A stretch of 64,000 nt of DNA, taken from Pigmentiphaga kullae (GTDB taxonomy: Bacteria; Pseudomonadota; Gammaproteobacteria; Burkholderiales; Burkholderiaceae_B). How positions within the stretch are numbered: position 1 is the stretch's first letter; every line of letters begins with the position of its first letter. The notes under the pieces are model-generated. The model was not told the DNA's origin. It was given only the letters and a program-made list of their open reading frames with translations, and did not search any database. Location: NCBI RefSeq assembly GCF_004216695.1, contig NZ_SGXC01000001.1, positions 2,108,001 to 2,172,000 on the forward strand, in the 5' to 3' direction. Both the position numbers and the translations under genes were made by a program. This document shows positions 1 to 64,000 of the stretch, one piece after another.

Positions 1-654
1 CTGCCCTACGACACGGTCAAGGATTTCACGCCGGTGATACTGGCCGGGCGCTCGCCCATGCTGCTGGTCGCGAATGCCGAGTCCAGCCTGCGTTCCGTGG
101 CCGACGTGCTGGCGGCGGCGCGGGCCCGGCCCGGCAGCCTGAACTACGGCACCTCGGGCGACGGTTCCTCCAATCACCTGGCGATGGAGCGTTTCGCCGG
201 CATGACCGGCGTCAAGATGACCTCGGTGCCGTACAAGGGGAGCACGCCGCTCTTGACGGATCTGGCCGGTGGCCAGGTCGGCCTGGCCTTCGACGCCTTT
301 CCGCACGTGCTGCCCTTCATCCAGTCGGGCAGGGTGAAGCCGCTGGCGATCGCCGATGCGCGGCGGTCGGCGCTCATGCCGGAACTGCCCACCGTTGCCG
401 AGGCGGGCGTGCCCGGCTACGAAGTGTCGTCCTGGCACGGATTCGTGGTGCCGGCCGGCACGCCCCGCCCCGTGGTGGACAAGCTCAATGCCCGGATCGA
501 GGCCATTCTGGCCATGGAGGACGTGCGCAAGGTCTTCCAGCAGCAGGGCGTGGTGCCCGATGGCGGCAGCCCGGAGGCGTTCCGCGCCTTCATCGCCGGG
601 CAGATGGACCTCTGGAAACAGGTGGTCCGGCAGGCCGGGATCGTGCCGCAATGA
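1..654 (+). CDS. Bug/TctC-family periplasmic binding protein (5' end outside window)
   Basis: The reading frame is open from base 1 and ends at a TGA, so only the C-terminal 217 residues are present. The N-terminal signal peptide and first lobe lie outside. LPYDTVKDFTPV, the NYGTSGDGSSNHL segment, SVPYKGSTPLLTDLAGGQV and LPTVAEAGVPGYE are the usual landmarks of the Bug (TctC) family of high-affinity periplasmic receptors for small carboxylates. The stop overlaps the start of the next gene (ATGA), so it is translationally coupled to the enolase-superfamily enzyme. This suggests it captures the substrate of this operon. The ligand cannot be read from sequence. Confidence 0.93.
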   Translation: MPYDTVKDFTPVILAGRSPMLLVANAESSLRSVADVLAAARARPGSLNYGTSGDGSSNHLAMERFAGMTGVKMTSVPYKGSTPLLTDLAGGQVGLAFDAFPHVLPFIQSGRVKPLAIADARRSALMPELPTVAEAGVPGYEVSSWHGFVVPAGTPRPVVDKLNARIEAILAMEDVRKVFQQQGVVPDGGSPEAFRAFIAGQMDLWKQVVRQAGIVPQ

Positions 655-1808
655 AGGCGGCCGCTCCGCTGGTGGTGCGCGACGTGCAGGCGTGGGCTAC
701 CTCGTTTCCGGTTCCCGCCTCCAGCAGCGTGACGCTGGGCGTCGGGCGGGTGATCAAGCGCGATGCCGTGGTGGTCAAGGTGACGACCGAATGCGGGCTG
801 GTGGGATATGGCGAATCGCATCACGGGCGCGCCCACACCACCATCGCCCATTTCGTGAACAGCGCGCTGCGGCCGTTCGTGGTGGGCCGGGACGCGGCCG
901 ACGTGAACGGGATCTGGCATCACATCTACATGCGCCAGCTCGCCAGCCATGGCCTGGGCGCCGCCTGCGCGATGGCCATGAGCGGCATCGACATGGCGCT
1001 GTGGGATATCCGCGGCAAGGCGGTCGGCTGGCCGCTGCACCGGCTGCTGGGGGGCGCGGCGCGGGCGGTGCCCGCCTATGCCGGAGGCGTGGCGCTGGGC
1101 TGGCAGGATCCCGCCGCGCTGGTGGAGGAGGCGCGCCGCCACGTCGAGGCGGGCTACCGCGCGGTGAAGCTGCGGCTGGGCGACAGCGTGGCGCGCGACC
1201 TGGCACGCGTGCGCGCCGTGCGCGAGGCGTTCGGCGGCGAGCTGGTCATCCTGGCCGACGCCAATACCGCCTACGGGGTGGACGACGCACGCGCCGCGAT
1301 GCCGGGGCTGGACGAGCTGGGCGTGGGCTGGCTGGAAGAGCCTTTCCCTGCGCACGACCATCGTAGCTATGCGCAGGCCCGGACCTTCGGGCGGGTGCCG
1401 CTGGCGGCGGGCGAGAACCACTACACCCGCTATGAGTTCAGCCGGCTCGTGGACGACGGCGTGGTCACCGTACTGCAGCCCGACCTGTCCAAGGCGGGCG
1501 GCATCACCGAGACGCTGCGCATCGCCGCGATGGCCTCGGCCCACAAGCTGCCGGTGCACCTGCACTCGTCGATGACGGGCATCAACCTGGCCGCTTGCGT
1601 CCACGTGCTCGCCGCCGTGGACAACGGCGGGTATTTCGAGGCGGACGTCTCGCGCGTGAACCTGTTTCGCGACCGCCTGACGAGCACGCCGTTCGCGATC
1701 GGCGACGACGGCTGTGTCCGGCCGCTGGAGGGGCCGGGCCTGGGCGTGGAGGTGGACGAGGACTTCCTGCGCGCCCATCCGGCCATAGAAGGGCCGGCCT
1801 ACGTATGA
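651..1808 (+). CDS. Mandelate racemase/muconate lactonizing-type enolase superfamily enzyme
   Basis: 385 residues, the usual length of the family. It has a capping domain followed by a TIM barrel. Visible active-site elements are a KLR motif at residue 173 (K-x-K/R base), metal ligands in LADAN (D203), LEEP (E229) and AGEN (E255), then D278 in QPDLSKAGG, the HLHSS histidine(s) at 303-305 and E330 in YFEAD. The D/H/E trio at the barrel end is typical of the mandelate racemase subgroup, which abstracts the alpha-proton of a 2-hydroxy or sugar acid. Start ATG overlaps the upstream Bug stop. With a hydroxyacid dehydrogenase, ThDP enzyme and ALDH downstream, a racemase or dehydratase role on an alpha-hydroxyacid is likely. 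Substrate unknown. Confidence 0.9.
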   Translation: MKAAAPLVVRDVQAWATSFPVPASSSVTLGVGRVIKRDAVVVKVTTECGLVGYGESHHGRAHTTIAHFVNSALRPFVVGRDAADVNGIWHHIYMRQLASHGLGAACAMAMSGIDMALWDIRGKAVGWPLHRLLGGAARAVPAYAGGVALGWQDPAALVEEARRHVEAGYRAVKLRLGDSVARDLARVRAVREAFGGELVILADANTAYGVDDARAAMPGLDELGVGWLEEPFPAHDHRSYAQARTFGRVPLAAGENHYTRYEFSRLVDDGVVTVLQPDLSKAGGITETLRIAAMASAHKLPVHLHSSMTGINLAACVHVLAAVDNGGYFEADVSRVNLFRDRLTSTPFAIGDDGCVRPLEGPGLGVEVDEDFLRAHPAIEGPAYV

Positions 1809-1846
1809 CGCAGCAATCCATCAAACAGACAAACGGAGACAGGAAC

Positions 1847-2830
1847 ATGCACTTCACGACGTGGATCAGGATCGCCGCGGGCGCCGCGGCACTGGCGGCC
1901 ACCGCGCCCGCCCTGGCGGACCGGGTGGCCGACGCCTACCCGGAAAAGCCCATACGCATCATCGTTCCCTATACGCCGGCCGGCTTCAACGACGCCATGG
2001 CGCGCGTGTTCGCGCGCAAGCTGCAGGAAAGCTGGCACCAGCCGGTCATCGTCGAGAACAAGCCGGGCGCGGGCACCATCATCGGGACCGAGCACGGGGT
2101 CCGTGCCGAGCCCGACGGCTATACGCTGGTGGTGGTGGGCTTCCCGCTGGTGGCCAACCAGTTCCTGTACAAGAAGCTGCCCTACGATTCGGTCAAGGAC
2201 GTGGCGCCGGTGATCCTGGGCGCGCGTTCGCCCAACCTGCTGGTGGTCAGCGCGAACTCGGGCATACGCAGCCTGCAGGATCTCGTGGCCGAGGCCCGGC
2301 GCCGCCCGGGCAAGCTGAACTACGCGACCGCCGGCAACGGCACCTCGAACCACCTGACCATGGAGTACTTCAAGAGCGTGGCGGGCATCGACCTCGCGCA
2401 GGTGCCCTACAAGGGCAGCGCGCCCATGGTGACCGACCTGCTGGGCGGGCAGGTGGACGTGATGTTCGACAACATGCCGCACGTGCTGCCCCACGTGCGC
2501 GCGGGCAAGATGCGCGCGCTGGGCATCACCGGCGCGAAGCGCTCGCCGCTCGCGCCCGATCTTCCCACCATCGCCGAGCAGGGCTATCCCGGCTTCGAGG
2601 TCGCCGTCTGGTACGGCCTGGGCGCCCCGGCCCGGACGCCACCCGCCATCCTGGCCAAGCTGAACCGGGAACTGAACCGGATCCTGGCGACCGACGAGGT
2701 CAGGAAGATTTTCGCCGACCAGGGCGTGGAGCCGCTGGGCGGATCGCTGGAGGATTTCTCGGCCTATTTCAAGGAACAGTCCCAGCGCTGGTCCAAGGTC
2801 GTGCACGACGCCAAGGTGTCCCTGGAGTAG
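1847..2830 (+). CDS. Bug/TctC-family periplasmic binding protein
   Basis: 327 residues from the ATG at 1847, which is followed by a clear Sec signal peptide (basic start, Ala-rich core, cleavage after PALAD). An upstream in-frame extension exists but overlaps the previous gene and lacks a signal sequence. Family landmarks are YPEKPIRIIVPYTPAG, VENKPGAGTIIGTE, KKLPYDSVKDVAPV and VPYKGSAPMVTDLLGGQ. It is the second Bug protein of this operon and closely resembles the truncated one at the window edge, so the two are probably recent paralogues. Bug proteins often have no cognate TctAB permease nearby, and none is seen here. Ligand not predictable. Confidence 0.94.
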   Translation: MHFTTWIRIAAGAAALAATAPALADRVADAYPEKPIRIIVPYTPAGFNDAMARVFARKLQESWHQPVIVENKPGAGTIIGTEHGVRAEPDGYTLVVVGFPLVANQFLYKKLPYDSVKDVAPVILGARSPNLLVVSANSGIRSLQDLVAEARRRPGKLNYATAGNGTSNHLTMEYFKSVAGIDLAQVPYKGSAPMVTDLLGGQVDVMFDNMPHVLPHVRAGKMRALGITGAKRSPLAPDLPTIAEQGYPGFEVAVWYGLGAPARTPPAILAKLNRELNRILATDEVRKIFADQGVEPLGGSLEDFSAYFKEQSQRWSKVVHDAKVSLE

Positions 2831-2863
2831 CGGAGCCTGGCGCAATTGAAGAGGAAAGGAATC

Positions 2864-4300
2864 ATGACAGGCAAGAACAGGCCCCGGGACATGCGACAGT
2901 GGCTGGCGCACCTGGCGCGGACGGACAGGCTCGCGGTCCTGCGCGAGGGCGTGCCGCTCAAGCACACGCTGGCGGCCATGGCCAAGCTGCTGGACGGCCA
3001 TAAGGCCGCCTATTTCCCGCGCCCCGGCGGCCATGCCATGCCCGTCGTGTCGGGCTTCATGGCGCAGCGCGCCTGGATCGCCGAGGCCCTGGGGGTGGAG
3101 TCGGCCGGGCTGCTGGAAGCCTTCCGGACGGCGGCCGAGTCGCCGCTGCCGTGGCGCGAGGTCGAGGCCGGCTCGGCGCCTTGCCAGGAGGTCGTGCTGC
3201 GCGACGTCGACCTGCTGGCGCAACTGCCCATTCCCACCCACAGCGAGTTCGACAGCGGCCCGTACATCACCGCCGGCATGGTGATCGCGCGCAATCCCGT
3301 CACCGGCGTGCAGAACGTCTCGATCAACCGCATCCAGGTCCATGCGCGCGATCGCATGGCCATCCTGCTGCTGCCGCGTCATCTGCACGCGTTCTACCAG
3401 GAGGCGGAGGCGCGCGGCCTGGAGTTGCCGGTGGCCGTGGTGATCGGCGCCGACCCGCTGACGCTGCTGGCGTCGCAGGCGATCACGCCCATCGACTACG
3501 ACGAGCTGGAGATCGCCGGCGCCCTGCACGGCGAACCGCTCGAAGTCGTCAAGTGCCTGACCAGCGACGTGCGCGTCCCGGCCCGCGCCGAGATCGTGAT
3601 CGAGGGGCGTCTGCTGCCGGGCGTGCGGGAAGAGGAAGGGCCGTTCGGCGAGTTCCCGCGCTACTACAGCGCCAAGGAAAAACGCGAGGTGATCGCGGTC
3701 GATGCCATCACGCACCGGCGCGGTCCCGTCTTCCACACCATCGTGCCGGCCGAACTCGAGCACCTGCTGCTCGGATCCATCCCGCGCGAGGCCACGCTGC
3801 TGTCGCACCTGCAGCGCAGCTTTCCCGGCGTGCTGGACGTGCATCTGAGCATGGGCGGGGTGGGGCGCTACCACCTGTTCGTCAAGTTCAGGAAGCGCCG
3901 CGAGGGCGAGCCCAAGAACGTGCTGCTGTGTGCGCTGGGGGCGCACTATGATCTCAAGCAGGTGATCGTGGTGGATGACGACGTCGACGTGCACGATCCC
4001 AAGCAGGTCGAATGGGCCGTGGCCACGCGCTTCCAGGCCGACCGCGACCTGGTGGTGATAAGCGGTGCCCAGGGCTCGGTGCTCGATCCCTCCACCACCG
4101 TGGGTGTGGACGACATCGAGAACCTGCCGCCCGCCCTGCAGGGCATCGGCGCCAAGATGGGGCTGGACGCCACGCGGCCGCTGGCCTATGCGGGCCACAT
4201 CTTCACCAAGGTCAGGATCCCGGGCGAAGAGGAGATAGACATCGCCGCCCAGATCGTGCCCAATGCCGTGGTCGACTGGGAAACCGGCACGGTCGGTTAG
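2864..4300 (+). CDS. UbiD-family (prenylated-FMN) decarboxylase
   Basis: 478 residues from the ATG at 2864, which has the SD GAGGAAAGG just upstream. A TTG six codons earlier is less likely. The UbiD fold is recognised by NVSINRIQVHARD (151-163), PVAVVIGADP (189-198), RAEIVIEGRL and the acidic VREEEGPFGEFPRYYS segment (254-269), which carries the conserved catalytic glutamates and prFMN/metal contacts. UbiD enzymes reversibly decarboxylate aromatic or unsaturated acids. They need prenylated FMN made by a UbiX-type enzyme, and no ubiX gene is visible in this window. It sits mid-operon between a Bug protein and an alpha-hydroxyacid dehydrogenase, so it probably acts on an aromatic intermediate rather than in ubiquinone synthesis. 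Confidence 0.9.
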   Translation: MTGKNRPRDMRQWLAHLARTDRLAVLREGVPLKHTLAAMAKLLDGHKAAYFPRPGGHAMPVVSGFMAQRAWIAEALGVESAGLLEAFRTAAESPLPWREVEAGSAPCQEVVLRDVDLLAQLPIPTHSEFDSGPYITAGMVIARNPVTGVQNVSINRIQVHARDRMAILLLPRHLHAFYQEAEARGLELPVAVVIGADPLTLLASQAITPIDYDELEIAGALHGEPLEVVKCLTSDVRVPARAEIVIEGRLLPGVREEEGPFGEFPRYYSAKEKREVIAVDAITHRRGPVFHTIVPAELEHLLLGSIPREATLLSHLQRSFPGVLDVHLSMGGVGRYHLFVKFRKRREGEPKNVLLCALGAHYDLKQVIVVDDDVDVHDPKQVEWAVATRFQADRDLVVISGAQGSVLDPSTTVGVDDIENLPPALQGIGAKMGLDATRPLAYAGHIFTKVRIPGEEEIDIAAQIVPNAVVDWETGTVG

Positions 4301-4319
4301 CGACGCGCGAGGAATGGCG

Positions 4320-5534
4320 ATGACTCTGGCTTCCATCCTGTCCACCGGCGATCTGGAACAGGCCGCGCGGCGGCGCCTGCCGCCCAGCGTGTACGGCTAT
4401 GTCTCGGGCGGCTCGGAAACCGAATGCGCGCTGCGCGGCAATCGCCAGGCTTTCGATGCCTGGCGGTTCGTGCCGCGCTTCCTGGTGGACGTGTCGCGCC
4501 GGTCGCAGGCCAGGAGCCTGTTCGGTACGCAATACGCCGCGCCGTTCGGCATCGCCCCCATGGGCGTGGCCGGCATCTGCGGTTTCGACGGCGACCTCGC
4601 GATGGCGCGCGCGGCGGCCGAGGCCCGCGTACCCTTCGTGTTGAGCGGCGCCTCGACCACGCCCATGGAGCGCGTGCTGGAACAGGCGCCGGGAAGCTGG
4701 TTCCAGGCCTATGTCCCGTCCAACCGGGAACTGATCGGCGCCTTGTTGCAGCGCGCCGAGCGGGCGGGCGTTACGGTGCTGGTGGTGACGGTGGACGTGC
4801 CGATCGCCTCGACGCGCGAGGTGGAGCTGCGCAACGGCTTCAGCCTGCCGCTGCGGCTCACGCCGCGGCTGGTGGCCGGCGGCCTGGTCCGTCCCCGCTG
4901 GCTGGCGCGGACCTTCCTGAGGACGCTGCTGCGCCAGGGCATCCCGCGGTTCGAGAATTTCTCCGCGGTACGCGGCAACCGCATCATCACCGCGGCGACC
5001 GGCGACCATCGCGCCGGCCGCGCCGCCTTGTCGTGGGACGATCTGGCCTGGGTGCGCGAGCGCTGGCGCGGCCGGCTGGTGATCAAGGGCCTGCTGCATC
5101 CGGAGGATGCCGGGCGGGCCCAGGCCATCGGCGCCGACGGCCTCATCGTCTCCAACCACGGCGGCCGCCAGCTCGACAGTGCGCTGGCGCCGCTGGATGC
5201 CTTGCCCGCCATCGCGGCCGCGGCGCCGCGGCTGGCGATCATGGTCGACAGCGGCTTTCGCCGCGGGACCGACATCCTGAAGGCGCTGGCGCTGGGGGCC
5301 GACTTCGTCTTCATCGGCCGTCCCTTTATGTACGGACTCGCCGTGGGCGGCCAGGCGGGCGTCGCCCATGTGCTGGCCCTGCTCAAGCGCGAGATCGACG
5401 TCGACCTCGCCCTGCTGGGGTGCGCCGACATCGAGGACCTGGATCGACGATACCTGGTCCGGCCCGGCCCGCCTTCAGCATTCCGCACCCATTCCGGAGA
5501 TTGTTCATGCAGTTGCTCGACGCCCGCCATCTGA
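4320..5534 (+). CDS. FMN-dependent alpha-hydroxyacid dehydrogenase (lactate/mandelate dehydrogenase family)
   Basis: 404 residues from the ATG at 4320 (SD GAGG seven bases upstream; an ATG at 4314 is also possible). The TIM barrel carries the family signature: YGYVSGGSETE near the N-terminus, APMG (80-83), VTVDVP at the FMN site, K256 in VIKGLL, and SNHGGRQLD with catalytic H280 and R283, then DSGFRRGTDILKALALGA for phosphate binding. It oxidises a 2-hydroxyacid to the 2-oxoacid, with L-lactate, S-mandelate and glycolate as known family substrates. The 3' end overlaps the aldehyde dehydrogenase gene by 28 bp, indicating tight operon packing. Position after a racemase-type gene supports a mandelate-like step. 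Confidence 0.9.
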   Translation: MTLASILSTGDLEQAARRRLPPSVYGYVSGGSETECALRGNRQAFDAWRFVPRFLVDVSRRSQARSLFGTQYAAPFGIAPMGVAGICGFDGDLAMARAAAEARVPFVLSGASTTPMERVLEQAPGSWFQAYVPSNRELIGALLQRAERAGVTVLVVTVDVPIASTREVELRNGFSLPLRLTPRLVAGGLVRPRWLARTFLRTLLRQGIPRFENFSAVRGNRIITAATGDHRAGRAALSWDDLAWVRERWRGRLVIKGLLHPEDAGRAQAIGADGLIVSNHGGRQLDSALAPLDALPAIAAAAPRLAIMVDSGFRRGTDILKALALGADFVFIGRPFMYGLAVGGQAGVAHVLALLKREIDVDLALLGCADIEDLDRRYLVRPGPPSAFRTHSGDCSCSCSTPAI

Positions 5535-6958
5535 TCGATGGACACTGGCAGCCTTCCAACGACGGCCGCACGGCTGCCAGCATCGACCCCGCCACGGGCG
5601 AGACCATCGGCACGCTGGCCGACGGCGGTCGCGCCGAGGCGCGGGCGGCCATCGCCGCCGCCCGCCATGCCTTCGACACGACGGCCTGGCCGCAAAGCCC
5701 GCGCGTGCGGCAGCAGGTCCTGCTGCAATGGGCCGACCGGCTCGAACGCCGCACGGACCTGGCAGCGCTGCTGACGCGCGAGAACGGCAAGGTGCTGCGC
5801 GAAGCGCGCGGCGAGATGGCCGGCGCCATTTCCGAGATCCGCTACTACGCCGGGCTGGCGCGCCACATGCCCGGGCATTTCATGGAAGTGGAGCCCGGAG
5901 CCTTCGCGGCCACGCTGCGCGAACCGGCCGGAGTGGCGGGGCTCATCATTCCCTGGAACGCTCCGGTGGTGCTGCTGATCCGGGCGCTTGCGCCGGCGTT
6001 GGCAGCCGGATGCACCGTCATTGTCAAACCGGCGATGCAGACTGCGCAGATCACGGCGGCGGTGCTGCACGAACTGGCGCAGGTGCCCGGCCTGCCTTCC
6101 GGCGTGCTGAACCTGGTGTGCGAGACCGGCAGCGACGTGGCCAGGGAGCTGGTCGCGTCGCCCGACGTGGACGTGCTGAGCTTCACCGGCTCGAACCTGG
6201 TCGGCCAGCACATCATGGCGGCGGCCGCGCCCACGATGAAGAAGCTGTCGCTGGAGCTGGGCGGCAAGTCGTGCTGCCTGGTTTTTCCCGATGCGGACAT
6301 CGAGGCGACCGCGCGCCAGCTGGCAGCGGCGGCCACCATCATTTCCGGGCAGCAGTGCACGGCCGCGCGGCGCGTGCTGGTCCATGCCTCGCGCCTGGAC
6401 GAGATGAAGCGTGCCTTGACGCAGGCCCTGTCCGCCATCGTGGTCGGCCCCGGAGCGGACGAGTCCTCGGGCATGGGCCCGCTGATCGACGCGCAGGCGG
6501 TACGCACCGTGGACGAGGCGGTCCAGCGCGCGCTGGACGAATGCGACGAAGTCCTGCTGCGCGGTGGCCGGCCGCAGGGGGCGCTGGCCGGCGGCAGCTA
6601 TCTGACGCCCACGCTGGTCGCGCATCGCGACAGCTCGGCCTTCTTCTGCCAGGAAGAAATCTTCGGCCCCTTCGTGGTGCTCGAGTCCTTCGACGACGAG
6701 CGCGAGGCGGTGCGGCGCGCCAATCACACGGTGTACGGGCTGTCCGCCAGCGTCTGGACCGCCGACGGCGACCGCGCATTGCGTGTCGCACGCGCTCTGC
6801 GCAACGGCACGGTCTGGATCAACGACCACAACCGCCTGTTCGCCGAGGCGGAAACCGGCGGCTACCGCCAGAGTGGGTTGGGCCGGCTGCATGGCTACGA
6901 GGGGCTGGGCGACTTCCTGGAAACCAAGCACATCTACCGCAGCGCCGGCGTGGCTTGA
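5507..6958 (+). CDS. NAD(P)-dependent aldehyde dehydrogenase
   Basis: 483 residues, normal for the ALDH superfamily. Key residues are visible: N151 in IIPWNAP, the cofactor region VIVKPA (171-176), SFTGSNLVG for the Rossmann loop, general base E250 in LELGGKS and nucleophile C284 in SGQQCTAARR, then EEIFGPFVV. It oxidises an aldehyde to the acid. The start lies inside the previous gene, with GGAGA upstream of the ATG at 5507. In a mandelate-type sequence it would take the aldehyde released by the ThDP enzyme encoded next. Exact aldehyde unknown. Confidence 0.93.
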   Translation: MQLLDARHLIDGHWQPSNDGRTAASIDPATGETIGTLADGGRAEARAAIAAARHAFDTTAWPQSPRVRQQVLLQWADRLERRTDLAALLTRENGKVLREARGEMAGAISEIRYYAGLARHMPGHFMEVEPGAFAATLREPAGVAGLIIPWNAPVVLLIRALAPALAAGCTVIVKPAMQTAQITAAVLHELAQVPGLPSGVLNLVCETGSDVARELVASPDVDVLSFTGSNLVGQHIMAAAAPTMKKLSLELGGKSCCLVFPDADIEATARQLAAAATIISGQQCTAARRVLVHASRLDEMKRALTQALSAIVVGPGADESSGMGPLIDAQAVRTVDEAVQRALDECDEVLLRGGRPQGALAGGSYLTPTLVAHRDSSAFFCQEEIFGPFVVLESFDDEREAVRRANHTVYGLSASVWTADGDRALRVARALRNGTVWINDHNRLFAEAETGGYRQSGLGRLHGYEGLGDFLETKHIYRSAGVA

Positions 6959-6989
6959 GGCGCGCCCAACGAGATTTCAAGGAACCGAC

Positions 6990-8657
6990 ATGAGTGGAAC
7001 ATCCGAGGCACGCAGCGGCGGCCGGATACTGGTGGACGCCCTGCGCACGCACGGCGTGGACACCGCCTTCTGCGTCCCGGGCGAGAGTTTCCTGGCCGTG
7101 CTGGACGCGTTGTACGAAGCGCGCGACGCGATACGGCTGGTCGTGTGCCGCCAGGAGGGCGGGGCCGCGCACATGGCCGAGGCCTATGGCAAGCTGACCG
7201 GCGAGCCCGGGATCTGCTTCGTGACGCGCGGGCCGGGCGCGACCAATGCCAGCATCGGCATCCATACCGCGCGGCAGGACTCGACGCCGCTGATCGTGTT
7301 CGTCGGCCAGGTGGCGCGCGGCGACATGGGGCGAGAAGCCTGGCAGGAGATCGACTTCCGCCACATGTTCGGCACCCAGGCCAAGTGGGTGGAACAGATC
7401 GACGATGCACGCCGTATTCCGGAATACGTCAGCCGCGCCTTCCACGTGGCGACCTCGGGCCGCCCCGGTCCGGTGGTACTGGCCCTGCCGGAGGACATGC
7501 TGGCGGAGATGGCGGTGGCGCACGACGCTCCGCGCTACCGGCGCATCGCGCAGGCGCCCGCGGCGCGGGATATGGACGATCTGGCGGCCTTGCTGGCCGA
7601 GGCCCGCTGGCCCATGATGCTGCTGGGCGGCGGGGGTTGGTCGCGCGCGGCTTGCGAAGACATCGAGCGCTTCGCGCGCGCCTTCGACCTGCCCGTGGCC
7701 TGCACCTTCCGGCGGCAGGACCTGTTCGACAACCGCAACGACCGCTACGTGGGCGAGTCGGGCTTGGGCATGGACCCGCGCCTGGCCGGCCGCATCGGGC
7801 AGGCCGACCTGATCGTCGCGGTCGGGCCCCGCCTGGGCGAGACCTCCACCAACGGCTATGCGCTGCTGGACGTGCCCCGGCCGCGCCAGAAGCTGGCGCA
7901 CGTCCATCTGGACGCGGGCGAACTGGGACGCGTCTACAGCGCCGACGTCGCCATCAACGCCGACATGGCGTCCTTCGCCGCGGCGGCCGCTCAACTGGCG
8001 CCCGCCGCGCCTCCGGCCTGGGCCGACTGGACGGCGCAGGCCCGCGCGGACTATCTCGACAACCTGCGGCACGCGCCCATGCCTGGCCCCGTGGACCTGG
8101 GCGACGTCATGGCCCACCTGCGCGAGGTGCTGCCGCCCGAGTCCATCATCACGAACGGGGCCGGCAACTACACGCTATGGGTGCAGCGCTTCTACCAGTA
8201 CCGGGGCTGGCGCACGCAGCTCGCGCCCACCAGCGGGACCATGGGCTACGGCGTGCCGGCTGCCATCGCCGCCAAGCTCGTCCACCCCGATCGGCCCGCG
8301 GTCTGCTTCGCGGGGGACGGCTGTTTCCTGATGAATTCGCAGGAGATGGCGACGGCGGTCCAGTACGGCGCGAATGCCGTGTTCATCGTGGTGGACAACG
8401 GGATGTACGGCAGCATACGCATGCACCAGGAGCGGCACTACCCGGGCCGGGTCCATGGCACCGACCTGCGCAATCCCGATTTCGTCGCGCTGGCGTCGGC
8501 CTACGGACTGCACGCCGAGCAGGTCCCGACCACCGCCGATTTCCCCGCCGCGTTCGCCCGGGCGCTGGCGGCGGGCCGGCCGGCCCTGCTGGCGCTGAAG
8601 ACCGACCCCGACGTGATCTCGCCGCGGGCGACGATCGCCAAGCTGCGGCAAGGGTGA
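6990..8657 (+). CDS. Thiamine-diphosphate-dependent enzyme (acetolactate synthase/benzoylformate decarboxylase superfamily)
   Basis: 555 residues from the ATG at 6990 with AAGGAA upstream. Three domains: the N-terminal PYR domain with CVPGES and the ThDP-activating glutamate E56 in CRQEGGAAHMAEAYG, a central Rossmann-like domain, and a C-terminal PP domain with the GDG...N ThDP/Mg motif starting about residue 441. The N-terminal motif is closer to acetolactate synthase and oxalyl-CoA decarboxylase than to classical benzoylformate decarboxylase. No small regulatory subunit gene is near, so anabolic acetolactate synthase is unlikely. As last gene of the operon, a 2-oxoacid decarboxylase or carboligase role is inferred. 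It converges on thiG with a 16-bp gap. Confidence 0.88.
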   Translation: MSGTSEARSGGRILVDALRTHGVDTAFCVPGESFLAVLDALYEARDAIRLVVCRQEGGAAHMAEAYGKLTGEPGICFVTRGPGATNASIGIHTARQDSTPLIVFVGQVARGDMGREAWQEIDFRHMFGTQAKWVEQIDDARRIPEYVSRAFHVATSGRPGPVVLALPEDMLAEMAVAHDAPRYRRIAQAPAARDMDDLAALLAEARWPMMLLGGGGWSRAACEDIERFARAFDLPVACTFRRQDLFDNRNDRYVGESGLGMDPRLAGRIGQADLIVAVGPRLGETSTNGYALLDVPRPRQKLAHVHLDAGELGRVYSADVAINADMASFAAAAAQLAPAAPPAWADWTAQARADYLDNLRHAPMPGPVDLGDVMAHLREVLPPESIITNGAGNYTLWVQRFYQYRGWRTQLAPTSGTMGYGVPAAIAAKLVHPDRPAVCFAGDGCFLMNSQEMATAVQYGANAVFIVVDNGMYGSIRMHQERHYPGRVHGTDLRNPDFVALASAYGLHAEQVPTTADFPAAFARALAAGRPALLALKTDPDVISPRATIAKLRQG

Positions 8658-8673
8658 CGGGCCGGGCGCGGCT

Positions 8674-9459
8674 TTATGACTGGATCAGCCCGGTCGTAGG
8701 CGAGCTGGGCGATCCGCTGTAGAGCTTCTTGGGCATGCGGCCCGCCAGGAAGGCTTCGCGCCCGGCTTCCACGCCTTTCTTCATCGCGCTGGCCATCAGC
8801 ACCGGATCCTTGGCCGCTGCGATGGCGGTATTCATCAGCACGCCGTCGCAGCCCAGCTCCATGGCGATCGCCGCATCCGAGGCCGTGCCTACGCCCGCGT
8901 CCACGATGATGGGCACGTTGGCCTGGTCGATGATCAGCCGCAGGTTCCACGGATTCAGGATGCCCATGCCCGAGCCGATCAGCGAGGCCAGCGGCATGAC
9001 GGCGATGCAGCCGATCTCTTCCAGCATGCGCGCCTGGATGGGATCGTCCGTGCAGTACACCATCACCTTGAAACCGTCCTTGACCAGCGTTTCCGCGGCC
9101 TTCAGGGTCTCGGGCATGTTCGGGAACAGGGTGTGCGAGTCGCCCAGCACTTCCAGCTTTACCAGGTCATGCCCATCCAGCAGCTCGCGCGCCAGGCGCA
9201 GCGTGCGCACGGCATCGTCGGCGGTATAGCAGCCGGCGGTGTTGGGCAGGATGGTGTATTCGCTGGGAGGCAGGTAGTCCAGCAGACTGGGCTCGCCCGC
9301 ATTCTGGCCGATGTTGGTGCGGCGGATGGCCACCGTCACGATATTGGCGCCGCTGGCGTCGATGGCCGCTTTGGTCTCGTCGAAATCCTTGTACTTGCCG
9401 GTGCCCACCAACAGGCGGGAGGAGTAGGTCTTGCCGGCAAGAGTGAATGTGTCTGTCAT
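8674..9459 (-). CDS. thiG: Thiazole synthase ThiG
   Basis: 261 residues, TIM-barrel thiazole synthase. It joins 1-deoxyxylulose 5-phosphate, dehydroglycine and ThiS thiocarboxylate into the thiazole phosphate of thiamine. [29 protein letters not shown] and LVKLEVLGD are conserved, and K101 in the last is the Schiff-base lysine. [28 protein letters not shown] is the phosphate-binding end. Start ATG at 9459 has AGGA upstream. It lies downstream of thiC on the same strand across a 155-bp gap holding a GC-rich repeat. thiS, thiO and thiE are not next to it, which is unusual because thiS commonly precedes thiG. Confidence 0.96.
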
Positions 9460-9478
9460 GGTTGGATCCTAGAGGAAT

Positions 9479-9548
9479 GCCCCCCTACGCGCTCACGCGC
9501 GCCCCCGGGGGGCGGCACTGGCGGACTGGCGGAGCCAGATCCGCTGTG
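9479..9548 (+). repeat. GC-rich intergenic repeat, copy 1
   Basis: About 70 bp between thiG and thiC. It begins GCCCCCCTACGCGCT, has a GCCCCC/GGGGGG dyad, and contains GGCGGACTGGCGGAGCCAG followed by ATCCGC. A second copy lies inverted at 62971-63039, with the same order of blocks and scattered differences concentrated in the dyad. This is the style of dispersed extragenic repeats in Bordetella-type genomes. It may act as a transcript boundary between the two thi genes. Confidence 0.75.
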
Positions 9549-9614
9549 CCCGGGGTGAATAGGTGCAGTGTACCCAAGGGGCTTGCATGCCCCGAACCGA
9601 ACGGGCGGTACGGC

Positions 9615-11746
<2,132 letters not shown>

Positions 11747-11755
11747 ACGGGCGTA

Positions 11756-11784
11756 AGTATAGGCTGGCGGCGGCCAATGTCCAA
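11756..11784 (-). promoter_or_regulatory. Sigma-70-type promoter of thiC
   Basis: On the minus strand a -35 element TTGGAC (11779-11784) and a -10 element TATACT (11756-11761) are separated by exactly 17 bp. The predicted transcript start falls a few bases before the TPP aptamer, as expected for a riboswitch-controlled gene. Confidence 0.75.
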
Positions 11785-11818
11785 CGCGCATCGCTTGCGC
11801 ATTGCACCATCGCGCGTG

Positions 11819-12544
11819 TCAGGATCGCAGGCCCGGCCTGGCCGACTCGGCCAGCAATCGTTCCTGCACGCGCTGGGCGGTCTCCATGACGTGCTTGCGC
11901 ATGAGGCGCGCGGCTTCGTCGGCCTGCAGCGATACCGCCGCCTGGAACAGTCTCTCGTGTTCGTTCTCGCGGCCCTTGCGATGCTCGGCCGTGATGCGGG
12001 AGTAGCGGCGATAGTAGGTGGAGGCTTCGAACATCTGGTTGCAGTAGTCGATCATCCAGCGCGACCGGCAGCCGGCGATGAGGGCGGTGTGGAAGTCCCG
12101 GTGCGCGGCTTCCCACTCGGGATTCTCGCGTGGTCCGGCTTCGCCTTCCAGGTAGCGGTCCAGCCGCGTCAGCCGGTGATAGGCCTGGACCAGCCCCTGG
12201 ACCCAGGTCTGGTCCGCGTAGTCGATGGAGGCCCGCAGGGCGATGTCGTTGAGCCAGGCGCGGGTGCGCGAGAGCTCTTCCAGATGTGCGCCGCCGAAGT
12301 TGGGCACCGCGAAGCCGCGCCGGTCGTGCTGGACGACCAGTCCTTCGCGCGACAACCGCGTCAGCGCCTCCCGCAGCGGGGCAAGGCCGACGTCGTAGCG
12401 CTCGCTCAACTGGCGGGTGCCCAGTTTCTGCCCGGGCGCGTAGTGCGCATCCACGATGTCGCGCCGCAGGCGCTCGTAGGTCTGCGAGGCGAGAGTGGCG
12501 GGCACGGTGCGGCCGGGGGGAAGGGAGTCGTTGGATTCCAGCAT
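11819..12544 (-). CDS. GntR-family transcriptional regulator, FCD (FadR) subfamily
   Basis: 241 residues. The N-terminal winged helix (about 20-85) contains TYERLRRDIVDAHYAPGQKL, SERYDVGLAPLREAL and LVVQHDRRGFAV. The C-terminal all-helical FCD domain carries likely metal-binding histidines in AAHRDFHTALI, NEHERLF and MRKHVMETA. FCD regulators sense carboxylic-acid metabolites. The gene diverges from a Bug/deacetylase/SDR operon. The spacer contains several ATCGATAAA palindromes, so it most likely represses both itself and that operon. Confidence 0.92.
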   Translation of the reverse strand: MLESNDSLPPGRTVPATLASQTYERLRRDIVDAHYAPGQKLGTRQLSERYDVGLAPLREALTRLSREGLVVQHDRRGFAVPNFGGAHLEELSRTRAWLNDIALRASIDYADQTWVQGLVQAYHRLTRLDRYLEGEAGPRENPEWEAAHRDFHTALIAGCRSRWMIDYCNQMFEASTYYRRYSRITAEHRKGRENEHERLFQAAVSLQADEAARLMRKHVMETAQRVQERLLAESARPGLRS

Positions 12545-12557
12545 GATGGATCAAGTT

Positions 12558-12569
12558 TTTATCGATAAA
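12558..12569. promoter_or_regulatory. Putative GntR operator, site 1
   Basis: TTTATCGATAAA is a perfect 12-bp palindrome lying 14 bp before the GntR start codon. It shares its core with two further sites in the same spacer, so it is a candidate autoregulatory site. Confidence 0.6.
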
Positions 12570-12642
12570 TCATACACAGCTTGGGGATCGCACTGGGGCG
12601 ATGCATGTACGGGTTTCTCCGTGGTTTTGTTTTTCGTCTGTG

Positions 12643-12684
12643 ATCGATAAAAATAGAAAAGAAATATTTTTTATCGATAAAAAA
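12643..12684. promoter_or_regulatory. Putative GntR operators, sites 2 and 3
   Basis: ATCGATAAAAAT (from 12643) is an imperfect copy. TTTTTTATCGATAAAAAA (12667-12684) is a perfect 18-bp palindrome that ends against the SD (AAGGAGAG) of the Bug gene starting at 12694. A regulator bound there would block transcription or ribosome access. Assignment to the divergent GntR protein is inference from position. Confidence 0.65.
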
Positions 12685-12693
12685 GGAGAGACT

Positions 12694-13665
12694 ATGAAAA
12701 CGATCCGATGGTGGGGGCTGGCCGCGATGATGGCGCTGGGCCCGCTCGCCCATGGGCAGGCGCCCTATCCGTCGCATCCGATCCGGGTGGTCGTCCCGTT
12801 CGGCGCGGGCGGGACGCCGGACACCGTGGCGCGGCAACTGGCCGCCGAGATGGACAAGCGGCTGAAGACCCGCGTGGTGGTGGACAACAAGCCCGGGGCC
12901 AATGGCGTGATCGGGGCGGCCGACATGGCCAAGGCCGCGCCCGACGGCTACACCCTGCTGCACGTGACGACCTCGTTCGTCATCAATCCCCATGTCTACA
13001 AGAAGCTGCCCTACGACATCGGCAAGGATTTCGTGCCGGTGGCGAACGTGGCGACGGGCACGGGCTATCTGCTGATGGTCAATCCCGCGCTGCCCGTGCG
13101 CACGGTGGGGGAGCTGGTGGCTTATGGCCGCAAGGCCGCCAAGCCGATCACCTATTCGTCGCCGGGCATAGGCAATACCCTGCACCTGGCGGGCGAGCTG
13201 TTCGCCGCGCGTGCCGGCATGAGCATGCTGCACGTGCCGTACAAGAGCGCGTCGCAGGCGCTGAACGCGGTGGCGGCGGGCGACGTGGACATCATGTTCA
13301 TTCCGCCGACGATCGCGCTGCCCTACGTCCAGTCCGGCAAGGTGCGTCCGCTGGGCTTCACCGGGGAACAGCGCACGCCCGAGTATCCCGATGCGCCGAC
13401 CATGGCGCAGGCGGGCGTTGCCGACTTCGTGCTGCCGGCGGCCTGGCAGGGCCTGTTCGCGCCGGCCGGCACGCCGCAGGCGGCGATCGACACGATTGCC
13501 GCCACGGTGCGCGACATCGTCGCCCAGCCGGCGTTCGCCAAGATGCTGCGCGACGGCGGCTACGAGCCCGACCCACGCGCCGGCCAGGCCTTCGCCGAAC
13601 TGGTGCGCGCCGATTCCGCCCGCTATGCGGAAGCCGTCAAGCGTGCCGGCATCGAAGCCCAATGA
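12694..13665 (+). CDS. Bug/TctC-family periplasmic binding protein
   Basis: 323 residues from the ATG at 12694, with a strong SD (AAGGAGAG). A signal peptide ends near LAHGQA. Landmarks are YPSHPIRVVVPFGAGGTPDTVAR, VVDNKPGANGVIGAADMAK, KKLPYDIGKDFVPVANV and VPYKSASQALNAVAAGDVD. It is first gene of a three-gene operon with a NodB-like protein and an SDR, probably controlled by the divergent GntR regulator. The ligand is presumably a small carboxylate. Confidence 0.95.
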   Translation: MKTIRWWGLAAMMALGPLAHGQAPYPSHPIRVVVPFGAGGTPDTVARQLAAEMDKRLKTRVVVDNKPGANGVIGAADMAKAAPDGYTLLHVTTSFVINPHVYKKLPYDIGKDFVPVANVATGTGYLLMVNPALPVRTVGELVAYGRKAAKPITYSSPGIGNTLHLAGELFAARAGMSMLHVPYKSASQALNAVAAGDVDIMFIPPTIALPYVQSGKVRPLGFTGEQRTPEYPDAPTMAQAGVADFVLPAAWQGLFAPAGTPQAAIDTIAATVRDIVAQPAFAKMLRDGGYEPDPRAGQAFAELVRADSARYAEAVKRAGIEAQ

Positions 13666-13696
13666 TCCGATGACCCTGACCGAACGAGGAACCAAC

Positions 13697-14599
13697 ATGG
13701 ATGTATTGAACCTGCACGCCGGCGCGACCGAGATCCATCCGCCCGCCGGCTTCCTGCTGCCCGGCGGCAAGCGCATAGGCGTGGTGTTCCGCATGGCTTA
13801 CGAATGGTGGTCGGACGGCGCGTGGCCCGGTATCGGTCCCATGGGCAATCCGCTCAAGGGCGGCATTCCCGACCTGAACGCGGTCGGCTGGGCCGAGTAC
13901 GGCCACCGGCGCGGCGTGCATCGCGTGCTCGAGGCGCTGGCCCGCAACGGCGTCCGGGCCTCCATCCTGGTGAGCGGGATCATGGCCGAGCGCTACCCGG
14001 ACGAGGTCAAGGGCATCGCCCAGGCCGGCCACGACGTCGTCGCGCATTCGTATGCGATGGACGTGATTCCCGCCTATCTGGACGAGGCGCAGGAGCGCGA
14101 CAACATCCGCCGCACGACCGACCTGATCGCGGCGGCGACGGGCCGGACGCCGCTGGGATGGATCAGCCCGCGCGGCACGCCCAGCCACCGCACGGCGCGC
14201 CTGCTGGCGCAGGCCGGCTATCTCTGGCATGGCGACACGCTGAACGACGACATGCCCTACCTGGTCGATTTCGGCGACCACGCGATCGTGGCCGTGCCCG
14301 GCACCATGGAAGTGAATGACCTGCCGCTGGTGATGCGCCACGGCCAGCCGCCCAGCGCCATGGTGGACATCTTCGAAGACTGGCTCGACTACGTCCGCAA
14401 GTGGGAACGCACGCCGCAGAAGATCGATCCCACGGTGCATGCCCACGTATGCGGACGCCCGGCGGGGATGGCGGCGTTCCAGCGGTTGCTGGAGATCGCC
14501 ACGGCGGCGGACGACATCTGGATAGGCACGCGCGCCGAGCTTGCGCGGCATCTGATGCAATCCATCGGCCGGCCGGTGCCGGCCCACCAACAGGCATAG
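13697..14599 (+). CDS. Polysaccharide deacetylase-like (NodB-homology, PuuE/allantoinase-type) protein
   Basis: 300 residues from the ATG at 13697 (SD CGAGGA six bases upstream; an in-frame ATG at 13670 lacks one). The NodB (CE4) barrel is visible through GVHRVLEALARNGVRASILVSG, ERYPDEVKGIAQAGHDVVAHSYAMD and PLGWISPRGTPSHRTARLLAQAGYLWHGD. There is no signal peptide, so it is cytosolic and not a wall-modifying enzyme. The first metal motif (TFDDG-like) is replaced and the H-x3-H motif keeps only one His (AHSYAMD). It therefore resembles the cytosolic PuuE/allantoinase-type hydrolases that act on amides rather than classical deacetylases. Substrate unknown. Confidence 0.8.
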   Translation: MDVLNLHAGATEIHPPAGFLLPGGKRIGVVFRMAYEWWSDGAWPGIGPMGNPLKGGIPDLNAVGWAEYGHRRGVHRVLEALARNGVRASILVSGIMAERYPDEVKGIAQAGHDVVAHSYAMDVIPAYLDEAQERDNIRRTTDLIAAATGRTPLGWISPRGTPSHRTARLLAQAGYLWHGDTLNDDMPYLVDFGDHAIVAVPGTMEVNDLPLVMRHGQPPSAMVDIFEDWLDYVRKWERTPQKIDPTVHAHVCGRPAGMAAFQRLLEIATAADDIWIGTRAELARHLMQSIGRPVPAHQQA

Positions 14600-14611
14600 G
14601 CGGGAAGACTC

Positions 14612-15391
14612 ATGGATCTGCAGATTCGCGGCCGCAAGGCCATCGTGTGCGCGTCCACCCGCGGGCTCGGGCGTGCGTGCGCCGCTTCGCTGGCGAGCGA
14701 GGGCGTGCACGTGGTGATCAATGGAAGGTCGCCGGACTCGGCCGCCGCTGCCGCCCGGGAACTGGCCGCCGAAACCGGCGGCGTGGTGCGCGCGGTCGCG
14801 GCGGACATCAATACCGATGCGGGCCGCGCGGCGCTGGTGTCGGCCTGCCCGGATGCCGACATTCTGGTGACGAACAACGAGGGGCCGGCGCCCGGACGTT
14901 TCGTCGATTGGGAGCGCGAGGACTACCTGCGCGCGATCGAGGCCAACATGCTGGCGCCCGCCCTGCTGATCCGGGCGGTACTGCCCGGTATGCGGGCCAG
15001 GCGGTTCGGCCGCATCGTCAACATCACCTCCGCCATGGTGAAGTCGCCCAGCCCGGCCATGGGCTTGTCGACGTCCGCGCGCACCGGCCTGACGGCGTTG
15101 TGCAAGGCCATCTCGCGCGAGGTGGTGGCCGACAACGTCACCATCAACAACCTGTTGCCCGAGCGTTTCGACACCGATCGCCAGCGCTTCATGGCCGAGC
15201 GCATGGTGCGCGAGCAGGGCCTGAGCTATGAAGAAGCGAGGCAGCGCATCGTCGATACCATCGCAGCCGGCCGGCTGGGGCAGCCGCGGGAGTTCGGCGA
15301 CGCCTGCGCCTTCCTGTGCAGCGCGCAGGCAGGTTATCTGTCGGGGCAGAACCTGCAACTGGATGGAGGGTCGTATCGCGGCGTGTTCTGA
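14612..15391 (+). CDS. Short-chain dehydrogenase/reductase-like protein with degenerate active site
   Basis: 259 residues with an SDR Rossmann fold. ASTRGLGRACAASLASEG replaces the usual TGxxxGIG loop and NNEGPAPG replaces NNAG. The serine of the tetrad may be ITSAMVKSP. The YxxxK position reads STSAR (in GLSTSARTGLTALCKAI), so both Tyr and Lys are substituted. The C-terminus LSGQNLQLDGGSYRGVF is typical. A subgroup of beta-ketoacyl reductase-like SDRs with imperfect motifs is known, so this is probably a genuine family member with altered or no redox chemistry. It is the third gene of the GntR-linked operon and is followed by a terminator. Confidence 0.85.
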   Translation: MDLQIRGRKAIVCASTRGLGRACAASLASEGVHVVINGRSPDSAAAAARELAAETGGVVRAVAADINTDAGRAALVSACPDADILVTNNEGPAPGRFVDWEREDYLRAIEANMLAPALLIRAVLPGMRARRFGRIVNITSAMVKSPSPAMGLSTSARTGLTALCKAISREVVADNVTINNLLPERFDTDRQRFMAERMVREQGLSYEEARQRIVDTIAAGRLGQPREFGDACAFLCSAQAGYLSGQNLQLDGGSYRGVF

Positions 15392-15404
15392 ACAGGACCG
15401 CCAG

Positions 15405-15425
15405 CCGGGCCCGCCCGGTTTTCTT
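15405..15425 (+). terminator. Intrinsic terminator after the SDR gene
   Basis: CCGGGC and GCCCGG form a 6-bp GC stem with a 2-nt centre (longer loop in practice), followed directly by TTTTCTT. It closes the rightward Bug/deacetylase/SDR operon. Confidence 0.6.
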
Positions 15426-15504
15426 CACTGGATCCTGTGATGCGCCGGGCGGCGCGATTTTCGAGAATGCCGACATTGCCTATTCATTCAGTAAGGAGTC
15501 GAGC

Positions 15505-16440
15505 ATGTCGAAATCGTTGACCGCACTTTGCGCCGCCTTGATGGCGGCATCGCTGGCCGCCTGCGGGGGCGGCGGCGGTGATGATTCGGGCGGTGGCGGA
15601 GGCGGCGGTGGGGGCGGCGGCGACGGCAAGACGCTCAGCGAGAAACAGATCTGGTACGGCCACGAGACGGCGTTCTCGGCCGTGTCCCTGCACCAGGCGT
15701 TCGAACCCATGCTCGAGAACGGAATCGTCATTGGCCGGGACGGCACGCCCGAGTGCCTGGACGGCGGGACGGTCTCGGGCGTCTGGACCGATGCGGACGA
15801 CAGCGGCACCCTGTCGGCCGGGGACTCGGTGGCATTGACCATGAACGACTGTCGCGTGTCCGACAACGGCATTCCGTTCACGGGCAAGGCGACGGTCGAT
15901 TTCGACCAGGTGGAGGGAGACCTGCTGGAAGAGGAGTCGGACTGGACATTGGCCGCCAGGGTCACGCTGGGCGAGGGCGCGTCCTTCGACGGGACGTCCG
16001 CGTCGGGCACGGCTTCCGTGAAGGCGTCCAACGACGTGAGTTCGGCCGAACCCAAGGGGCAGCGCGCCGAGTTCGATATTCCCTCGCTCGTCCTGACCGA
16101 GGATGGCGGTGCCGTGACGATGAAGTTCAAGGACTACGCCGTGGCCGTGGCCTACGATCCCGGTACGGATGCCGATACCTATTCGCGCATTTCGTTCTCG
16201 GTCGGCGGCTCGGATCCCGTGCTCGGTCCCGATTATGCCTACGATGCGAGCATGACCGAGACGGTTCTCTTCTCGCACGAGGCGGGCGGTTTCCTGGCGG
16301 GTGCGTTCGCCACGAAGACCTCGGCCGAGACGATCACCACCCGCTTCCTGGCGGATGGCAACGCGCCGGGCACGGTCACCTTCTCGTCCAGTCTGGGGGG
16401 CAGCAAGACGATGAGCTACCGGGAGTTCGACGACTTGTAA
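15505..16440 (+). CDS. Hypothetical lipoprotein with glycine-rich tether
   Basis: 311 residues from the ATG at 15505 (SD AAGGAG). The N-terminus is a lipoprotein signal with lipobox LAAC and acylated C20. Residues 21-39 are almost all glycine with a short DDS interruption, a flexible tether. The rest (about 45-311) is rich in Asp, Thr, Ser and Gly and looks like a beta-rich domain. SGVWTDADDSGTLSAGDSVALTMNDC resembles an Asp-rich calcium-type loop. No enzyme family was recognised. It converges with a LuxR-type regulator. Likely an envelope or surface lipoprotein of unknown function. Confidence 0.85.
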   Translation: MSKSLTALCAALMAASLAACGGGGGDDSGGGGGGGGGGGDGKTLSEKQIWYGHETAFSAVSLHQAFEPMLENGIVIGRDGTPECLDGGTVSGVWTDADDSGTLSAGDSVALTMNDCRVSDNGIPFTGKATVDFDQVEGDLLEEESDWTLAARVTLGEGASFDGTSASGTASVKASNDVSSAEPKGQRAEFDIPSLVLTEDGGAVTMKFKDYAVAVAYDPGTDADTYSRISFSVGGSDPVLGPDYAYDASMTETVLFSHEAGGFLAGAFATKTSAETITTRFLADGNAPGTVTFSSSLGGSKTMSYREFDDL

Positions 16441-16446
16441 TCGCCG

Positions 16447-17541
16447 TCAGTCGCCCGGCGTCAGCAGGCCCAGGTGTCCCATCAGCCGCACCAGGTCCGC
16501 CTGCCGCCGGGTCTGGGTCTTGTCGAAAATCGACCGCAGCTGCGTGCGCAGTGTGTTGAGCGAAACGCCCAGGGTTTCGGCAACGGAGGGCAGCGGGTCG
16601 TCGTGCCGGGCCAGGTGATGGGCCAGGCGGATTTCCGCCGGCGTCAGCCGGAACAGGGTGCGCAGCAGCGTGCCCCTCGGGGTGGGGCGCCATTGCGGCC
16701 CCTGCGCGGCAAGCAGCGCCAGGGCGTCGCCGCCTCGCAGGTCCTGGGTGAGCGGGCATGGCAGGACGATGAGCCGGCCGCCGTCCGGCAACGCGAGCGA
16801 GCCGGCCGCTGGCGCCTCGATGCCGTGGCCGCAGGCTCTGTCCAGCAGCCGGCGGATGGGTTGGGGCAGATTGGAAGCGCGGACGCTCAGGGGGCAGTCG
16901 GGCTGTTGCAGCCAGATGTCGCCCAGGTGGTTGGACTGCACGATGCCGCCACGCGCGGAACAGACCAGCAAGGGGAAGCCGAGCCGGTCCAGCATGTGCC
17001 GCAGCAGCAGCGATTCGGCCTGTTGCTGGCGGAATCGAAGTTGCAGGTGCAAGGTGGTGCGAAGATGAGGCAGTACGGCTTGCATCAGCCGGGTCTCGTC
17101 GTCGCTCAGTGGCGAACGGCCGTGCTCTCTTTGCACGGAGAAGGTGTAGATGCGTTCTTCGTCCTGCCCCAGCGGGAGCAGGGCATAGGTGCCCAGGCCG
17201 TTCGGTTTCAGGAATTCCTGGTAGAAGGGCTCGCGCTGCAGGCGCGCCCGGCCATGGAATTCGTAGTCCACGTAGATGCGGCCCGCGGCCAGCAGCGCCG
17301 ATGCGGCCCGGCCAGGATCCAGGTCCTGCATCTCGTTGAAATGCGCGACCATTCCGGGTGGCATGCCGATGAGTTCATCGAGCTCCAGCGAGTCCGTCGG
17401 CGTGTGCAGGGCGACCTGCCCGGCGCTGGCCGCACCGAGCGACAGGCTGATGTCACGCAGCGATTGCCTCCAACTGTCCGCCGAAAGTACGCCGTCATAA
17501 AGCCGCTCCAGCAACTGGAGCGCTGTCCCGTTCGTGTCCAT
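16447..17541 (-). CDS. LuxR-family HTH transcriptional regulator
   Basis: 364 residues from the ATG at 17541. Longer upstream readings run through low-complexity shadow sequence. The C-terminal 60 residues are a LuxR-type tetrahelical HTH: LTPAEIRLAHHLARHDDPLPSVAETLGVSLNTLRTQLRSIF. The N-terminal 290 residues show no PAS, GAF or autoinducer domain that I can name, although LRTTLHLQLRFRQQQAESLLLRHML looks like a helical linker, a layout common in orphan LuxR proteins of Bordetella relatives. Its target is not evident. It converges on the Gly-rich lipoprotein gene. Confidence 0.85.
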   Translation of the reverse strand: MDTNGTALQLLERLYDGVLSADSWRQSLRDISLSLGAASAGQVALHTPTDSLELDELIGMPPGMVAHFNEMQDLDPGRAASALLAAGRIYVDYEFHGRARLQREPFYQEFLKPNGLGTYALLPLGQDEERIYTFSVQREHGRSPLSDDETRLMQAVLPHLRTTLHLQLRFRQQQAESLLLRHMLDRLGFPLLVCSARGGIVQSNHLGDIWLQQPDCPLSVRASNLPQPIRRLLDRACGHGIEAPAAGSLALPDGGRLIVLPCPLTQDLRGGDALALLAAQGPQWRPTPRGTLLRTLFRLTPAEIRLAHHLARHDDPLPSVAETLGVSLNTLRTQLRSIFDKTQTRRQADLVRLMGHLGLLTPGD

Positions 17542-17669
17542 CTTATATATGAGTTTGTGTATCCAGGCGGACCGCCGTGGCCGCAGATGCCGGGCGGAAG
17601 GACTGGGGATGTGTCGAAGGGTAACGGCCACCATAGCCGCAAACGAGAGGCAAGCGCAACTTTTGCGTT

Positions 17670-18599
17670 CTAGACGGCGCTGCCCAGTTCCCCCAGCCGC
17701 GCCGCGATCATATCCACGCAGGCCTGGACGATGGGGTGGGTCTGGTCGACATACTGGCGGCTGGCCTCGTCCGGCGCCTGCCGGCGAACGATGAACAGCG
17801 TGATGTGCATGCCCGGGTCGGTGATGGGGCGCGCGACGACCTCGCCCCGCTCCAACTCGCGGACGATGGCGCCCAGGGGCATGACGGCCGCCGCCGCGCC
17901 GCGCAGCACCAGGTCGCGCTGGCTGGTGATGGAGTGCGTCTCGCACTGGATGCGGGGCTGCGTGCCTTTCTCGAAGGCGCTGGCTTCGACCAGCCGGCGC
18001 GCGACGTCGCGTTCGTTGCCCAGGACCAGTTCGTGCGCCAGCACTTCGTCCATGGCGACGGGGCCGGAGGAAGGCGCCAGATCGGCCCGGACCGTCAGCA
18101 GCAGTTGTTCTTTCAGTACCGGGGTGGTCGACAGGCCGGGACGGGGCGCGACCGAATAGGCCAGCGCGGCATCGATGTCCTTGCGCTCGAGCGCATCCAC
18201 CAGCAGGAAGCTCGGGTTCTCGTACAACTGCAGGTCGATGTGGGGGTACCGGCGCTTCAAGGTCAGCAGCAGGTCCGAGCCGATCAGCAGCATGATGCTG
18301 GAGGTCAGCCCCAGGTTGAAGCGCACCGGCGCGGCCTGGTCGGCGCGCCGTACGTCATCCTGGGTCCGCGCGACCAGCTCGAAGATCTGGCGCGACCGTT
18401 CCAGCAGCAGGCGGCCGGCCGGCGTCGGATCCACGCCGCGCGAATGCCGCGACAGCAGGGGCACGCCCAGGGCTGCTTCCAACTCGCGCATGTGGGTGCC
18501 CAGGGCCGGCTGGGCGATGTGCAGCTGTTCCGCGGCGCGGGTGATGTTTCTCGTCTCCACGACCTTGGCGAAGTATTCGAGTCGCTTCAGCGTGATCAT
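17670..18599 (-). CDS. LysR-family transcriptional regulator
   Basis: 309 residues. The N-terminal HTH is MITLKRLEYFAKVVETRNITRAAEQLHIAQPALGTHMRELEAALG, followed by the periplasmic-binding-like effector domain (about 90-300). It lies downstream of, and on the same strand as, the Bug and isochorismatase-family genes, with a 77-bp gap. That is unusual since LysR genes mostly diverge from their targets. It is probably co-transcribed with, and regulates, those two genes. Effector unknown. Confidence 0.93.
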   Translation of the reverse strand: MITLKRLEYFAKVVETRNITRAAEQLHIAQPALGTHMRELEAALGVPLLSRHSRGVDPTPAGRLLLERSRQIFELVARTQDDVRRADQAAPVRFNLGLTSSIMLLIGSDLLLTLKRRYPHIDLQLYENPSFLLVDALERKDIDAALAYSVAPRPGLSTTPVLKEQLLLTVRADLAPSSGPVAMDEVLAHELVLGNERDVARRLVEASAFEKGTQPRIQCETHSITSQRDLVLRGAAAAVMPLGAIVRELERGEVVARPITDPGMHITLFIVRRQAPDEASRQYVDQTHPIVQACVDMIAARLGELGSAV

Positions 18600-18676
18600 A
18601 GGCGGCAGGCATGGGGGATTCCGCCCTATAGTAGGCCGATTCCGCCGCGGCCGGCACCGCGGCGGAAGGTGGCGAG

Positions 18677-19642
18677 CTATTGGGTGCCGGCCAGCCCCGC
18701 GCGCTGGACCATGCCGCCGAACCGGTCGATCTCGCGCCGCATGTAGTCCCCGTACTCGGCCAGGACGCGGCCGTCGGGGACGATGCCCAGGTCGGCCAGT
18801 TTGCGCCGCACGTCGGGCTGGGCCACGGCGTGGCGGGCGGCTTCGGCCAGTTTGCGCAGGTGTTCGGGCGGCGTCCCGCGCGGTGCCAGCAGGCCGATGT
18901 CGGCGGTGAATACGTAGCCGGGCAGGCCGCTTTCCTCCAGCGTCGGCACGTCGGGCAACTGCGCGACGCGCGCCTTGCTGGTCACGCCCAGCAGCCGCAG
19001 GCGGCCCGCCCGCACCAGCCCTTCTATCGAGGGCAGGCCGGCCAGCAGCATGTCGGCCGTCCCCGCCGCGACGGGGGCGGAAGGCTGTTCGCGGAACGGG
19101 ACGTGCATGATGTCGATGCCGGCCGAGCGCCGGATTTCCTCGAACATGACGTGGTGCAGCGAACCGATGCCTATGGTGCCGTAGGTGAGCTTGCCCGGGG
19201 CGGCCTTGGCCTGGGTCACCATTTCCTGGAAGGAGTTGGCCTTCAGCGAGGGGCCGGCCGTCAGGAAGAGCTGGGCCGCGCCCAGGAAGGCGATGGGCTC
19301 GAAACTGTCCATGCCCTGGTAGGGCAGCTTCTTGTACAGCGTGGGGTTGATGGTAAGCGGGCTGGAATCGGCCACCAGCAGGGTGTAGCCATCGGGATTG
19401 GCCTTGGCCACCGATTCCAGGGCGATGATGCTGCCCGCGCCGGTCTTGTTCTCGACGGCGATGGGCTGCCCCAGCGAGGCGGACATGTGCTGGCCCACCA
19501 GGCGCGCGATGACGTCGGGCACGCCGCCGGTGGGCGCGGCCACCACCATCTTGATCGGACGGCTGGGAAACCCGGCGTCGGCATGGCCAGCGGCGGGAGC
19601 CATTGCCAGCAGCAGGGCGGCGAATAGAGCTGGCTTTTTCAT
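18677..19642 (-). CDS. Bug/TctC-family periplasmic binding protein
   Basis: 321 residues from the ATG at 19642. MKKPALFAALLLAMAPAAGHA is a clear signal peptide. Family landmarks are FPSRPIKMVVAAPTGGVPDVIAR, VENKTGAGSIIALESVAK, KKLPYQGMDSFEPIAFL and VPFREQPSAPVAAGTADM. One base separates it from the upstream isochorismatase-family gene, so the pair is translationally linked. It probably binds a precursor or relative of the hydrolase substrate. Confidence 0.94.
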   Translation of the reverse strand: MKKPALFAALLLAMAPAAGHADAGFPSRPIKMVVAAPTGGVPDVIARLVGQHMSASLGQPIAVENKTGAGSIIALESVAKANPDGYTLLVADSSPLTINPTLYKKLPYQGMDSFEPIAFLGAAQLFLTAGPSLKANSFQEMVTQAKAAPGKLTYGTIGIGSLHHVMFEEIRRSAGIDIMHVPFREQPSAPVAAGTADMLLAGLPSIEGLVRAGRLRLLGVTSKARVAQLPDVPTLEESGLPGYVFTADIGLLAPRGTPPEHLRKLAEAARHAVAQPDVRRKLADLGIVPDGRVLAEYGDYMRREIDRFGGMVQRAGLAGTQ

Positions 19643-19643
19643 G

Positions 19644-20297
19644 TCAGGCCTCCACCGGTTGCGCGATGCGGGAAAGATGGGCGATGACCTCGTCCAGCGG
19701 GACGACGTCGCCGTACTTCGCATCCATGTCGAGCAGACTCTGGCGATGGGCCGCGCCGGAGCGGTCGCCCACGGCTTCGGGCGCGACGATGGGGCGGAAG
19801 CCGCTCTGCACCGCGTCCACCACCGTCGCCCGCACGCAGCCGCTGGTGGTGCAGCCCGTCACGATGACGGTATCCACGCCTTGCGAGACCAGGCGCGCGG
19901 CCAGGTCCGTGCCGGCGAAGCAGCTCGCGTATTTCTTGGACATGATGGAGTCGCCATCCACCGTGTCCAGGCGCGGATCGAGCCGGACGTTGTCGCTGCC
20001 TTCCAGCAGGCTGGCCATGCCGCCCATCTTGCGCTGCCAGACGCCGGCGTCCGACAGGTCGGCCCGGTAGCCCACCGTGAAGAAATGAATGGGCGCGCCG
20101 ATCCGGCGGCATGCGGCGACGAGGCGGTTGGTGGCGAGCACCGCCTGCTTCAGGTCGGCGCCCAGGGGCTGCGCCGGGTCCGTGAAGCCGCGGATCATGT
20201 CGACGACGATCAGCGCGCAGTGGCGCCCGAAACCGATGCGGCGCCCGAAGCCCTTTTCCTTGAACAAGGGGTCGTCGATCTGCAAGTCCTGGTCCAT
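19644..20297 (-). CDS. Isochorismatase-family cysteine hydrolase
   Basis: 217 residues from the ATG at 20297, which has the SD GGAGGAGAA. The catalytic triad is visible: D33 in VVDMIRGF, a Lys at 121-122 in SKKYASCF and C154 in GCTTSGCVRATVVDA. The sequence fits the N-carbamoylsarcosine amidase/nicotinamidase-like branch, which cleaves amides, better than the true isochorismatases of siderophore synthesis. The ending DVVPLDEVIAHL is common in that branch. Pairing with a Bug protein and LysR regulator suggests uptake and hydrolysis of an amide. The TonB receptor upstream is likely unrelated. Confidence 0.88.
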   Translation of the reverse strand: MDQDLQIDDPLFKEKGFGRRIGFGRHCALIVVDMIRGFTDPAQPLGADLKQAVLATNRLVAACRRIGAPIHFFTVGYRADLSDAGVWQRKMGGMASLLEGSDNVRLDPRLDTVDGDSIMSKKYASCFAGTDLAARLVSQGVDTVIVTGCTTSGCVRATVVDAVQSGFRPIVAPEAVGDRSGAAHRQSLLDMDAKYGDVVPLDEVIAHLSRIAQPVEA

Positions 20298-20426
20298 TTC
20301 TCCTCCATGGAATGTGAACGGCCACTCGGTGGCTCTGGAGGAGAATTGGACCGCGCGGGAGGCGGCCCTGTCCAAGACGGGTTTCGGCTGGAAGCCATAC
20401 GTGAGGGGTATGGCTGGCGCCGGCGG

Positions 20427-22491
20427 CTAGAACTTGTAGGTCGCGCTGGCGATGATGCTGCGGCGCGCGCCGTACCAGCAATCCCCGCGCGACAGGCACG
20501 TCGCCACGTAGGTCTTGTCGGTCAGGTTGTTCAGGTTGAGCGCGTAGCGCCAGTGGTCGGTCTCGTACGAGACCATGGCGTCGAACAGCGTGACCGAGGG
20601 CGTGGTGGGGGCCACGCCGTCGCGGAACGAGCTCATCCAGCGTACCCCGGCACCCAGCGCGAAGCCGTTCACGTCGCCCACGGCGAAGCGCCATTTGCCC
20701 CATGCCGCCGCCTGGTGGCGCGGCATGCCTTCGAGCGACTTGTCGAGGTCGATGTAGTTGTAGTGCGCGATCAGGTCGAAGCTGCGGGTGATCGCGCCGC
20801 GGTATTCGAGCTCCAGGCCCTTGGTCTTGGTGGCGCCCACCTGGACGGAATAGAGCGGATTGGTCGGGTCGCCCGCCAACTGGTTCTTTTCCTTGAGCTG
20901 GTAGACCGAGGCGGTGGCCATGCGCCGGCCGTCGGCCGACTGGTGCTTGACGCCCACTTCCCACTGTTCGCCGCGCAGGGGCTTGAAGCGTGCGCCGCTT
21001 TTGTCGGTGCCGGGTACCGGCGTGAAGGATTCGCTGTAGTTGACGTAGGGCGCCAGGCCGTTGTCGGCCACGTACATCACGCCCAGGCGCTTGGTCGTGG
21101 CATTGTCCTTCTCGTCGGCGCTGCCGGCCAGTCCGGCCGTGGTGCGGTCGTGGCGGATGCCGGCGGCCACGATCCAGTGCCTGCCTATCTTCATCTGGTC
21201 CTGCAGATACAGGCCTGCCTGGCGCAGCGTGTAGCGCGGCTCGTCGGTCAATTCGGGCGGCGTGTAGTTGCCGTAGACCGGATCGTAGGCGTCGATGGTG
21301 CCGCCGTCGGCGATGCCGCTGCGCCGGTCGCGGCGGTAGCGGGTCCAGTCGAAGCCCAGCAGGACCTGGTGCTGCACGATACCGGTCTGCAGCTTGCCGG
21401 TCAGGTGCTGGTCCAGCGTGTCGATGCGTACCTTGGTGATGGCGTCGTCCGCATAGCGGGCGATGCGGCGCTGGTTGATCGGGTCGGCGGCCCAGCCGCC
21501 CGGATCGGTGAACGAGTCCGCATAATGCGTCAGGTAATCCACCTTGTTGTTGGCATGGCGAAAGCCCTGGCTGAAGGACCACTGGTCGTTGAAGCGGTGC
21601 TCGAACAGCCAGCCGAACGAGGTGCGGCGCGAATCGTAGCGGTCGTGGCCGGGTTCGCCGATGAAGCGGCTGGTGGGAATCCTGCCGTTGGGGTTGTCGG
21701 TGCGCATGCCCGACCACGGCATGAACTGCGCGGTCGAGCCGCTTTCATCCTTCTGCCACAGGCCTTGCAGCGTGAGCGAGGTCGATGCGCTGGGACGCCA
21801 CGTCAGCGAGGGCATGACCAGGCTGCGGTTGTCCTTCACATGATCGACCTGGGTGTCGGCATCGCGCTTGAGCGCGACGAGCCGGTACAGCCACTGTCCG
21901 TCGGCCGTCAGCGGCCCGGTCAGGTCCACCTGCGCCTGCTTGCGGCCGCGGTTGCCCAGTTGTATGCCCGCTTCGCCCTGGAATTCGGCCTGCGGGCGCT
22001 TGCTGACCATGTTGATGATGCCGCCGGTGCTGCCCTGGCCGTACAGCATGGCGGCCGGCCCGCGCAGCACCTCCAGGCGCTCCAGCGTGTAGGGTTCGAT
22101 ACGGGTGGTGCTGGTGTAGTAGTCGTAGTGCTGGCGCAGGCCGTCCAGGTACAGGGTGGGCTCGGTGCCGCGTATGCGGACCGAATCGGCGCGCGAGTCG
22201 ATGCCATAGGCGTCGGACCGCACGCCGGCCGCGTAGCCCAGCGCGTCCTGCAGATTGGTGGCCCCCTGGTCCGTCAACTGGTCGCGCGTGACCACGGTGA
22301 CCGACTGCGGCGTCTCGTGCAATGGCGTGTCCGTCTTGGTGGCCGTGGCCGAGCGCCTGGCGGCGTAGCCGTAGACGGGGCCGGTGGCGGTCTCGCGCTC
22401 GGGGGTGGCTTCGACGCGGATTTCCTGCAAGGTGGCCGGTTCGGTGGTCTGCGCGAGCAGGGCGGCGGGGAGCGCGCCCAGCGCGGCGGCC
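20427..22491 (-). pseudogene. TonB-dependent siderophore receptor, 3' part (interrupted by prophage)
   Basis: About 688 residues of an outer-membrane siderophore receptor. The plug domain shows TPLHETPQSVTVVTRDQLTDQGATNLQDALGYAAGV and VRIRGTEPTLYLDGLRQ. The barrel runs to the C-terminal aromatic AATYKF-type end (IIASATYKF). TNLQDAL and ERLEVLRGPAAMLYGQGSTGGIINMVSKRP are typical of the FhuE/FpvA-type ferric-siderophore group. The frame lacks an ATG, and at 22485 it runs into prophage DNA. Its promoter, start codon and 14 codons lie across the prophage at 60297-60340. Joined over one target copy, they give 2103 nt, an uninterrupted 700-residue precursor with a normal signal peptide. As it stands the gene should be silent or yield a protein without a signal sequence. 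Confidence 0.93.
22486..22491. repeat. Target-site duplication, left copy (GCGGCC)
   Basis: GCGGCC immediately precedes the TGAA left terminus of the prophage and recurs right after the TTCA right terminus at 60297. A 5-6 bp duplication is the hallmark of Mu-like transposition. Confidence 0.9.
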
Positions 22492-22620
22492 TGAACAGAG
22501 GTGAGATATATCCACCCCGATAACCGCGATAAATCCGAAACAGGCCGGGATGAACCGGGAAATATCGGGAACCTGTTTGAAATAGCGTTGCGAGGGGTGT
22601 AATTCAGCCGGGCGGCCGAA
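22492..22620. repeat. Prophage left end with transposase-binding repeats
   Basis: 129 bp without a gene. It holds the terminal TGAA...GATATA...CCCGAT...GCGATAAATC block shared with the right end. AAACAGG (22538-22544) is inverted at 22572-22578 (CCTGTTT) around CCGGGA-type repeats. These are presumably MuA-binding sites. The AAACAGG dyad might also act as a weak terminator for the leftward early operon. Confidence 0.75.
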
Positions 22621-22986
22621 TCAGTCGAACAGGCGGCCCTGGTTTCGGGCGTGGAGGCGCTGCTGGACGCGGGCGACCATCTTGCGCACCCCGCTCTCGG
22701 TCATGCCCGCCAGCCGGGCGAGCGCGCCGTAATCCCCACGAAACTGCCTGTAGAGCGCCTCGTCACGGACCGCGATCCCATAGTGGTAGTCGGCCGGGAT
22801 CGTGATGACCTGGCCGCGCCAATGCTGGGCCAGGTGGTCGGCGATTGCGACGGCAACCTGCTCAGCCACAGCATCGGCCACCCCGTGCTCGAGGAGCACC
22901 TGGCGCGCGTGCGCCATGATGTCGGAGAGCAGCTCGTGGCGCTTGATCTCGGCGGGGGATACGCGCTTAGGCTGTGGGGCTTCCAT
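22621..22986 (-). CDS. Mor-family middle transcription activator
   Basis: 121 residues. The C-terminal half YHYGIAVRDEALYRQFRGDYGALARLAGMTESGVRKMVARVQQRL matches the Mor/C activator family of Mu-like phages, with a beta strand followed by an HTH. Mor switches on middle or late transcription. It is the last gene of the leftward early operon, with its stop 129 bp from the phage end. The opposite strand reading of the same DNA is a shadow. Confidence 0.88.
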   Translation of the reverse strand: MEAPQPKRVSPAEIKRHELLSDIMAHARQVLLEHGVADAVAEQVAVAIADHLAQHWRGQVITIPADYHYGIAVRDEALYRQFRGDYGALARLAGMTESGVRKMVARVQQRLHARNQGRLFD

Positions 22987-22994
22987 GTCGCCTC

Positions 22995-23627
22995 CTACTG
23001 GGGCCGCCCCGCCGAGCGGAGCAGCAGCTGGTACTCGTCCTCATGCATGCTCTCGACGTCGATCGATCGCCCCAGGACTTTCTGGGCGGCCGCGTCGATA
23101 GCCTTGCGGAGAGCCGCCAATCCGGCGCCACGGGATGAAAACGCGACGCCCAGCGCACCAGCTAGAGCAACGCGTCGGCCGTGGATGATTCGGTCGCGCC
23201 ACTTCTTGGCCTTCTCGATGCACTTGCTACGCTGCTCCCCGTCCAGCCAGTCGATCGCGGCGATGCCGGTTTCCCGCTGGACCCACGCGGCCAGAGCCGC
23301 CTCCGACGCGTCGCGGATGATGCCCAGGCTTGCGAGATCGAGCCATACGGCGCGAAGCTTGCTAGCCGTGGGAGATTGATCCAGCGGCCTCCCCTGACGG
23401 CCTCCACTGTCCTTGGAGCGAACCTTGAACCCAGTGCGCTTGAAATGGGCCAGCACCCGCTCCAGCTCTACCGCCGACATCTCGGCCGCGCTGGATTTGC
23501 CTGGTCTGGCAGCCGTCGTCGTAGCAGCCTGCAGGGCGGCACGATAGGTGTCCTTGTCCAGTTGCAGCTCGCGGGCGGCAACATGGACAAGGCGGATCAG
23601 CTGGAGGCGCCTGTCGGGCACGTTCAC
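22995..23627 (-). CDS. GemA-family regulatory protein (Mu gp16-like, DUF1018)
   Basis: 210 residues. RLQLIRLVHVAARELQLDKDTYRAALQAAT and SAVELERVLAHFKRTGFK at the N-terminus, then LRAVWLDLASLGIIRDASEAALAAWVQRETGI and DWLDGEQRSKCIEKAKKWRDRI, are typical of GemA/DUF1018 proteins. These modulate host gene expression and DNA supercoiling during Mu growth. The start overlaps the stop of the previous gene (ATGA at 23624). Only 8 bp separate its stop from the Mor start. Confidence 0.88.
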   Translation of the reverse strand: MNVPDRRLQLIRLVHVAARELQLDKDTYRAALQAATTTAARPGKSSAAEMSAVELERVLAHFKRTGFKVRSKDSGGRQGRPLDQSPTASKLRAVWLDLASLGIIRDASEAALAAWVQRETGIAAIDWLDGEQRSKCIEKAKKWRDRIIHGRRVALAGALGVAFSSRGAGLAALRKAIDAAAQKVLGRSIDVESMHEDEYQLLLRSAGRPQ

Positions 23628-24052
23628 GCCGCGCTCCCTGGGCCGAGGATCTTCTCGACGTTGATGCCATCCAAGTACTGCACGAGCTGGCGTGCTTGCT
23701 CCGCCGACAGCACCATGGACTTGCGGCCGAGTTCAAGGGTCAGCCGGCCGTTGCTTGCCAGCCCAACGGAGAATGGCCCCTTCTCGGGTATGCCCACTAC
23801 GCGGCTCCAGAGCTGTCGCGGCACAAGTACTTCGCTGCCATCGCCAAACGTTCCGATCATGGTGTATGCGGTCACTTTGCGGCCATTGGGAGCTGTTACC
23901 TGTTCAGCGCGCAGCCTTCCTCCGTCGACCAACCTCTTCAACAGGCTCGAGACAGCCGTGGCTTCCATGGCCATTTCTTCAGCGATCTCGACCGAGCGGA
24001 TACCCGGCCGGGCGGCGATCATATCCAGGATCTGGTCAGTTTTCGTGGGCAT
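23624..24052 (-). CDS. Winged-helix DNA-binding early protein
   Basis: 142 residues from the ATG at 24052. The N-terminus TKTDQILDMIAARPGIRSVEIAEEMAMEATAVSSLLKRLVDGGRLRAE is a clear winged helix-turn-helix. The C-terminus (about 75-142) has no match that I recognise. It overlaps gemA by 4 bp and sits one base from the gene upstream. A regulatory role in the early operon is likely. Exact function unknown. Confidence 0.8.
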   Translation of the reverse strand: MPTKTDQILDMIAARPGIRSVEIAEEMAMEATAVSSLLKRLVDGGRLRAEQVTAPNGRKVTAYTMIGTFGDGSEVLVPRQLWSRVVGIPEKGPFSVGLASNGRLTLELGRKSMVLSAEQARQLVQYLDGINVEKILGPGSAA

Positions 24053-24053
24053 G

Positions 24054-24374
24054 TCATTCTCCAGAGGAACATGCCGGCGCGCCCAGGGCGGCCTTGATGG
24101 CCTCGGTGCGCATCGCCCGGTAAATGACAACGGGATCGTTGCCGCCGGTACGCTCAACATTGATCCGTGCCGCAGCAGCCCCGGCTGCAATCATGGCCGC
24201 CGTGATCTCCTCCGCGAAAACCTCGGCAGACTGCGCTGGAGCCACATAGTCCTCGACGATGTCGATGATCTGTCGCAGTGCTTCGTACTTCGGAATGCCC
24301 GCCGGTGCGGTGTACTGGCGCACCACCTCCTTGATCTGTGCAATGGCCGCTTCGGCTGCCAAGCTCTTTTCCAT
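24054..24374 (-). CDS. Hypothetical early phage protein
   Basis: 106 residues from the ATG at 24374 (SD AGGAGA). Largely helical and Ala-rich with no recognised domain. Tight packing with the next gene (one base) supports expression. An upstream in-frame extension lacks an SD. Confidence 0.7.
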   Translation of the reverse strand: MEKSLAAEAAIAQIKEVVRQYTAPAGIPKYEALRQIIDIVEDYVAPAQSAEVFAEEITAAMIAAGAAAARINVERTGGNDPVVIYRAMRTEAIKAALGAPACSSGE

Positions 24375-24451
24375 CGTGAATCTCCTATGGCTGCTCATCA
24401 GTACCGAGCCACCACGCTCGGCAGACCGCCCCACCGGGCGGTTTCGCTTCC

Positions 24452-24733
24452 CTACGCGTTCACGGCGTCCTTCAGGGCCTTGGTGGCGCTGAACTTCACG
24501 GACGTGGAGGCCGGGATCTGAATGGACTCGCCCGTGGCCGGATTCCGGCCCGTGCGCGCGGCGCGCTGGCTAGTCGAAAACTTGCCGACGCCCGGCAGGA
24601 CGAACTCGGCCCCGCTGGCCAGCGCCTGGGACAGCGTGCCAGCCAGGCTGTCGAGCACAAGCTCGGTGTCCTTGCGCGAGTAGCCGGTTTCGTCGGCGAC
24701 CTTGGCGATCAATTCTTTTTTGGTGAGGCTCAT
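24452..24733 (-). CDS. HU-family DNA-binding protein
   Basis: 93 residues, full HU length. MSLTKKELIAKVADETGYSRKD, LVLDSLAGTLSQALASGAEFVLPGVGKFSTSQRAARTGRNPATGE and the C-terminal VKFSATKALKDAVN are diagnostic. The intercalating Pro lies in the RNPATGE arm. HU bends DNA and is needed for assembly of the Mu transpososome, so a phage-borne copy next to MuA and MuB may make transposition independent of host HU levels. Start ATG at 24733. Confidence 0.94.
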   Translation of the reverse strand: MSLTKKELIAKVADETGYSRKDTELVLDSLAGTLSQALASGAEFVLPGVGKFSTSQRAARTGRNPATGESIQIPASTSVKFSATKALKDAVNA

Positions 24734-24783
24734 GTCGATTTCCTTGTGGTTGTGCCGGCGGAGATACCCGGCCGGCTGCGGGT

Positions 24784-25020
24784 TTAAACGTCGGTAGGGC
24801 CTATCTGGACGCGGTCGCCCACGGCGGTGACCGCGTCCATGTAGGCCCGAACGGTCGCCGGATCGCTGGTCAGGACGATCACGGCGCATACGGGTTGTCC
24901 GTCTTTCAGGAAGGTCATCGCCACGTCGTCGCTGCCGGCCTCGGCCATTTCGCCGACCAGCGCGCCGAGGCGCGTATTGAAGTAGCTCGGCCAGGGGCGC
25001 GTGAGCAGCTCGATCCGCAT
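24784..25020 (-). CDS. Hypothetical early phage protein
   Basis: 78 residues from the ATG at 25020. MRIELLTRPWPSYFNTRLGALVGEMAEAGSDDVAMTFLKDGQPVCAVIV looks like a small alpha/beta protein. No family recognised. One base separates it from the DUF3164 stop upstream, supporting co-translation. Confidence 0.7.
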   Translation of the reverse strand: MRIELLTRPWPSYFNTRLGALVGEMAEAGSDDVAMTFLKDGQPVCAVIVLTSDPATVRAYMDAVTAVGDRVQIGPTDV

Positions 25021-25021
25021 C

Positions 25022-25636
25022 TCAGGCTCCCGCGACGTCGAGCGGAATCTGGCGATACCGATCGGTGTCGTCGATGCGCTCGTAGACACGCACGTAGCTC
25101 TTGCTGCCCACGATCTGTATCGAGTCGCTGATTGCGCGCATTGCCTCCTGCCAGCGGGCATCCTTGATATCGACACGGCGCAAAGACAACACGCGGCTGG
25201 TGCTGAGCTTGCCGGCCTTGTCGACCTCGAACGCGCGATCAACGATCGCCCGCAGTTCGGGGCCAGCCGAGGCCGTCCATTCGTTCAGGCATTCGTCGAT
25301 CAGAGCCTTGGCGGCCTGGAGACGTTCGTCGAAGACGATCTGGTCGTCCGTAGCGCGCAGAATCTTGATGCGGCCGTCGAACGACAGCAGCGTCACATTG
25401 CCCTTGGCGCCGCCCAGATTGATGCCGTACTGCTCGGCGGACATGTCAACGAACGCCTCGATGTCAGCGAACGTGCTTTGTTTCAACGCCTTGAGCTGGC
25501 CGGACATCGCGCGGGCCTTTTCCGCAATCTCGCGCACCAGGGCGTCGCGGGCCAGGTCGATCGGCTTGATAGCGTCCACCGGGATCAGTCGACCCTGGCC
25601 GTCCTCCATGTAGCCGTCTGGAACGGGTTTGGTCAT
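25022..25636 (-). CDS. DUF3164-family early phage protein
   Basis: 204 residues from the ATG at 25636 (AGGAGT upstream). PDGYMEDGQGRLIPVDAIKPIDLARDALVREI at the N-terminus, then DGRIKILRATDDQIVFDERLQAAKALIDECLNEW and LSLRRVDIKDARWQEAMRAISDSIQIVGSKSYVRVYER, match DUF3164, found beside the transposition genes of Mu-like phages. Molecular function is not established. Confidence 0.88.
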   Translation of the reverse strand: MTKPVPDGYMEDGQGRLIPVDAIKPIDLARDALVREIAEKARAMSGQLKALKQSTFADIEAFVDMSAEQYGINLGGAKGNVTLLSFDGRIKILRATDDQIVFDERLQAAKALIDECLNEWTASAGPELRAIVDRAFEVDKAGKLSTSRVLSLRRVDIKDARWQEAMRAISDSIQIVGSKSYVRVYERIDDTDRYRQIPLDVAGA

Positions 25637-25671
25637 CGAAGTACTCCTGTCGAAGGTTGAGAATCTGCAGC

Positions 25672-25959
25672 TCAATGGGCGACCGGCTTGCCGATCTGGA
25701 GCTGCTGTAGGCGGTGGCCGGCCAGGTGCCGCAATTGCCGCGAGAGACCCGTTGCATCCCCCGATTCGTACATGTCGATCAGGCCGCTGATCAGGTCCGC
25801 CTGGCGTCGAGCGATGACGGTCATTTCGTGCAGCAACGCCGTCGCTTGCAGGCAGGTTTCGTTCAAGCGATCGAGCTCTGCCCGCAGTTCTCGCTCGTCC
25901 TGGATGGCGTCGGGATTGGCCAGAGTCGGCCCCTGGGTGATCTGGATGCGTCCGCTCAT
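25672..25959 (-). CDS. Hypothetical early phage protein (coiled coil)
   Basis: 95 residues from the ATG at 25959, which overlaps the upstream gene stop by 4 bp. RELRAELDRLNETCLQATALLHEMTVIARRQADLISGLIDMYE is predicted as a long amphipathic helix or coiled coil. No family recognised. Confidence 0.7.
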   Translation of the reverse strand: MSGRIQITQGPTLANPDAIQDERELRAELDRLNETCLQATALLHEMTVIARRQADLISGLIDMYESGDATGLSRQLRHLAGHRLQQLQIGKPVAH

Positions 25960-26324
25960 AGCCCGCTCCCCGTGGCCGACTCGTCGATGCCCACGAAATC
26001 GGGCGACGCCGGCCAGCACACATCGACGCCCTCCAGCGATCCGTGCTCAGTACGGTTCATGCCTTCGGCCACCAGGCAGCGAATCGAGATGAACCGGCGC
26101 AGCAGCCGCTGCGACTGCCAGTCGTAGGGGTGGACGTCGAGGGTGATGAGCGGGCAGCCGCGATCCATGCGCACCCATTCCCCGTTGATCGTGAAGCCGA
26201 GTTCGCGCAGCCGGCGGCCCGCCGCGTTCAGCGCAGACAGTCGAGCGATGAAGTCGGATGTGAAGATGCGCGAGGGGCGCAGGTCGACGGTGTCGGCCTC
26301 TACCAGTTGCAGGGTCGTGGTCAT
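25956..26324 (-). CDS. Hypothetical early phage protein
   Basis: 122 residues, start ATG at 26324, two bases after the MuB stop. LRPSRIFTSDFIARLSALNAAGRRLRELGFTINGEW and DWQSQRLLRRFISIR suggest a small alpha/beta protein. No family recognised. The overlapping stop/start (ATGA) with the next gene supports it being real. Confidence 0.75.
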   Translation of the reverse strand: MTTTLQLVEADTVDLRPSRIFTSDFIARLSALNAAGRRLRELGFTINGEWVRMDRGCPLITLDVHPYDWQSQRLLRRFISIRCLVAEGMNRTEHGSLEGVDVCWPASPDFVGIDESATGSGL

Positions 26325-26326
26325 GG

Positions 26327-27583
26327 TCAGAACTCCACTTGCGCGCGAATGGCGGCGGCGATCAGCTCGCCGGTCACCTTTTTCGCGCTGATCCGGGCGG
26401 CCTGGTTCAGCGCGATGCTGGCCAGGTTGTTGACCGCGAGCGGGTAGCAGATCGAACGCGTGACAACGCGCCGCCCCTGGCCGCGGCCGACCGTCTGAGA
26501 TGCCTGCAGGCGGGTGCGCATCTCGTCGAACGCGGTGGCGTCGAAGATGGAATCGGCATCGATCTCGACCCGCTTGAACTTGTGCTTGAGGTACGGCTGC
26601 AGCTCGTCATCCAGCGGGCCGAGCGTGGCGATCTCCATGCGCTGGACGACTTCTCGAACTCGCGGATTGCGATCGTCCAGCTTCCAGGCCAGCTCGGTCT
26701 GGCCGATCAGCAGGATGGACAGCAGCCGACCGAATCCGCTCTCGGGCTCGAGTTCGTAGAATCGCTTCAGGTGCTTGAGCGTCGGGATGGGCAGGTCGTG
26801 GGCCTCCTCGATGACCAGGACATGCCGGTGGCCAGCCTTTGCCGATGACCGCAGCAGCTCATGCACCTGCTCGCTGCGCGACTGCGCGGTTTGGCGCACG
26901 ATGGCCAGGCGGTCGATGCCGCGAATGATCGCGGACGCGATGTCCTGCGCGCGCATCGTGCGGTTGAACTTGGCGCTTTCGCCGTCCTCGACGCCCAGCA
27001 CGTAGGGCTCGATCACAGTGATCGGCTCGCGTGTGGTGGAGATCCACTCCTTCAGGTCCCGCTTGATGGTCGTCTTGCCGGCGCCCGACTCCCCCACGAC
27101 GGCGAGCATGCCGCCGTGCTTGGCGCACTGGCGTACTGCGGCCCGCACGTAGCGGATGTCGTCGGACAGATAGACGTCCTCGGACGACTCCATCTCGTCG
27201 GTGAACGGGTCGCGCACGATCTTGAAATGCCGGCGGCATTCCGGGGTCAGGGGTTGCTTTCGGAGTAACATCTTGTGGGGCTCCTCTTCGTCTAAGGGAT
27301 CAGCCTCGGCCGGCGTGGTATCTGCCAGGACGTCCACGCCGGCTTTCAGCTCGTCGAACAACTGGTTGAACTCGGTGGGCGGCACACCTGCCGCCCGTAG
27401 GGCCTTGCGGATCTGCTGCTGTTGCTCGTGCAGCGGTGTTCCGGTCGGCCAGCGGTTGTGATTCACGATCTGAGAGAACGTCGCGGGCGACCAGGTGGCT
27501 CCGCCCTGCGACTTGATCAGCATTCCCAGCTTGTTGTAGGAAATCCGGTTATCAGCCAGGACCAGCTTGAGTTTCAGCGACAT
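26327..27583 (-). CDS. MuB-like ATP-dependent target-DNA activator (transposase subunit B)
   Basis: 418 residues from the ATG at 27583. The N-terminal 80 residues form a lambda-repressor-like HTH (KLGMLIKSQGGATWSPATFSQIVNHNRWP). The AAA+ domain has Walker A GESGAGKTT (164-172) and Walker B HVLVIEEAHD, followed by a sensor region ILLIGQTELAWKL. MuB binds target DNA, recruits and activates MuA and confers target immunity. Larger than Mu B (312 aa) but typical of BcepMu/B3-type homologues. Start is 13 bp from the MuA stop. Confidence 0.93.
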   Translation of the reverse strand: MSLKLKLVLADNRISYNKLGMLIKSQGGATWSPATFSQIVNHNRWPTGTPLHEQQQQIRKALRAAGVPPTEFNQLFDELKAGVDVLADTTPAEADPLDEEEPHKMLLRKQPLTPECRRHFKIVRDPFTDEMESSEDVYLSDDIRYVRAAVRQCAKHGGMLAVVGESGAGKTTIKRDLKEWISTTREPITVIEPYVLGVEDGESAKFNRTMRAQDIASAIIRGIDRLAIVRQTAQSRSEQVHELLRSSAKAGHRHVLVIEEAHDLPIPTLKHLKRFYELEPESGFGRLLSILLIGQTELAWKLDDRNPRVREVVQRMEIATLGPLDDELQPYLKHKFKRVEIDADSIFDATAFDEMRTRLQASQTVGRGQGRRVVTRSICYPLAVNNLASIALNQAARISAKKVTGELIAAAIRAQVEF

Positions 27584-27596
27584 GGCGCGATGCCTC

Positions 27597-29375
27597 CTAT
27601 GCGATGCGCAGCGTTGGGGCACCGACTTCGGGGCGCCGGGGTTGTCGGAATTGCTCGATCAGGGCGTCGACCTGGTCCTCGCGCACACCCTCGGCATACG
27701 AGCGACGGAACCAGGCGTTCTCCTCCGGGGTCAGGCTGCGGCGCAACGCATCGACCAGTCGCAGCATGGCGGCATCGGCCGACAACGTTGGGATGACCGC
27801 GGCCACGTGCGCGGGCGTGTCGATCTCCTCGCCAACCTTCGGCAGATAGGCCGGCAGCGCAACATCCTCCAGGTGGGAATGCGCGTTCAGCTGGCCGTTG
27901 AACGGGACGGCCTTGCGTGACCGCGCCTTCTTGACCTCCTCGACGCTCAGGCCGGGATAGGCGGTCTGATCCAGCACCCGGGCGGCTCGCTCGATGTCGG
28001 TCTGCGGCGCGGCCTTGTATTCCTCGCCGATGACGGCGGCCGACAGGCGCTGCTCGTACCGATCGACGTCACGCTCGGGCTCGACGCGATAGACCAGCAT
28101 CTCGCCGTCGTATCGCGGCACCTTCACCTGGATCGCGTCGTCGCCGTAGGCCAGCGCCTGCACCAGCACCGTGTCGCCGCGGTTGACTCCGGCCAGGCCG
28201 CGCAGCGGATAGCTGTTCGCGCTCGCTGCATTCGGGTGCTTGAACGTGATCGTCAGGTCGGGCCGCACCTTGCGCTCCTCCGGCCGACTGGCCATCAGCG
28301 CCCGGCAGATGTCGACGGGCCAGAGAATGCGCAGTTGATCGGCGGTGATGGTCTGCCACAGATCCAGGCGGGCACCGACCACTCGCCCATTGCGCCGCAG
28401 GCGCGTGTCCTGCTCCGGAATCAGGTTGGCGTTGTACGCATTGGTCCAGGCACTGGCGGCGCGATTGAGCGCGACGACGTCATGCACGGGCTCGAACCGC
28501 AGGCGGCTCTCGAATTGGGTCTCGACCAAGTTGTTGCCGTTCTCGACGCCACCCTTGACTCGCGCGTGGCCGGCCTCGTGGGTCTCGTACCGGACATCCA
28601 GCGCCTCCAGCAGGTTCAGGATCGGGCCTGCGCGGTTGGCCGAGCCCTTGTCCCACAGCACCAGGTGCGGCACGCCGTGGAACAGCCGCCCGTCCTGCTG
28701 GCCCCAGGCGAACATGAGGAAGTCGAACAGGCCGTGCATGTCCTCGCCCGCGGCTTCGGTGTACCAGGGGATGACGACACCGCTCGCGCGGTCGTAGAGC
28801 ACGTAACGAAAGACCTTGAACTTGACCTTGGCGTAGTTCTCCAGCTTGTTCTTGTAGAACTCGGAGTCGCGCATGATGTATTGCTTGCCACGCAGGTAGT
28901 AAACGAGGCACAGCGACGGGTCGATCTCGTGAACATGGTTCGGGTGCAGTGCGCGTAGTCGCTGCACCGTGCTGCCGCTGCGCTGGGCGGCGACATTCAG
29001 GCGCCGGTCGCGCATCAGCCGGTTGAGCTGGCTGTTGCTGACGCCGAACGTGACGCCGTTGTTGACCAGGATGCTGCGCGACACCGGCGTGAACATCGTC
29101 TGCTTGCCGTTGTCCCGCACTGATTCGCGCTGTGCGGCGCCCAGGGCCTGCAGGGCTTCCGTGGCGACAGACGTTGAGCCCTTGTCGATACGGGCCTTGC
29201 GACCCGATGTCCAACCGCAATTCGTCTGCAGCTGTCGGTACACGGTCTGCGGTGAGCAGCCCAGGAACGTCGCGGCACGTTCGATCAACGCGCGGCGGCC
29301 GGCTCGGGCTCCCAGGTTATCCAGCTGGGCGGCCACGTCGCGCAGGTAGGTCAGCGAGTCGTGTGCGATCGCCAT
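27597..29375 (-). CDS. MuA-like DDE transposase (subunit A)
   Basis: 592 residues from the ATG at 29375, with SD GGAGG overlapping the end of the gene upstream. The N-terminal region carries HTH DNA-binding domains (for example RAALIERAATFLGCSPQTVYRQLQ-like at 25-50). The RNase H-fold core has D152 in HEIDPSLCLVYY, D242 in LWDKGSANRAGP and E278 in KGGVENGNN, the DDE triad. The C-terminal beta barrel and tail follow. It cuts and joins phage ends in integration and replicative transposition. Ends at 22492 and 60296 fit its action. Confidence 0.95.
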   Translation of the reverse strand: MAIAHDSLTYLRDVAAQLDNLGARAGRRALIERAATFLGCSPQTVYRQLQTNCGWTSGRKARIDKGSTSVATEALQALGAAQRESVRDNGKQTMFTPVSRSILVNNGVTFGVSNSQLNRLMRDRRLNVAAQRSGSTVQRLRALHPNHVHEIDPSLCLVYYLRGKQYIMRDSEFYKNKLENYAKVKFKVFRYVLYDRASGVVIPWYTEAAGEDMHGLFDFLMFAWGQQDGRLFHGVPHLVLWDKGSANRAGPILNLLEALDVRYETHEAGHARVKGGVENGNNLVETQFESRLRFEPVHDVVALNRAASAWTNAYNANLIPEQDTRLRRNGRVVGARLDLWQTITADQLRILWPVDICRALMASRPEERKVRPDLTITFKHPNAASANSYPLRGLAGVNRGDTVLVQALAYGDDAIQVKVPRYDGEMLVYRVEPERDVDRYEQRLSAAVIGEEYKAAPQTDIERAARVLDQTAYPGLSVEEVKKARSRKAVPFNGQLNAHSHLEDVALPAYLPKVGEEIDTPAHVAAVIPTLSADAAMLRLVDALRRSLTPEENAWFRRSYAEGVREDQVDALIEQFRQPRRPEVGAPTLRIA

Positions 29376-29379
29376 GACG

Positions 29380-30405
29380 CTATGCCTCCATGTCGTCATC
29401 GCTGCCCCCCTCATCGGAGTCGGCGAGCCGGTGCGATCGGAACTGGTCGATCTCTTGGCCGAACCGGTTGTGCAGATCGGCCTGGACCGCCGCCACGACC
29501 TGCGCACTGCGATCGACAGCGTCCACCAACTGCATCAGCACCGTGAGTACCGGTACCGGCAGGTCAACCTGCATTTCAGGGTCGTAGCCGTCGCGGCTGG
29601 TCACCTGTTCAGTCCACCACGCATCCAGCGCCGTGGCAGCCTCCAGGTGGCGGCCCAGCGCCTCGTCGACGATGGCCTGGCGCTTGCCGATCTCCTCTTT
29701 GAACTCGGCAACCTTGTCTTCCCAGGAGGCGGTGCCCAGTTGCAGTTTCTCCAGCTTGACCTGCAGGCGCTGTTTCTCCTTCGCTGCGTCGGCGGACAGT
29801 TTCTCCAGCGCCCGCTGTTCGGCCTTGGCGTCCTCCAGTTCTTTGCCATGGGCTTCCCGCTCCTTGCCATGGCGGACCGCCAGCTCCTGCATGAGGTCCA
29901 CAACCTCATCCCGGGTCTTGGCCTCTTCGACGGCCCGCCGGATCAGCTCTTGGTCGGGCGCCGGCAGCGCCTTGATCGCGTTGTAGTCGCGCTGATGGAG
30001 GCCGATGCGCTCCGCTTGCTCGAACGCCTCCTGGCCCAGGAGCCGATGGTTGGATGCGATCTCGCGCATGCGCCTGTAGCTCTTGCCCAGCTTGGCTTCG
30101 CAGAACTCGTCAATACTTTCAAAATGGCGACCGTCGCCACTCTTGGGATTCCGCAGCAACCTCCAAGCCTTTGATTTCTTTACGTTTTCAAATATCTGGA
30201 TCAAGGCGGAATTGGCGACGGTCGCCACAAAGTCGAGCGCCTCCAGCCGTCCGAGGTCGACTCCGGCCGCGAGGACCTCGTCCATTTCGTCCTGCCGTTG
30301 TATGTCGGCGACCGTGCGGACGGCGATGACGTCTTCGACGTATGCCTGTGTGTTCACCTCGGGCAATGGTGCCGCGACGGCGACTTCGGTTTTCTTTCTG
30401 GCCAC
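29380..30405 (-). CDS. Coiled-coil early phage protein upstream of transposase
   Basis: 341 residues. Residues about 55-150 are a globular part with FESIDEFCEAKLGKSYRRMREIASNHRLLG, which resembles the DNA-binding helices of ParB/KfrA-like proteins. Residues about 175-260 are a strong Glu/Lys/Ala coiled coil (KEREAHGKELEDAKAEQRALEKLSADAAKEK). Proteins of this layout occur before transposase genes in related phages, but I do not know their function. Stop is 5 bp before the MuA start. Confidence 0.8.
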   Translation of the reverse strand: MARKKTEVAVAAPLPEVNTQAYVEDVIAVRTVADIQRQDEMDEVLAAGVDLGRLEALDFVATVANSALIQIFENVKKSKAWRLLRNPKSGDGRHFESIDEFCEAKLGKSYRRMREIASNHRLLGQEAFEQAERIGLHQRDYNAIKALPAPDQELIRRAVEEAKTRDEVVDLMQELAVRHGKEREAHGKELEDAKAEQRALEKLSADAAKEKQRLQVKLEKLQLGTASWEDKVAEFKEEIGKRQAIVDEALGRHLEAATALDAWWTEQVTSRDGYDPEMQVDLPVPVLTVLMQLVDAVDRSAQVVAAVQADLHNRFGQEIDQFRSHRLADSDEGGSDDDMEA

Positions 30406-30417
30406 GGTATGTGCTCC

Positions 30418-30729
30418 TTACGGCAGGCGGGTATAGCGTTGGCGGCGCTCGTCCAGGGCGGTCTGTGCGCGGCCCATGGCGGCGTCGAATGCATGGGCGA
30501 CCTGGACCAGCTTCGGTCCGAGCAGCCACATATCGGATTGGGTCGGATCGCGTTCGGCCAGGCCGGCGGCCCGCAGGTTCTCCAGCGCGCGTAATGCCGT
30601 TGGGGCCGGGATATCGACGGCGGCGGCGACGTCCTTGAGCCGCAACCCTTGGAAATCGCGGGCGGCCAGGGCAAGCATGACTTTCAGCGTGCGCTGGACC
30701 TGGTCGCTGACGTAGCGGTCATCGCTCAT
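30418..30729 (-). CDS. IclR-type winged-helix DNA-binding protein
   Basis: 103 residues from the ATG at 30729. VQRTLKVMLALAARDFQGLRLKDVAAAVDIPAPTALRALENLRAAGLAERD is an IclR-like N-terminal wHTH without an effector domain. Probably a phage early regulator. A longer in-frame reading overlaps a plus-strand reading frame and lacks an SD. Confidence 0.82.
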   Translation of the reverse strand: MSDDRYVSDQVQRTLKVMLALAARDFQGLRLKDVAAAVDIPAPTALRALENLRAAGLAERDPTQSDMWLLGPKLVQVAHAFDAAMGRAQTALDERRQRYTRLP

Positions 30730-30783
30730 TTCGACAGTCCCCCGTGTGATACCGTCCAGTTCTTGACACCGGGAACAGCCGTC

Positions 30784-31077
30784 ATGAACAAAGCCGAAAG
30801 CGAGCCGCTGACGCTCGAAGAGCGCCTGCAGGTCATGGAAATCCTCGTGGAGGAACTCATTTGGGGGCTCCACCTTGAGGATCTACCGGCCCGGCAGGCG
30901 ATTGCTCAGAGCCTGTACACAAGGCTCGAAGGGATGCAGCGAGATCAGGCATCCCGTGCTCCAGTGCTAGCCGTTCTATATCGGCACGCAGACTCGCTGT
31001 CTGAGCTCGATAGGACTCCGGATTGGCTAAGGCCCGTTCTACGACCCTTTGCACGGCCTGGGGATTCGGACGGATAA
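30784..31077 (+). CDS. Possible small phage gene opposing the early operon
   Basis: 97 residues from ATG 30784. ESEPLTLEERLQVMEILVEELIWGLHLEDLPARQAIAQSLYTRLEGMQRDQ reads like a helical protein with good codon use over its first 25 codons, a stretch with no gene on the other strand. Its last two thirds overlap, tail to tail, the better supported minus-strand gene at 30857-31360. It is either a real overlapping gene or chance. No family recognised. Confidence 0.4.
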   Translation: MNKAESEPLTLEERLQVMEILVEELIWGLHLEDLPARQAIAQSLYTRLEGMQRDQASRAPVLAVLYRHADSLSELDRTPDWLRPVLRPFARPGDSDG

Positions 31078-31360
31078 GTGCACGCAGGAAATCGCCGTGA
31101 TCAGCCGTCGTCGGGAACAGAGGATTCGGCACCCACGTAGGTGGGCGCTCGGCGTGCTGAGAGCAGCACTTGGTCATCTGCTCCAGCTTGCGCGCAGCGT
31201 GCTCTTGGATCTGCAGGCCCTTACGAACGGCCGCCTGCAGGCAATCGGCCAACGGCCCGGCCGGAATGACGATGGCGCCGTAGCTGGTATGGATCTCGAA
31301 GCCGCGCTCCATATCCGGGACCTGCTTCGCCAGTGCATAGAGAATGTCGTCACGGGTCAT
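30857..31360 (-). CDS. Hypothetical early phage protein
   Basis: 167 residues. The start ATG overlaps the stop of the upstream regulator (ATGA). MTRDDILYALAKQVPDMERGFEIHTSYGAIVIPAG is followed by a helical middle and a tail LRADIERLALEHGMPDLAASLRAL. Codon choice is consistent along its length. No family recognised. Confidence 0.75.
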   Translation of the reverse strand: MTRDDILYALAKQVPDMERGFEIHTSYGAIVIPAGPLADCLQAAVRKGLQIQEHAARKLEQMTKCCSQHAERPPTWVPNPLFPTTADHGDFLRALIRPNPQAVQRVVERALANPESYRAQTASLRADIERLALEHGMPDLAASLRALCTGSEQSPAGPVDPQGGAPK

Positions 31361-31830
31361 GACTGGACTCCTAGATCAAGTTGAGGGGTCTCGTGCTGCT
31401 GCACGTTGTGGCGATGCCATGCCAGACCTTCCAGGCCTAGCTGAATTGCCGAGATGGTTGAATCCTGGTCCGCGCGGCCCGCGTAGAACTGCAGGAGCGC
31501 GCCAACCGCCCCATGCAATTGCTCTTGCAGTGCCTGCATGTCAGCCGCGGTCGCATCGCGGCCGACCGGGAGGTCGATCACGAGTTTTCCGCTGCTTGCG
31601 GCCAGCCAGCGAGTCACGAAATTGCATCCGCACGCGTGTTCGTAGACAGGGATCAGATTCGCGGGCATGCGGCCCGTGCTGAGCCACTTGTAGAGGGCGT
31701 CATGCGTGACGCCCATGAGATCGGCGATTCGTTCAACCGAGAGCCTGCGCCGCTCGATCGCAAAATCCTTCGCGAGTCGTAGCGCCTCCAGCAAGCTATT
31801 CGGTTGAACCGATTTCCAGTTCCTGCGCAT
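31357..31830 (-). CDS. HTH phage regulator (CII/Cox-like)
   Basis: 157 residues. SVERIADLMGVTHDALYKWLSTGRMPANLIPVYEHACGCNFVTRWLA is a helix-turn-helix followed by a segment seen in phage CII/CP76-like regulators. The C-terminal part is helical (AADMQALQEQLHGAVGALLQFYAG). Probably controls the early operon or the lysogeny decision. Overlaps the next gene by 4 bp. Confidence 0.78.
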   Translation of the reverse strand: MRRNWKSVQPNSLLEALRLAKDFAIERRRLSVERIADLMGVTHDALYKWLSTGRMPANLIPVYEHACGCNFVTRWLAASSGKLVIDLPVGRDATAADMQALQEQLHGAVGALLQFYAGRADQDSTISAIQLGLEGLAWHRHNVQQHETPQLDLGVQS

Positions 31831-31954
31831 GGTTGGACGGTCCCCTCAGCGGCGTTGAATACCGGCGTCCAAACAAAGCCGGGATTTCGACGTGTAGAAA
31901 ATCATTTCAGCGGGCATAATTGGCATGGCGCTTGTGGATCGGACATGGCCGCAT

Positions 31955-32149
31955 TCACGCGGCTTGACGGTCAGCGCTGGCTTTGAGGCCCAGGGCGACA
32001 GCGATTTCGTGCGCCTTGCCGTAATGCCCCTTGTATTGGCCGTTCAGAACGCGGTAGACATCGTTCAAACGGTAGTTGTGCTCGCGAGCGAAGGCCGAGA
32101 ACGTCCGGCCCTCGCGGCGGAATTTGGCCTTGATTTGGTCAGAGGTCAT
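31955..32149 (-). CDS. Ner-like/BcepMu gp16-family DNA-binding protein
   Basis: 64 residues from the ATG at 32149 (SD AGGAGC). MTSDQIKAKFRREGRTFSAFAREHNYRLNDVYRVLNGQYKGHYGKAHEIAVALGLK is a compact HTH of the BcepMu gp16 family, comparable in role to Mu Ner. It is the first gene of the leftward operon, divergent from the repressor, so it likely limits early or repressor transcription during lytic growth. Confidence 0.85.
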   Translation of the reverse strand: MTSDQIKAKFRREGRTFSAFAREHNYRLNDVYRVLNGQYKGHYGKAHEIAVALGLKASADRQAA

Positions 32150-32179
32150 GCTGGGCTCCTGATCGGATTGACGGTGGAG

Positions 32180-32230
32180 TGCCAATTTCTCGCGCTGTCC
32201 TTGGCCGGAGTTGATGCGATGAAATTGGCA
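32180..32230. promoter_or_regulatory. Divergent lysogeny-switch region with inverted repeat
   Basis: TGCCAATTTC (32180-32189) and its exact reverse complement GAAATTGGCA (32221-32230) lie between the Ner-like gene and the repressor. A further related TAATTGGCA is at 31917. Two near-identical 14-mers, TGCGGAAATCTGCA (32251) and TGCGGATATCTGCG (32282), flank the repressor start. These are candidate operators for the repressor and the Ner-like protein. Confidence 0.55.
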
Positions 32231-32273
32231 ATTTCTTCAACATATTTTGGTGCGGAAATCTGCACCTGTCAAC

Positions 32274-32726
32274 ATGGAAGATGCGGATATCTGCGCCATT
32301 GGCGCGCGTCTGAAGGCCGAACGAGAACGGCTCGGGCTCACCCAGCCGGCGTTTGCGGATGCTGCTGGTGCCAAGAAGCGAACGCTGATCGATTGGGAAA
32401 AGGGCGTCTCGTCCCCAACAGCAGTGCAGCTTTCGGCACTAGCGACGCTTGGGGTCGACGTTCTCTATGTGCTTACAGGAGATTGGGCGACCACTCAGGC
32501 GCCAGCGCCGTCTCTTTCTGAAGACGAGATTGCACTGTTGGCGCTATATCGCACGGCCCCGACTGCTGGTAAGGCCGCAGCAGTGGGGGCACTTCGGGGT
32601 GCTGTGGCTCATAAAAAGGCCGCCAAGTACTCAGTCGAGGCAGAGCGTCTGGAAATAGGTCAGCTCATCCACGGGCCAGTCAGACAGGACGGACTGACCA
32701 TCAACGTGGGGAAAAAGAAGAAATGA
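32274..32726 (+). CDS. XRE-type phage repressor
   Basis: 150 residues from the ATG at 32274 (a TTG at 32247 is also in frame). ARLKAERERLGLTQPAFADAAGAKKRTLIDWEKGVSSPTAVQLSALATLGVDVLYVLTG is a Cro/C1-type HTH. The C-terminal 70 residues are short and lack an S24 peptidase, so induction would not be by RecA self-cleavage as in lambda. Divergent from the early operon, it is the best candidate for the lysogeny repressor. No good SD precedes the ATG, so the message may be leaderless. Confidence 0.85.
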   Translation: MEDADICAIGARLKAERERLGLTQPAFADAAGAKKRTLIDWEKGVSSPTAVQLSALATLGVDVLYVLTGDWATTQAPAPSLSEDEIALLALYRTAPTAGKAAAVGALRGAVAHKKAAKYSVEAERLEIGQLIHGPVRQDGLTINVGKKKK

Positions 32727-32965
32727 AGAGGTGGGTGGGGCAAGCAGCACACACGATCGATAACTACAAACCGAATATTCGACAGCACATCCATCTGCGG
32801 TTGAAGGGAGACCGGGTCGTGACGGTGTTGGTGTTGGGACCGTCGGATATTGCCGAGCTATGTCCCGCAAAAAAAATGACTGGCGGCGTCGCCTGGCTAC
32901 AGCTGCCCCTCGCCGAAAGACATAAAAAAAACGGCGGACATGGCGGTAAATTGAGTTCCGCGTGA
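32723..32965 (+). CDS. Possible small phage protein
   Basis: 80 residues, with a start overlapping the repressor stop (ATGA), which favours coupling. It is Lys/His-rich, contains two A-runs of 8 bases, and has lower GC and poorer codon use than the neighbours. No family recognised. It may be a decayed or recently acquired gene. Confidence 0.35.
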   Translation: MKRWVGQAAHTIDNYKPNIRQHIHLRLKGDRVVTVLVLGPSDIAELCPAKKMTGGVAWLQLPLAERHKKNGGHGGKLSSA

Positions 32966-32998
32966 TTCGTTTACTGAATACTTGATGTGGGGGATGGG

Positions 32999-33517
32999 AT
33001 GAGCGTCTTTCTCCGTGCAGTGCTCGGAATAGCATTTTCAATGGTGGCGGCTCAAGCCACAGCATTTGAATTCAAGGGTTTTCCCATTGGTGAGAGCCAG
33101 GAAGCCTTTCTTCAGCTTCATCATTGGAAATGCACGCCTGTAAAACCACAGCATGGCCCCTATGACGAGATTTGCTTACCAGACTCGTTTCCAGACAAGA
33201 CCTACATGGGAAAGCCAACTCAATTGCGCGCCTATGTACTGGACGGGCGCGTTGTCAGCATCGAAGTCGACCCGTGGCGGGTGTATTTCAATGAGATCGT
33301 TGCCGCGCTGACAGAGAAATATGGGCCTCCCACACTGGACACGTCGATTCCGGATCGACGGAGGGCAAAATGGAAGGATGCCCAGGGCAACTCAATCTCG
33401 CTTCTCGAGAAGCTGGTCGGCGAAAACGGTTTCCTGACCATTACCTCGGCCTACGGTGCTGACGAGATCGCCCGCCGCCGTGCGGCGATGGAAGCCGCGA
33501 AGAAACGGGACATGTAG
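32999..33517 (+). CDS. Exported hypothetical protein, candidate moron
   Basis: 172 residues from the ATG at 32999. MSVFLRAVLGIAFSMVAAQATA is a Sec signal peptide, and the mature part begins FEFKGFPIGESQEAF. It has cysteines in WKCTP and DEICLP that could form a disulfide. Central EVDPWRVYFNEIVAALTEKYGPP resembles small periplasmic proteins found widely in bacteria. Codon use is visibly less GC-rich than flanking phage genes. Lying between repressor and lysis module, it is probably expressed from the prophage (lysogenic conversion or superinfection exclusion). Function unknown. Confidence 0.75.
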   Translation: MSVFLRAVLGIAFSMVAAQATAFEFKGFPIGESQEAFLQLHHWKCTPVKPQHGPYDEICLPDSFPDKTYMGKPTQLRAYVLDGRVVSIEVDPWRVYFNEIVAALTEKYGPPTLDTSIPDRRRAKWKDAQGNSISLLEKLVGENGFLTITSAYGADEIARRRAAMEAAKKRDM

Positions 33518-33546
33518 GCACGGTCAAGCGGGAGGCGGAAACCGAG

Positions 33547-34047
33547 ATGTCCGAGATCAGCGATGTGGTGCTTGTTGCCCTGATTACAGCGGTGGGGACT
33601 TTGGCCGCGGGGATCGTCAGCCAACTCCTGTCAGCACGAGCAGCCAGTAAACAAGTAACCCAACAACAAGAGCGAGAAGAAGCGAGCTGGCGACGCACCG
33701 AAGCCAAGGAAAAGGAGGATCGGCAAGCGGCTCTTGTCCAGGAGTTCTGGGGGTATATCTTGCAATCTCAGACTCGAATGCTGAATCAGCGAGATGAGGG
33801 GCGACGTTGGCCGCAAACGCCTGCCGAAGAGCTACCGTCCACCGTTGCCGCGCAAGCCTACGCCGTTGCATTGCTCGGGATACCCTCTGTGCGCACCCTG
33901 GCCAAGGGGTACTACCGTGCCACCGCCGAGTGCGAAACCCTGGCCGCCAGCTCCGATATTGAGCAAATCGGACGGGCCCTGAACGCTTGGAGAGCTTATT
34001 TCGACGCATTGGAAAAAGCGATAATCGAGCTGATGGATCGGGATTGA
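33547..34047 (+). CDS. Membrane-anchored hypothetical protein, candidate moron
   Basis: 166 residues. One N-terminal membrane helix (VVLVALITAVGTLAAGIVSQLL) is followed by a charged helix rich in Gln/Glu/Arg (about 35-65) and a helical C-terminal domain. This N-in single-anchor layout is common in phage exclusion proteins, but no family is recognised. It follows the exported protein gene by 29 bp and precedes a hairpin, so the two may form a unit expressed apart from the late genes. Confidence 0.7.
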   Translation: MSEISDVVLVALITAVGTLAAGIVSQLLSARAASKQVTQQQEREEASWRRTEAKEKEDRQAALVQEFWGYILQSQTRMLNQRDEGRRWPQTPAEELPSTVAAQAYAVALLGIPSVRTLAKGYYRATAECETLAASSDIEQIGRALNAWRAYFDALEKAIIELMDRD

Positions 34048-34059
34048 TCAATTCCACGG

Positions 34060-34084
34060 GAGGGCTCGTAGTACCTTAGCCCTC
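34060..34084 (+). terminator. Putative terminator after the moron pair
   Basis: GAGGGCT and AGCCCTC form a 7-bp stem around an 11-nt loop, 12 bp after the preceding stop, followed by a T-rich stretch (GTGTCTTTCGGTCGTATTTTT). It would separate the candidate morons from the lysis and late genes. Confidence 0.5.
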
Positions 34085-34171
34085 GTGTCTTTCGGTCGTA
34101 TTTTTCCCTCGTCCAAAAGACGCCCATAGCGGGCAGCGGCACGATGGCGACGTTCCTTCAGGAGACGTCGC

Positions 34172-34540
34172 ATGTCCGCCAATCTGGTCCCCCCGGTTTA
34201 TCGCTTCCTCCCACGCCTGACCACCTGGCTGATCCTCTCGATCATCCTGGTCATTGCCATCTACTTGGTATCGCCCGCCCAGTTGCCGGTGGCCCTGTAC
34301 AAACTGGCGCTGATCAGCCTGGCCGCCGTCGTGGCGTACTGGCTGGATCGTGCGCTGTTCCCCTACGCGAGGCCGGACGGCTACCTCAAGGAAGATTGGC
34401 GGTGCGAGCTGGACGGTGGCGGGTGTGAATCCGTCGACTACCCGGTAGCGGATGGCTATGCGCTCGTCTTCTGCGCGGCCATGATCCGTCGTGCTGTCGT
34501 CGTCCTCGCTGTCGTCGTGGGCGTTGCGCTGGGCCTGTGA
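34172..34540 (+). CDS. Putative holin
   Basis: 122 residues with three hydrophobic segments: about 15-34 (TWLILSIILVIAIYLV), 40-60 (ALYKLALISLAAVVAYWL) and 105-121 (AVVVLAVVVGVALGL). Its stop overlaps the start of the transglycosylase gene (GTGATG), and spanins follow, so a holin role fits. Such proteins permeabilise the inner membrane to release or activate the endolysin. Start ATG follows GGAGACGTCGC. Confidence 0.78.
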   Translation: MSANLVPPVYRFLPRLTTWLILSIILVIAIYLVSPAQLPVALYKLALISLAAVVAYWLDRALFPYARPDGYLKEDWRCELDGGGCESVDYPVADGYALVFCAAMIRRAVVVLAVVVGVALGL

Positions 34541-35151
34541 TGCGCATCCAGACAGCAGTGCTGTTGCCCCTGATCCTCTGGCTGGGCTGCGCAGCCGCGG
34601 CGGATGTTCCGCGCGCGGCCCTGGCGTATCGAGACGATCTGGTGCGCAACGCACGCTACGCCTGGGGTCTGAACGCCCCGGTAGCGACGTTCGCAGGCCA
34701 GATTCACCAGGAGAGCACCTGGCGGCCGGATGCGGTATCCGCCGTGGGGGCCCAGGGCCTCGCCCAGTTCATGCCGGCGACCGCCGCCTGGATCTCGCGG
34801 CTGTACCCCGCGCTGGCCGAGAACAGGCCCTACAACCCGGCATGGGCGTTGCGCGCCCTCGTAACCTACGACCGCTGGCTGTTCGACCGCATCCGCGCAC
34901 GCGATGACTGCGAGCGGATGGCCATGGCCCTGTCTGCGTACAACGGCGGCCTCGGCTGGATCAGCCGTGACCAGGCGCTGGCATCGAGTCTGGGGCTCGA
35001 TCCGCTGGCATGGTTCTCGTCCGTCGAGCGGGTCAACGCAGGCCGCTCGGCGGCGAACTGGCGCGAGAACCGTGCCTATCCCGATCGGATCATTCGCCGC
35101 CATCAGCCGCTGTATGCCGCGGCTGGATGGGGGCCGGGGGTATGTCCATGA
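34540..35151 (+). CDS. Lytic transglycosylase endolysin (SLT fold)
   Basis: 203 residues. An N-terminal hydrophobic stretch (TAVLLPLILWLGCAAA) acts as signal or anchor. The SLT domain has catalytic E58 in IHQESTWRPDAVS, then GAQGLAQFMPATAAW and ALSAYNGGLGWI. It cleaves peptidoglycan glycan strands for lysis. The gene overlaps the holin stop, and the i-spanin begins 10 bp before its own stop. Confidence 0.9.
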   Translation: MRIQTAVLLPLILWLGCAAAADVPRAALAYRDDLVRNARYAWGLNAPVATFAGQIHQESTWRPDAVSAVGAQGLAQFMPATAAWISRLYPALAENRPYNPAWALRALVTYDRWLFDRIRARDDCERMAMALSAYNGGLGWISRDQALASSLGLDPLAWFSSVERVNAGRSAANWRENRAYPDRIIRRHQPLYAAAGWGPGVCP

Positions 35152-35597
35152 AATGGATCGCAGGCGTTGTGGTGGTCCTGGCGGTTCTGCTGGGAATCGG
35201 GGCCGGGTATGGCCTGGGCCAGCGGGCGGGCTTCGCGCAGGGCAAGCAGGCCGGCAAGGACAGCGTGACCGCGGCCAGCAGCACGAACGTGGTGAACCAG
35301 CTCAATACCGTGCTGCGCGGGACCAATGACCTGGTTGCGCGCAGCAATGCTGCCAGCTCGCAACTCAGCAGGCTCCTGGCCGAGGCTGGGCGCATCAACT
35401 CTCAATCCACCGAGGAGCTGCGCAATGCGCTCAAGAAAACCGCTGGCGATCGCCTTGGTTGCCGCTATGACGACGACGTCATGCGCCGCCTGGAAGCCTC
35501 CCGAATCCGGGCCGCCACCGCCGCCACCTCCGGCACCGCCGCTGGTGTTGCCCGCGGAAATGGCGGTGCCGTGTCCGGAGCCGGCGGCGCCGAGTAG
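35142..35597 (+). CDS. i-spanin (Rz-like)
   Basis: 151 residues from ATG 35142 (a second ATG at 35148 is possible). One N-terminal membrane helix (WIAGVVVVLAVLLGIGAGYGLG), then a periplasmic helical region (NQLNTVLRGTNDLVARSNAASSQLSRLLAEAG). The C-terminus is Ala/Gly-rich because the DNA there also encodes the o-spanin in another frame. Inner-membrane partner of the spanin complex that disrupts the outer membrane at lysis. Confidence 0.8.
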   Translation: MSMKWIAGVVVVLAVLLGIGAGYGLGQRAGFAQGKQAGKDSVTAASSTNVVNQLNTVLRGTNDLVARSNAASSQLSRLLAEAGRINSQSTEELRNALKKTAGDRLGCRYDDDVMRRLEASRIRAATAATSGTAAGVARGNGGAVSGAGGAE

Positions 35598-35715
35598 CAA
35601 CCATGGGGACGACATGACCGAGGCGCTGGATGTGATGTACGGGCTGTATGGCAAATGCGCCGGGATCCACATGGACCTGATCAACTGGCTGGCCACGGAG
35701 CAATCACGCCGATGA
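35425..35715 (+). CDS. o-spanin (Rz1-like) overlapping Rz
   Basis: 96 residues from ATG 35425 (CGAGGAG upstream). A lipoprotein signal ends at C20 (lipobox in TTTSC). A proline-rich region follows (PPESGPPPPPPPAPP), the hallmark of Rz1-type outer-membrane spanins. It begins inside the Rz-like gene in a different frame and runs 118 bp past its end. Longer than most Rz1 proteins because of the C-terminal DALDVMYGLYGKCAGIHMD-type tail. Confidence 0.82.
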   Translation: MRSRKPLAIALVAAMTTTSCAAWKPPESGPPPPPPPAPPLVLPAEMAVPCPEPAAPSSNHGDDMTEALDVMYGLYGKCAGIHMDLINWLATEQSRR

Positions 35716-36014
35716 GCATCGAAGACCTGAGATGGGGCGTTGGCCTGCTTCAGTGGCTGGTGATGGGCGCCATCGCCCTCTACGCGCACTTGATGGGCCG
35801 GAATGCGGCCAATGCCGCGGAGGTTGCGGCACTGCGCCAGCAGCTCGCGGCCCTGGAGGAGCACGTGCGGCATCTGCCGGACCAGGAACTGGTCCACGAC
35901 CTGGCCGGCGACGTGAAGGCGGTCAAGGCGACGCTGGATGCGCTGCGCGAGGCCCTGGTGCCTCTGACGACAACCGTCGACCGCATCAACAACTACCTGC
36001 TGAACAACAAGTAA
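35712..36014 (+). CDS. DUF2730-family phage protein
   Basis: 100 residues from ATG 35712, overlapping the o-spanin stop (ATGA). One membrane helix (GLLQWLVMGAIALYAHLMG) precedes a coiled coil (AAEVAALRQQLAALEEHVRHLPDQ, then VKATLDALREALVPLTTTVDRIN). The pattern matches DUF2730 proteins placed between the lysis and terminase genes of Mu-like phages. Function unknown. Confidence 0.85.
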   Translation: MSIEDLRWGVGLLQWLVMGAIALYAHLMGRNAANAAEVAALRQQLAALEEHVRHLPDQELVHDLAGDVKAVKATLDALREALVPLTTTVDRINNYLLNNK

Positions 36015-36027
36015 CGGGGAACCCCCA

Positions 36028-36321
36028 ATGAGCAAATTCTCGGATTTCCTGCGCGAGGACCAGCGTCTGGTGATCCTGCGGCTGCTGGCCGAGCAGCCCG
36101 CCTATCGCGCGAACAGCTCGGTGCTGCGGGCCGCGCTGGAGAGCTTCGGCCACTCGATGTCACGCGATCAGGTCAAGACCGAGCTGCGCTGGCTAGAGGA
36201 GCAGGGGCTGCTCGACATCGAGAATCTGGATGTCGTCCTGGTCGCCACGCTGCGGGAGCGCGGCCAGGACGTGGCCACCGGCCGCGCAGTCGCGCCCGGC
36301 GTCAAGCGGCCGGGGGCCTGA
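36028..36321 (+). CDS. Winged-helix phage protein (Mu gp26-position)
   Basis: 97 residues. FLREDQRLVILRLLAEQPAYRANSSVLRAALESFGHSMSRDQVKTELRWLEEQGLLDIE is a winged helix similar to a conserved family found just before gp27-type genes. It may bind DNA in packaging. Start has GGGGAACCCCC upstream, a weak SD. Confidence 0.82.
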   Translation: MSKFSDFLREDQRLVILRLLAEQPAYRANSSVLRAALESFGHSMSRDQVKTELRWLEEQGLLDIENLDVVLVATLRERGQDVATGRAVAPGVKRPGA

Positions 36322-36322
36322 C

Positions 36323-36874
36323 ATGGCCCGTAAGTCGAGCGTCAAGAAGTTGCCGCCGGCCGTCCGCACTCATCTGGAGAAGCTGCTCCGCGAGGACCGG
36401 CTGACCCTCAACGAGATGATTGCCGACCTGCGCGACCGTTTTCCGGAAGAAGAGACGCCCAGCCGGTCGGCCGTCCATCGATACCAGGCCAATTTTGCCG
36501 AGCTGACCTCCCGCATGCGGGAGATCGAGGAAGGCGCGCGGGCCATGATCGGCGAACTGGGCGAAGGCATCGGCGATCGCGCCGGGGCGCTGCTGGCCCA
36601 GGCCGTGACGACGTTGGCCGCCAACGCGGCGCTGTCGGCCCATGGTGACAAGGACGTGTCCATCAAGGAAGTCGCTCAGCTCGCCCGCGCGGCCAAGGCC
36701 GCCATGGAGGCCCGCACCATGAGCCTGAAAGAGCGCCGGGCCATTGAACAGGACGCGCGGGAGCGGCTGCAGCGGGAGCAGGAAGCGAACCTGCAGGAGG
36801 TGGCCCAGGCCCAGGGCATGGACGCCGACCAGGTCGAGTTCTGGCGCAAGAAAGTCCTCGGGATGGCGTCATGA
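36323..36874 (+). CDS. Terminase small subunit-like protein (DUF3486, Mu gp27)
   Basis: 183 residues from ATG 36323. ARKSSVKKLPPAVRTHLEKLLREDRLTLNEMIADLRDRFPEEETPSRSAVHRYQ is the DUF3486 HTH-like N-terminus, followed by a long helical region. It is adjacent to the large terminase with a 4-bp overlap (ATGA). Likely recognises phage DNA for headful packaging. Confidence 0.9.
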   Translation: MARKSSVKKLPPAVRTHLEKLLREDRLTLNEMIADLRDRFPEEETPSRSAVHRYQANFAELTSRMREIEEGARAMIGELGEGIGDRAGALLAQAVTTLAANAALSAHGDKDVSIKEVAQLARAAKAAMEARTMSLKERRAIEQDARERLQREQEANLQEVAQAQGMDADQVEFWRKKVLGMAS

Positions 36875-38550
36875 GCGGCGTTCAGCCGCTATCGAGCACC
36901 CAGCGAGTCATCGACTGGGAAGAGCTGCCGGCACGCGTCCGCGAGATCCCGGCCGGATTCAACCCGCTGACCGAGGGCGTACTCATGCGCCACCAGCGGG
37001 AGTTCGCAGCCCTGACGGCGTCGATCAAGGTATGCCCGAAGGGGCGCCGGACCGGGATCACTTTCGCCACGGCGCTGGACAAAACCCTCGTCGCCGCCGC
37101 CCGCAAGTCCGCCGGCGGGGACAACGTTTACTACATCGGCGATACGAAAGAAAAAGGGCTGGAATTTGTTGGCTATTGCGCCAAGTTCGCCCGTGTCATC
37201 GTCCAGGCCCAGGGCGAAGGTGTCTCCAGCATTGAGGAATTCCTGTTCGAGGACCAGGACGACCAGGGTAATACGCGACACATCAACGCCTATCGGATTC
37301 GATTTGCCTCCGGTTTCCAGATCTGTGCACTGTCGAGCCGTCCGGCTAACATTCGCGGCCTGCAGGGCCACGTGGTCATCGACGAGGCGGCGTTTCACCC
37401 GGACGTGCAGGGTGTGCTCGACGCTGCCATTGCCCTGTTGATCTGGGGCGGCCAGATCACGGTCATTTCGTCCCACAACGGCAAGAAAAACCCGTTCAAT
37501 CAGTTCGTGAAGGACGTCGAGGCGGGCCGGTACGGGCCGGATGCCATCGTCATGACGGTGACATTCGACGATGCGGTCGCCAACGGCCTGTACGAGCGGG
37601 TCTGCATGATGAACGGGACGCCCGCGACTGCCGACGGCAAACGCGACTGGTACATGCGGATCCGAAACGCTTACGGCCCACGGGTGTCGGCCATGCGCGA
37701 AGAACTGGACGCCGTTCCCCGGGACGGCAACGGCGTATGTATCCCGAGCGTCTGGATCGAGGCCGCCATGCCGGAGGAACGCCCCGTCCTGCGCTTGACG
37801 CTGGATGACTCGTTCACGTCCTGGCTCCCCCCCGTGCGCGAAGCGTGGGTGGCGGACTGGATTGCCAAGGAACTCGACCCGGTGCTAGCCACCTTGGACC
37901 GATCGTTGCGCTGGGGCATAGGCATGGACTACGCCCGTCACCGGGATTTCTCGGAAATCGTGCCGCTGGGCGTGACGCGCACGTTGCGCCGGACCTGCCC
38001 ATTCATCATCGAGCTGCACAAGGTGCCGAGCCGCCAGCAGGAGCAGATCCTCTGGCACGTGCTTCGGTTCCTTGGGCTATTCACTGCGGCGATTGATGCC
38101 ACAGGCTCAGGCCAGATCATGGCGGAGTACACCGCCGATGAGTTCGGTGCCACCCGAGTCCACCAGGTCACGCTCAATCGTGCGTGGTATGGCGTGTGGA
38201 TGCCGAAGATGGTGGATCTGTTCGAGGACGGGATGATCGACCTGCCGCGGGACGCCAATATCGAGAGCGATCTGCGCGTAGTCGAGAACGTCGATGGCAT
38301 CCCCATGGTGCCCGAGGTTCGGACCCGCGACCTGGTCGACGCCGAGCTGCTGCGCCACGGCGATTCCGCGATCGCGCTGTGCCTGGCCAACTACGCCACG
38401 CTGAACCTGTCCAGCGCGATCGCGTTTACGCCCATCCCGGTCCCGCCGCGCGGGTTCGACAACGTGGTCGATCGCACCGGCCGCGGCCGAATGCGCGCGC
38501 CGGATGACGACATTCCTGAAATCAACCTGCCGGAGCATGGAGCATGGTGA
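36871..38550 (+). CDS. Terminase large subunit (Mu gp28-like)
   Basis: 559 residues. The N-terminal ATPase shows a degenerate Walker A (CPKGRRTGITFA, about 53-64) and Walker B HVVIDEAAFHPD. The C-terminal RNase H-like nuclease has acidic residues in GIGMDYARHRDFSEIVPLG and IDATGSGQIMAEY. It pumps and cuts phage DNA into proheads. Overlaps the portal gene by 7 bp. Confidence 0.92.
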   Translation: MSGVQPLSSTQRVIDWEELPARVREIPAGFNPLTEGVLMRHQREFAALTASIKVCPKGRRTGITFATALDKTLVAAARKSAGGDNVYYIGDTKEKGLEFVGYCAKFARVIVQAQGEGVSSIEEFLFEDQDDQGNTRHINAYRIRFASGFQICALSSRPANIRGLQGHVVIDEAAFHPDVQGVLDAAIALLIWGGQITVISSHNGKKNPFNQFVKDVEAGRYGPDAIVMTVTFDDAVANGLYERVCMMNGTPATADGKRDWYMRIRNAYGPRVSAMREELDAVPRDGNGVCIPSVWIEAAMPEERPVLRLTLDDSFTSWLPPVREAWVADWIAKELDPVLATLDRSLRWGIGMDYARHRDFSEIVPLGVTRTLRRTCPFIIELHKVPSRQQEQILWHVLRFLGLFTAAIDATGSGQIMAEYTADEFGATRVHQVTLNRAWYGVWMPKMVDLFEDGMIDLPRDANIESDLRVVENVDGIPMVPEVRTRDLVDAELLRHGDSAIALCLANYATLNLSSAIAFTPIPVPPRGFDNVVDRTGRGRMRAPDDDIPEINLPEHGAW

Positions 38551-40109
38551 CCCCGCAAATCCTGGGGCCGGACGGCCGGCCCATTACGCGTGACATCCTG
38601 GAAGAGCCGCAGACCTCGCGCGTAGCGATGCTGCGCCACGAATGGCAGGGGCATCCGACCCGCGGCCTGACGCCGTCCCGACTGGCCCAGATCCTGGACA
38701 CGGCCGAACAGGGCGACATCGTTGCCCAGTACGAGCTGTTTGAGGACATGGAGGAGAAAGACGCCCATATCGCCAGCGAAATGGGCAAGCGCCGCCGCGC
38801 CATCATCCGCGACTATGAGATCCTGCCGCCGCCCAACCCGTCCGCCCGGGAGAAACGGGACGCGAAGCAGCTCGAGGAGATGATGACCGACATCCCCGAC
38901 TTCGAGGAAACCCTGTTTGATGTCTCGGACGCCATCGGCAAAGGATTTGCCAACCTGGAGCTGGCCTGGCACCGGGTCGAGGGTCTGTGGATCCCCGCAT
39001 CGATCACCCATCGCCCTCAGAGCTGGTTCAAACTGGCTCGGGGCTACCGGCAGGAGATCCTGCTGCGCAACGGTGGCCAGGGGGAACCCCTGCAGCCCTT
39101 CGGTTGGATCACGCACACGCACCGCGCGAAGTCGGGCTACATCGAGCGTGCCGCATTGTTCCGGGTCCTGGTGTGGCCGTATCTGTTCAAAAATTACTCC
39201 GTAGGGGATCTGGCAGAGTTCCTGGAGATCTCCGGCATTCCCCTGCGCCTGGGCAGCTACCCGCCCAACGCTTCGGAGGCGGAAAAGGCGACCCTGTTGC
39301 GCGCCCTGGTATCGATTGGCCACAACGCCGCCGGGATCATCCCGGAAGGCATGAAGATCGATTTCAAGGATGCCGCCAGCGGGGACCCGGCCGGGTTCGA
39401 GCTGATGATCAACTGGTGCGAACGCAGCGAAAGCAAGGCGATCTTGGGTGGCACCCTGACCAGCCAGGCTGACGGCAAGAGCAGCACCAACGCATTAGGC
39501 AACGTCCACAACGAGGTCCGGAAGGATCTGCAGGTTTCGGACTGCCGACAGATCTCGTCGACGTTGTCGCGCGATCTGATCTACCCGATGGCGTGGCTGA
39601 ACGGACTGGCGCCTGGCGGAATCCGCCGCGCCCCGCGCCTGAAACTAACGATCGAGGAGCCAGAGGACATCGGGCAATACGCCGAGTCCCTGCCGAAATT
39701 GGTGGGCATGGGGATGCGGATCGGCAGGCAATGGGCGCAGGAGCGACTGAGTATTCCTGAACCGGATGAAGGCGAGGACATTCTGACCGCACCGGCCGCA
39801 GCGCCGGCCACCGGGTTGGCGGCGCTGACCGCCCAGCCTGCCCGGCAGCCCGTAGGCGATCCGCCAGCACAGTGGGTGCCCCGAACGTCGCGGGCGGTCG
39901 GGCCTGCGGTAACCGACTGGGTCGACCAGATCCGCGGCCTGGTCGAACGTGCCCAGTCGCTCGAGGAGATCCGTGACGGCCTGGATACGCTGTACCCGAA
40001 CCTGTCGGTGGACGACTATGCGCTGCGCATGGCCCAGGCCCTGACCGCTGCGGCCCTGGCCGGCCGCTACGAGATTCTGCAGGAGGTTGCCGGTGGCGAC
40101 GGGCGTTAG
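38544..40109 (+). CDS. Portal protein (DUF935, Mu gp29-like)
   Basis: 521 residues. ILEEPQTSRVAMLRHEWQGHPTRGLTPSRLAQILDTAEQGDIVAQYELFEDMEEKDAHIASEMGKRRRAI and FKNYSVGDLAEFLEISGIPLRLGSYP are diagnostic of the DUF935 portal family. It forms the dodecameric DNA gate and docks the terminase. The C-terminal 100 residues are Pro/Ala-rich and then helical. Overlaps the next gene by 17 bp. Confidence 0.93.
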   Translation: MVTPQILGPDGRPITRDILEEPQTSRVAMLRHEWQGHPTRGLTPSRLAQILDTAEQGDIVAQYELFEDMEEKDAHIASEMGKRRRAIIRDYEILPPPNPSAREKRDAKQLEEMMTDIPDFEETLFDVSDAIGKGFANLELAWHRVEGLWIPASITHRPQSWFKLARGYRQEILLRNGGQGEPLQPFGWITHTHRAKSGYIERAALFRVLVWPYLFKNYSVGDLAEFLEISGIPLRLGSYPPNASEAEKATLLRALVSIGHNAAGIIPEGMKIDFKDAASGDPAGFELMINWCERSESKAILGGTLTSQADGKSSTNALGNVHNEVRKDLQVSDCRQISSTLSRDLIYPMAWLNGLAPGGIRRAPRLKLTIEEPEDIGQYAESLPKLVGMGMRIGRQWAQERLSIPEPDEGEDILTAPAAAPATGLAALTAQPARQPVGDPPAQWVPRTSRAVGPAVTDWVDQIRGLVERAQSLEEIRDGLDTLYPNLSVDDYALRMAQALTAAALAGRYEILQEVAGGDGR

Positions 40110-41352
40110 CTACGGCGCCATGCCGTTTCCCGAGCAGATCGCGTTCTTTCGCCGCAAACTCAATCTCGGGACGACCAGCTACGCTGACATCTACGGCGCC
40201 GAGCATGACTGGGCGTTCGTGGTCGCCGGAGCGAATCGGGACGATCTGCTGACCGATTTCCGCCAGGCTGTCGACGCGGTCATCTCCCAAGGCGGAACTC
40301 TGGAGCAGTTCCGCCAGGACTTCGATCGCATCGTTGCCACGCACGGTTGGGACTACAACGGCTCGCGCAACTGGCGCAGCAAGGTGATCTACGACGCCAA
40401 CCTGCGCAGCAGCTATGCCGCCGGGCGCTACCAGCAGCTGCAGGCAGTGAAGGAGCGCCGCCCCTGGTGGCGGTACAACCACTCCGATGCAGTCGAGCAT
40501 CCTCGTCCGCTGCACCTGGAATGGGACGGCACGGTGTTGCATGCGGATGATCCCTGGTGGGAGACCCACTTCGGCCCGAACGGCTGGGGCTGTCAGTGCT
40601 GGGTGTCCGCGCACAACGACCGCGACCTGGCCAGGATGGGCAAGAAAGGGCCGGACACGGCCCCACCCATCAAGTGGGTCGACCAGGTCATCGGCAAGAA
40701 CAGCGCGACCGGACCGCGGACGGTGCGAGTTCCCGAGGGGGTTGATCCCGGGTGGGCCTACACGCCAGGCCGCGGCCGCTTGCAGTCGGCGATCCCACGC
40801 GAGCGGCCCGACGATGCTGGTCCGAGCAGCTCGTCGGGGCCTGGCGTGCCGAACCGTCGCCCATCCGATCCGCTTCCACCTCCCCGCCGATTCAACGCGG
40901 AGCAGCTGCTGCCCGCCGGCGGTACGCCGGAGTACTACGTCGAGAACTACCTGCAGGAGTTCGGAGCGACGCTGGACCGGCCCGCCATCGTGCAGGACGT
41001 GGTGGGCGAACGCCTGGTCGTCGGAGCGGATCTCTTCCGCGACGTCACGAACGGCGAGTGGAAGGTGCTGAAACGTGGGCGTGAACGCTATTTGCCGCTC
41101 CTCGCCCAGGCGCTGCTCGATCCGGACGAGATCTGGGTGCGCATCGAATGGCTCGCCCGTGCGGCCCGCGCGGTCGTGCGGCGGCGCTACCTGGCCCGGT
41201 TCCAGATTCAAGGCGAATCGACGCCTGCGCTGGCGGTATTCGAGGTGGGTGCGGACGGCTGGGCTGGGGTGACAACGTTCCAGGCCAATGATGGTGCGTA
41301 CCTGGAAGCGATGCGACTGGGTGTGCGGTTGTACCGCAGGGATGGAGAGTGA
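40093..41352 (+). CDS. Mu F-like head morphogenesis protein fused to a PBECR2-type nuclease domain
   Basis: 419 residues from GTG 40093, chosen because AGGAGG ends six bases upstream. A TTG at 40087 would abut the SD. Residues about 1-215 are the SPP1 gp7/Mu F minor head domain (FRRKLNLGTTSYADIYGAEHDWAFVVAG, SKVIYDANLRSSYAAGRYQQ, HFGPNGWGCQCWVSAH). A Pro/Ser linker (about 240-270) leads to a C-terminal domain (about 275-419) with EIWVRIEWLARAARAVVRRRYLARF and GWAGVTTFQANDGAYLEAMRLGVRLYRR. This matches the PBECR2 class (Barnase/EndoU/colicin-like nuclease fold). Such domains may be injected with phage DNA. Confidence 0.88.
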   Translation: MATGVSYGAMPFPEQIAFFRRKLNLGTTSYADIYGAEHDWAFVVAGANRDDLLTDFRQAVDAVISQGGTLEQFRQDFDRIVATHGWDYNGSRNWRSKVIYDANLRSSYAAGRYQQLQAVKERRPWWRYNHSDAVEHPRPLHLEWDGTVLHADDPWWETHFGPNGWGCQCWVSAHNDRDLARMGKKGPDTAPPIKWVDQVIGKNSATGPRTVRVPEGVDPGWAYTPGRGRLQSAIPRERPDDAGPSSSSGPGVPNRRPSDPLPPPRRFNAEQLLPAGGTPEYYVENYLQEFGATLDRPAIVQDVVGERLVVGADLFRDVTNGEWKVLKRGRERYLPLLAQALLDPDEIWVRIEWLARAARAVVRRRYLARFQIQGESTPALAVFEVGADGWAGVTTFQANDGAYLEAMRLGVRLYRRDGE

Positions 41353-41460
41353 GCGGTGCGGGCCGGGCGCTGCCGCACCCGGCTCCCCCGATCGTAGGAT
41401 TGGAGGCCCCGGCAGGGGCTGCTCGATCGATGGGCCGCGTGCCCATTTTAGGAGATTTTG

Positions 41461-41961
41461 ATGGCTGGTGCGTTCCTTTCTGTCGATATCGACCTCGATA
41501 CCCGGGCCGCGGAAGCCGGCCTGGACCGGCAAGCTGCCGCGCTGGAGCACCCGCAGCCGTTGATGGACGACATTGCCCAGTACCTCTACAACAGCTCGCG
41601 TGAGCGATTCAGGACACAGCAGGCCCCGGATGGCACCCCGTGGGCGGCACTCAATCCGGAGTATCAGCGACAGAAGTCCAAGAACCAGGACAAGATCCTG
41701 ACGCTGAATGGCTACCTCAGCGGCACGCTGGTGGCTCAGGCGACAGATGATGAGGCTGTCGTGGGATCGAACCTGGTCTATGCGGCGATCCAGCAGTTCG
41801 GCGGGACCATCAAGCCACGCACGGGCCGAGCGCTGCGTGTAGGTGGCCGATTCCTCAGCTCGGTGACGCTCCCGGCGCGCCCATACCTCGGCACATCCGC
41901 AGATGACCTCGCTGAGATCAATGACCTGGTCGAGGACTACCTGGCTGCGGCGGCCTCGTGA
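41461..41961 (+). CDS. Virion morphogenesis protein (Mu gpG/P2 gpS-like)
   Basis: 166 residues from ATG 41461 (SD AGGAG). MDDIAQYLYNSSRERFRTQQAPDGTPWAALNPEYQRQK, ILTLNGYLSGTLVAQATDDEAVVGSNLVYAAIQQFGGTI and RPYLGTSADDLAEI are typical of phage virion morphogenesis (tail completion) proteins. It closes the first head block and is followed by a terminator. Confidence 0.9.
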   Translation: MAGAFLSVDIDLDTRAAEAGLDRQAAALEHPQPLMDDIAQYLYNSSRERFRTQQAPDGTPWAALNPEYQRQKSKNQDKILTLNGYLSGTLVAQATDDEAVVGSNLVYAAIQQFGGTIKPRTGRALRVGGRFLSSVTLPARPYLGTSADDLAEINDLVEDYLAAAAS

Positions 41962-41975
41962 CCCCATTCGGCTAG

Positions 41976-41998
41976 AGCGCCTCTAGGGCGTTTTTCTG
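41976..41998 (+). terminator. Terminator-like hairpin after gpG
   Basis: GCGCC TCTAG GGCG forms a short GC stem followed by TTTTT, 20 bp after the gpG stop. It may set the level of transcription entering the protease/capsid genes. Confidence 0.5.
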
Positions 41999-42046
41999 CC
42001 CGTTGCCCCCACGTGTACGGCGGCGGCATGCGCGAGCGCCCCTAAA

Positions 42047-42058
42047 CGTTTATAAACG
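42047..42058. promoter_or_regulatory. Perfect palindrome in the head-gene gap
   Basis: CGTTTATAAACG is a perfect 12-bp palindrome within a larger GCCCC...GGGGC dyad (about 42037-42071). It lies in a 258-bp gap between gpG and the protease. Regulator unknown. Confidence 0.5.
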
Positions 42059-42166
42059 CCTCTGTGGGGCCGTCCGACCCCGACGGCTCCGGGGCAACCC
42101 CTGCCGACTGGCGGTGAGTCCCGATCTCCGCCAGAATTCCACCAGCGGGCTGCAACGGCCTGCACG

Positions 42167-42186
42167 ATTTTTCCCGCGGGAAAAAT
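42167..42186. promoter_or_regulatory. Perfect 20-bp palindrome upstream of the protease gene
   Basis: ATTTTTCCCGCGGGAAAAAT is a perfect palindrome 33 bp before the protease start. The AT arms and GC centre do not make a standard terminator (no U-run beyond the stem). It is more likely a protein-binding site controlling the head/tail promoter. Confidence 0.55.
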
Positions 42187-42219
42187 ACAGCCGGCTCCCC
42201 CCTCGCCAAGATGCGAGGC

Positions 42220-43380
42220 ATGAGCAAACGCCACACCCCTCCGCCTCTACATTCCGTCCTCGGCGCTGCCGTGGCCGCGTGCGCATTTCAGTTGCCGGCG
42301 ATGTCGAGCGGCCAGGTCGAGATTCAGGTTACGCCTGCGGGCGAGTTCCGGCCGAACGATGGGCGCGAGATGAAAGTGCCGTTCTGGCATATCGACAGCG
42401 AACTCGCCGCGCAGGCCATCGCACGATTCAATGCGCGGATCACGCCGCTGGTCATCGACTACGAGCACCAGACGCTCCTGAAGGAGAAGAACGGCCAGCC
42501 GGCGCCAGCGGCGGGCTGGTTTCGTGAGCTGCTCTGGCGCGACGGCGAAGGACTCTTCGCCCGCGTGGATCTGACCGCTCTGGCACGGCAGCGTGTCGAT
42601 GCCAAGGAATATCTCTTCTTCTCGCCGGTTTTCACCTTCGACGAAACCGGCGGCGTCCACGAACTTTTGATGGGCGCCATTACGAACACCCCCGGTATCG
42701 ACGGCATGCAGCCCATCGCGTTGCGCGACGTCGCTGCGGCCGCGGCTCAATTCGGCCTGGCCAGCCTCACTGCCCTACAGGAGATTCCCATGAACGAACT
42801 GCTCAAGCGATTGCTGGAGGCGTTGGGCCTGCCGGCCGACAGCACCGCCGACCAAGCGATCGAGGCCGTCAACGGGCTCAAGTCCAAGACTGCCGCCCCG
42901 GCCGAATCCGAAGTCGCCGCGCTGTGCGCCGCGGTGGGCGTGCCCGCCGGTTCGCCCATGACCGCGGTGCTGACGGCCGTCGGCGCGCTGCAAACGCGCG
43001 CGGCCGGCGCATCCCCCGACCTGTCTCAGTACGTGCCCCTGGCCACGTTCGAGCAGGTCAAGAACGACCTGGCCGCGCTGAACCAGAAACTGACCAACGG
43101 TGAGGTGGACCAGCTGGTCAAGGACGGCCTGGCGACCGGGAAGCTGCTGCCGGCCCAGGAGAAGTGGGCTCGTGACCTGGGCAATACCAACCTGGCCGCG
43201 TTGACCTCGTACCTGGACGTCGCCCAGCCGATCCCAGCGCTGGCCGGGACGCAGACCGGCGGCAGGAAGCCGAAGGACGGCGGTGAGGCCGCATCCCAAC
43301 TCACCACCGACCAACTGGCCATCTGCACCAACATGGGACTGGATCCGGCCGCCTACGCCAAGAACCTGCCTGCCGCCTAA
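42220..43380 (+). CDS. Mu I-like prohead protease/scaffold protein
   Basis: 386 residues from ATG 42220 (ATG 42211 is also in frame; neither has a strong SD). The N-terminal protease half shows LVIDYEHQTLLKEKNGQPAPAAGWFRELLWRDGEGLFARVDLTALARQRVDAKEYLFFSPVFTFDETG and MGAITNTPGIDGMQP, the pattern of Mu-type protease I. The C-terminal half from residue 191 is the helical scaffold region, with an internal start (see nested gene). It assembles and then matures the prohead. Confidence 0.9.
   Translation: MSKRHTPPPLHSVLGAAVAACAFQLPAMSSGQVEIQVTPAGEFRPNDGREMKVPFWHIDSELAAQAIARFNARITPLVIDYEHQTLLKEKNGQPAPAAGWFRELLWRDGEGLFARVDLTALARQRVDAKEYLFFSPVFTFDETGGVHELLMGAITNTPGIDGMQPIALRDVAAAAAQFGLASLTALQEIPMNELLKRLLEALGLPADSTADQAIEAVNGLKSKTAAPAESEVAALCAAVGVPAGSPMTAVLTAVGALQTRAAGASPDLSQYVPLATFEQVKNDLAALNQKLTNGEVDQLVKDGLATGKLLPAQEKWARDLGNTNLAALTSYLDVAQPIPALAGTQTGGRKPKDGGEAASQLTTDQLAICTNMGLDPAAYAKNLPAA
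42790..43380 (+). CDS. Nested scaffolding protein (Mu Z-like) by internal start
   Basis: 196 residues in the same frame as the protease. ATG 42790 is preceded by AGGAG at a 6-7 base spacing, a better ribosome site than that of the full protein. MNELLKRLLEALGLPADSTADQAIEAVNGLK starts a helical, Ala/Gln-rich protein with the coiled-coil segment FEQVKNDLAALNQKL. Mu makes scaffold Z from inside gene I and lambda makes Nu3 from inside C, so a separate scaffold is expected here. Confidence 0.75.
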   Translation: MNELLKRLLEALGLPADSTADQAIEAVNGLKSKTAAPAESEVAALCAAVGVPAGSPMTAVLTAVGALQTRAAGASPDLSQYVPLATFEQVKNDLAALNQKLTNGEVDQLVKDGLATGKLLPAQEKWARDLGNTNLAALTSYLDVAQPIPALAGTQTGGRKPKDGGEAASQLTTDQLAICTNMGLDPAAYAKNLPAA

Positions 43381-43412
43381 CCGCCAGTCCTCCACCACAT
43401 CGAGAGACAGCC

Positions 43413-43844
43413 ATGACCGCTCTGACAGCAGACCGCAATACCCCGCGCCGCGACGGGGAACTCGTTTCCGACCCCCTCGCCGCCGCCGCGGTGCTCTACG
43501 TGGGCGCGATGTACGCCCTGGACAACAGTGGCAACGCCGTCGCGGCCACGGCGGCCGGCAACACCGTCCGGGCCGTAGCCCAGGAACAAGTGTCCCTGGC
43601 CGCCGGTGACAGCCGCGTCGAAGGGCGCCGCAGCACGTACCTGTTCGACAACTCGGCGGGAGCCGGCGAGCTGACCCGCGCCGACATCGGCAAGGTGGCC
43701 TACGTGGCCGATGACCAGACCGTCAGCAAAACGGGCACCGCGGTGGCCGGCCTGGTGATCGACATCGAGGACGGCCAGGTCTGGGTCGATGTGAGTCAGG
43801 CTCCGGTGCTGGCCGCCGCTATCGCTGCGGCTGCCGCCCCCTGA
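43413..43844 (+). CDS. Capsid decoration/head-associated protein
   Basis: 143 residues between protease and major head protein. Small, Ala/Val-rich beta protein (VLYVGAMYALDNSGNAVAATAAGNTVRAVAQEQVSL; ADIGKVAYVADDQTVSKTGTAVAGLVIDIEDGQVWVDVS) resembling DUF2190-type capsid cement proteins. Likely stabilises the shell. Confidence 0.78.
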   Translation: MTALTADRNTPRRDGELVSDPLAAAAVLYVGAMYALDNSGNAVAATAAGNTVRAVAQEQVSLAAGDSRVEGRRSTYLFDNSAGAGELTRADIGKVAYVADDQTVSKTGTAVAGLVIDIEDGQVWVDVSQAPVLAAAIAAAAAP

Positions 43845-43888
43845 TCGCTGGCCATCTCGCAACGTCAATTCAGACTGGAGCAAGCAAA

Positions 43889-44779
43889 ATGGAAATCAAC
43901 CGCGCCAACCTGCGGAACCTCTTCATCGGCTACCAGACCGCGTTTCAGAACGCGTTCGCCGGTGCCCCGAGCGAGTATCAGCAGATCGCTCTGACCGTGC
44001 CAAGCACCACGTCCAAGGAAACCTATCCCTGGCTAGGCAAAACGACGGGCTTTCGGGAGTGGATCGGCGATCGCGTCATCCAGAACCTCGAGCTGCACGA
44101 CTACACGATCAAGAACAAGCCCTTCGAAAACACGGTAGGCGTAAATCGCGAGGCCATCGAAGACGACAGCTATGGTGTCTTCAGCCCCTTGATGGCGCAG
44201 CTGGGACAGGACGCCAAGGAGCACCCCGACACGCTGGTATTCCGCCTGCTAGCGGACGGATTCAACCAGAAGTGCTACGACGGGCAGAACTTCTTCGATA
44301 CCGACCACCCCGTCAAGGTCGGCAATCGCGAGGTGAGCGTCAGCAACTTCCAGGGCGGCACGGGCACGGCCTGGTACCTGCTGGACCTCACCCGGGTGAT
44401 CAAACCGATCATCTTCCAGAAGCGGAAGGACTACAACTTCGTGGCGTTGCAGGACGAAACCGACGAAAACGTCTTCATGCGCAAGGAGTACATCTACGGC
44501 ACCGATGCGCGTGTGAACACTGGGTTCGGCCTCTGGCAGTTGGCTTATGCCAGCAAGGAGCCGCTGGACAGCCAGTCGTTCAACGACGTCTACGCCGCCA
44601 TGCAGTCCCTCAAAGGCGACAACGGCAACCCGCTGGGCATCCGTCCCAAGCTGTTGCTCGTGCCGCCCTCGCTGCGCGCCGCCGCCCTTGAAGTCGTCAA
44701 GGCCGAGCGGAACGCCGCCGGCGCGACCAACATCAACCGCGACGTGGTCGACGTGCTCGCTACACCCCGGCTGGCCTGA
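43889..44779 (+). CDS. Major capsid protein (Mu gpT family)
   Basis: 296 residues. MEINRANLRNLFIGYQTAFQNAFAGAPSEYQQIALTVPSTTSKETYPWLGKTTGFREWIGDRVIQNLELHDYTIKNKPFENTVGVNREAIEDD is the diagnostic gpT N-terminus. SD GGAGCAAGC precedes the ATG. Major shell subunit of the HK97-fold capsid. Confidence 0.95.
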   Translation: MEINRANLRNLFIGYQTAFQNAFAGAPSEYQQIALTVPSTTSKETYPWLGKTTGFREWIGDRVIQNLELHDYTIKNKPFENTVGVNREAIEDDSYGVFSPLMAQLGQDAKEHPDTLVFRLLADGFNQKCYDGQNFFDTDHPVKVGNREVSVSNFQGGTGTAWYLLDLTRVIKPIIFQKRKDYNFVALQDETDENVFMRKEYIYGTDARVNTGFGLWQLAYASKEPLDSQSFNDVYAAMQSLKGDNGNPLGIRPKLLLVPPSLRAAALEVVKAERNAAGATNINRDVVDVLATPRLA

Positions 44780-44891
44780 TACACCCCGAGAGCGCGAAGC
44801 AGAACTACTCCACGCGATGGCCTGAAGCGTGAGAGCTGGATGCACCCGCAGCCCTGGCCCTTGTGGGCTGCGGAATCAACAGGAGCAACAG

Positions 44892-45236
44892 GTGGCAACC
44901 AAATCCCCCAGAAAGACCCCGCGCGCGCCCGCAACGAGGGCGAAGCCCGTGGCCACGGTGTCAGCGGCGCAGGTTCGGCCGGTCGACGAGTCGGCCGGAG
45001 CCTCGACGAACCAGCCGCAGGTCGACGTGATCATGGTTCGCAGCATCCCGACCACCATCCGGCGCTGTGGTTTCCGGTTTTCCCAGGAACCCTACGGCAT
45101 CGTGATCTCGGGGCTGACCGACGAACAGCTCGAGCGGCTCGAGAACGACCCAGACCTGGTTACCGAACGCGGGACCATCGACGCGCCGACCGCCGCCGAG
45201 CTGGGCGTCGCCGCAGAAACCTCGACCGAGGCGTAA
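44892..45236 (+). CDS. Mu gp35-like protein (HI1506-related)
   Basis: 114 residues from GTG 44892 (SD AGGAG six bases upstream). The N-terminus is basic and Pro/Ala-rich. The C-terminal VRSIPTTIRRCGFRFSQEPYGIVISGLTDEQLERLENDPDLV matches the gp35/HI1506 family found between the capsid and gp36 genes. Confidence 0.82.
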   Translation: MATKSPRKTPRAPATRAKPVATVSAAQVRPVDESAGASTNQPQVDVIMVRSIPTTIRRCGFRFSQEPYGIVISGLTDEQLERLENDPDLVTERGTIDAPTAAELGVAAETSTEA

Positions 45237-45770
45237 GTGGCCTACATCACGCTGCCCGAACTTGCTGAGCGGCCCGGCCCGCGCGAACTCGCGCAGCTGG
45301 GTAGCACCCGCGAGCATGACGTCCGGGACCTCGCGCTCATGGACGCCACGCTGCGCGGCCTGGACCGCAGTGCTTGGTCGCCCGAGGAAATCGCCGACGC
45401 GGACGCAGCAGCTGCGCGGATCTCCGATGCGGTGCGCGAAGCGGACGCCCTGATCGACGGATTCCTGGCGCAGCGCTACGTGCTGCCGCTACAGCTACCG
45501 CCGACGAGTACTGGCAAGAACGTCGTCACGTCCTGGTCCAGGGCGATCACCCGCTACCTCCTCAACAAGGACCGGGTCACGCAGGAAGCGACGGACCCCG
45601 TGGTCCGGGATTACAAGGACGCGCTCCGGCTGCTCCAGCTCGCCGCTGACGGGAAGTTCAGTCTCGGTGAAACCGACCCGATTGCCGGCAGCCGCACCAG
45701 TCCCACGGACGTCCGGATCACCGGCGCGCCGAACGCCTTCGGCCGCAAACAGCTGCGGCACTTCCGGTAG
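45237..45770 (+). CDS. Head-tail connector (DUF1320, Mu gp36-like)
   Basis: 177 residues, GTG start adjoining the gp35-like stop. MAYITLPELAERPGPRELAQL, ADALIDGFLAQRYVLPL and SWSRAITRYLLNKDRVTQEATDPVVRDYKDALRLLQLAADGKFSLG are diagnostic of DUF1320 neck proteins. Confidence 0.92.
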   Translation: MAYITLPELAERPGPRELAQLGSTREHDVRDLALMDATLRGLDRSAWSPEEIADADAAAARISDAVREADALIDGFLAQRYVLPLQLPPTSTGKNVVTSWSRAITRYLLNKDRVTQEATDPVVRDYKDALRLLQLAADGKFSLGETDPIAGSRTSPTDVRITGAPNAFGRKQLRHFR

Positions 45771-45778
45771 GGGGACGC

Positions 45779-46207
45779 ATGGACGTGCGATTCCTCGTCG
45801 ACCGTCTCAAGGAACGCATCACGCTGCGCGACGTAGCGGAGATCGGCGGCGCCGCAGACCTGGATGCCGCCAGGCGCGGCACGCTGCGACCCCGGTCGAT
45901 CTACGTTGTGCCGCTGTCGGACCGGCCACGGCAGAGAGGCAATGACCAACTCGGCTGTGCCGGCGGCCGGATAGAGCTGTACGCGGTGTTGCTGGTCGTC
46001 GACCAGGTGCGCGATGCAACCGGAGGCGAGGCCCTCGCCGAACTGCCTGCCCTGCGCCGCGCCGTTGCCGGCGCGCTGCGCGGTTGGCAACCCGACCAAC
46101 ATCATGACCCGGTGGAGTTCATGGGTGGCCAACTCGTCCAGTTCACGGGCGATGGACACCTGTGGTGGTCAGACGAATATGGGTGTGTGAATCATGGACC
46201 AATCTGA
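45779..46207 (+). CDS. Tail terminator-like protein (Mu gp37-position)
   Basis: 142 residues. FLVDRLKERITLRDVAEIGG, RSIYVVPLSDRPRQRGN, RIELYAVLLVVDQVRDATGGEALAELPALRRAVAGALRGWQP and FTGDGHLWWSDEYG fit gp37/tail-terminator proteins of Mu-like siphoviruses. It stops tail tube growth and joins the head. Its 3' end overlaps the next gene. Confidence 0.82.
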   Translation: MDVRFLVDRLKERITLRDVAEIGGAADLDAARRGTLRPRSIYVVPLSDRPRQRGNDQLGCAGGRIELYAVLLVVDQVRDATGGEALAELPALRRAVAGALRGWQPDQHHDPVEFMGGQLVQFTGDGHLWWSDEYGCVNHGPI

Positions 46208-46502
46208 ACAGATCACCGACACGACGCCGGCGGTCGCCCCCCTCGTGGAGACGCCAGCGGCCGCGCTGCCCGCTCCGCTGATCGCGGCCCGCCTGATCAT
46301 TCTCCATCGCGGGGATGGCTCCGTGGTCGAAGTCCAGCCCGGGGGCGAGCTGCCACCTGTCAGCCCTCGGCAACAGGAGCGGCTGCAGCGCGGCGGTGCG
46401 ATCGTCCCGCCGCCGGTGTCCAACCCGCCGCCCGCTCCCTCCAGTCCGGCCACGCGCCCGTCGCGCCAGCCTGCCCATCAACGCAACATGAAAGGAGCCT
46501 AA
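46194..46502 (+). CDS. Hypothetical proline-rich phage protein
   Basis: 102 residues, overlapping the previous gene by 14 bp. Pro/Ala-rich ends surround a short core LIAARLIILHRGDGSVVEVQPGGELPPVSPRQQERLQRGGAIV. The last segment is disordered. Position before the tail tube gene suggests a virion or chaperone role. No family recognised. Confidence 0.68.
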   Translation: MDQSEQITDTTPAVAPLVETPAAALPAPLIAARLIILHRGDGSVVEVQPGGELPPVSPRQQERLQRGGAIVPPPVSNPPPAPSSPATRPSRQPAHQRNMKGA

Positions 46503-46503
46503 C

Positions 46504-47307
46504 GTGGCCACCCGTCAATACTGCTGCTTCCTCGGCCGCGGCGTCATCAGTGCCGCCGGCTATGCCGACTACCTGGCCAAGGTCGCCGGCCTTATCCCCC
46601 TCGGTAACGCTCCGGTGCTCAATCTGACGGCCACCGAAACCACCGAGACCGTCAAGGATTACACGTCGCCGGCCGGTGGCACCTTCTGCTCGCGCCGAGA
46701 AATCGACGCGGTGGCCGTTGCCCTGACGCTGCGCTGCCATTCGCCGCACAACTGGGCGCTGGCCACCAGCGGCAGCGGCTACGACAACACCATCGCCAGC
46801 GCTGCGGTCGAGGACGAACCCCACGTGCTGCATCTGGGAGCTGTGGAGCCGCTGACGCACCTGATCGACGACAACATTCCCGTGGTGGTCACCAGTCCGG
46901 ATGGGGATACAACGTATGTGGCCGGCGTCGACTACATCGTCACGCCGTCCGGATCGATCGAGCACGTGGTCGGCGGCAGTATCCCCGCGCCGACCATCAC
47001 GACCGGGAAGGGCCAACCGAACATCGCGGTTAGCTACACCCGCCGCGAGCAGAGGTTGATCCAGCTCTACTCGCAGCCGGCGCGCGAGCTGACCCTGCAT
47101 TTCGACGGGTACAACGTGGCCGAAGGTGGTGCTGACCCCACTCATTTCGACCTGTTCCGAGTGCAGTTCGGCCCGGCCGCCACAGTGAACGTGATCAGCG
47201 ACAACATCGCCCAGCTCGAGCTGACGGGGAATGTCCTGCGCGATCCGACCCGCCCGCTAGGCACGATCAGCAACCCGTTCAGCCAATACGGCACGCTGAA
47301 GATCTGA
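46504..47307 (+). CDS. Major tail tube protein
   Basis: 267 residues. QYCCFLGRGVISAAGYADYLAKVAGLIPLGNAPVLNLTATETTETVKDYTSPAGGTFCSRREIDAVAVALTLRCHSPHNWALA is typical of tail tube proteins of B3-like phages, with beta-sandwich periodicity and the C-terminal FDLFRVQFGPAATVNVISDNIAQLELTGNVL. Forms the tube of the long tail. Confidence 0.82.
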   Translation: MATRQYCCFLGRGVISAAGYADYLAKVAGLIPLGNAPVLNLTATETTETVKDYTSPAGGTFCSRREIDAVAVALTLRCHSPHNWALATSGSGYDNTIASAAVEDEPHVLHLGAVEPLTHLIDDNIPVVVTSPDGDTTYVAGVDYIVTPSGSIEHVVGGSIPAPTITTGKGQPNIAVSYTRREQRLIQLYSQPARELTLHFDGYNVAEGGADPTHFDLFRVQFGPAATVNVISDNIAQLELTGNVLRDPTRPLGTISNPFSQYGTLKI

Positions 47308-47308
47308 A

Positions 47309-48133
47309 ATGCCTGCGCAGCACGCCCACGTCGGCCGCGGCCGTGTGCATTTCACGGCGCCGCTGCTGCCCAACGGCGCCGTCGATGCGACGGGCGGTTC
47401 CGTGGGCAACAACTGGCCGACCGAACCTGCCACACCCGGGCTCGCGATGCCGCCGGGGCGGTTCATTGGGAACGCGGGTGGGTTGACCATCACGCAGCAG
47501 GTGCAGATGCCTCGGGTTGCCGCGTACCCACGACCCGGTCAGCGACGGGGTGGCCCCATCGTGCTCTCAACCGCAGCGACTCTGACGCTGTACGGCCTGG
47601 GCGCCGCGAATCTGGCGGACTGTCTGGGCGGGACCTGGTCGGAATCCGTGGGACGAGATATCTCCGACCGGCTCTACGTCGGAAACGCTCCCGTCATCCG
47701 AGAGAGCATGCTGTTCTCGAGTGAGCCGATCGACCTGGCGCAGCCGGTGGTTGTCGAACCGAGCTGGACGACGTGGGTTGAGGGTGAGCACTGGGAACGG
47801 GCAGCATTCGGCGTCCGGATGCTCAGGGGGTTTTCCGCCCCGTATGGGACTCACGTCGACATCCGCTATCGCAGTGCCAGCGGGACGGACATCATCGAGG
47901 GGCACGCGGCGCCTGGCCGCTACGTGGGCATCGTCTACCACGGGGTGAATGCGATCACGCAGCGTCCCGTGCGCGTCGACGCATATCGCACCCAGATCCA
48001 GCCGACCCAGTCGCTGGACGTGATCGCCGACAGCATCTCGGCTGTCGCCCTCAACATCAACATCGAGCCGGTGCTGCCGCCATTGAGTGTCCGGCCGCGC
48101 TGGTACCGCACAATGAGTGTGACCCATGACTGA
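47309..48133 (+). CDS. Tail-tube-like paralogue or tail decoration protein
   Basis: 274 residues, one base after the tail tube stop. The C-terminal half follows the same order of elements as the tail tube (VRVDAYRTQIQPTQSLDVIADSISAVALNINIEPV against FDLFRVQFGPAATVNVISDNIAQLELTGNVL). The N-terminal half differs and is Pro/Gly-rich. It may be a diverged duplicate forming part of the tail surface or tip. No confident family. Confidence 0.65.
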   Translation: MPAQHAHVGRGRVHFTAPLLPNGAVDATGGSVGNNWPTEPATPGLAMPPGRFIGNAGGLTITQQVQMPRVAAYPRPGQRRGGPIVLSTAATLTLYGLGAANLADCLGGTWSESVGRDISDRLYVGNAPVIRESMLFSSEPIDLAQPVVVEPSWTTWVEGEHWERAAFGVRMLRGFSAPYGTHVDIRYRSASGTDIIEGHAAPGRYVGIVYHGVNAITQRPVRVDAYRTQIQPTQSLDVIADSISAVALNINIEPVLPPLSVRPRWYRTMSVTHD

Positions 48134-50324
48134 TCAGCTAGCACGAGGATTGTTCGTCGGGTTCGGCTCGGACACGAACCCATTTGATTCTCCCAACGGC
48201 ATGGATGAGAACCTGCGCCGCCTCGACGATCACATGGGGCTGTACACGTTGAGCGCGCCGCAGCCGCCTGGTACGTCCTACCCCCTGGATCCGGCCAATG
48301 GAGACGGTCAGATTTACTCCGATGGGACCTACGCAACGTTCAACGCCGGGACGTGGAAACACTACGAACCTCGGCGTGGCGTCCGGGCGGGGCTGGTGGG
48401 TGGAACGGAGAGCTGGCTGAACACGGGCAGCAGTTGGGAAGCGTTTAGCGTTGTTGACACCGAGCCGGCCGTCGCTGCGGCAACCGCCGCCATCCAGCCG
48501 TTGGTCACGCTAGCAACGAATGAGGCGAGCCGCTCAGAGATTGCGCGTGACTCCGCGTTCGCAGTCGCCGCCATCCGCGATTCCGTCCTGGAAGGATTGG
48601 ACGATGCGACGATCGCGATCGGTGCCAATTTCTCGGTGTTGCTGCCGGATGGCTCGTTGCAGCCCTACCGCAAGGACAGCAACAGCAGCGCCACGCCCAT
48701 AGGTGAGCCGGTTCAAACAGCATCGCAGGTGAACGCCGTTCGTGCCGATGTCAACACGCTGAACCAGCGGTTTGCTCGCGCCCAGGTTGCCGTGTGGCGG
48801 GGTTCACATCCGGAGGTCGCCGGGGTGCTAGCGCACAATCCGGTGACCGGGCGGCCATTGGTCTACGTCAAATGGAACGGCGAACTCGTCTACCGGGGTG
48901 CGGTTTCGCCCGATACGGTGGCCACACTGGCCGACAGTGCGGTGGGCCGAACGCTGAGTTCTATATCGGTCTTGCGGCAGCGGGCTGGCGGCCGGTATAT
49001 CGCCTTTCAGATTTCCCGCGACTTTCGCGTGATCAATGGCTGGGACACCCTGACCAACCGGCCGATTGGTCAAGGTGCTGGCGGGCAGCTTCCGGAACGC
49101 ACTCCGTCGACCCCATTGCCAGTGGGGGAGGTCGTGCCGCGCGCCGATGTAGTCCACGATCTGGTTCTAGGTGAATCGCTGTCGGTTGGTGCGCGCGGCA
49201 TTCCCGTGCTGACCGTAGCCCAACCGTACGCCAATCTGACATTCACGGATGGACCACGATCCGGTCTGGGAGGCCTGACATCGCTGACGCCGCTGGTTGA
49301 GAACGATCTCACGCCAGCCCCTGATGCCGGCGTCAACCGCGGGGAAACGCCGTGCAGCGCCGCGAGCAACCGGGTGGTCGAGCTAGCTGCCATCTCGTCG
49401 GGCATACCGCCCAGTGCCAACATCCGGCTAGGCAGCACTGCAGGCAAAGGCGGGGCGAAAATCGTAGAGGTGTGGGAGGGGGCCAGCTGGTACGGGCTGA
49501 CCGAGGCACACATTCAGGCGGGATTCGATCTGGTTACCGCGTTGGCCAAGACCTATGCGATGCATGCGGTTCACATACTGATAGGGGCCAATGACGCGGG
49601 TCAAGGGACGACCTATGCCGCGTTCAAGAGCCAGCTGCGCACCTGGCGCGCGTCGGTAGAAGCGACCTATCACACGAAGACGGGCCGCAACAACAAGGTC
49701 AAGTTTCTCCTGCAGCAGGAGAGCTATCGGCTCACAACGAATCCAGGTCCTGCGCTGGCCATCTATGACCTGTGCGAGGAGGAGCCCGACAATTTTGCTC
49801 TCGTCAGCCCCACGTACCACTGCGCATATGCGTCGGATCAGGTCCATTTGCTGGCGCCGGGCTATATCAAGACTGGCTTGCTGGCCGCGCGGCAGCGACA
49901 TGCGATCAGCACGCTGGGGGAGCGCCCACGCTGGCTACGACTCAAGTCGGCGTACTCGTCGGGCAACACCACCACCGGTGTGTTCGATGTACCGGTGAAG
50001 CCGTTGCGGTTCGACGTTGAAAACCTCGCTCCCACCACGGACTACGGATTCCGGATTGTCGATAACTTCGGACCTGTCACGATCACCGGCCAGTCCATTG
50101 TTGACGGCGACAAGGTTCGGTGGACGCATGATCGACCGCTGGAGGCGGGCGCGAAGTTGCGGGCCGGCCTCGACTACCTAGGGTCTGGGCTGATCGTGCT
50201 CGAAGGAGCCAGTACCAACCTGCGCGACTCCGAAGACGAGGTGGTTATCGATCATGGCATTGAGCATCGACTGTTTAACGCCTGCCCCCACTTCGAACGC
50301 GACATCATCAGAATTTTTCATTGA
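48126..50324 (+). CDS. Tail protein with SGNH/GDSL hydrolase domain
   Basis: 732 residues. Residues 1-110 look like a fibre N-terminus (NGDGQIYSDGTYATFNAGTWKHYEP). Residues 110-220 are helical linker. An SGNH hydrolase domain spans about 340-590: LGESLSVG with Ser351 (block I), IGAND with Asn489 (block III) and DQVH with Asp571/His574 (block V). A beta-rich C-terminal domain follows (about 610-732). SGNH hydrolases remove acetyl or acyl esters, and virion-borne forms deacetylate host surface polysaccharide. Overlaps the previous gene by 8 bp, so it is part of the tail operon. Its place before the tail chaperone is unusual. Confidence 0.82.
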   Translation: MTDQLARGLFVGFGSDTNPFDSPNGMDENLRRLDDHMGLYTLSAPQPPGTSYPLDPANGDGQIYSDGTYATFNAGTWKHYEPRRGVRAGLVGGTESWLNTGSSWEAFSVVDTEPAVAAATAAIQPLVTLATNEASRSEIARDSAFAVAAIRDSVLEGLDDATIAIGANFSVLLPDGSLQPYRKDSNSSATPIGEPVQTASQVNAVRADVNTLNQRFARAQVAVWRGSHPEVAGVLAHNPVTGRPLVYVKWNGELVYRGAVSPDTVATLADSAVGRTLSSISVLRQRAGGRYIAFQISRDFRVINGWDTLTNRPIGQGAGGQLPERTPSTPLPVGEVVPRADVVHDLVLGESLSVGARGIPVLTVAQPYANLTFTDGPRSGLGGLTSLTPLVENDLTPAPDAGVNRGETPCSAASNRVVELAAISSGIPPSANIRLGSTAGKGGAKIVEVWEGASWYGLTEAHIQAGFDLVTALAKTYAMHAVHILIGANDAGQGTTYAAFKSQLRTWRASVEATYHTKTGRNNKVKFLLQQESYRLTTNPGPALAIYDLCEEEPDNFALVSPTYHCAYASDQVHLLAPGYIKTGLLAARQRHAISTLGERPRWLRLKSAYSSGNTTTGVFDVPVKPLRFDVENLAPTTDYGFRIVDNFGPVTITGQSIVDGDKVRWTHDRPLEAGAKLRAGLDYLGSGLIVLEGASTNLRDSEDEVVIDHGIEHRLFNACPHFERDIIRIFH

Positions 50325-50335
50325 ACGAGGACGAT

Positions 50336-51103
50336 ATGGGAACGCTGACACTGATGATTCCTATCGACATGGCCGACGACCCGACCGTGCCGGAATTGTC
50401 GCCAGACGATTTCGAACTGATTGGCGCACCTGCTGGTTACGAAGTCGGTTCATATGCACACTGGCAGTTCTACGACCCGGCCAGCGGCCTGGTGGACCCG
50501 GTCACCGGCCACGAACTCACGCCAATCTCTACCGCCCCGACCGACAACGATACCCACATCACCATTCCGAACGCTACCGGCAAGGGGATGCGCACCGACT
50601 ACGCTGATTCAGAGAACCGGCGTTGCACGCTCTGGGGGATCTATCGATTCCCGGACGATGCGTATCTCTACACGCCCTTTGGCAGTTTGGAGGCGTCAGT
50701 GGGAGGTGGCATGTACGCGGGACCCGCTAGCTCAGGGGTCCGCAATGTTGGGCTGACATTTCGCGGCACAACCTTCAACAGCACGATCGTCGGAACGGTT
50801 CAGCCTGGGCAATGGGTTTTTCTCGCCACGACGGTCAACATGGGCGCGACTCCCACGCGCGCGACCGCGCTGGTTGGGAACAGCTCCAGCGGCTACGACG
50901 GTACCGGTTCCGGCTCCTATCTGCCGAAATCCGGTGCGACACCGTTTCTGACCCTGGGGCGGGATACCTATACGAGCACTCAAGGGGGGTCATTCGACTG
51001 TGCCGAGTGTGGGATTACCTCGGCACCGCTGACCCTCAATGCGCTCAAGGCACTGCGAGATCGTCGGCGGCTGTTCCTGGAGTCGATCGTGTCCGTCATA
51101 TAG
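50336..51103 (+). CDS. Hypothetical tail-associated protein with LamG/ConA-like features
   Basis: 255 residues from ATG 50336 (SD GAGG). Sequence alternates short hydrophobic strands with Gly/Thr/Ser loops. RRCTLWGIYRFPDDAYLYTPFGSLEASVGGGMYAGP, FNSTIVGTVQPGQWVFLATTVNMGATPTRATALVGN and ITSAPLTLNALKALRDRRRL have the rhythm of concanavalin/LamG jelly-rolls that bind glycans. That assignment is tentative. It follows the SGNH tail protein by 11 bp and probably works with it in host binding. Confidence 0.6.
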   Translation: MGTLTLMIPIDMADDPTVPELSPDDFELIGAPAGYEVGSYAHWQFYDPASGLVDPVTGHELTPISTAPTDNDTHITIPNATGKGMRTDYADSENRRCTLWGIYRFPDDAYLYTPFGSLEASVGGGMYAGPASSGVRNVGLTFRGTTFNSTIVGTVQPGQWVFLATTVNMGATPTRATALVGNSSSGYDGTGSGSYLPKSGATPFLTLGRDTYTSTQGGSFDCAECGITSAPLTLNALKALRDRRRLFLESIVSVI

Positions 51104-51153
51104 CCAGACGCCGTTCATCAGTACGACCAACGATTCAGAGTAGGTAAACACAA

Positions 51154-51615
51154 ATGACCAGATCCGTTTTTCAAACCCCAGCTCGACGCGAAATAGCCGG
51201 CCGCGCGGTCGATATATTGAAACTCCCATTCGAGGTATTTGACGATGCTCTGACCGTCGGCAACTGGATGCAGGACCGGAGCGACATGTTCGATCTCACA
51301 GCCCTGGAGGCGCTCCGGAAGGGCGACCCGGTGCGCGCCGCGCTGGACCGCCTGCTGGCGGCCTGCGTCATGCCGATCGAGGACGACCAGGCGGTAGCGC
51401 TGACGGTTGCAGACATCGGCGCCATGCCGATCGCGGCGATCGCCGAGGCCGTCTACGTCGTTCTCGAGGAGAACCTGGATTTTTTTATGGCAACCCTGGC
51501 GGCCATCCAGCCGATACAGCAGCGGCTGATGTCGATTGGTTTGCAGTTGCGCAGCAGCTCATCGCTGCCGGTCACGCCAGGGATGATATCCGCCGCTACT
51601 CCTACGCCGAACTGA
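51154..51615 (+). CDS. Tail assembly chaperone (gpG-like, zero-frame product)
   Basis: 153 residues. FQTPARREIAGRAVDILKLPFEVFDDALTVGNWM and RKGDPVRAALDRLLAACVMPIEDDQAVALTVADIGAMPIAAIAEAVYVVLEENLDFF are typical of the helical chaperone coded just before the tape measure. After FF the zero frame continues only to a low-complexity tail, while the -1 frame continues as a plausible domain. See the frameshift product. Confidence 0.85.
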   Translation: MTRSVFQTPARREIAGRAVDILKLPFEVFDDALTVGNWMQDRSDMFDLTALEALRKGDPVRAALDRLLAACVMPIEDDQAVALTVADIGAMPIAAIAEAVYVVLEENLDFFMATLAAIQPIQQRLMSIGLQLRSSSSLPVTPGMISAATPTPN

Positions 51616-51707
51616 TCGGCTATCTCAACGCGATCGCAGCTCAGAATGAACGAAACGCCGAACGCCAGGCAGCGCATACGGCTGTTGCCCTGCATGGCGG
51701 CGGCTAG
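51154..51707 (+). CDS. Tail assembly chaperone, predicted -1 frameshift fusion (GT-like)
   Basis: A heptamer T TTT TTT at 51480-51486 lies in the correct register (GAT TTT TTT). Slipping back one base gives an open frame to TAG 51705-51707, nine bases before the tape-measure ATG. The new C-terminus reads DWFAVAQQLIAAGHARDDIRRYSYAELIGYLNAIAAQNERNAERQ, a convincing conserved tail-chaperone extension. Fusions of this kind (lambda G-GT) recruit the tape measure to the tail tube subunits. Confidence 0.8.
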
Positions 51708-51715
51708 GGTGCTCC

Positions 51716-54700
51716 ATGGCGGCTGATCTCACAGTAGCCCTGCGCGTCCAGGCCAAGCTGGACGATGCACGCAAGGCTGTCCAAAGCCTGAAGGGCGACA
51801 TTGTCGACCTGGGCCAGGCGGGCCAGCAGGCGACCACCGGCATGGCAAATGGCGCCACGGCGCCGTTCGATGCTGCTGCGAAATCGGCCCGCGATGCCGC
51901 CCGGGCGGCGGAGACCGTCGTCGCCACTCAGGAGGACCTGGCCGAGGCCGTCGACCAGGTCACGTCGGCGGAGGAGCGCCGGGCGCGCGCACTCGCTCAG
52001 TCGGCGCCGAACGAGGAGCAAGAGCGCAAGGCGCAGGAGTTCAAGAAGAAACAGGCCCAGGCCGCCAACGATGCCGGCGACGCAACGGAGAAAGAGCGCC
52101 AGGCCCTGGACCGCCTGGTCGCCATCCTGGATCCGGCCGCTGGCCAGGCCCAGCAGCTCGCCACGGCCCAGGCAACGCTGAACGCCGCCCTCGACAAAGG
52201 GGCGATCTCCGCTGATCAGCACACCCGCATGATGGCGCTTGTGCAGCAGCGCTATGCTGGCACGCGGGTTTCGGCTGCCCAGACCGCCGCGGCGATGCGC
52301 ATGCTGCCGGCGCAGTTCACGGACATCGCGACCTCGATCGTCTCCGGCATGCCGATCTGGATGGTCGCTATCCAGCAGGGCGGCCAGATCAAAGATTCGT
52401 TCGGCGGGATCAAGCCTGCGCTGGCAGCCATGCGTGCCGCGATTGGCCCTGCATCTCTCGCGCTGGGTGGCCTGGCGGCCGTCGGCGGCCTGCTGGTGGC
52501 GAACATGGTCGCGGCCGAGCGGCGGGCGCTAGCGCTGGCCGTAGCAGTGCAGACGACCGGCAACGCCGCGGGCGCCACGGCCGGTCGTATCGAGGCGGTG
52601 GCCGAGCAGGCCAACCGCATCAGCGGGATCAACGAACGTGTGGCGGAGGACGCCGCCGTCGCCATGGTTCAGGCCGGTCGCCTGGGAATGCCGGTCATCG
52701 CCAACCTGGTCACAGCGGTGGAAGGCTACGCCAAGGCCACCAAGTCCAGCACCGACGCCGCCGCGGCCAACCTGGCCAAGCTGTTTGTGAACCCGGCCCA
52801 GGCCGCCAAGCAGCTCGACGACCAGTTCAACCTGCTGACCGCCGCCGAGCGCCGGCACATCGCGCTGCTGGTGGAACAGGGGCGCACCGAGGAGGCCCAG
52901 CTCCAGCTCAGCCAACGCCTGGCCGAGCAGTTCGGCACGGTCCTGCCGCGCAACCTGGGCGTGCTCCAACGCGCCTGGGAGGGGGTAACTGGCGCCATCG
53001 GCGGGGCGTTCGCCGCGATGCTGCGGTGGGGCCAGGCCCCCACCCTCGAGAAGCAGATCGAGGCGCAGAAGACCGCGATCGCCAATCTGGAGTCCCAGAT
53101 CGCCGCAGGCGGCACCCGGGCCGCCCTCAAGCTGCCAGCGATGCTGAAGGCGGCCCAGGAGCAGTTGGCCACGCTGCAGCAGCAACAGGCGACGGAGGCG
53201 GCCAAGGCCGACGAGAGCGCGGCCAAGGTAACCAAGGATCGCCGCATCAAGCTGCTGCGCGAGCAGTTCGATGCGGAGACCAAGACGTACCAGACTGGCG
53301 CGGAGCAGCTCCAGAAAGAAAAGGAGAAGCTGGACGAGCTGCTCGCCGCCGGCCCCGATGGCGGTGGCATCAGCCAGGCGGAGTACGACGCGCGCCTCAA
53401 GGCGATCCGGGACCGGGCGAACAAGGGCACGCCGGCCGGCGACCGCGCTGGCCAGGTGGCCGCAGCGCGGATCAAGGCCGACCTGCAGATCCTGCAGGCC
53501 CAGATTCGGGACAGCGACGCCCTGGTGGTGCAGGAACTCGAGCGCGGGCGGATGAGCCTGAACGACGCTTACGCCCGCCGGATCGCGGACATCAACCGCG
53601 ACTACGACGCCCAGCGCGAGGCTCTGGAGAAGGAACTGACCGCGCCCGGGATGACGTCGTCTCGGAAGATCGAAATCGCTGCCCAGATCAAGGTTCTGGA
53701 GCAGTCCAAAGCCGCCGCGAGCCGTGACCTCGACGCCTGGAAGCGGGCCGAAGAGTTGAAATTGGTCAACCTGACGATCCGGCTACGGGTGGACACGGCC
53801 GCGATCACGGGGAACTTCGACCGGGCGGCAATCGAGGCGCAGTTGCGGCAGCAATACGCTGCTGATCTCGAGGTTGCAGGCAGGAACGAGGATCCAGCCG
53901 CTGCTGCGAAAGACCGCGAACGGATCGAGTTGCTGATCCAGGCCGGCGCCGCCCAGGCCGAGTTCAACAACAAGTTGGCTGAGGCCCAGCGGCTGCAGGC
54001 GCAGCTCGCGGTGCTGGAGGAAGCCATCCAGCAGCGTGCCAGCACCGGGGCGATTAGTCAGATCGAGGCGCAAGGGCAGATCAATCACGCCCGCGCCGCC
54101 CAGATCCCCATGTTGCAGGCAATCGCCGCGGAGCTGCAACGCGTGCGCGACGCCCTGCCGCCCGGTGCCGCGGCGACTCTCGACAGCATGACGACGAGCC
54201 TCGGTACGCTGCAGAACCAGATCGCGGCGACGACTCCCGTTGTCGTCGACCTGGGCACGCGCATGCGCAACACGGTGATTGACGGGCTGGCCGACGCGGC
54301 AGGGTCGGCCGTGGCGAATTTCCACAACCTGCGTGACGCGGCGGCGAGCACCCTGAAGCAAATCGCAGGGGACATCGTGCGCAGCGGCATCAAGCAGTTG
54401 CTCACGGACGCGTTTACCCCGGGCTCCGCCGGCGGCGGCGGTGGATCGCTGGCCGGGAGCTTGTTCAGCGCGGTGGGGAGCATTTTCGGCTTCGCCCAGG
54501 GCGGCCTGATCCGCGGGCCAGGGACGGGGACGAGCGACAGCATCCCGGCCGTGGTCGATGGGTCGCGCCCGATCCGGGTTGCCAACAACGAGTTCATCCA
54601 GCCAGAGCGTGCGGTGAATCACTACGGCGTCGGCTTCATGGAGTCGATCCGCACGCTGAAATTCCCCCGGCCGTCCTTTGCGTTCGGCGGCCTGGTCCGC

Positions 54701-54937
54701 GCGTCGCAAGCGATCGCCAGGTATGCGACGGGTGGTTCGGTCGCGGCATCGAGCGCCGATGCCGCGCCGAACGTCGTCGTCCAGTTCACCAACAACGGCA
54801 CGCCCAAGCGCATCGCTAGCCAAAGCCAGGAACTGTCTGGCCGGGATCTGGTGCTGGCTGTCGTGCTCGAGGACATCGAGACGGGCGGTCCGATCAGCCG
54901 GGGGCTGCCGACCGTTTTCAACCGCGGCGGGGCATGA
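51716..54937 (+). CDS. Tail length tape-measure protein
   Basis: 1073 residues. N-terminal coiled coil rich in Ala/Glu (52-130), then the conserved MLPAQFTDIATSIVSGMPIWMVAIQQGGQIKDSFGGIKPALAAM region of lambda H-type tape measures with hydrophobic segments (LALGGLAAVGGLLVANMV). Further helical repeats follow, and a C-terminal Gly-rich part (AGGGGGSLAGSLFSAVGSIFGFAQGGLIRGPGTGTSDSIPA). Length sets a tail of roughly 150 nm by the usual 0.15 nm per residue rule. Confidence 0.93.
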   Translation: MAADLTVALRVQAKLDDARKAVQSLKGDIVDLGQAGQQATTGMANGATAPFDAAAKSARDAARAAETVVATQEDLAEAVDQVTSAEERRARALAQSAPNEEQERKAQEFKKKQAQAANDAGDATEKERQALDRLVAILDPAAGQAQQLATAQATLNAALDKGAISADQHTRMMALVQQRYAGTRVSAAQTAAAMRMLPAQFTDIATSIVSGMPIWMVAIQQGGQIKDSFGGIKPALAAMRAAIGPASLALGGLAAVGGLLVANMVAAERRALALAVAVQTTGNAAGATAGRIEAVAEQANRISGINERVAEDAAVAMVQAGRLGMPVIANLVTAVEGYAKATKSSTDAAAANLAKLFVNPAQAAKQLDDQFNLLTAAERRHIALLVEQGRTEEAQLQLSQRLAEQFGTVLPRNLGVLQRAWEGVTGAIGGAFAAMLRWGQAPTLEKQIEAQKTAIANLESQIAAGGTRAALKLPAMLKAAQEQLATLQQQQATEAAKADESAAKVTKDRRIKLLREQFDAETKTYQTGAEQLQKEKEKLDELLAAGPDGGGISQAEYDARLKAIRDRANKGTPAGDRAGQVAAARIKADLQILQAQIRDSDALVVQELERGRMSLNDAYARRIADINRDYDAQREALEKELTAPGMTSSRKIEIAAQIKVLEQSKAAASRDLDAWKRAEELKLVNLTIRLRVDTAAITGNFDRAAIEAQLRQQYAADLEVAGRNEDPAAAAKDRERIELLIQAGAAQAEFNNKLAEAQRLQAQLAVLEEAIQQRASTGAISQIEAQGQINHARAAQIPMLQAIAAELQRVRDALPPGAAATLDSMTTSLGTLQNQIAATTPVVVDLGTRMRNTVIDGLADAAGSAVANFHNLRDAAASTLKQIAGDIVRSGIKQLLTDAFTPGSAGGGGGSLAGSLFSAVGSIFGFAQGGLIRGPGTGTSDSIPAVVDGSRPIRVANNEFIQPERAVNHYGVGFMESIRTLKFPRPSFAFGGLVRASQAIARYATGGSVAASSADAAPNVVVQFTNNGTPKRIASQSQELSGRDLVLAVVLEDIETGGPISRGLPTVFNRGGA

Positions 54938-54938
54938 C

Positions 54939-55301
54939 GTGGCGTACCCAACCTTTCCGGACTACCCGGAGTTCCTGGTCGACAACTACAAGCTGCAGCC
55001 GGCGGACAACGTCGATCGCACCGAGTTCGAGGACGGCTATGTCAAACAGGATCCCCTCAATACGCGCCAGCGATACGAGGTGCCCGTGCAGTACCGGCTG
55101 CATACGCAGGCCGAGCAGCTCGCCTTCGAATCCTGGCGGCGGCAGGCCCTGCGGTCCGGTGCGCTGCACTTCGAGTGGTACGACCCGGTCTACCACGAGC
55201 TGCGCCGGGCCAGGATCGTCGGCGGCACGGTGGAATACACCCCGCTGACGGACCGATTCGACGAATGGACGGTCTCGTTCTCCCTGGAGTACTGGGTCTG
55301 A
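54939..55301 (+). CDS. Minor tail protein
   Basis: 120 residues from GTG 54939, one base after the tape-measure stop. YPTFPDYPEFLVDNYKLQPADNVDRTEFEDGYVKQDPLNTRQRYEVPVQYRLHTQAEQLAFESWRRQ and FDEWTVSFSLEYWV are typical of small distal-tail proteins located after the tape measure. Confidence 0.8.
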   Translation: MAYPTFPDYPEFLVDNYKLQPADNVDRTEFEDGYVKQDPLNTRQRYEVPVQYRLHTQAEQLAFESWRRQALRSGALHFEWYDPVYHELRRARIVGGTVEYTPLTDRFDEWTVSFSLEYWV

Positions 55302-55302
55302 C

Positions 55303-55779
55303 ATGGCGCGTCTCAAGTCCTCGCGGTACGTCGAAAATGCCCTGGCGCTGTCGGCCGACGAGGCGCCGATCTACCTGCTCGAGATCTCGCATGTTCTCGT
55401 GGCCACGCCGCTGCGATTCGTCAACGACAACCAGGACGTCGTCAGCAACGGCAACAACTACGTCGCCTGCGCGTTCGCGGTGCAGCTGCCGTCCGATCAG
55501 GATCGGACGACGCCTCGGGCCAGGCTGTCCATCGATACCCTGGGAGGCGATATCTCGGCGTTCCTCGAGCGCACACACGGCGGCCGGGGCGCGGTCCTCA
55601 AGGTGTTGCAGATCCTGCGCAGCCAGCCCGATTTCATCGAAGACGAGTTCGTGCTGGACATGAGCAACGTGGTCGCGGCCGTGCCAACCATCCAGGCCGA
55701 CCTAGGCTACGACGACGTGCTCAACAAACCCGGTACGCCTTACACCTATCGGCCGGAGACGGCCCCGGGGTTGTTCTGA
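55303..55779 (+). CDS. DUF1833-family minor tail protein
   Basis: 158 residues. PIYLLEISHVLVATPLRFVNDNQDVVSNGNNYVACAFAVQLPSDQDRTTPRARLSIDTLGGDISAFLE matches DUF1833, a distal tail family in siphoviruses with Mu-type heads. Its final base overlaps the next start. Confidence 0.9.
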   Translation: MARLKSSRYVENALALSADEAPIYLLEISHVLVATPLRFVNDNQDVVSNGNNYVACAFAVQLPSDQDRTTPRARLSIDTLGGDISAFLERTHGGRGAVLKVLQILRSQPDFIEDEFVLDMSNVVAAVPTIQADLGYDDVLNKPGTPYTYRPETAPGLF

Positions 55780-56153
55780 TGCCGCATTGGTCCGATTCCT
55801 ACATCGATATTCCCCACGCGCAGCGCGACTGCGGCGAGCTTGTGGAGCTGGTGCTGCGCGACGTGTTCGGCCGCGATATGACGTTTCCCCGCAAGCAGTC
55901 GTCCAACCTGCTGCACCGCGCGCGCCTGATCACCAAGTACGCCCAGGATTTCGCGCGCCCCGTCGACGCGCCGTTCGATGGGGCCGGCGTGCTGATCCTG
56001 GCCAGGGGCCGGGCAGCACACATCGGCCTGTACTGCGCGATCGAGCAGGGGTACATCCTTCACAGCGACGAGTGGTTTGGCGCATCGGTGCGCGAACCCG
56101 TCAACCGTCTGGAAAACCGGTATGTCATCCAAGGCTACTACGCCTGGCTCTAA
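55779..56153 (+). CDS. NlpC/P60-like tail assembly peptidase (lambda K-like)
   Basis: 124 residues. AQRDCGELVELVLRDVFG supplies the catalytic Cys and AAHIGLYCAIEQGYILHS the His of the papain-like NlpC/P60 fold. Shorter than many K proteins. It probably acts in tail tip maturation or local peptidoglycan cleavage during DNA entry. Its 3' end overlaps the J-like gene by 32 bp. Confidence 0.83.
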   Translation: MPHWSDSYIDIPHAQRDCGELVELVLRDVFGRDMTFPRKQSSNLLHRARLITKYAQDFARPVDAPFDGAGVLILARGRAAHIGLYCAIEQGYILHSDEWFGASVREPVNRLENRYVIQGYYAWL

Positions 56154-59100
56154 AAAAGCCGGCGTCCTCGAGGCGGTCTATCTGCCGAACCCGCTGATGC
56201 CCGCCAGCCGCCGCACGATCACCCGGCTGCTGGGCACCGGCCACGACACAGTGGACAGCGTGGTGCGGCGCCTGGCGCTGCAGGCGACCCCGCTCGAGGT
56301 CACGCTGAACGCCAGGTCCATCCCGCGGCGGCGCTGGCCGCGGGTGCGCGTTCGTGCGGGGGATCTGCTGGTCATGCGGCAGGTCGTGCGGGGAACCGGT
56401 GCGGGTGAGGCCGCCGCGGCCTCGGCTGTTGCCGCGGGGAAGACCGCAGCCACGGCCGCGGCGATCAATCTGGCCGTGACCTTCGCGGTGAACCTGGCAA
56501 TCGGCGTGGCGCTGTCGTTCGTCGCGCAAGCGCTGTTCGGCCCGAAGCGCCAGGCGGCCGCGAAGGCCCGCAACGATCCGGCGAACTATTCCCTGGACGG
56601 CGGCAGCAACCAGGTGCGCACCTACGGCCCGCTTCCTCTGGTGCTGGGCGAACACCAGGTGTTCCCGGACTACGCGTCGCGGCCATGGTCCGAGAACGTG
56701 CCTGACCCGAGCACCACGCACGAGGTGGTCAACAACACCCCGCGCTACGAGTCCCAGACCGCGCCGGCATTCGTCTGGGATGCGATCGCCGACGAGCCTG
56801 AGGCGCCCTGGGTCGAGCTGCTGCCGCCCGACATCTCCGGCTACGGGTATTACGGTGATGGCCAAGTCCGTGAATACGAACGGGTGGGCGGGACGGTTAC
56901 GCAGCCCCATACGTTCGTCACGCGGTACAACCCCGGCGGCCCATTCGAGCACATTGCGACCTACGACAGCTATGCGGCCTGGCAGACCGGTGGCGAATTC
57001 CCTGGGCCGCCGCCAACTTGGCACGACCCCGGCACGTATCTCGACATCATCGTTGGTTATGGGTATTACGAGACGTTCAACAGCGAGCGGCTCTGCAGCA
57101 TATTTAATCTCGGCTTCGGCGACCTGGAGGTCTCGGCGCTGCGCATCGGCTCCTCGCCTCTCGAACAGTACTCCGCGTGGTCCCGGCATGACAGCTGGGT
57201 GCCCGCTGGCCAGCTCGATCGCACCCGGCTGACGGGCTACACGACGGACGGCTGGATCGGCGACGATTTCCCGACCAACGTTCAGATCGCGGAGGGCGGA
57301 AAACTCGAGCAGCACGAGGGCGTCGACAACGATGGCTGGATCGAGCGCCGCAGTAGCGGGGTGGGCTGCAACTACGTCCAGTTCGACATCGCCGGCCGGC
57401 TGTTCCGGTCTGCCGGCGGCGGTATTGAGACGCTCGCCTGCGATTTCGAGGGCCAGTATCGCAAGGTCGGCGACGCGGGCTGGACCGCGTTTCCGTTCTC
57501 GATCTCGATCTCGAGCGGCAGCACAACGCCGGTGCGACATACGTTCCGGCACTACATGCCCGAGGTGGCCAACTACGACGTACGCGTGCGACGCCTCACC
57601 CCAGACCCGACCGAGGCGAACGACGTCAGCGAGCTGGAGCTGACGCGGATCAAATTCTTTCGCCCCGATCCCGCGCTATACCCCGCCCAGCGGCGCCTGG
57701 CGCTGCTGATCAGGGCCTCGGGCCAGCTCAATGGGCGTCTGGAGCGCCTGAGCGCGTTCGTGAGGCCCCGGCATTGGATCTGGGACAGCGCAGCGCCGTG
57801 GACGCCAGGGCTCTATCCCGGCGACGGGGCAGCGCCCTGGGTGTGGGGAAACACGACGAACCCCGCCTGGCTCTTCCTCTACTACGCCCGGGGCGGCTTC
57901 CTGAACAGCAGCGCGACGCCCGCCTACCTGGGCGGTGGCCAGGGCTGGCTGGATCGGCCCGACCCTACGAACGGCCCCCGCCTGTTCGGCGCCGGCCTGA
58001 CGAATGACCGGCTGGACTATGCCGCGATCATCGCCTGGGGGCAGTTCTGCCAGGCAAACGGCCTGGAATGCCGCATGGTGGTCATCGAGCAGATGTCCGC
58101 CGGGGAGGTTCTGGACGTCATCGCTGGAGCCGGCCGCGCCTCGAAAACCTGGGCGACGGGGCGGCTGGGCGTCGTCTGGGAGGCGCCTGGCCAGCCGACC
58201 GTCGGTTCGTTCGGCATGGCCAACATCGTCGCAGGCTCGTTCCAGATCGCGTATGACACCGATGAATCGGTCGACGAGTTCGTGCTGGCCTACACCAACA
58301 GCGACGACGACTACGCGGCGGACACGGTGTATTCCCCAGTGCCGGGTGTGCCGCTGCCGGTTAACCAGAAGTCCAGCCCGGCCGGTTACGCCATGCCTCG
58401 TAGCCAGGCCCAGCGGCAGAACAACCTGGTCGCGGCGTCCAAGTACTTCCACCGGCGCAGGATCATGTGGCAGAGCGGCTGGGATGCCGCGCTCGTGCAA
58501 CGCGGCGACATCGTGGCCCTGGCCCACGATCTCACGCAATGGGCGTACAGCGGCCGCCTGGTCGGCCTCGAGGCCGCCGGTGGCCAGATCCGCCGCATCT
58601 CGCTGTCGTGCTGGGTCGAGAATCCGTCCGGCGCCGCGACGTTCTACGTCTGGGTGCGGCGGCCGGACAACACCTGGGCCAGCGTGGAGTGTGTCCCGCC
58701 AGTCGGCCGGGTACAGGAACTGGACGTGGTCAGCGCGTGGCCGGTGGCCAGCGCGCCGGGCGTGCTGTCGTCGACGTTAGGCACCGAGAACGCTGGCAGC
58801 GTGTTCCCGAGGTCAATCCCGGAGGACTGGACGCTGTTCGCTGGCCCGACGCCCACCCCGGGTAAGCGAGTGCGGATCATGGCCATGGAGCCGGGCGAGC
58901 GCGGACGCGTCCGGATCACCGCCCGCGACGAATACGAGGAGTACTACCCGTTGGAATATGGCTGGAGCGGCACCCCGGCCATCCCGGCGGACGATGGCCT
59001 GGTCGCCCGGGCGTTCAACCCTGCGCTGGCTCCCGCGGCCGCTGGCGCCTGGATGTTGCGGTGGGAGCTGGACAACGCCTATGGCGCCGAGGTAACCGTG

Positions 59101-59277
59101 GCGGCCAATCATGGGCCGTTCGAACAGGTGCCTATCAGTGGGGCGATCGCCGTGGCGGGCCGGGAGCTGCTGCTACCGGCCTATCCCGCCGGCACCCATC
59201 TCGACATCCACGTGCTGCCGAAGGCGGCGGGCACGCCCATCGCGATTGAAGGGGCGACCCTCGAAGCAACGGTTTGA
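56122..59277 (+). CDS. Host-specificity tail tip protein (gpJ-like)
   Basis: 1051 residues from ATG 56122 (GGAAAACCGG upstream). An N-terminal part similar to lambda I/J (RSIPRRRWPRVRVRAGDLLVMRQVV), a membrane-like helix (AAINLAVTFAVNLAIGVALSFVAQALF), then the J core with DPANYSLDGGSNQVRTYGPLPLVLGEHQVFPDYASRPW, a large central domain, the conserved GRASKTWATGRLGVVWEAPGQPTVGSFGMANIVAGSF segment (about 680-720) and C-terminal fibronectin-like strands. It binds the host receptor and forms the tail tip. Confidence 0.88.
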   Translation: MSSKATTPGSKKAGVLEAVYLPNPLMPASRRTITRLLGTGHDTVDSVVRRLALQATPLEVTLNARSIPRRRWPRVRVRAGDLLVMRQVVRGTGAGEAAAASAVAAGKTAATAAAINLAVTFAVNLAIGVALSFVAQALFGPKRQAAAKARNDPANYSLDGGSNQVRTYGPLPLVLGEHQVFPDYASRPWSENVPDPSTTHEVVNNTPRYESQTAPAFVWDAIADEPEAPWVELLPPDISGYGYYGDGQVREYERVGGTVTQPHTFVTRYNPGGPFEHIATYDSYAAWQTGGEFPGPPPTWHDPGTYLDIIVGYGYYETFNSERLCSIFNLGFGDLEVSALRIGSSPLEQYSAWSRHDSWVPAGQLDRTRLTGYTTDGWIGDDFPTNVQIAEGGKLEQHEGVDNDGWIERRSSGVGCNYVQFDIAGRLFRSAGGGIETLACDFEGQYRKVGDAGWTAFPFSISISSGSTTPVRHTFRHYMPEVANYDVRVRRLTPDPTEANDVSELELTRIKFFRPDPALYPAQRRLALLIRASGQLNGRLERLSAFVRPRHWIWDSAAPWTPGLYPGDGAAPWVWGNTTNPAWLFLYYARGGFLNSSATPAYLGGGQGWLDRPDPTNGPRLFGAGLTNDRLDYAAIIAWGQFCQANGLECRMVVIEQMSAGEVLDVIAGAGRASKTWATGRLGVVWEAPGQPTVGSFGMANIVAGSFQIAYDTDESVDEFVLAYTNSDDDYAADTVYSPVPGVPLPVNQKSSPAGYAMPRSQAQRQNNLVAASKYFHRRRIMWQSGWDAALVQRGDIVALAHDLTQWAYSGRLVGLEAAGGQIRRISLSCWVENPSGAATFYVWVRRPDNTWASVECVPPVGRVQELDVVSAWPVASAPGVLSSTLGTENAGSVFPRSIPEDWTLFAGPTPTPGKRVRIMAMEPGERGRVRITARDEYEEYYPLEYGWSGTPAIPADDGLVARAFNPALAPAAAGAWMLRWELDNAYGAEVTVAANHGPFEQVPISGAIAVAGRELLLPAYPAGTHLDIHVLPKAAGTPIAIEGATLEATV

Positions 59278-59287
59278 AGACGGGCGA

Positions 59288-59317
59288 CGTGGCCAGGTGC
59301 TGGAACACCTGGCCACG
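59288..59317 (+). terminator. Strong hairpin after the J-like gene
   Basis: CGTGGCCAGGTG and CACCTGGCCACG form a perfect 12-bp stem with a 6-nt loop, 10 bp after the J stop. No U-run follows (CCCCC), so it is not a standard intrinsic terminator. It may be an mRNA stabiliser or a Rho-linked end. The gap 59318-59423 has no other feature apart from AT-rich sequence before the methylase start. Confidence 0.45.
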
Positions 59318-59423
59318 CCCCCAGATTGCAGAGCGAGCTGCAAGCCAGGCAAGGCCCGCCACCCTGTACAGAGCGTGCCAAGCCTACCAGAAATATTTCA
59401 ACCTACGAAATAGGCTTGCAAGA

Positions 59424-60212
59424 ATGAACCCTCAACCGATCATCCCGTGGCTGGGCGGCAAGCGCCGCCTGGCCGACACGCTGCTCACCCGCTTCCCGCC
59501 CCATACCTGCTACGTCGAGGTGTTCGCCGGCGGGGCCGCGCTCTATTTCCTGAGGCACCCGGCCGAGGTGGAGGTCATCAACGATGTCAACGGCGAGCTG
59601 GTGAACCTGTACCGGGTCGTCAAGCACCACCTCGAGGAGTTCGTCAGGCAGTTCAAATGGTCCCTGGCCAGCCGGGAGATGTTCAAGTGGCTGCAGCTGA
59701 CCGTGCCGGCGACGCTGACGGACATCCAGCGGGCGGCCAGGTTCTTCTACCTACAGCACAACGCGTTCGGTGGGCGGGTCGAGAGCCAGTCGTGGGGCAC
59801 TGCGACTACGGCGCCGCCGGTCAACCTGCTTAGGATCGAGGAGAACCTGAGCGCAGCGCATTTGCGCCTGGCCAGCGCCTATATCGAGAACCTGGACTGG
59901 CAGGAGTGCATCCAGCGCTACGATCGCCCCCACAGCTTCTTCTACATGGATCCGCCGTACTGGGAGACCGAGGGCTATGGCGTGGCGTTCGCCTGGGAGC
60001 AGTACGAGCGCATGGCCGATGTGCTCAGGTCCCTGAAGGGAAAAGCGCTGGTTAGCCTGAACGACCATCCGGACGTCCGGCGGGCGTTCCAGGGGTTCCA
60101 GATGGAGGCCGTCGACATCTCGTACACGCTGGCAGTTGGCAAGGCGGCCGACCGGCGCGAGCTGATTATCTACAGCTGGGACCGGGACGCCGAGCCGGCC
60201 GGGCTTTTCTAG
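59424..60212 (+). CDS. D12-class N6-adenine DNA methyltransferase (Dam-like)
   Basis: 262 residues from ATG 59424; an in-frame extension upstream crosses the hairpin and is unlikely. PIIPWLGGKRRLADTLLTRFP is the N-terminal AdoMet motif, YVEVFAGGAALYF (30-42) motif I, and YMDPPYW with DPPY at 176-179 the catalytic motif IV. Typical of phage Dam-like enzymes that methylate GATC-type sites. As the last gene before the right end it holds the place of mom in Mu, so protection of phage DNA from restriction is likely. Site specificity cannot be read from sequence. Confidence 0.9.
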   Translation: MNPQPIIPWLGGKRRLADTLLTRFPPHTCYVEVFAGGAALYFLRHPAEVEVINDVNGELVNLYRVVKHHLEEFVRQFKWSLASREMFKWLQLTVPATLTDIQRAARFFYLQHNAFGGRVESQSWGTATTAPPVNLLRIEENLSAAHLRLASAYIENLDWQECIQRYDRPHSFFYMDPPYWETEGYGVAFAWEQYERMADVLRSLKGKALVSLNDHPDVRRAFQGFQMEAVDISYTLAVGKAADRRELIIYSWDRDAEPAGLF

Positions 60213-60296
60213 CGTGGAATTAGGTTACTGGTGGTGAAATCCCTCGACCGGAGATTTATCGCACCAATCGGGCCGCTTATATCGCGCGGCGCTTCA
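60213..60296. repeat. Prophage right end with transposase-binding repeats
   Basis: 84 bp without a gene. Read inward from 60296 it begins TGAAGCGCCGCGCGATATA, then CCCGAT and GCGATAAATC, the same blocks at the same offsets as the left end. Presumed MuA-binding sites. Confidence 0.8.
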
Positions 60297-60302
60297 GCGG
60301 CC
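60297..60302. repeat. Target-site duplication, right copy (GCGGCC)
   Basis: Matches the six bases at 22486-22491, just outside the other prophage end. Confidence 0.9.
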
Positions 60303-60340
60303 AGGCCCGCGCGGCGCAGTGGGGTGGAGAAGGATGGCAT
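60297..60340 (-). pseudogene. TonB-dependent siderophore receptor, 5' fragment (start codon and 14 codons)
   Basis: ATG at 60340 followed by PSFSTPLRRAGLA then two bases of an Ala codon up to the insertion site. Joined to the left fragment after removing one GCGGCC copy it continues AALGALPAALLAQTTEPA, a standard signal peptide with cleavage near AQT. The fragment has the Fur box 40 bp upstream and reads into the prophage right end, antisense to the methylase gene. Confidence 0.88.
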
Positions 60341-60379
60341 GGGAACGACGTCCGACGTGGGTGGAAATAAATCTTTTAA

Positions 60380-60394
60380 TGATAATTATTATCA
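60380..60394 (-). promoter_or_regulatory. Fur box of the interrupted siderophore receptor gene
   Basis: TGATAATTATTATCA is an exact 7-1-7 palindrome matching the Fur consensus core. It lies in AT-rich DNA 40 bp before the receptor start codon at 60340 and about 158 bp from the tupA-like stop. Under iron limitation Fur should release it and drive leftward transcription. Confidence 0.88.
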
Positions 60395-60453
60395 ATTCTA
60401 TTTCAATGGGGAAGTTGTAAGAGTCGGATCGTTCGGGACAGCTTGCGAAGGAC

Positions 60454-60479
60454 AAAAAAAGCGGCCTGGAAAGGCCGCT
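60454..60479 (-). terminator. Intrinsic terminator of the tup operon
   Basis: On the minus strand AGCGGCCT and AGGCCGCT make an 8-bp stem with a 4-nt loop, followed by seven T residues. It is 47 bp after the binding-protein stop and would also shield the receptor promoter from read-through. Confidence 0.9.
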
Positions 60480-60525
60480 CCGCAGGAATGCGTGGCAAGG
60501 CCCGGCGGCTGGGCCGGGCCGGCCG

Positions 60526-61350
60526 TCATGGCTTGGCGTTGGGGAAGAACAACTGCTGGCCGTCGATCTTGTAGCTGGCGATGGTCTGCTGGCCGGCGGG
60601 GGAAATGACCCAGTCGACGAACTTCTGGGCGGCCGCGGCTTTGACGTGCGGATGCTTGGCCGGATTGACCACCATCACCCCATATTGGTTGAACAGGCGT
60701 TCGTCCCCTTCCACGAGCACGGCCAGCTTGCCCCGGTTCTTGAAGCTGAGCCAGGTGCCTCGGTCCGACAGCACGTAGGCGCCGGTGGAGGACGCCATGT
60801 TCAGCGCGGGGCCCATGCCGCAGCCGCAGGCCCTGTAGCCGCTGCCCTTCTTGTCGTCCAGGCCGGCTTCCTTCCAGTAGCGCAGCTCGGCCGAGTGCGT
60901 GCCGCTCTTGTCGCCGCGGGAGATGAACTCGGCGTTTGCCGCCGACAGCTTCTTCAGCGCCTGGACGATGTCCTTGCCCTTGACGCCGGCGGGATCGGCG
61001 GCGGGGCCGATCAGCACGAAGTCGTTGTACATGACCGGGTAGCGCTTGACGCCGTAGCCCTCGGCGATGAATTTCTCCTCGGCGGCCTGGTCGTGCACGA
61101 ACAGCACGTCGGCGTCCCCGCGCCGGCCGGTGTCCAGCGCCTGGCCCGTACCCTGTGCGACCACCTTGATGTCGATGCCGCTGGCCTTCTTGAAGGCCGG
61201 CAGCAGGTGGGCGAACAGGCCGGACTGCTCGGTGGACGTGGTCGAGGCCATGACGATGGTCTCGGCCGCCGCGGGCAGGCTGGCCAGGGCGGCGGCCGCG
61301 GGCAGCAGGCAGCCCAGGACCAGCGGACGCAGGCGATGGAAGAGCTTCAT
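60526..61350 (-). CDS. tupA: Tungstate-type ABC transporter substrate-binding protein
   Basis: 274 residues from the ATG at 61350. A Sec signal peptide ends near LPAAAETI. MASTTSTEQSGLFAHLLPAFKKASGIDIKVVAQGTGQAL is the oxyanion-binding N-terminus of the TupA/WtpA-related group, and SRGDKSGTHSAELRYWKEAGL and GTWLSFKNRGKLAVLVEGDERLFNQYGVMVVNPAKHP follow the same family. Binds tungstate (possibly molybdate) in the periplasm. Last gene of the leftward permease-ATPase-binding protein operon, overlapping the ATPase gene by 4 bp. Confidence 0.88.
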   Translation of the reverse strand: MKLFHRLRPLVLGCLLPAAAALASLPAAAETIVMASTTSTEQSGLFAHLLPAFKKASGIDIKVVAQGTGQALDTGRRGDADVLFVHDQAAEEKFIAEGYGVKRYPVMYNDFVLIGPAADPAGVKGKDIVQALKKLSAANAEFISRGDKSGTHSAELRYWKEAGLDDKKGSGYRACGCGMGPALNMASSTGAYVLSDRGTWLSFKNRGKLAVLVEGDERLFNQYGVMVVNPAKHPHVKAAAAQKFVDWVISPAGQQTIASYKIDGQQLFFPNAKP

Positions 61351-62135
61351 ATTTTTTCTCCTTTGACGAAAAGACCGGCTTCCTCGGGCAGCGGCCCGTT
61401 GAAGAAGGCGTGGACGGGAAGGTCCGCCAGCACGCGGCCCCGTTCCAGATAGACCACGCGGCTGGCCAGGCGCTTGACCTGGCCCAGGTTGTGGCTGCTG
61501 AACACCATGGTCATGGTGCGTCCCGAGCGCGGCTGCGCGAATTCCTGCATCAAGGCTTCCACCTCGCGCTTGGCGTGCGGATCGAGATTGGCGGTGGGTT
61601 CGTCCAGCAGGAGAGCGTCCGCATCCATGGCCCAGGCCTGGGCCAGCGCCACGCGCTGCTGCTGCCCGCCGGACAGCGCCTTGGCGTTGCGGCCGGCCAG
61701 TTCGGCCATGTCGACGCGCGCCAGCGCGTCCACCGCGGACTGCCGCGCCTGGCGCCATCCCATGCCTCGCAGCCACAGTCCCAGCGCGACGTTGTTCCGT
61801 ACCGAGGTGCGCAGCATGTGCGGCCGCTGGAACACCAGGGCCTGCCGGTTGCGCGGCAGGCAGGAGACGGTGCCCGAAGTGGGGGCGAGCAGGCCGTGCA
61901 GCACGCGCAGCAGCGTGCTCTTGCCGCTGCCGTTCGTACCGACCAGGGCGACGCGCTCGCCCGCGTGGATGGACAGGTCGACCCCGTGCAGCGCGCGCAC
62001 CCGCCCGTAGTGCAGATCGACGTCGCGCAGCGAGAACAGGGCCGGCGCAGGGGCTGGCTCCCGCACGTCCGCCGCGGCCGGAATCGCGAGGGCCGGGTCG
62101 GCGTCCAGGGGCATGATCGAGGCCACGCGTTTCAT
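61347..62135 (-). CDS. tupC: Tungstate-type ABC transporter ATP-binding protein
   Basis: 262 residues from the ATG at 62135. An N-terminal extension of about 30 residues precedes the ABC domain: Walker A GTNGSGKST, Q-loop VFQRPHMLRTSV, signature LSGGQQQRVALA, Walker B ADALLLDEPTANLD and H-loop SSHNL. It powers the permease encoded upstream with a 4-bp overlap. Confidence 0.9.
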   Translation of the reverse strand: MKRVASIMPLDADPALAIPAAADVREPAPAPALFSLRDVDLHYGRVRALHGVDLSIHAGERVALVGTNGSGKSTLLRVLHGLLAPTSGTVSCLPRNRQALVFQRPHMLRTSVRNNVALGLWLRGMGWRQARQSAVDALARVDMAELAGRNAKALSGGQQQRVALAQAWAMDADALLLDEPTANLDPHAKREVEALMQEFAQPRSGRTMTMVFSSHNLGQVKRLASRVVYLERGRVLADLPVHAFFNGPLPEEAGLFVKGEKI

Positions 62136-62875
62136 GCGGCCGGACCCGGCATGCGCAGCCACGCGGACAGGCCCGCGTCGCGCCGTTCGCGCCAGCGGCG
62201 CACCAGCGAGATCAGCGTGTTCAGCAGCAGCACCACGGCCAGCAGCACCATGCCCAGCGCCACGGCCAGGGGCAGGTCGCCCTTGCTGGTCTCGAGCGCG
62301 ATGGCCGTCGTCATGACCCGCGTGTAGCCCTCGATGTTGCCGCCGACGACCATCACGGCGCCCACTTCCGAGACCGCCCGGCCGAATGCCGCGATGAGGA
62401 TGGTCAGCAGCGCGAAACGCTCGTCCCAGGTCAGCAGCAGCCCGCGCATGAAGGTGCCCGCGCCCAGCGAACGCAACTGCTCGCCATGGCTGCGGTCGGC
62501 ATCCTCGACCACCTGCCGCGTCAACGCCATGACCACCGGCAGCACCAGGATGGACTGCGCCACCACCATGGCCTGGAACGAGAACATCCAGCCCAGAAAG
62601 CCCAGCGGCCCCGAACGCGACAGCAGCAGGTAGACCAGCAGCCCCACCACGACGGAGGGCAAGGCGAGCATGGTGTTGAGCAGCGTCAGCACGGCCCCCC
62701 GTCCCGGGAATCGCGCCACCCCCAGCCATGCCCCCAGCAGCAGCCCGGCGGCACAGGCCAGCAGACAGGCACAGGCACTGACCGCCAGCGACAACCTGAC
62801 GATGTCGAGCAGGACGGGATCGAGAGAGGTGATGAGGCGCAGCGCTGTGACCGCGCTTTCCGCAAGAGTGTTCAT
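62132..62875 (-). CDS. tupB: Tungstate-type ABC transporter permease
   Basis: 247 residues from the ATG at 62875, with five to six membrane segments. The EAA-type cytoplasmic loop is GEQLRSLGAGTFMRGLLLTWDERFALLTILIAAFGRAVSEVGAVMVVGGN. First gene of the tup operon. It diverges from the regulator gene across 176 bp. A longer in-frame reading to 62962 is less likely. Confidence 0.88.
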   Translation of the reverse strand: MNTLAESAVTALRLITSLDPVLLDIVRLSLAVSACACLLACAAGLLLGAWLGVARFPGRGAVLTLLNTMLALPSVVVGLLVYLLLSRSGPLGFLGWMFSFQAMVVAQSILVLPVVMALTRQVVEDADRSHGEQLRSLGAGTFMRGLLLTWDERFALLTILIAAFGRAVSEVGAVMVVGGNIEGYTRVMTTAIALETSKGDLPLAVALGMVLLAVVLLLNTLISLVRRWRERRDAGLSAWLRMPGPAA

Positions 62876-62970
62876 GCCGTCTTCAAATGTGCCGCCCCAG
62901 CGTAACGGAGTGGAACAGACGAAGCGATATGAAGTAGTTTGCATAGGCGCCGGACACACCAAGGAAACCG

Positions 62971-63039
62971 CGGATCTGGCTTTGCCAGTCCGCCGGTTTC
63001 GCCCCCTTGAGGGGGCCCACGCAAGCGGGTAGGGGGGGC
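62971..63039 (-). repeat. GC-rich intergenic repeat, copy 2
   Basis: Inverted copy of the element at 9479. Read on the minus strand it begins GCCCCCCTACCCGCTTG, carries a GCCCCC TCAA GGGGGC hairpin and ends with GGCGGACTGGCAAAGCCAG then ATCCGC. It fills much of the spacer between tupB and the divergent regulator. Confidence 0.75.
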
Positions 63040-63051
63040 TATACTCCAGCA

Positions 63052-64000
63052 GTGCATCAGATCGAGCTTTCCTATACCTTTGGCGTACCGCGCGCCCATG
63101 CCGCCTCCATCCGCAATCCGCTGATGGACCTGCTGCATGCCATCCGCGAACAGGGCTCGATCTCGGCCGCCGCCAAGGCCCTGGACCTGTCCTATCGCCA
63201 CGTATGGGGCGAACTCAAACGCTGGGAGAAACAGCTCGGACACGCGCTGGTGGTCTGGGACAAGGGCCAGCCCGCGCGGCTGACCGAATTCGGCAACAAG
63301 CTGCTGTGGGCCGAGCGGCAGGCGCAGGCGCGGTTGGCGCCGCAGATCGGCGCCCTGTATGCCGACCTGGAGCGGGCCTTCGCGGTCGCTTTCGACGACG
63401 CGGCCCACGTGGTCGCCCTGCATGCCAGCCACGACGACGCGCTGGCGTCGCTGCGCGAGCACGCCGTGGCCAGCGACAAGCTGCACCTGGACATACGCTT
63501 CACCGGCAGCGTCGACGCGATCAAGGCCTTGAACGAAGGCCGGTGCGTGATGGCGGGCTTTCATGCCCCCGCCGATTCTCCGCCGGGCTCGCTGGCCGAG
63601 CGCACCTACAAGCCGCTGCTCGAACCCGGCCAGCACAAGATCATCGGCTTCGCGCGACGCAGCCAGGGGCTGATGGTGGCGCGGGGCAACCCGCTGGGCA
63701 TCGCCTCGCTGGCCGATCTCGCGCGGCCCGACGTGCGTTTCGTGAATCGCCCGCTGGGCACGGGCACGCGCGTGCTGCTGGATGAACTGCTGGCCAGGCA
63801 GGCCTTGCCGCCGTCGGCCATCCAGGGCTACGCCCATACCGAGCCGTCGCACACGGCGGTGGCGCACGCGGTCGCCTCGGGCGCCGCGGACGCGGGCCTG
63901 GGCATCGAGGTCGCCGCCCGGGCCAGCCGGCTGGATTTCATTCCGCTGGTGTCCGAAAACTATTTCCTGGTGTGCCTGAAGTCCACGCTGGAACTGCCGT
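63052..64000 (+). CDS. ModE-N-type HTH regulator with binding-protein-like domain (3' end outside window)
   Basis: GTG start at 63052; the frame is open to the window end (316 codons seen). The N-terminus MHQIELSYTFGVPR then NPLMDLLHAIREQGSISAAAKALDLSYRHVWGELKRWEKQLG is a ModE/LysR-like winged HTH. From about residue 115 it resembles a solute-binding domain (HVVALHASHDDALASLREHAV; LMVARGNPLGIASLADLARPDVRFVNRPLGTGTRVLLDELLA). This is a one-component regulator layout in which the sensor domain resembles transporter binding proteins. Divergent from tupBCA, so oxyanion sensing is the likely role. Confidence 0.85.
   Translation, partial: MHQIELSYTFGVPRAHAASIRNPLMDLLHAIREQGSISAAAKALDLSYRHVWGELKRWEKQLGHALVVWDKGQPARLTEFGNKLLWAERQAQARLAPQIGALYADLERAFAVAFDDAAHVVALHASHDDALASLREHAVASDKLHLDIRFTGSVDAIKALNEGRCVMAGFHAPADSPPGSLAERTYKPLLEPGQHKIIGFARRSQGLMVARGNPLGIASLADLARPDVRFVNRPLGTGTRVLLDELLARQALPPSAIQGYAHTEPSHTAVAHAVASGAADAGLGIEVAARASRLDFIPLVSENYFLVCLKSTLELP

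What the first reader, a model, noticed from the sequence alone, without database searches (positions are those of the whole stretch)
20427..60394. Prophage splits a Fur-controlled TonB siderophore receptor inside its signal-peptide codons, restorable by exact excision
The receptor frame at 20427-22485 lacks an ATG. An orphan Fur box, ATG and 14 codons sit on the far side of the prophage at 60297-60394. Removing 22492-60296 and one GCGGCC copy gives 2103 nt without a stop and a normal signal peptide. Lysogeny thus costs the host one siderophore uptake route, or removes a receptor used by rival phages or bacteriocins. All of this is seen directly; the selective reading is inference.
Basis: seen in the sequence. 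Interest (0 to 1): 0.8.

Follow-up and report, generated by a model that had tools for sequence, protein, structure and literature searches.

The report
Transposable prophage interrupting an iron-uptake receptor
A virus that spreads by jumping into many different places in bacterial chromosomes has landed in the first codons of one of the bacterium's iron-uptake receptor genes and very probably switched it off, which looks like an ordinary, recent insertional mutation rather than a reversible switch.

Summary
A 37,805-bp prophage (22492-60296) splits a TonB siderophore receptor gene of a Pigmentiphaga-like bacterium after 14 codons plus 2 bases. Five of ten other genomes of the genus carry the receptor at full length; all five show the unbroken site with Fur-type palindrome and ATG, and the flanks overlap there by exactly 6 bp. 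The mechanism differs from the title. This is a B3-type transposable (Mu-like) phage: transposase pair, Mor activator, B3 gene order, B3-like TG...CA ends and a 6-bp target duplication. Fourteen relatives show the same ends and fourteen other 6-mers, in varied genes. No integrase was found in 40 ORFs scanned. Mu does not excise when it transposes, and its insertions revert rarely (PMC3562280, passages). So excision restores the gene on paper only; no switch is indicated. Selection for receptor loss is unproven. One coincidence remains: a related prophage in another family (G290) also sits in the signal-peptide codons of a TonB receptor, whereas 10 two-sided and 25 one-sided viral-contig sites showed no such receptor. 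Interest is low, with that loose end.

The parts
20427..22491 (-). Receptor gene body cut off from its start: plug and beta-barrel domains (685 codons plus stop below 22484)
   Evidence: Pfam PF07715 and PF00593; TIGR01783 above cut-off; best solved match enantio-pyochelin receptor 3qlb, then CntO/FoxA and FhuA; 93-97% DNA identity to five congeners
22486..22491 (.). Left copy of the 6-bp target-site duplication GCGGCC
22492..60296 (.). B3-type transposable prophage, 37,805 bp, TGAAC...TTCA ends, GCGATAAATC in inverted orientation at offset 34 from both ends
22621..22986 (-). Mor-like late transcription activator at the left end, as in phage B3
   Evidence: PF08765; phrog_532; B3 ORF1 annotation
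26327..27622 (-). MuB-like DNA transposition protein
   Evidence: phrog_296, integration and excision; 39% to B3
27597..29507 (-). Transposase A
   Evidence: phrog_310 transposase; 33% to B3, 58% to phage Komp_PAO1_1
36230..60212 (+). Packaging, head and tail genes, ending with a D12-class DNA methyltransferase at 59274-60212
60297..60302 (.). Right copy of the 6-bp target-site duplication
60297..60340 (-). Stranded receptor start: ATG plus 13 further codons and 2 bases
60379..60406 (-). Promoter-like hexamer pair overlapping the Fur-type palindrome (60381-60393), now reading towards the prophage right end
   Evidence: consensus matches only

Best explanation
A temperate transposable phage of the B3 type inserted by transposition, probably recently, into the signal-peptide codons of a TonB siderophore receptor gene that has a Fur-type palindrome before it. 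Its transposase joined the TG...CA phage ends to a staggered 6-bp cut, giving the two GCGGCC copies (duplication shown; the cut is inferred from Mu and B3). The receptor is separated from its promoter, start codon and export signal and so is very probably not made (inference). On induction the phage would multiply by copying itself to other sites and leave this copy in place (known for Mu, inferred here). The loss is an insertional mutation of the lysogen's lineage.
For: Exact 6-bp overlap of the flanks in 5 of 5 congeners with the full-length receptor and an unbroken start region there. Of 40 ORFs, 16 match phage B3 by tblastn at E 1e-4 or better, 15 of the 16 in B3 order (annotation). Ends resemble those of B3. 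With 5-, 6- and 7-bp duplications allowed, window, G179 and G431 each gave one solution, of 6 bp. Anchoring on the right end gave one 6-bp solution each for G290 and G211, with 5 and 6 bp allowed. Of 25 viral records whose far ends were fetched, 10 gave a left end at a 6-bp repeat (only 6 bp tested there). In all, 15 elements show 15 different 6-mers. Target-side frames include a penicillin-binding protein, transposase, permease, AcrB-type pump, kinase, phage head and solute-binding genes. B3 is reported to make 6-bp duplications (PMC8705779, passages). One transposase copy in the genome. The receptor frame is undamaged; derived codons on the window lineage are 8 synonymous and 0 nonsynonymous, against 13 and 3 in its nearest congener (too few to test).
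Against: G285's ends were not found in either search, and 15 of 25 viral records gave no left end. G290's related prophage also lies in a TonB receptor's signal-peptide codons, which chance alone makes unlikely for that narrow zone. The repressor is only weakly identified, and 7 of 40 ORFs had no PHROGs match. Transposition is not wholly random in this group: 42 hotspots hold 5% of events for phage Ab30 (PMC5977238, abstract). Phage viability and receptor loss were not measured.
Confidence: 0.95

Rival explanations
1. The insertion was selected because losing the receptor protects the host from phages, bacteriocins or siderophore-antibiotic conjugates that use it, or because its siderophore is not needed.
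For: The receptor resembles the enantio-pyochelin receptor, FoxA and FhuA, the last named a phage receptor in the PDB. The nearest paralogue is 30% identical. A related prophage in G290 also interrupts a TonB receptor in its signal-peptide codons.
Against: Five congeners keep the gene intact. Among relatives with both junctions found, 1 of 14 lies in a TonB receptor, and 0 of 25 further one-sided flanks of at least 150 bp show one (these see a receptor only if its body is on that side). TonB receptors fill roughly 0.6% of this genome (18 matches at an assumed 2.2 kb).
Confidence: 0.1
2. Site-specific integration with regulated excision (active lysogeny): the receptor start is an attachment site and excision switches the gene back on.
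For: The flanks match in frame on paper, and the receptor frame is undamaged.
Against: No integrase among 40 ORFs scanned; the only integration-class genes are the transposase pair (shorter ORFs and some stretches not scanned). TG...CA ends, 6-bp duplication, and relatives at different targets. Mu does not excise when it transposes (PMC3562280, passages).
Confidence: 0.02
3. Assembly artefact joining a phage to the wrong place.
For: None found.
Against: Both junctions show a correct 6-bp duplication and canonical phage ends, and the flanks are collinear with five congeners.
Confidence: 0.01

Closest known systems
Pseudomonas phage B3 (Beetrevirus) and B3-like transposable phages
   Same: Leftward early block beginning with Mor and a weak GemA match and holding the DUF3164, MuB-like, transposase and CII-like genes; rightward lysis, packaging, head and tail block; about 38 kb; similar TG...CA ends; 6-bp duplication
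   Different: Transposase 33% identical; only 16 of 40 ORFs match B3 by tblastn; the methyltransferase (69% to that of B3) lies at the extreme right end instead of before the tape measure gene; Pigmentiphaga-like host
Pseudomonas phage Komp_PAO1_1
   Same: Closest phage record by transposase, 58% over 94%; 40,044 bp
   Different: In the left 24.6 kb searched, DNA similarity only over about 1.1 kb of the transposase gene
Insertional mutation by phage Mu (mutator phage)
   Same: Transposition inactivates a host gene; short target duplication; stable insertion (PMC3562280, passages)
   Different: Mu makes a 5-bp duplication (PMC8705779, passages) and has a contractile tail (recalled)
TonB-dependent siderophore receptors of the FhuA/FoxA/enantio-pyochelin receptor group
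   Same: Plug and barrel domains; best matches among solved structures
   Different: Below NCBIfam cut-offs for FhuA (476.9 of 803 bits) and FoxA (445.2 of 1300); ligand not assignable

Membership tests
B3-like transposable phages | Transposase A and MuB-like ATPase encoded side by side | tested here: met
   phrog_310 and phrog_296 at 27600-29507 and 26330-27622; B3 transposase match E 4e-77
B3-like transposable phages | TG...CA ends with 6-bp target-site duplication (PMC8705779, passages) | tested here: met
   GCGGCC duplication shown against 5 empty sites; ends
B3-like transposable phages | Genome of about 36-39 kb with B3 gene order | tested here: met
   37,805 bp; 15 of 16 B3-matching ORFs, of 40 tested, in B3 order
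B3-like transposable phages | Insertion at many sites | tested here: met
   For the group: 15 elements, 15 different 6-mers, varied genes. For this very phage only one site is known
B3-like transposable phages | Replicative transposition and host DNA at virion ends | not testable with these tools
   needs induction and virion sequencing
Site-specifically integrating prophage | Tyrosine or serine integrase | tested here: not met
   none among 40 chosen ORFs of 102 aa or more; other ORFs not scanned
TonB-dependent siderophore receptor (TIGR01783) | Score above the curated cut-off | tested here: met
   355.4 bits against 223.5 for the downstream piece alone
FhuA or FoxA equivalog | Score above the curated cut-off | tested here: not met
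   476.9 of 803 and 445.2 of 1300 bits

The most novel reading that the evidence does not exclude
Phages of this group are recovered more often than chance in the signal-peptide codons of TonB receptor genes, because lysogens that lose such a receptor survive better (for instance by escaping other phages or toxins) or because that stretch is a favoured target. The window (after 14 codons and 2 bases) and G290 (after 16 codons, in another family and genus, with a 57% identical transposase) are then two independent cases of one phenomenon.
Probability: 0.05. Interest if true: 0.6.

Novelty: new member of a known kind. Interest (0 to 1): 0.22.

Why it matters
It documents a B3-type transposable prophage in a Pigmentiphaga-like genome with ends and target duplication shown, and a clean case of gene inactivation by a mutator phage. 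A gene that can be rejoined on paper across a prophage is not thereby a switch: the kind of recombination enzyme must be checked first. The shared right-end signature found here (54 viral-contig stretches) gives a simple handle for mapping insertion sites of this phage group and for testing whether TonB receptors are hit more than chance.

Tried and rejected
Site-specific integration and active lysogeny: set aside on transposition genes, ends and duplication. A start codon inside the phage that would rescue the receptor: no ATG, GTG or TTG before the upstream stop; only ATA, ATA, ATT and CTG among the rarer codons looked for. A close backup paralogue: none above 35%, and the best long match is 30%. 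Relaxed selection on the window lineage: too few changes; codons where the three outgroups disagreed were dropped. Ends of G285: not found. The relaxed end search gave a long list that was cut; the part I saw looked like chance matches, and the later anchored search replaced it. Relatives not examined for ends: 4 of 9 other transposase places (two in G006, G034, G138), and the further order-level hits. IMG/VR transposase relatives (18 loci): no junction seen in the tails printed; L107 is 100% identical over 16.5 kb and is probably this same genome. Defence-type genes: of 7 proteins only the methyltransferase matched PADLOC. Literature searches for a transposable or Mu-like prophage in a siderophore or TonB receptor gene: no such report noticed in the listings, of which I saw titles and abstract starts only. 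Pigmentiphaga with prophage: 3 papers listed, not opened. Papers opened: PMC5977238 (outline, abstract, passages), and passages only of PMC4378225, PMC3564109, PMC8705779, PMC6379469, PMC3562280 and PMC3820752.

After a first attempt to file, I rechecked the calls and ran. They resolved G290 and G211, brought the G290 coincidence and added 10 two-sided sites. Because of that fact the odds of the selective reading went from 0.08 to 0.1 and the novel case was exchanged (the earlier one, on antisense transcription from the stranded promoter, is now under things noticed).

Full report
Check of the observation. The element occupies 22492-60296 and is flanked by GCGGCC on both sides. The receptor reads on the minus strand; its frame continues into the phage up to a TGA at 22703 with no ATG, GTG or TTG above 22484. 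The stranded ATG begins at 60340, and a Fur-type palindrome lies at 60381-60393, the only match in the window.

Empty sites. Of 11 genomes of the genus (own included), 6 match the whole of 60297-60800, 3 match only its last 268 bases, and 2 do not match. The same 6 match the whole receptor piece, at 93-97% in the five others. In each of those five the two matches overlap by exactly 6 bp. Contig lengths and coordinates identify four of them as Pigmentiphaga sp. NML030171, Pigmentiphaga sp. NML080357, Alcaligenaceae bacterium SAGV5 and a Burkholderiales MAG. All five show the ATG, the first codons and the palindrome in place; in L051 this region is more diverged.

What the element is. PHROGs scans of 40 chosen ORFs give late activator, MuB-like protein, transposase, CII-like regulator, holin, endolysin, spanin, terminase, portal, minor head, protease, major head, tail, tape measure and methyltransferase genes; 7 of 40 had no match. 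Pfam confirms Mor and DUF3164. Of the 40, 16 match phage B3 by tblastn and 15 of these keep B3 order; the methyltransferase is the exception. The transposase is 33% identical to that of B3 and 58% to that of Komp_PAO1_1. B3 is reported to make 6-bp duplications, and TG-CA ends are described as usual for Mu- and B3-like phages (PMC8705779, passages). B3 and its relative PM105 are reported to cause auxotrophic mutations on lysogeny, while D3112 does not (PMC3564109, passages).

Relatives and target choice. In the family search 5 of 200 genomes had a match (own included): G179 at 74% and three others at 31-34%. In the order search 5 of 399 had one at E 1e-100 (own included), four at 49-61%. I fetched expected ends for five of these nine other places. 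Window, G179 and G431 each gave one 6-bp solution with 5-7 bp allowed. Anchoring on the right-end signature TGAAGCGnnGCG then gave one solution each for G290 (AAAGGG) and G211 (GCAGGG), and none for G285. A scan of IMG/VR for the signature found 54 stretches. The host side was at least 150 bp in 35 of them (L159 and L167 look like one insertion seen twice). For 25 records I fetched the far end, and 10 gave a left end at a 6-bp repeat.

What is hit. Frames reaching the junctions match a penicillin-binding protein (G179), a solute-binding protein (G211), and, in viral contigs, a transposase, FtsX-type permease, AcrB-type pump, restriction-type helicase piece, phage head protein, glutathione transferase, PAS kinase, histidine kinase, DUF218, DctP, macro-domain and TraG proteins; 8 of 20 viral-contig frames tested had no Pfam match. 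G431 lies seven codons after a possible ATG in a short frame.

The coincidence. G290's prophage interrupts a TonB receptor: plug and barrel follow directly on the right side, and an ATG with 16 codons stands on the left, so the cut falls in the signal-peptide codons, as in the window. Besides G290 no TonB receptor was found in the 14 two-sided relatives or in the 25 further one-sided flanks; the one-sided ones show a receptor only if its body is on that side. By my arithmetic, with 18 receptors per genome, a hit anywhere in a receptor among these sites has a chance of some 15-20%, but a hit in about 75 bp of signal codons only some 0.5%. This was noticed after the fact, so it is a lead and not a result.

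Consequence. The receptor loses promoter, start codon and export signal and is very probably not produced (inference). The genome holds 18 TonB-barrel matches, this one included, with no close paralogue. The ligand cannot be named. The frame below the junction has no stop or frameshift against congeners and no derived nonsynonymous codon at the positions that could be polarised, which fits a recent insertion.

Restorability. Loss of the element and one repeat would restore the site, but this is not how such phages move. In Mu, host junctions stay intact through the lytic cycle, insertions are extremely stable, and rare reversion comes with excision (PMC3562280, passages). I had no reads of this strain to look for an empty site.

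Novelty. Insertional inactivation by a transposable phage is textbook, and the phage is a new member of a known group.

Noticed in passing
L131:7589-7636 and L132:7832-9844 (G290): A related prophage in another family interrupts a different TonB receptor after 16 codons, in its signal-peptide codons, in the opposite orientation to the window's case.
   Followed up: partly
window 60140-60340 (-): The stranded receptor start continues into the phage as a 43-codon hybrid frame, antisense to the end of the methyltransferase gene; iron starvation might drive transcription into the prophage.
   Followed up: partly
window 59274-60212 (+): D12-class DNA methyltransferase at the extreme right end, 69% identical to that of B3, where the gene precedes the tape measure gene.
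   Followed up: partly
window 31925-32518 (+): No PHROGs match, but a weak tblastn match (32%, E 1e-6) to B3 9716-10105, overlapping the start of B3's repressor gene: possibly this phage's repressor.
   Followed up: partly
L139-L192: The right-end signature TGWAGCGSSGCGMGAWA with GATAA 19 bases on occurs in 54 IMG/VR stretches and marks the right end of this phage group, also where the transposase is only 31-35% identical.
   Followed up: partly
window 60529-62729 (-): Upstream of the receptor lie a substrate-binding protein resembling tungstate-binding TupA (below its cut-off) and an ABC ATPase.
   Followed up: no
window 17673-20375 (-): Isochorismatase-family hydrolase, TctC-type binding protein and LysR regulator follow the receptor on the same strand.
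   Followed up: no
L098, L101 (G006): The congener G006, whose receptor is intact, holds two other transposases related at 32-34% to this phage's.
   Followed up: no
L108: A metagenomic viral contig holds a stretch 94% identical over about 3.5 kb to this prophage, so close relatives circulate elsewhere.
   Followed up: no
L152 and L204 (IMG/VR 2882284595): A related transposable prophage appears to sit beside or in a P2-type phage head-completion gene, that is, in another phage.
   Followed up: no
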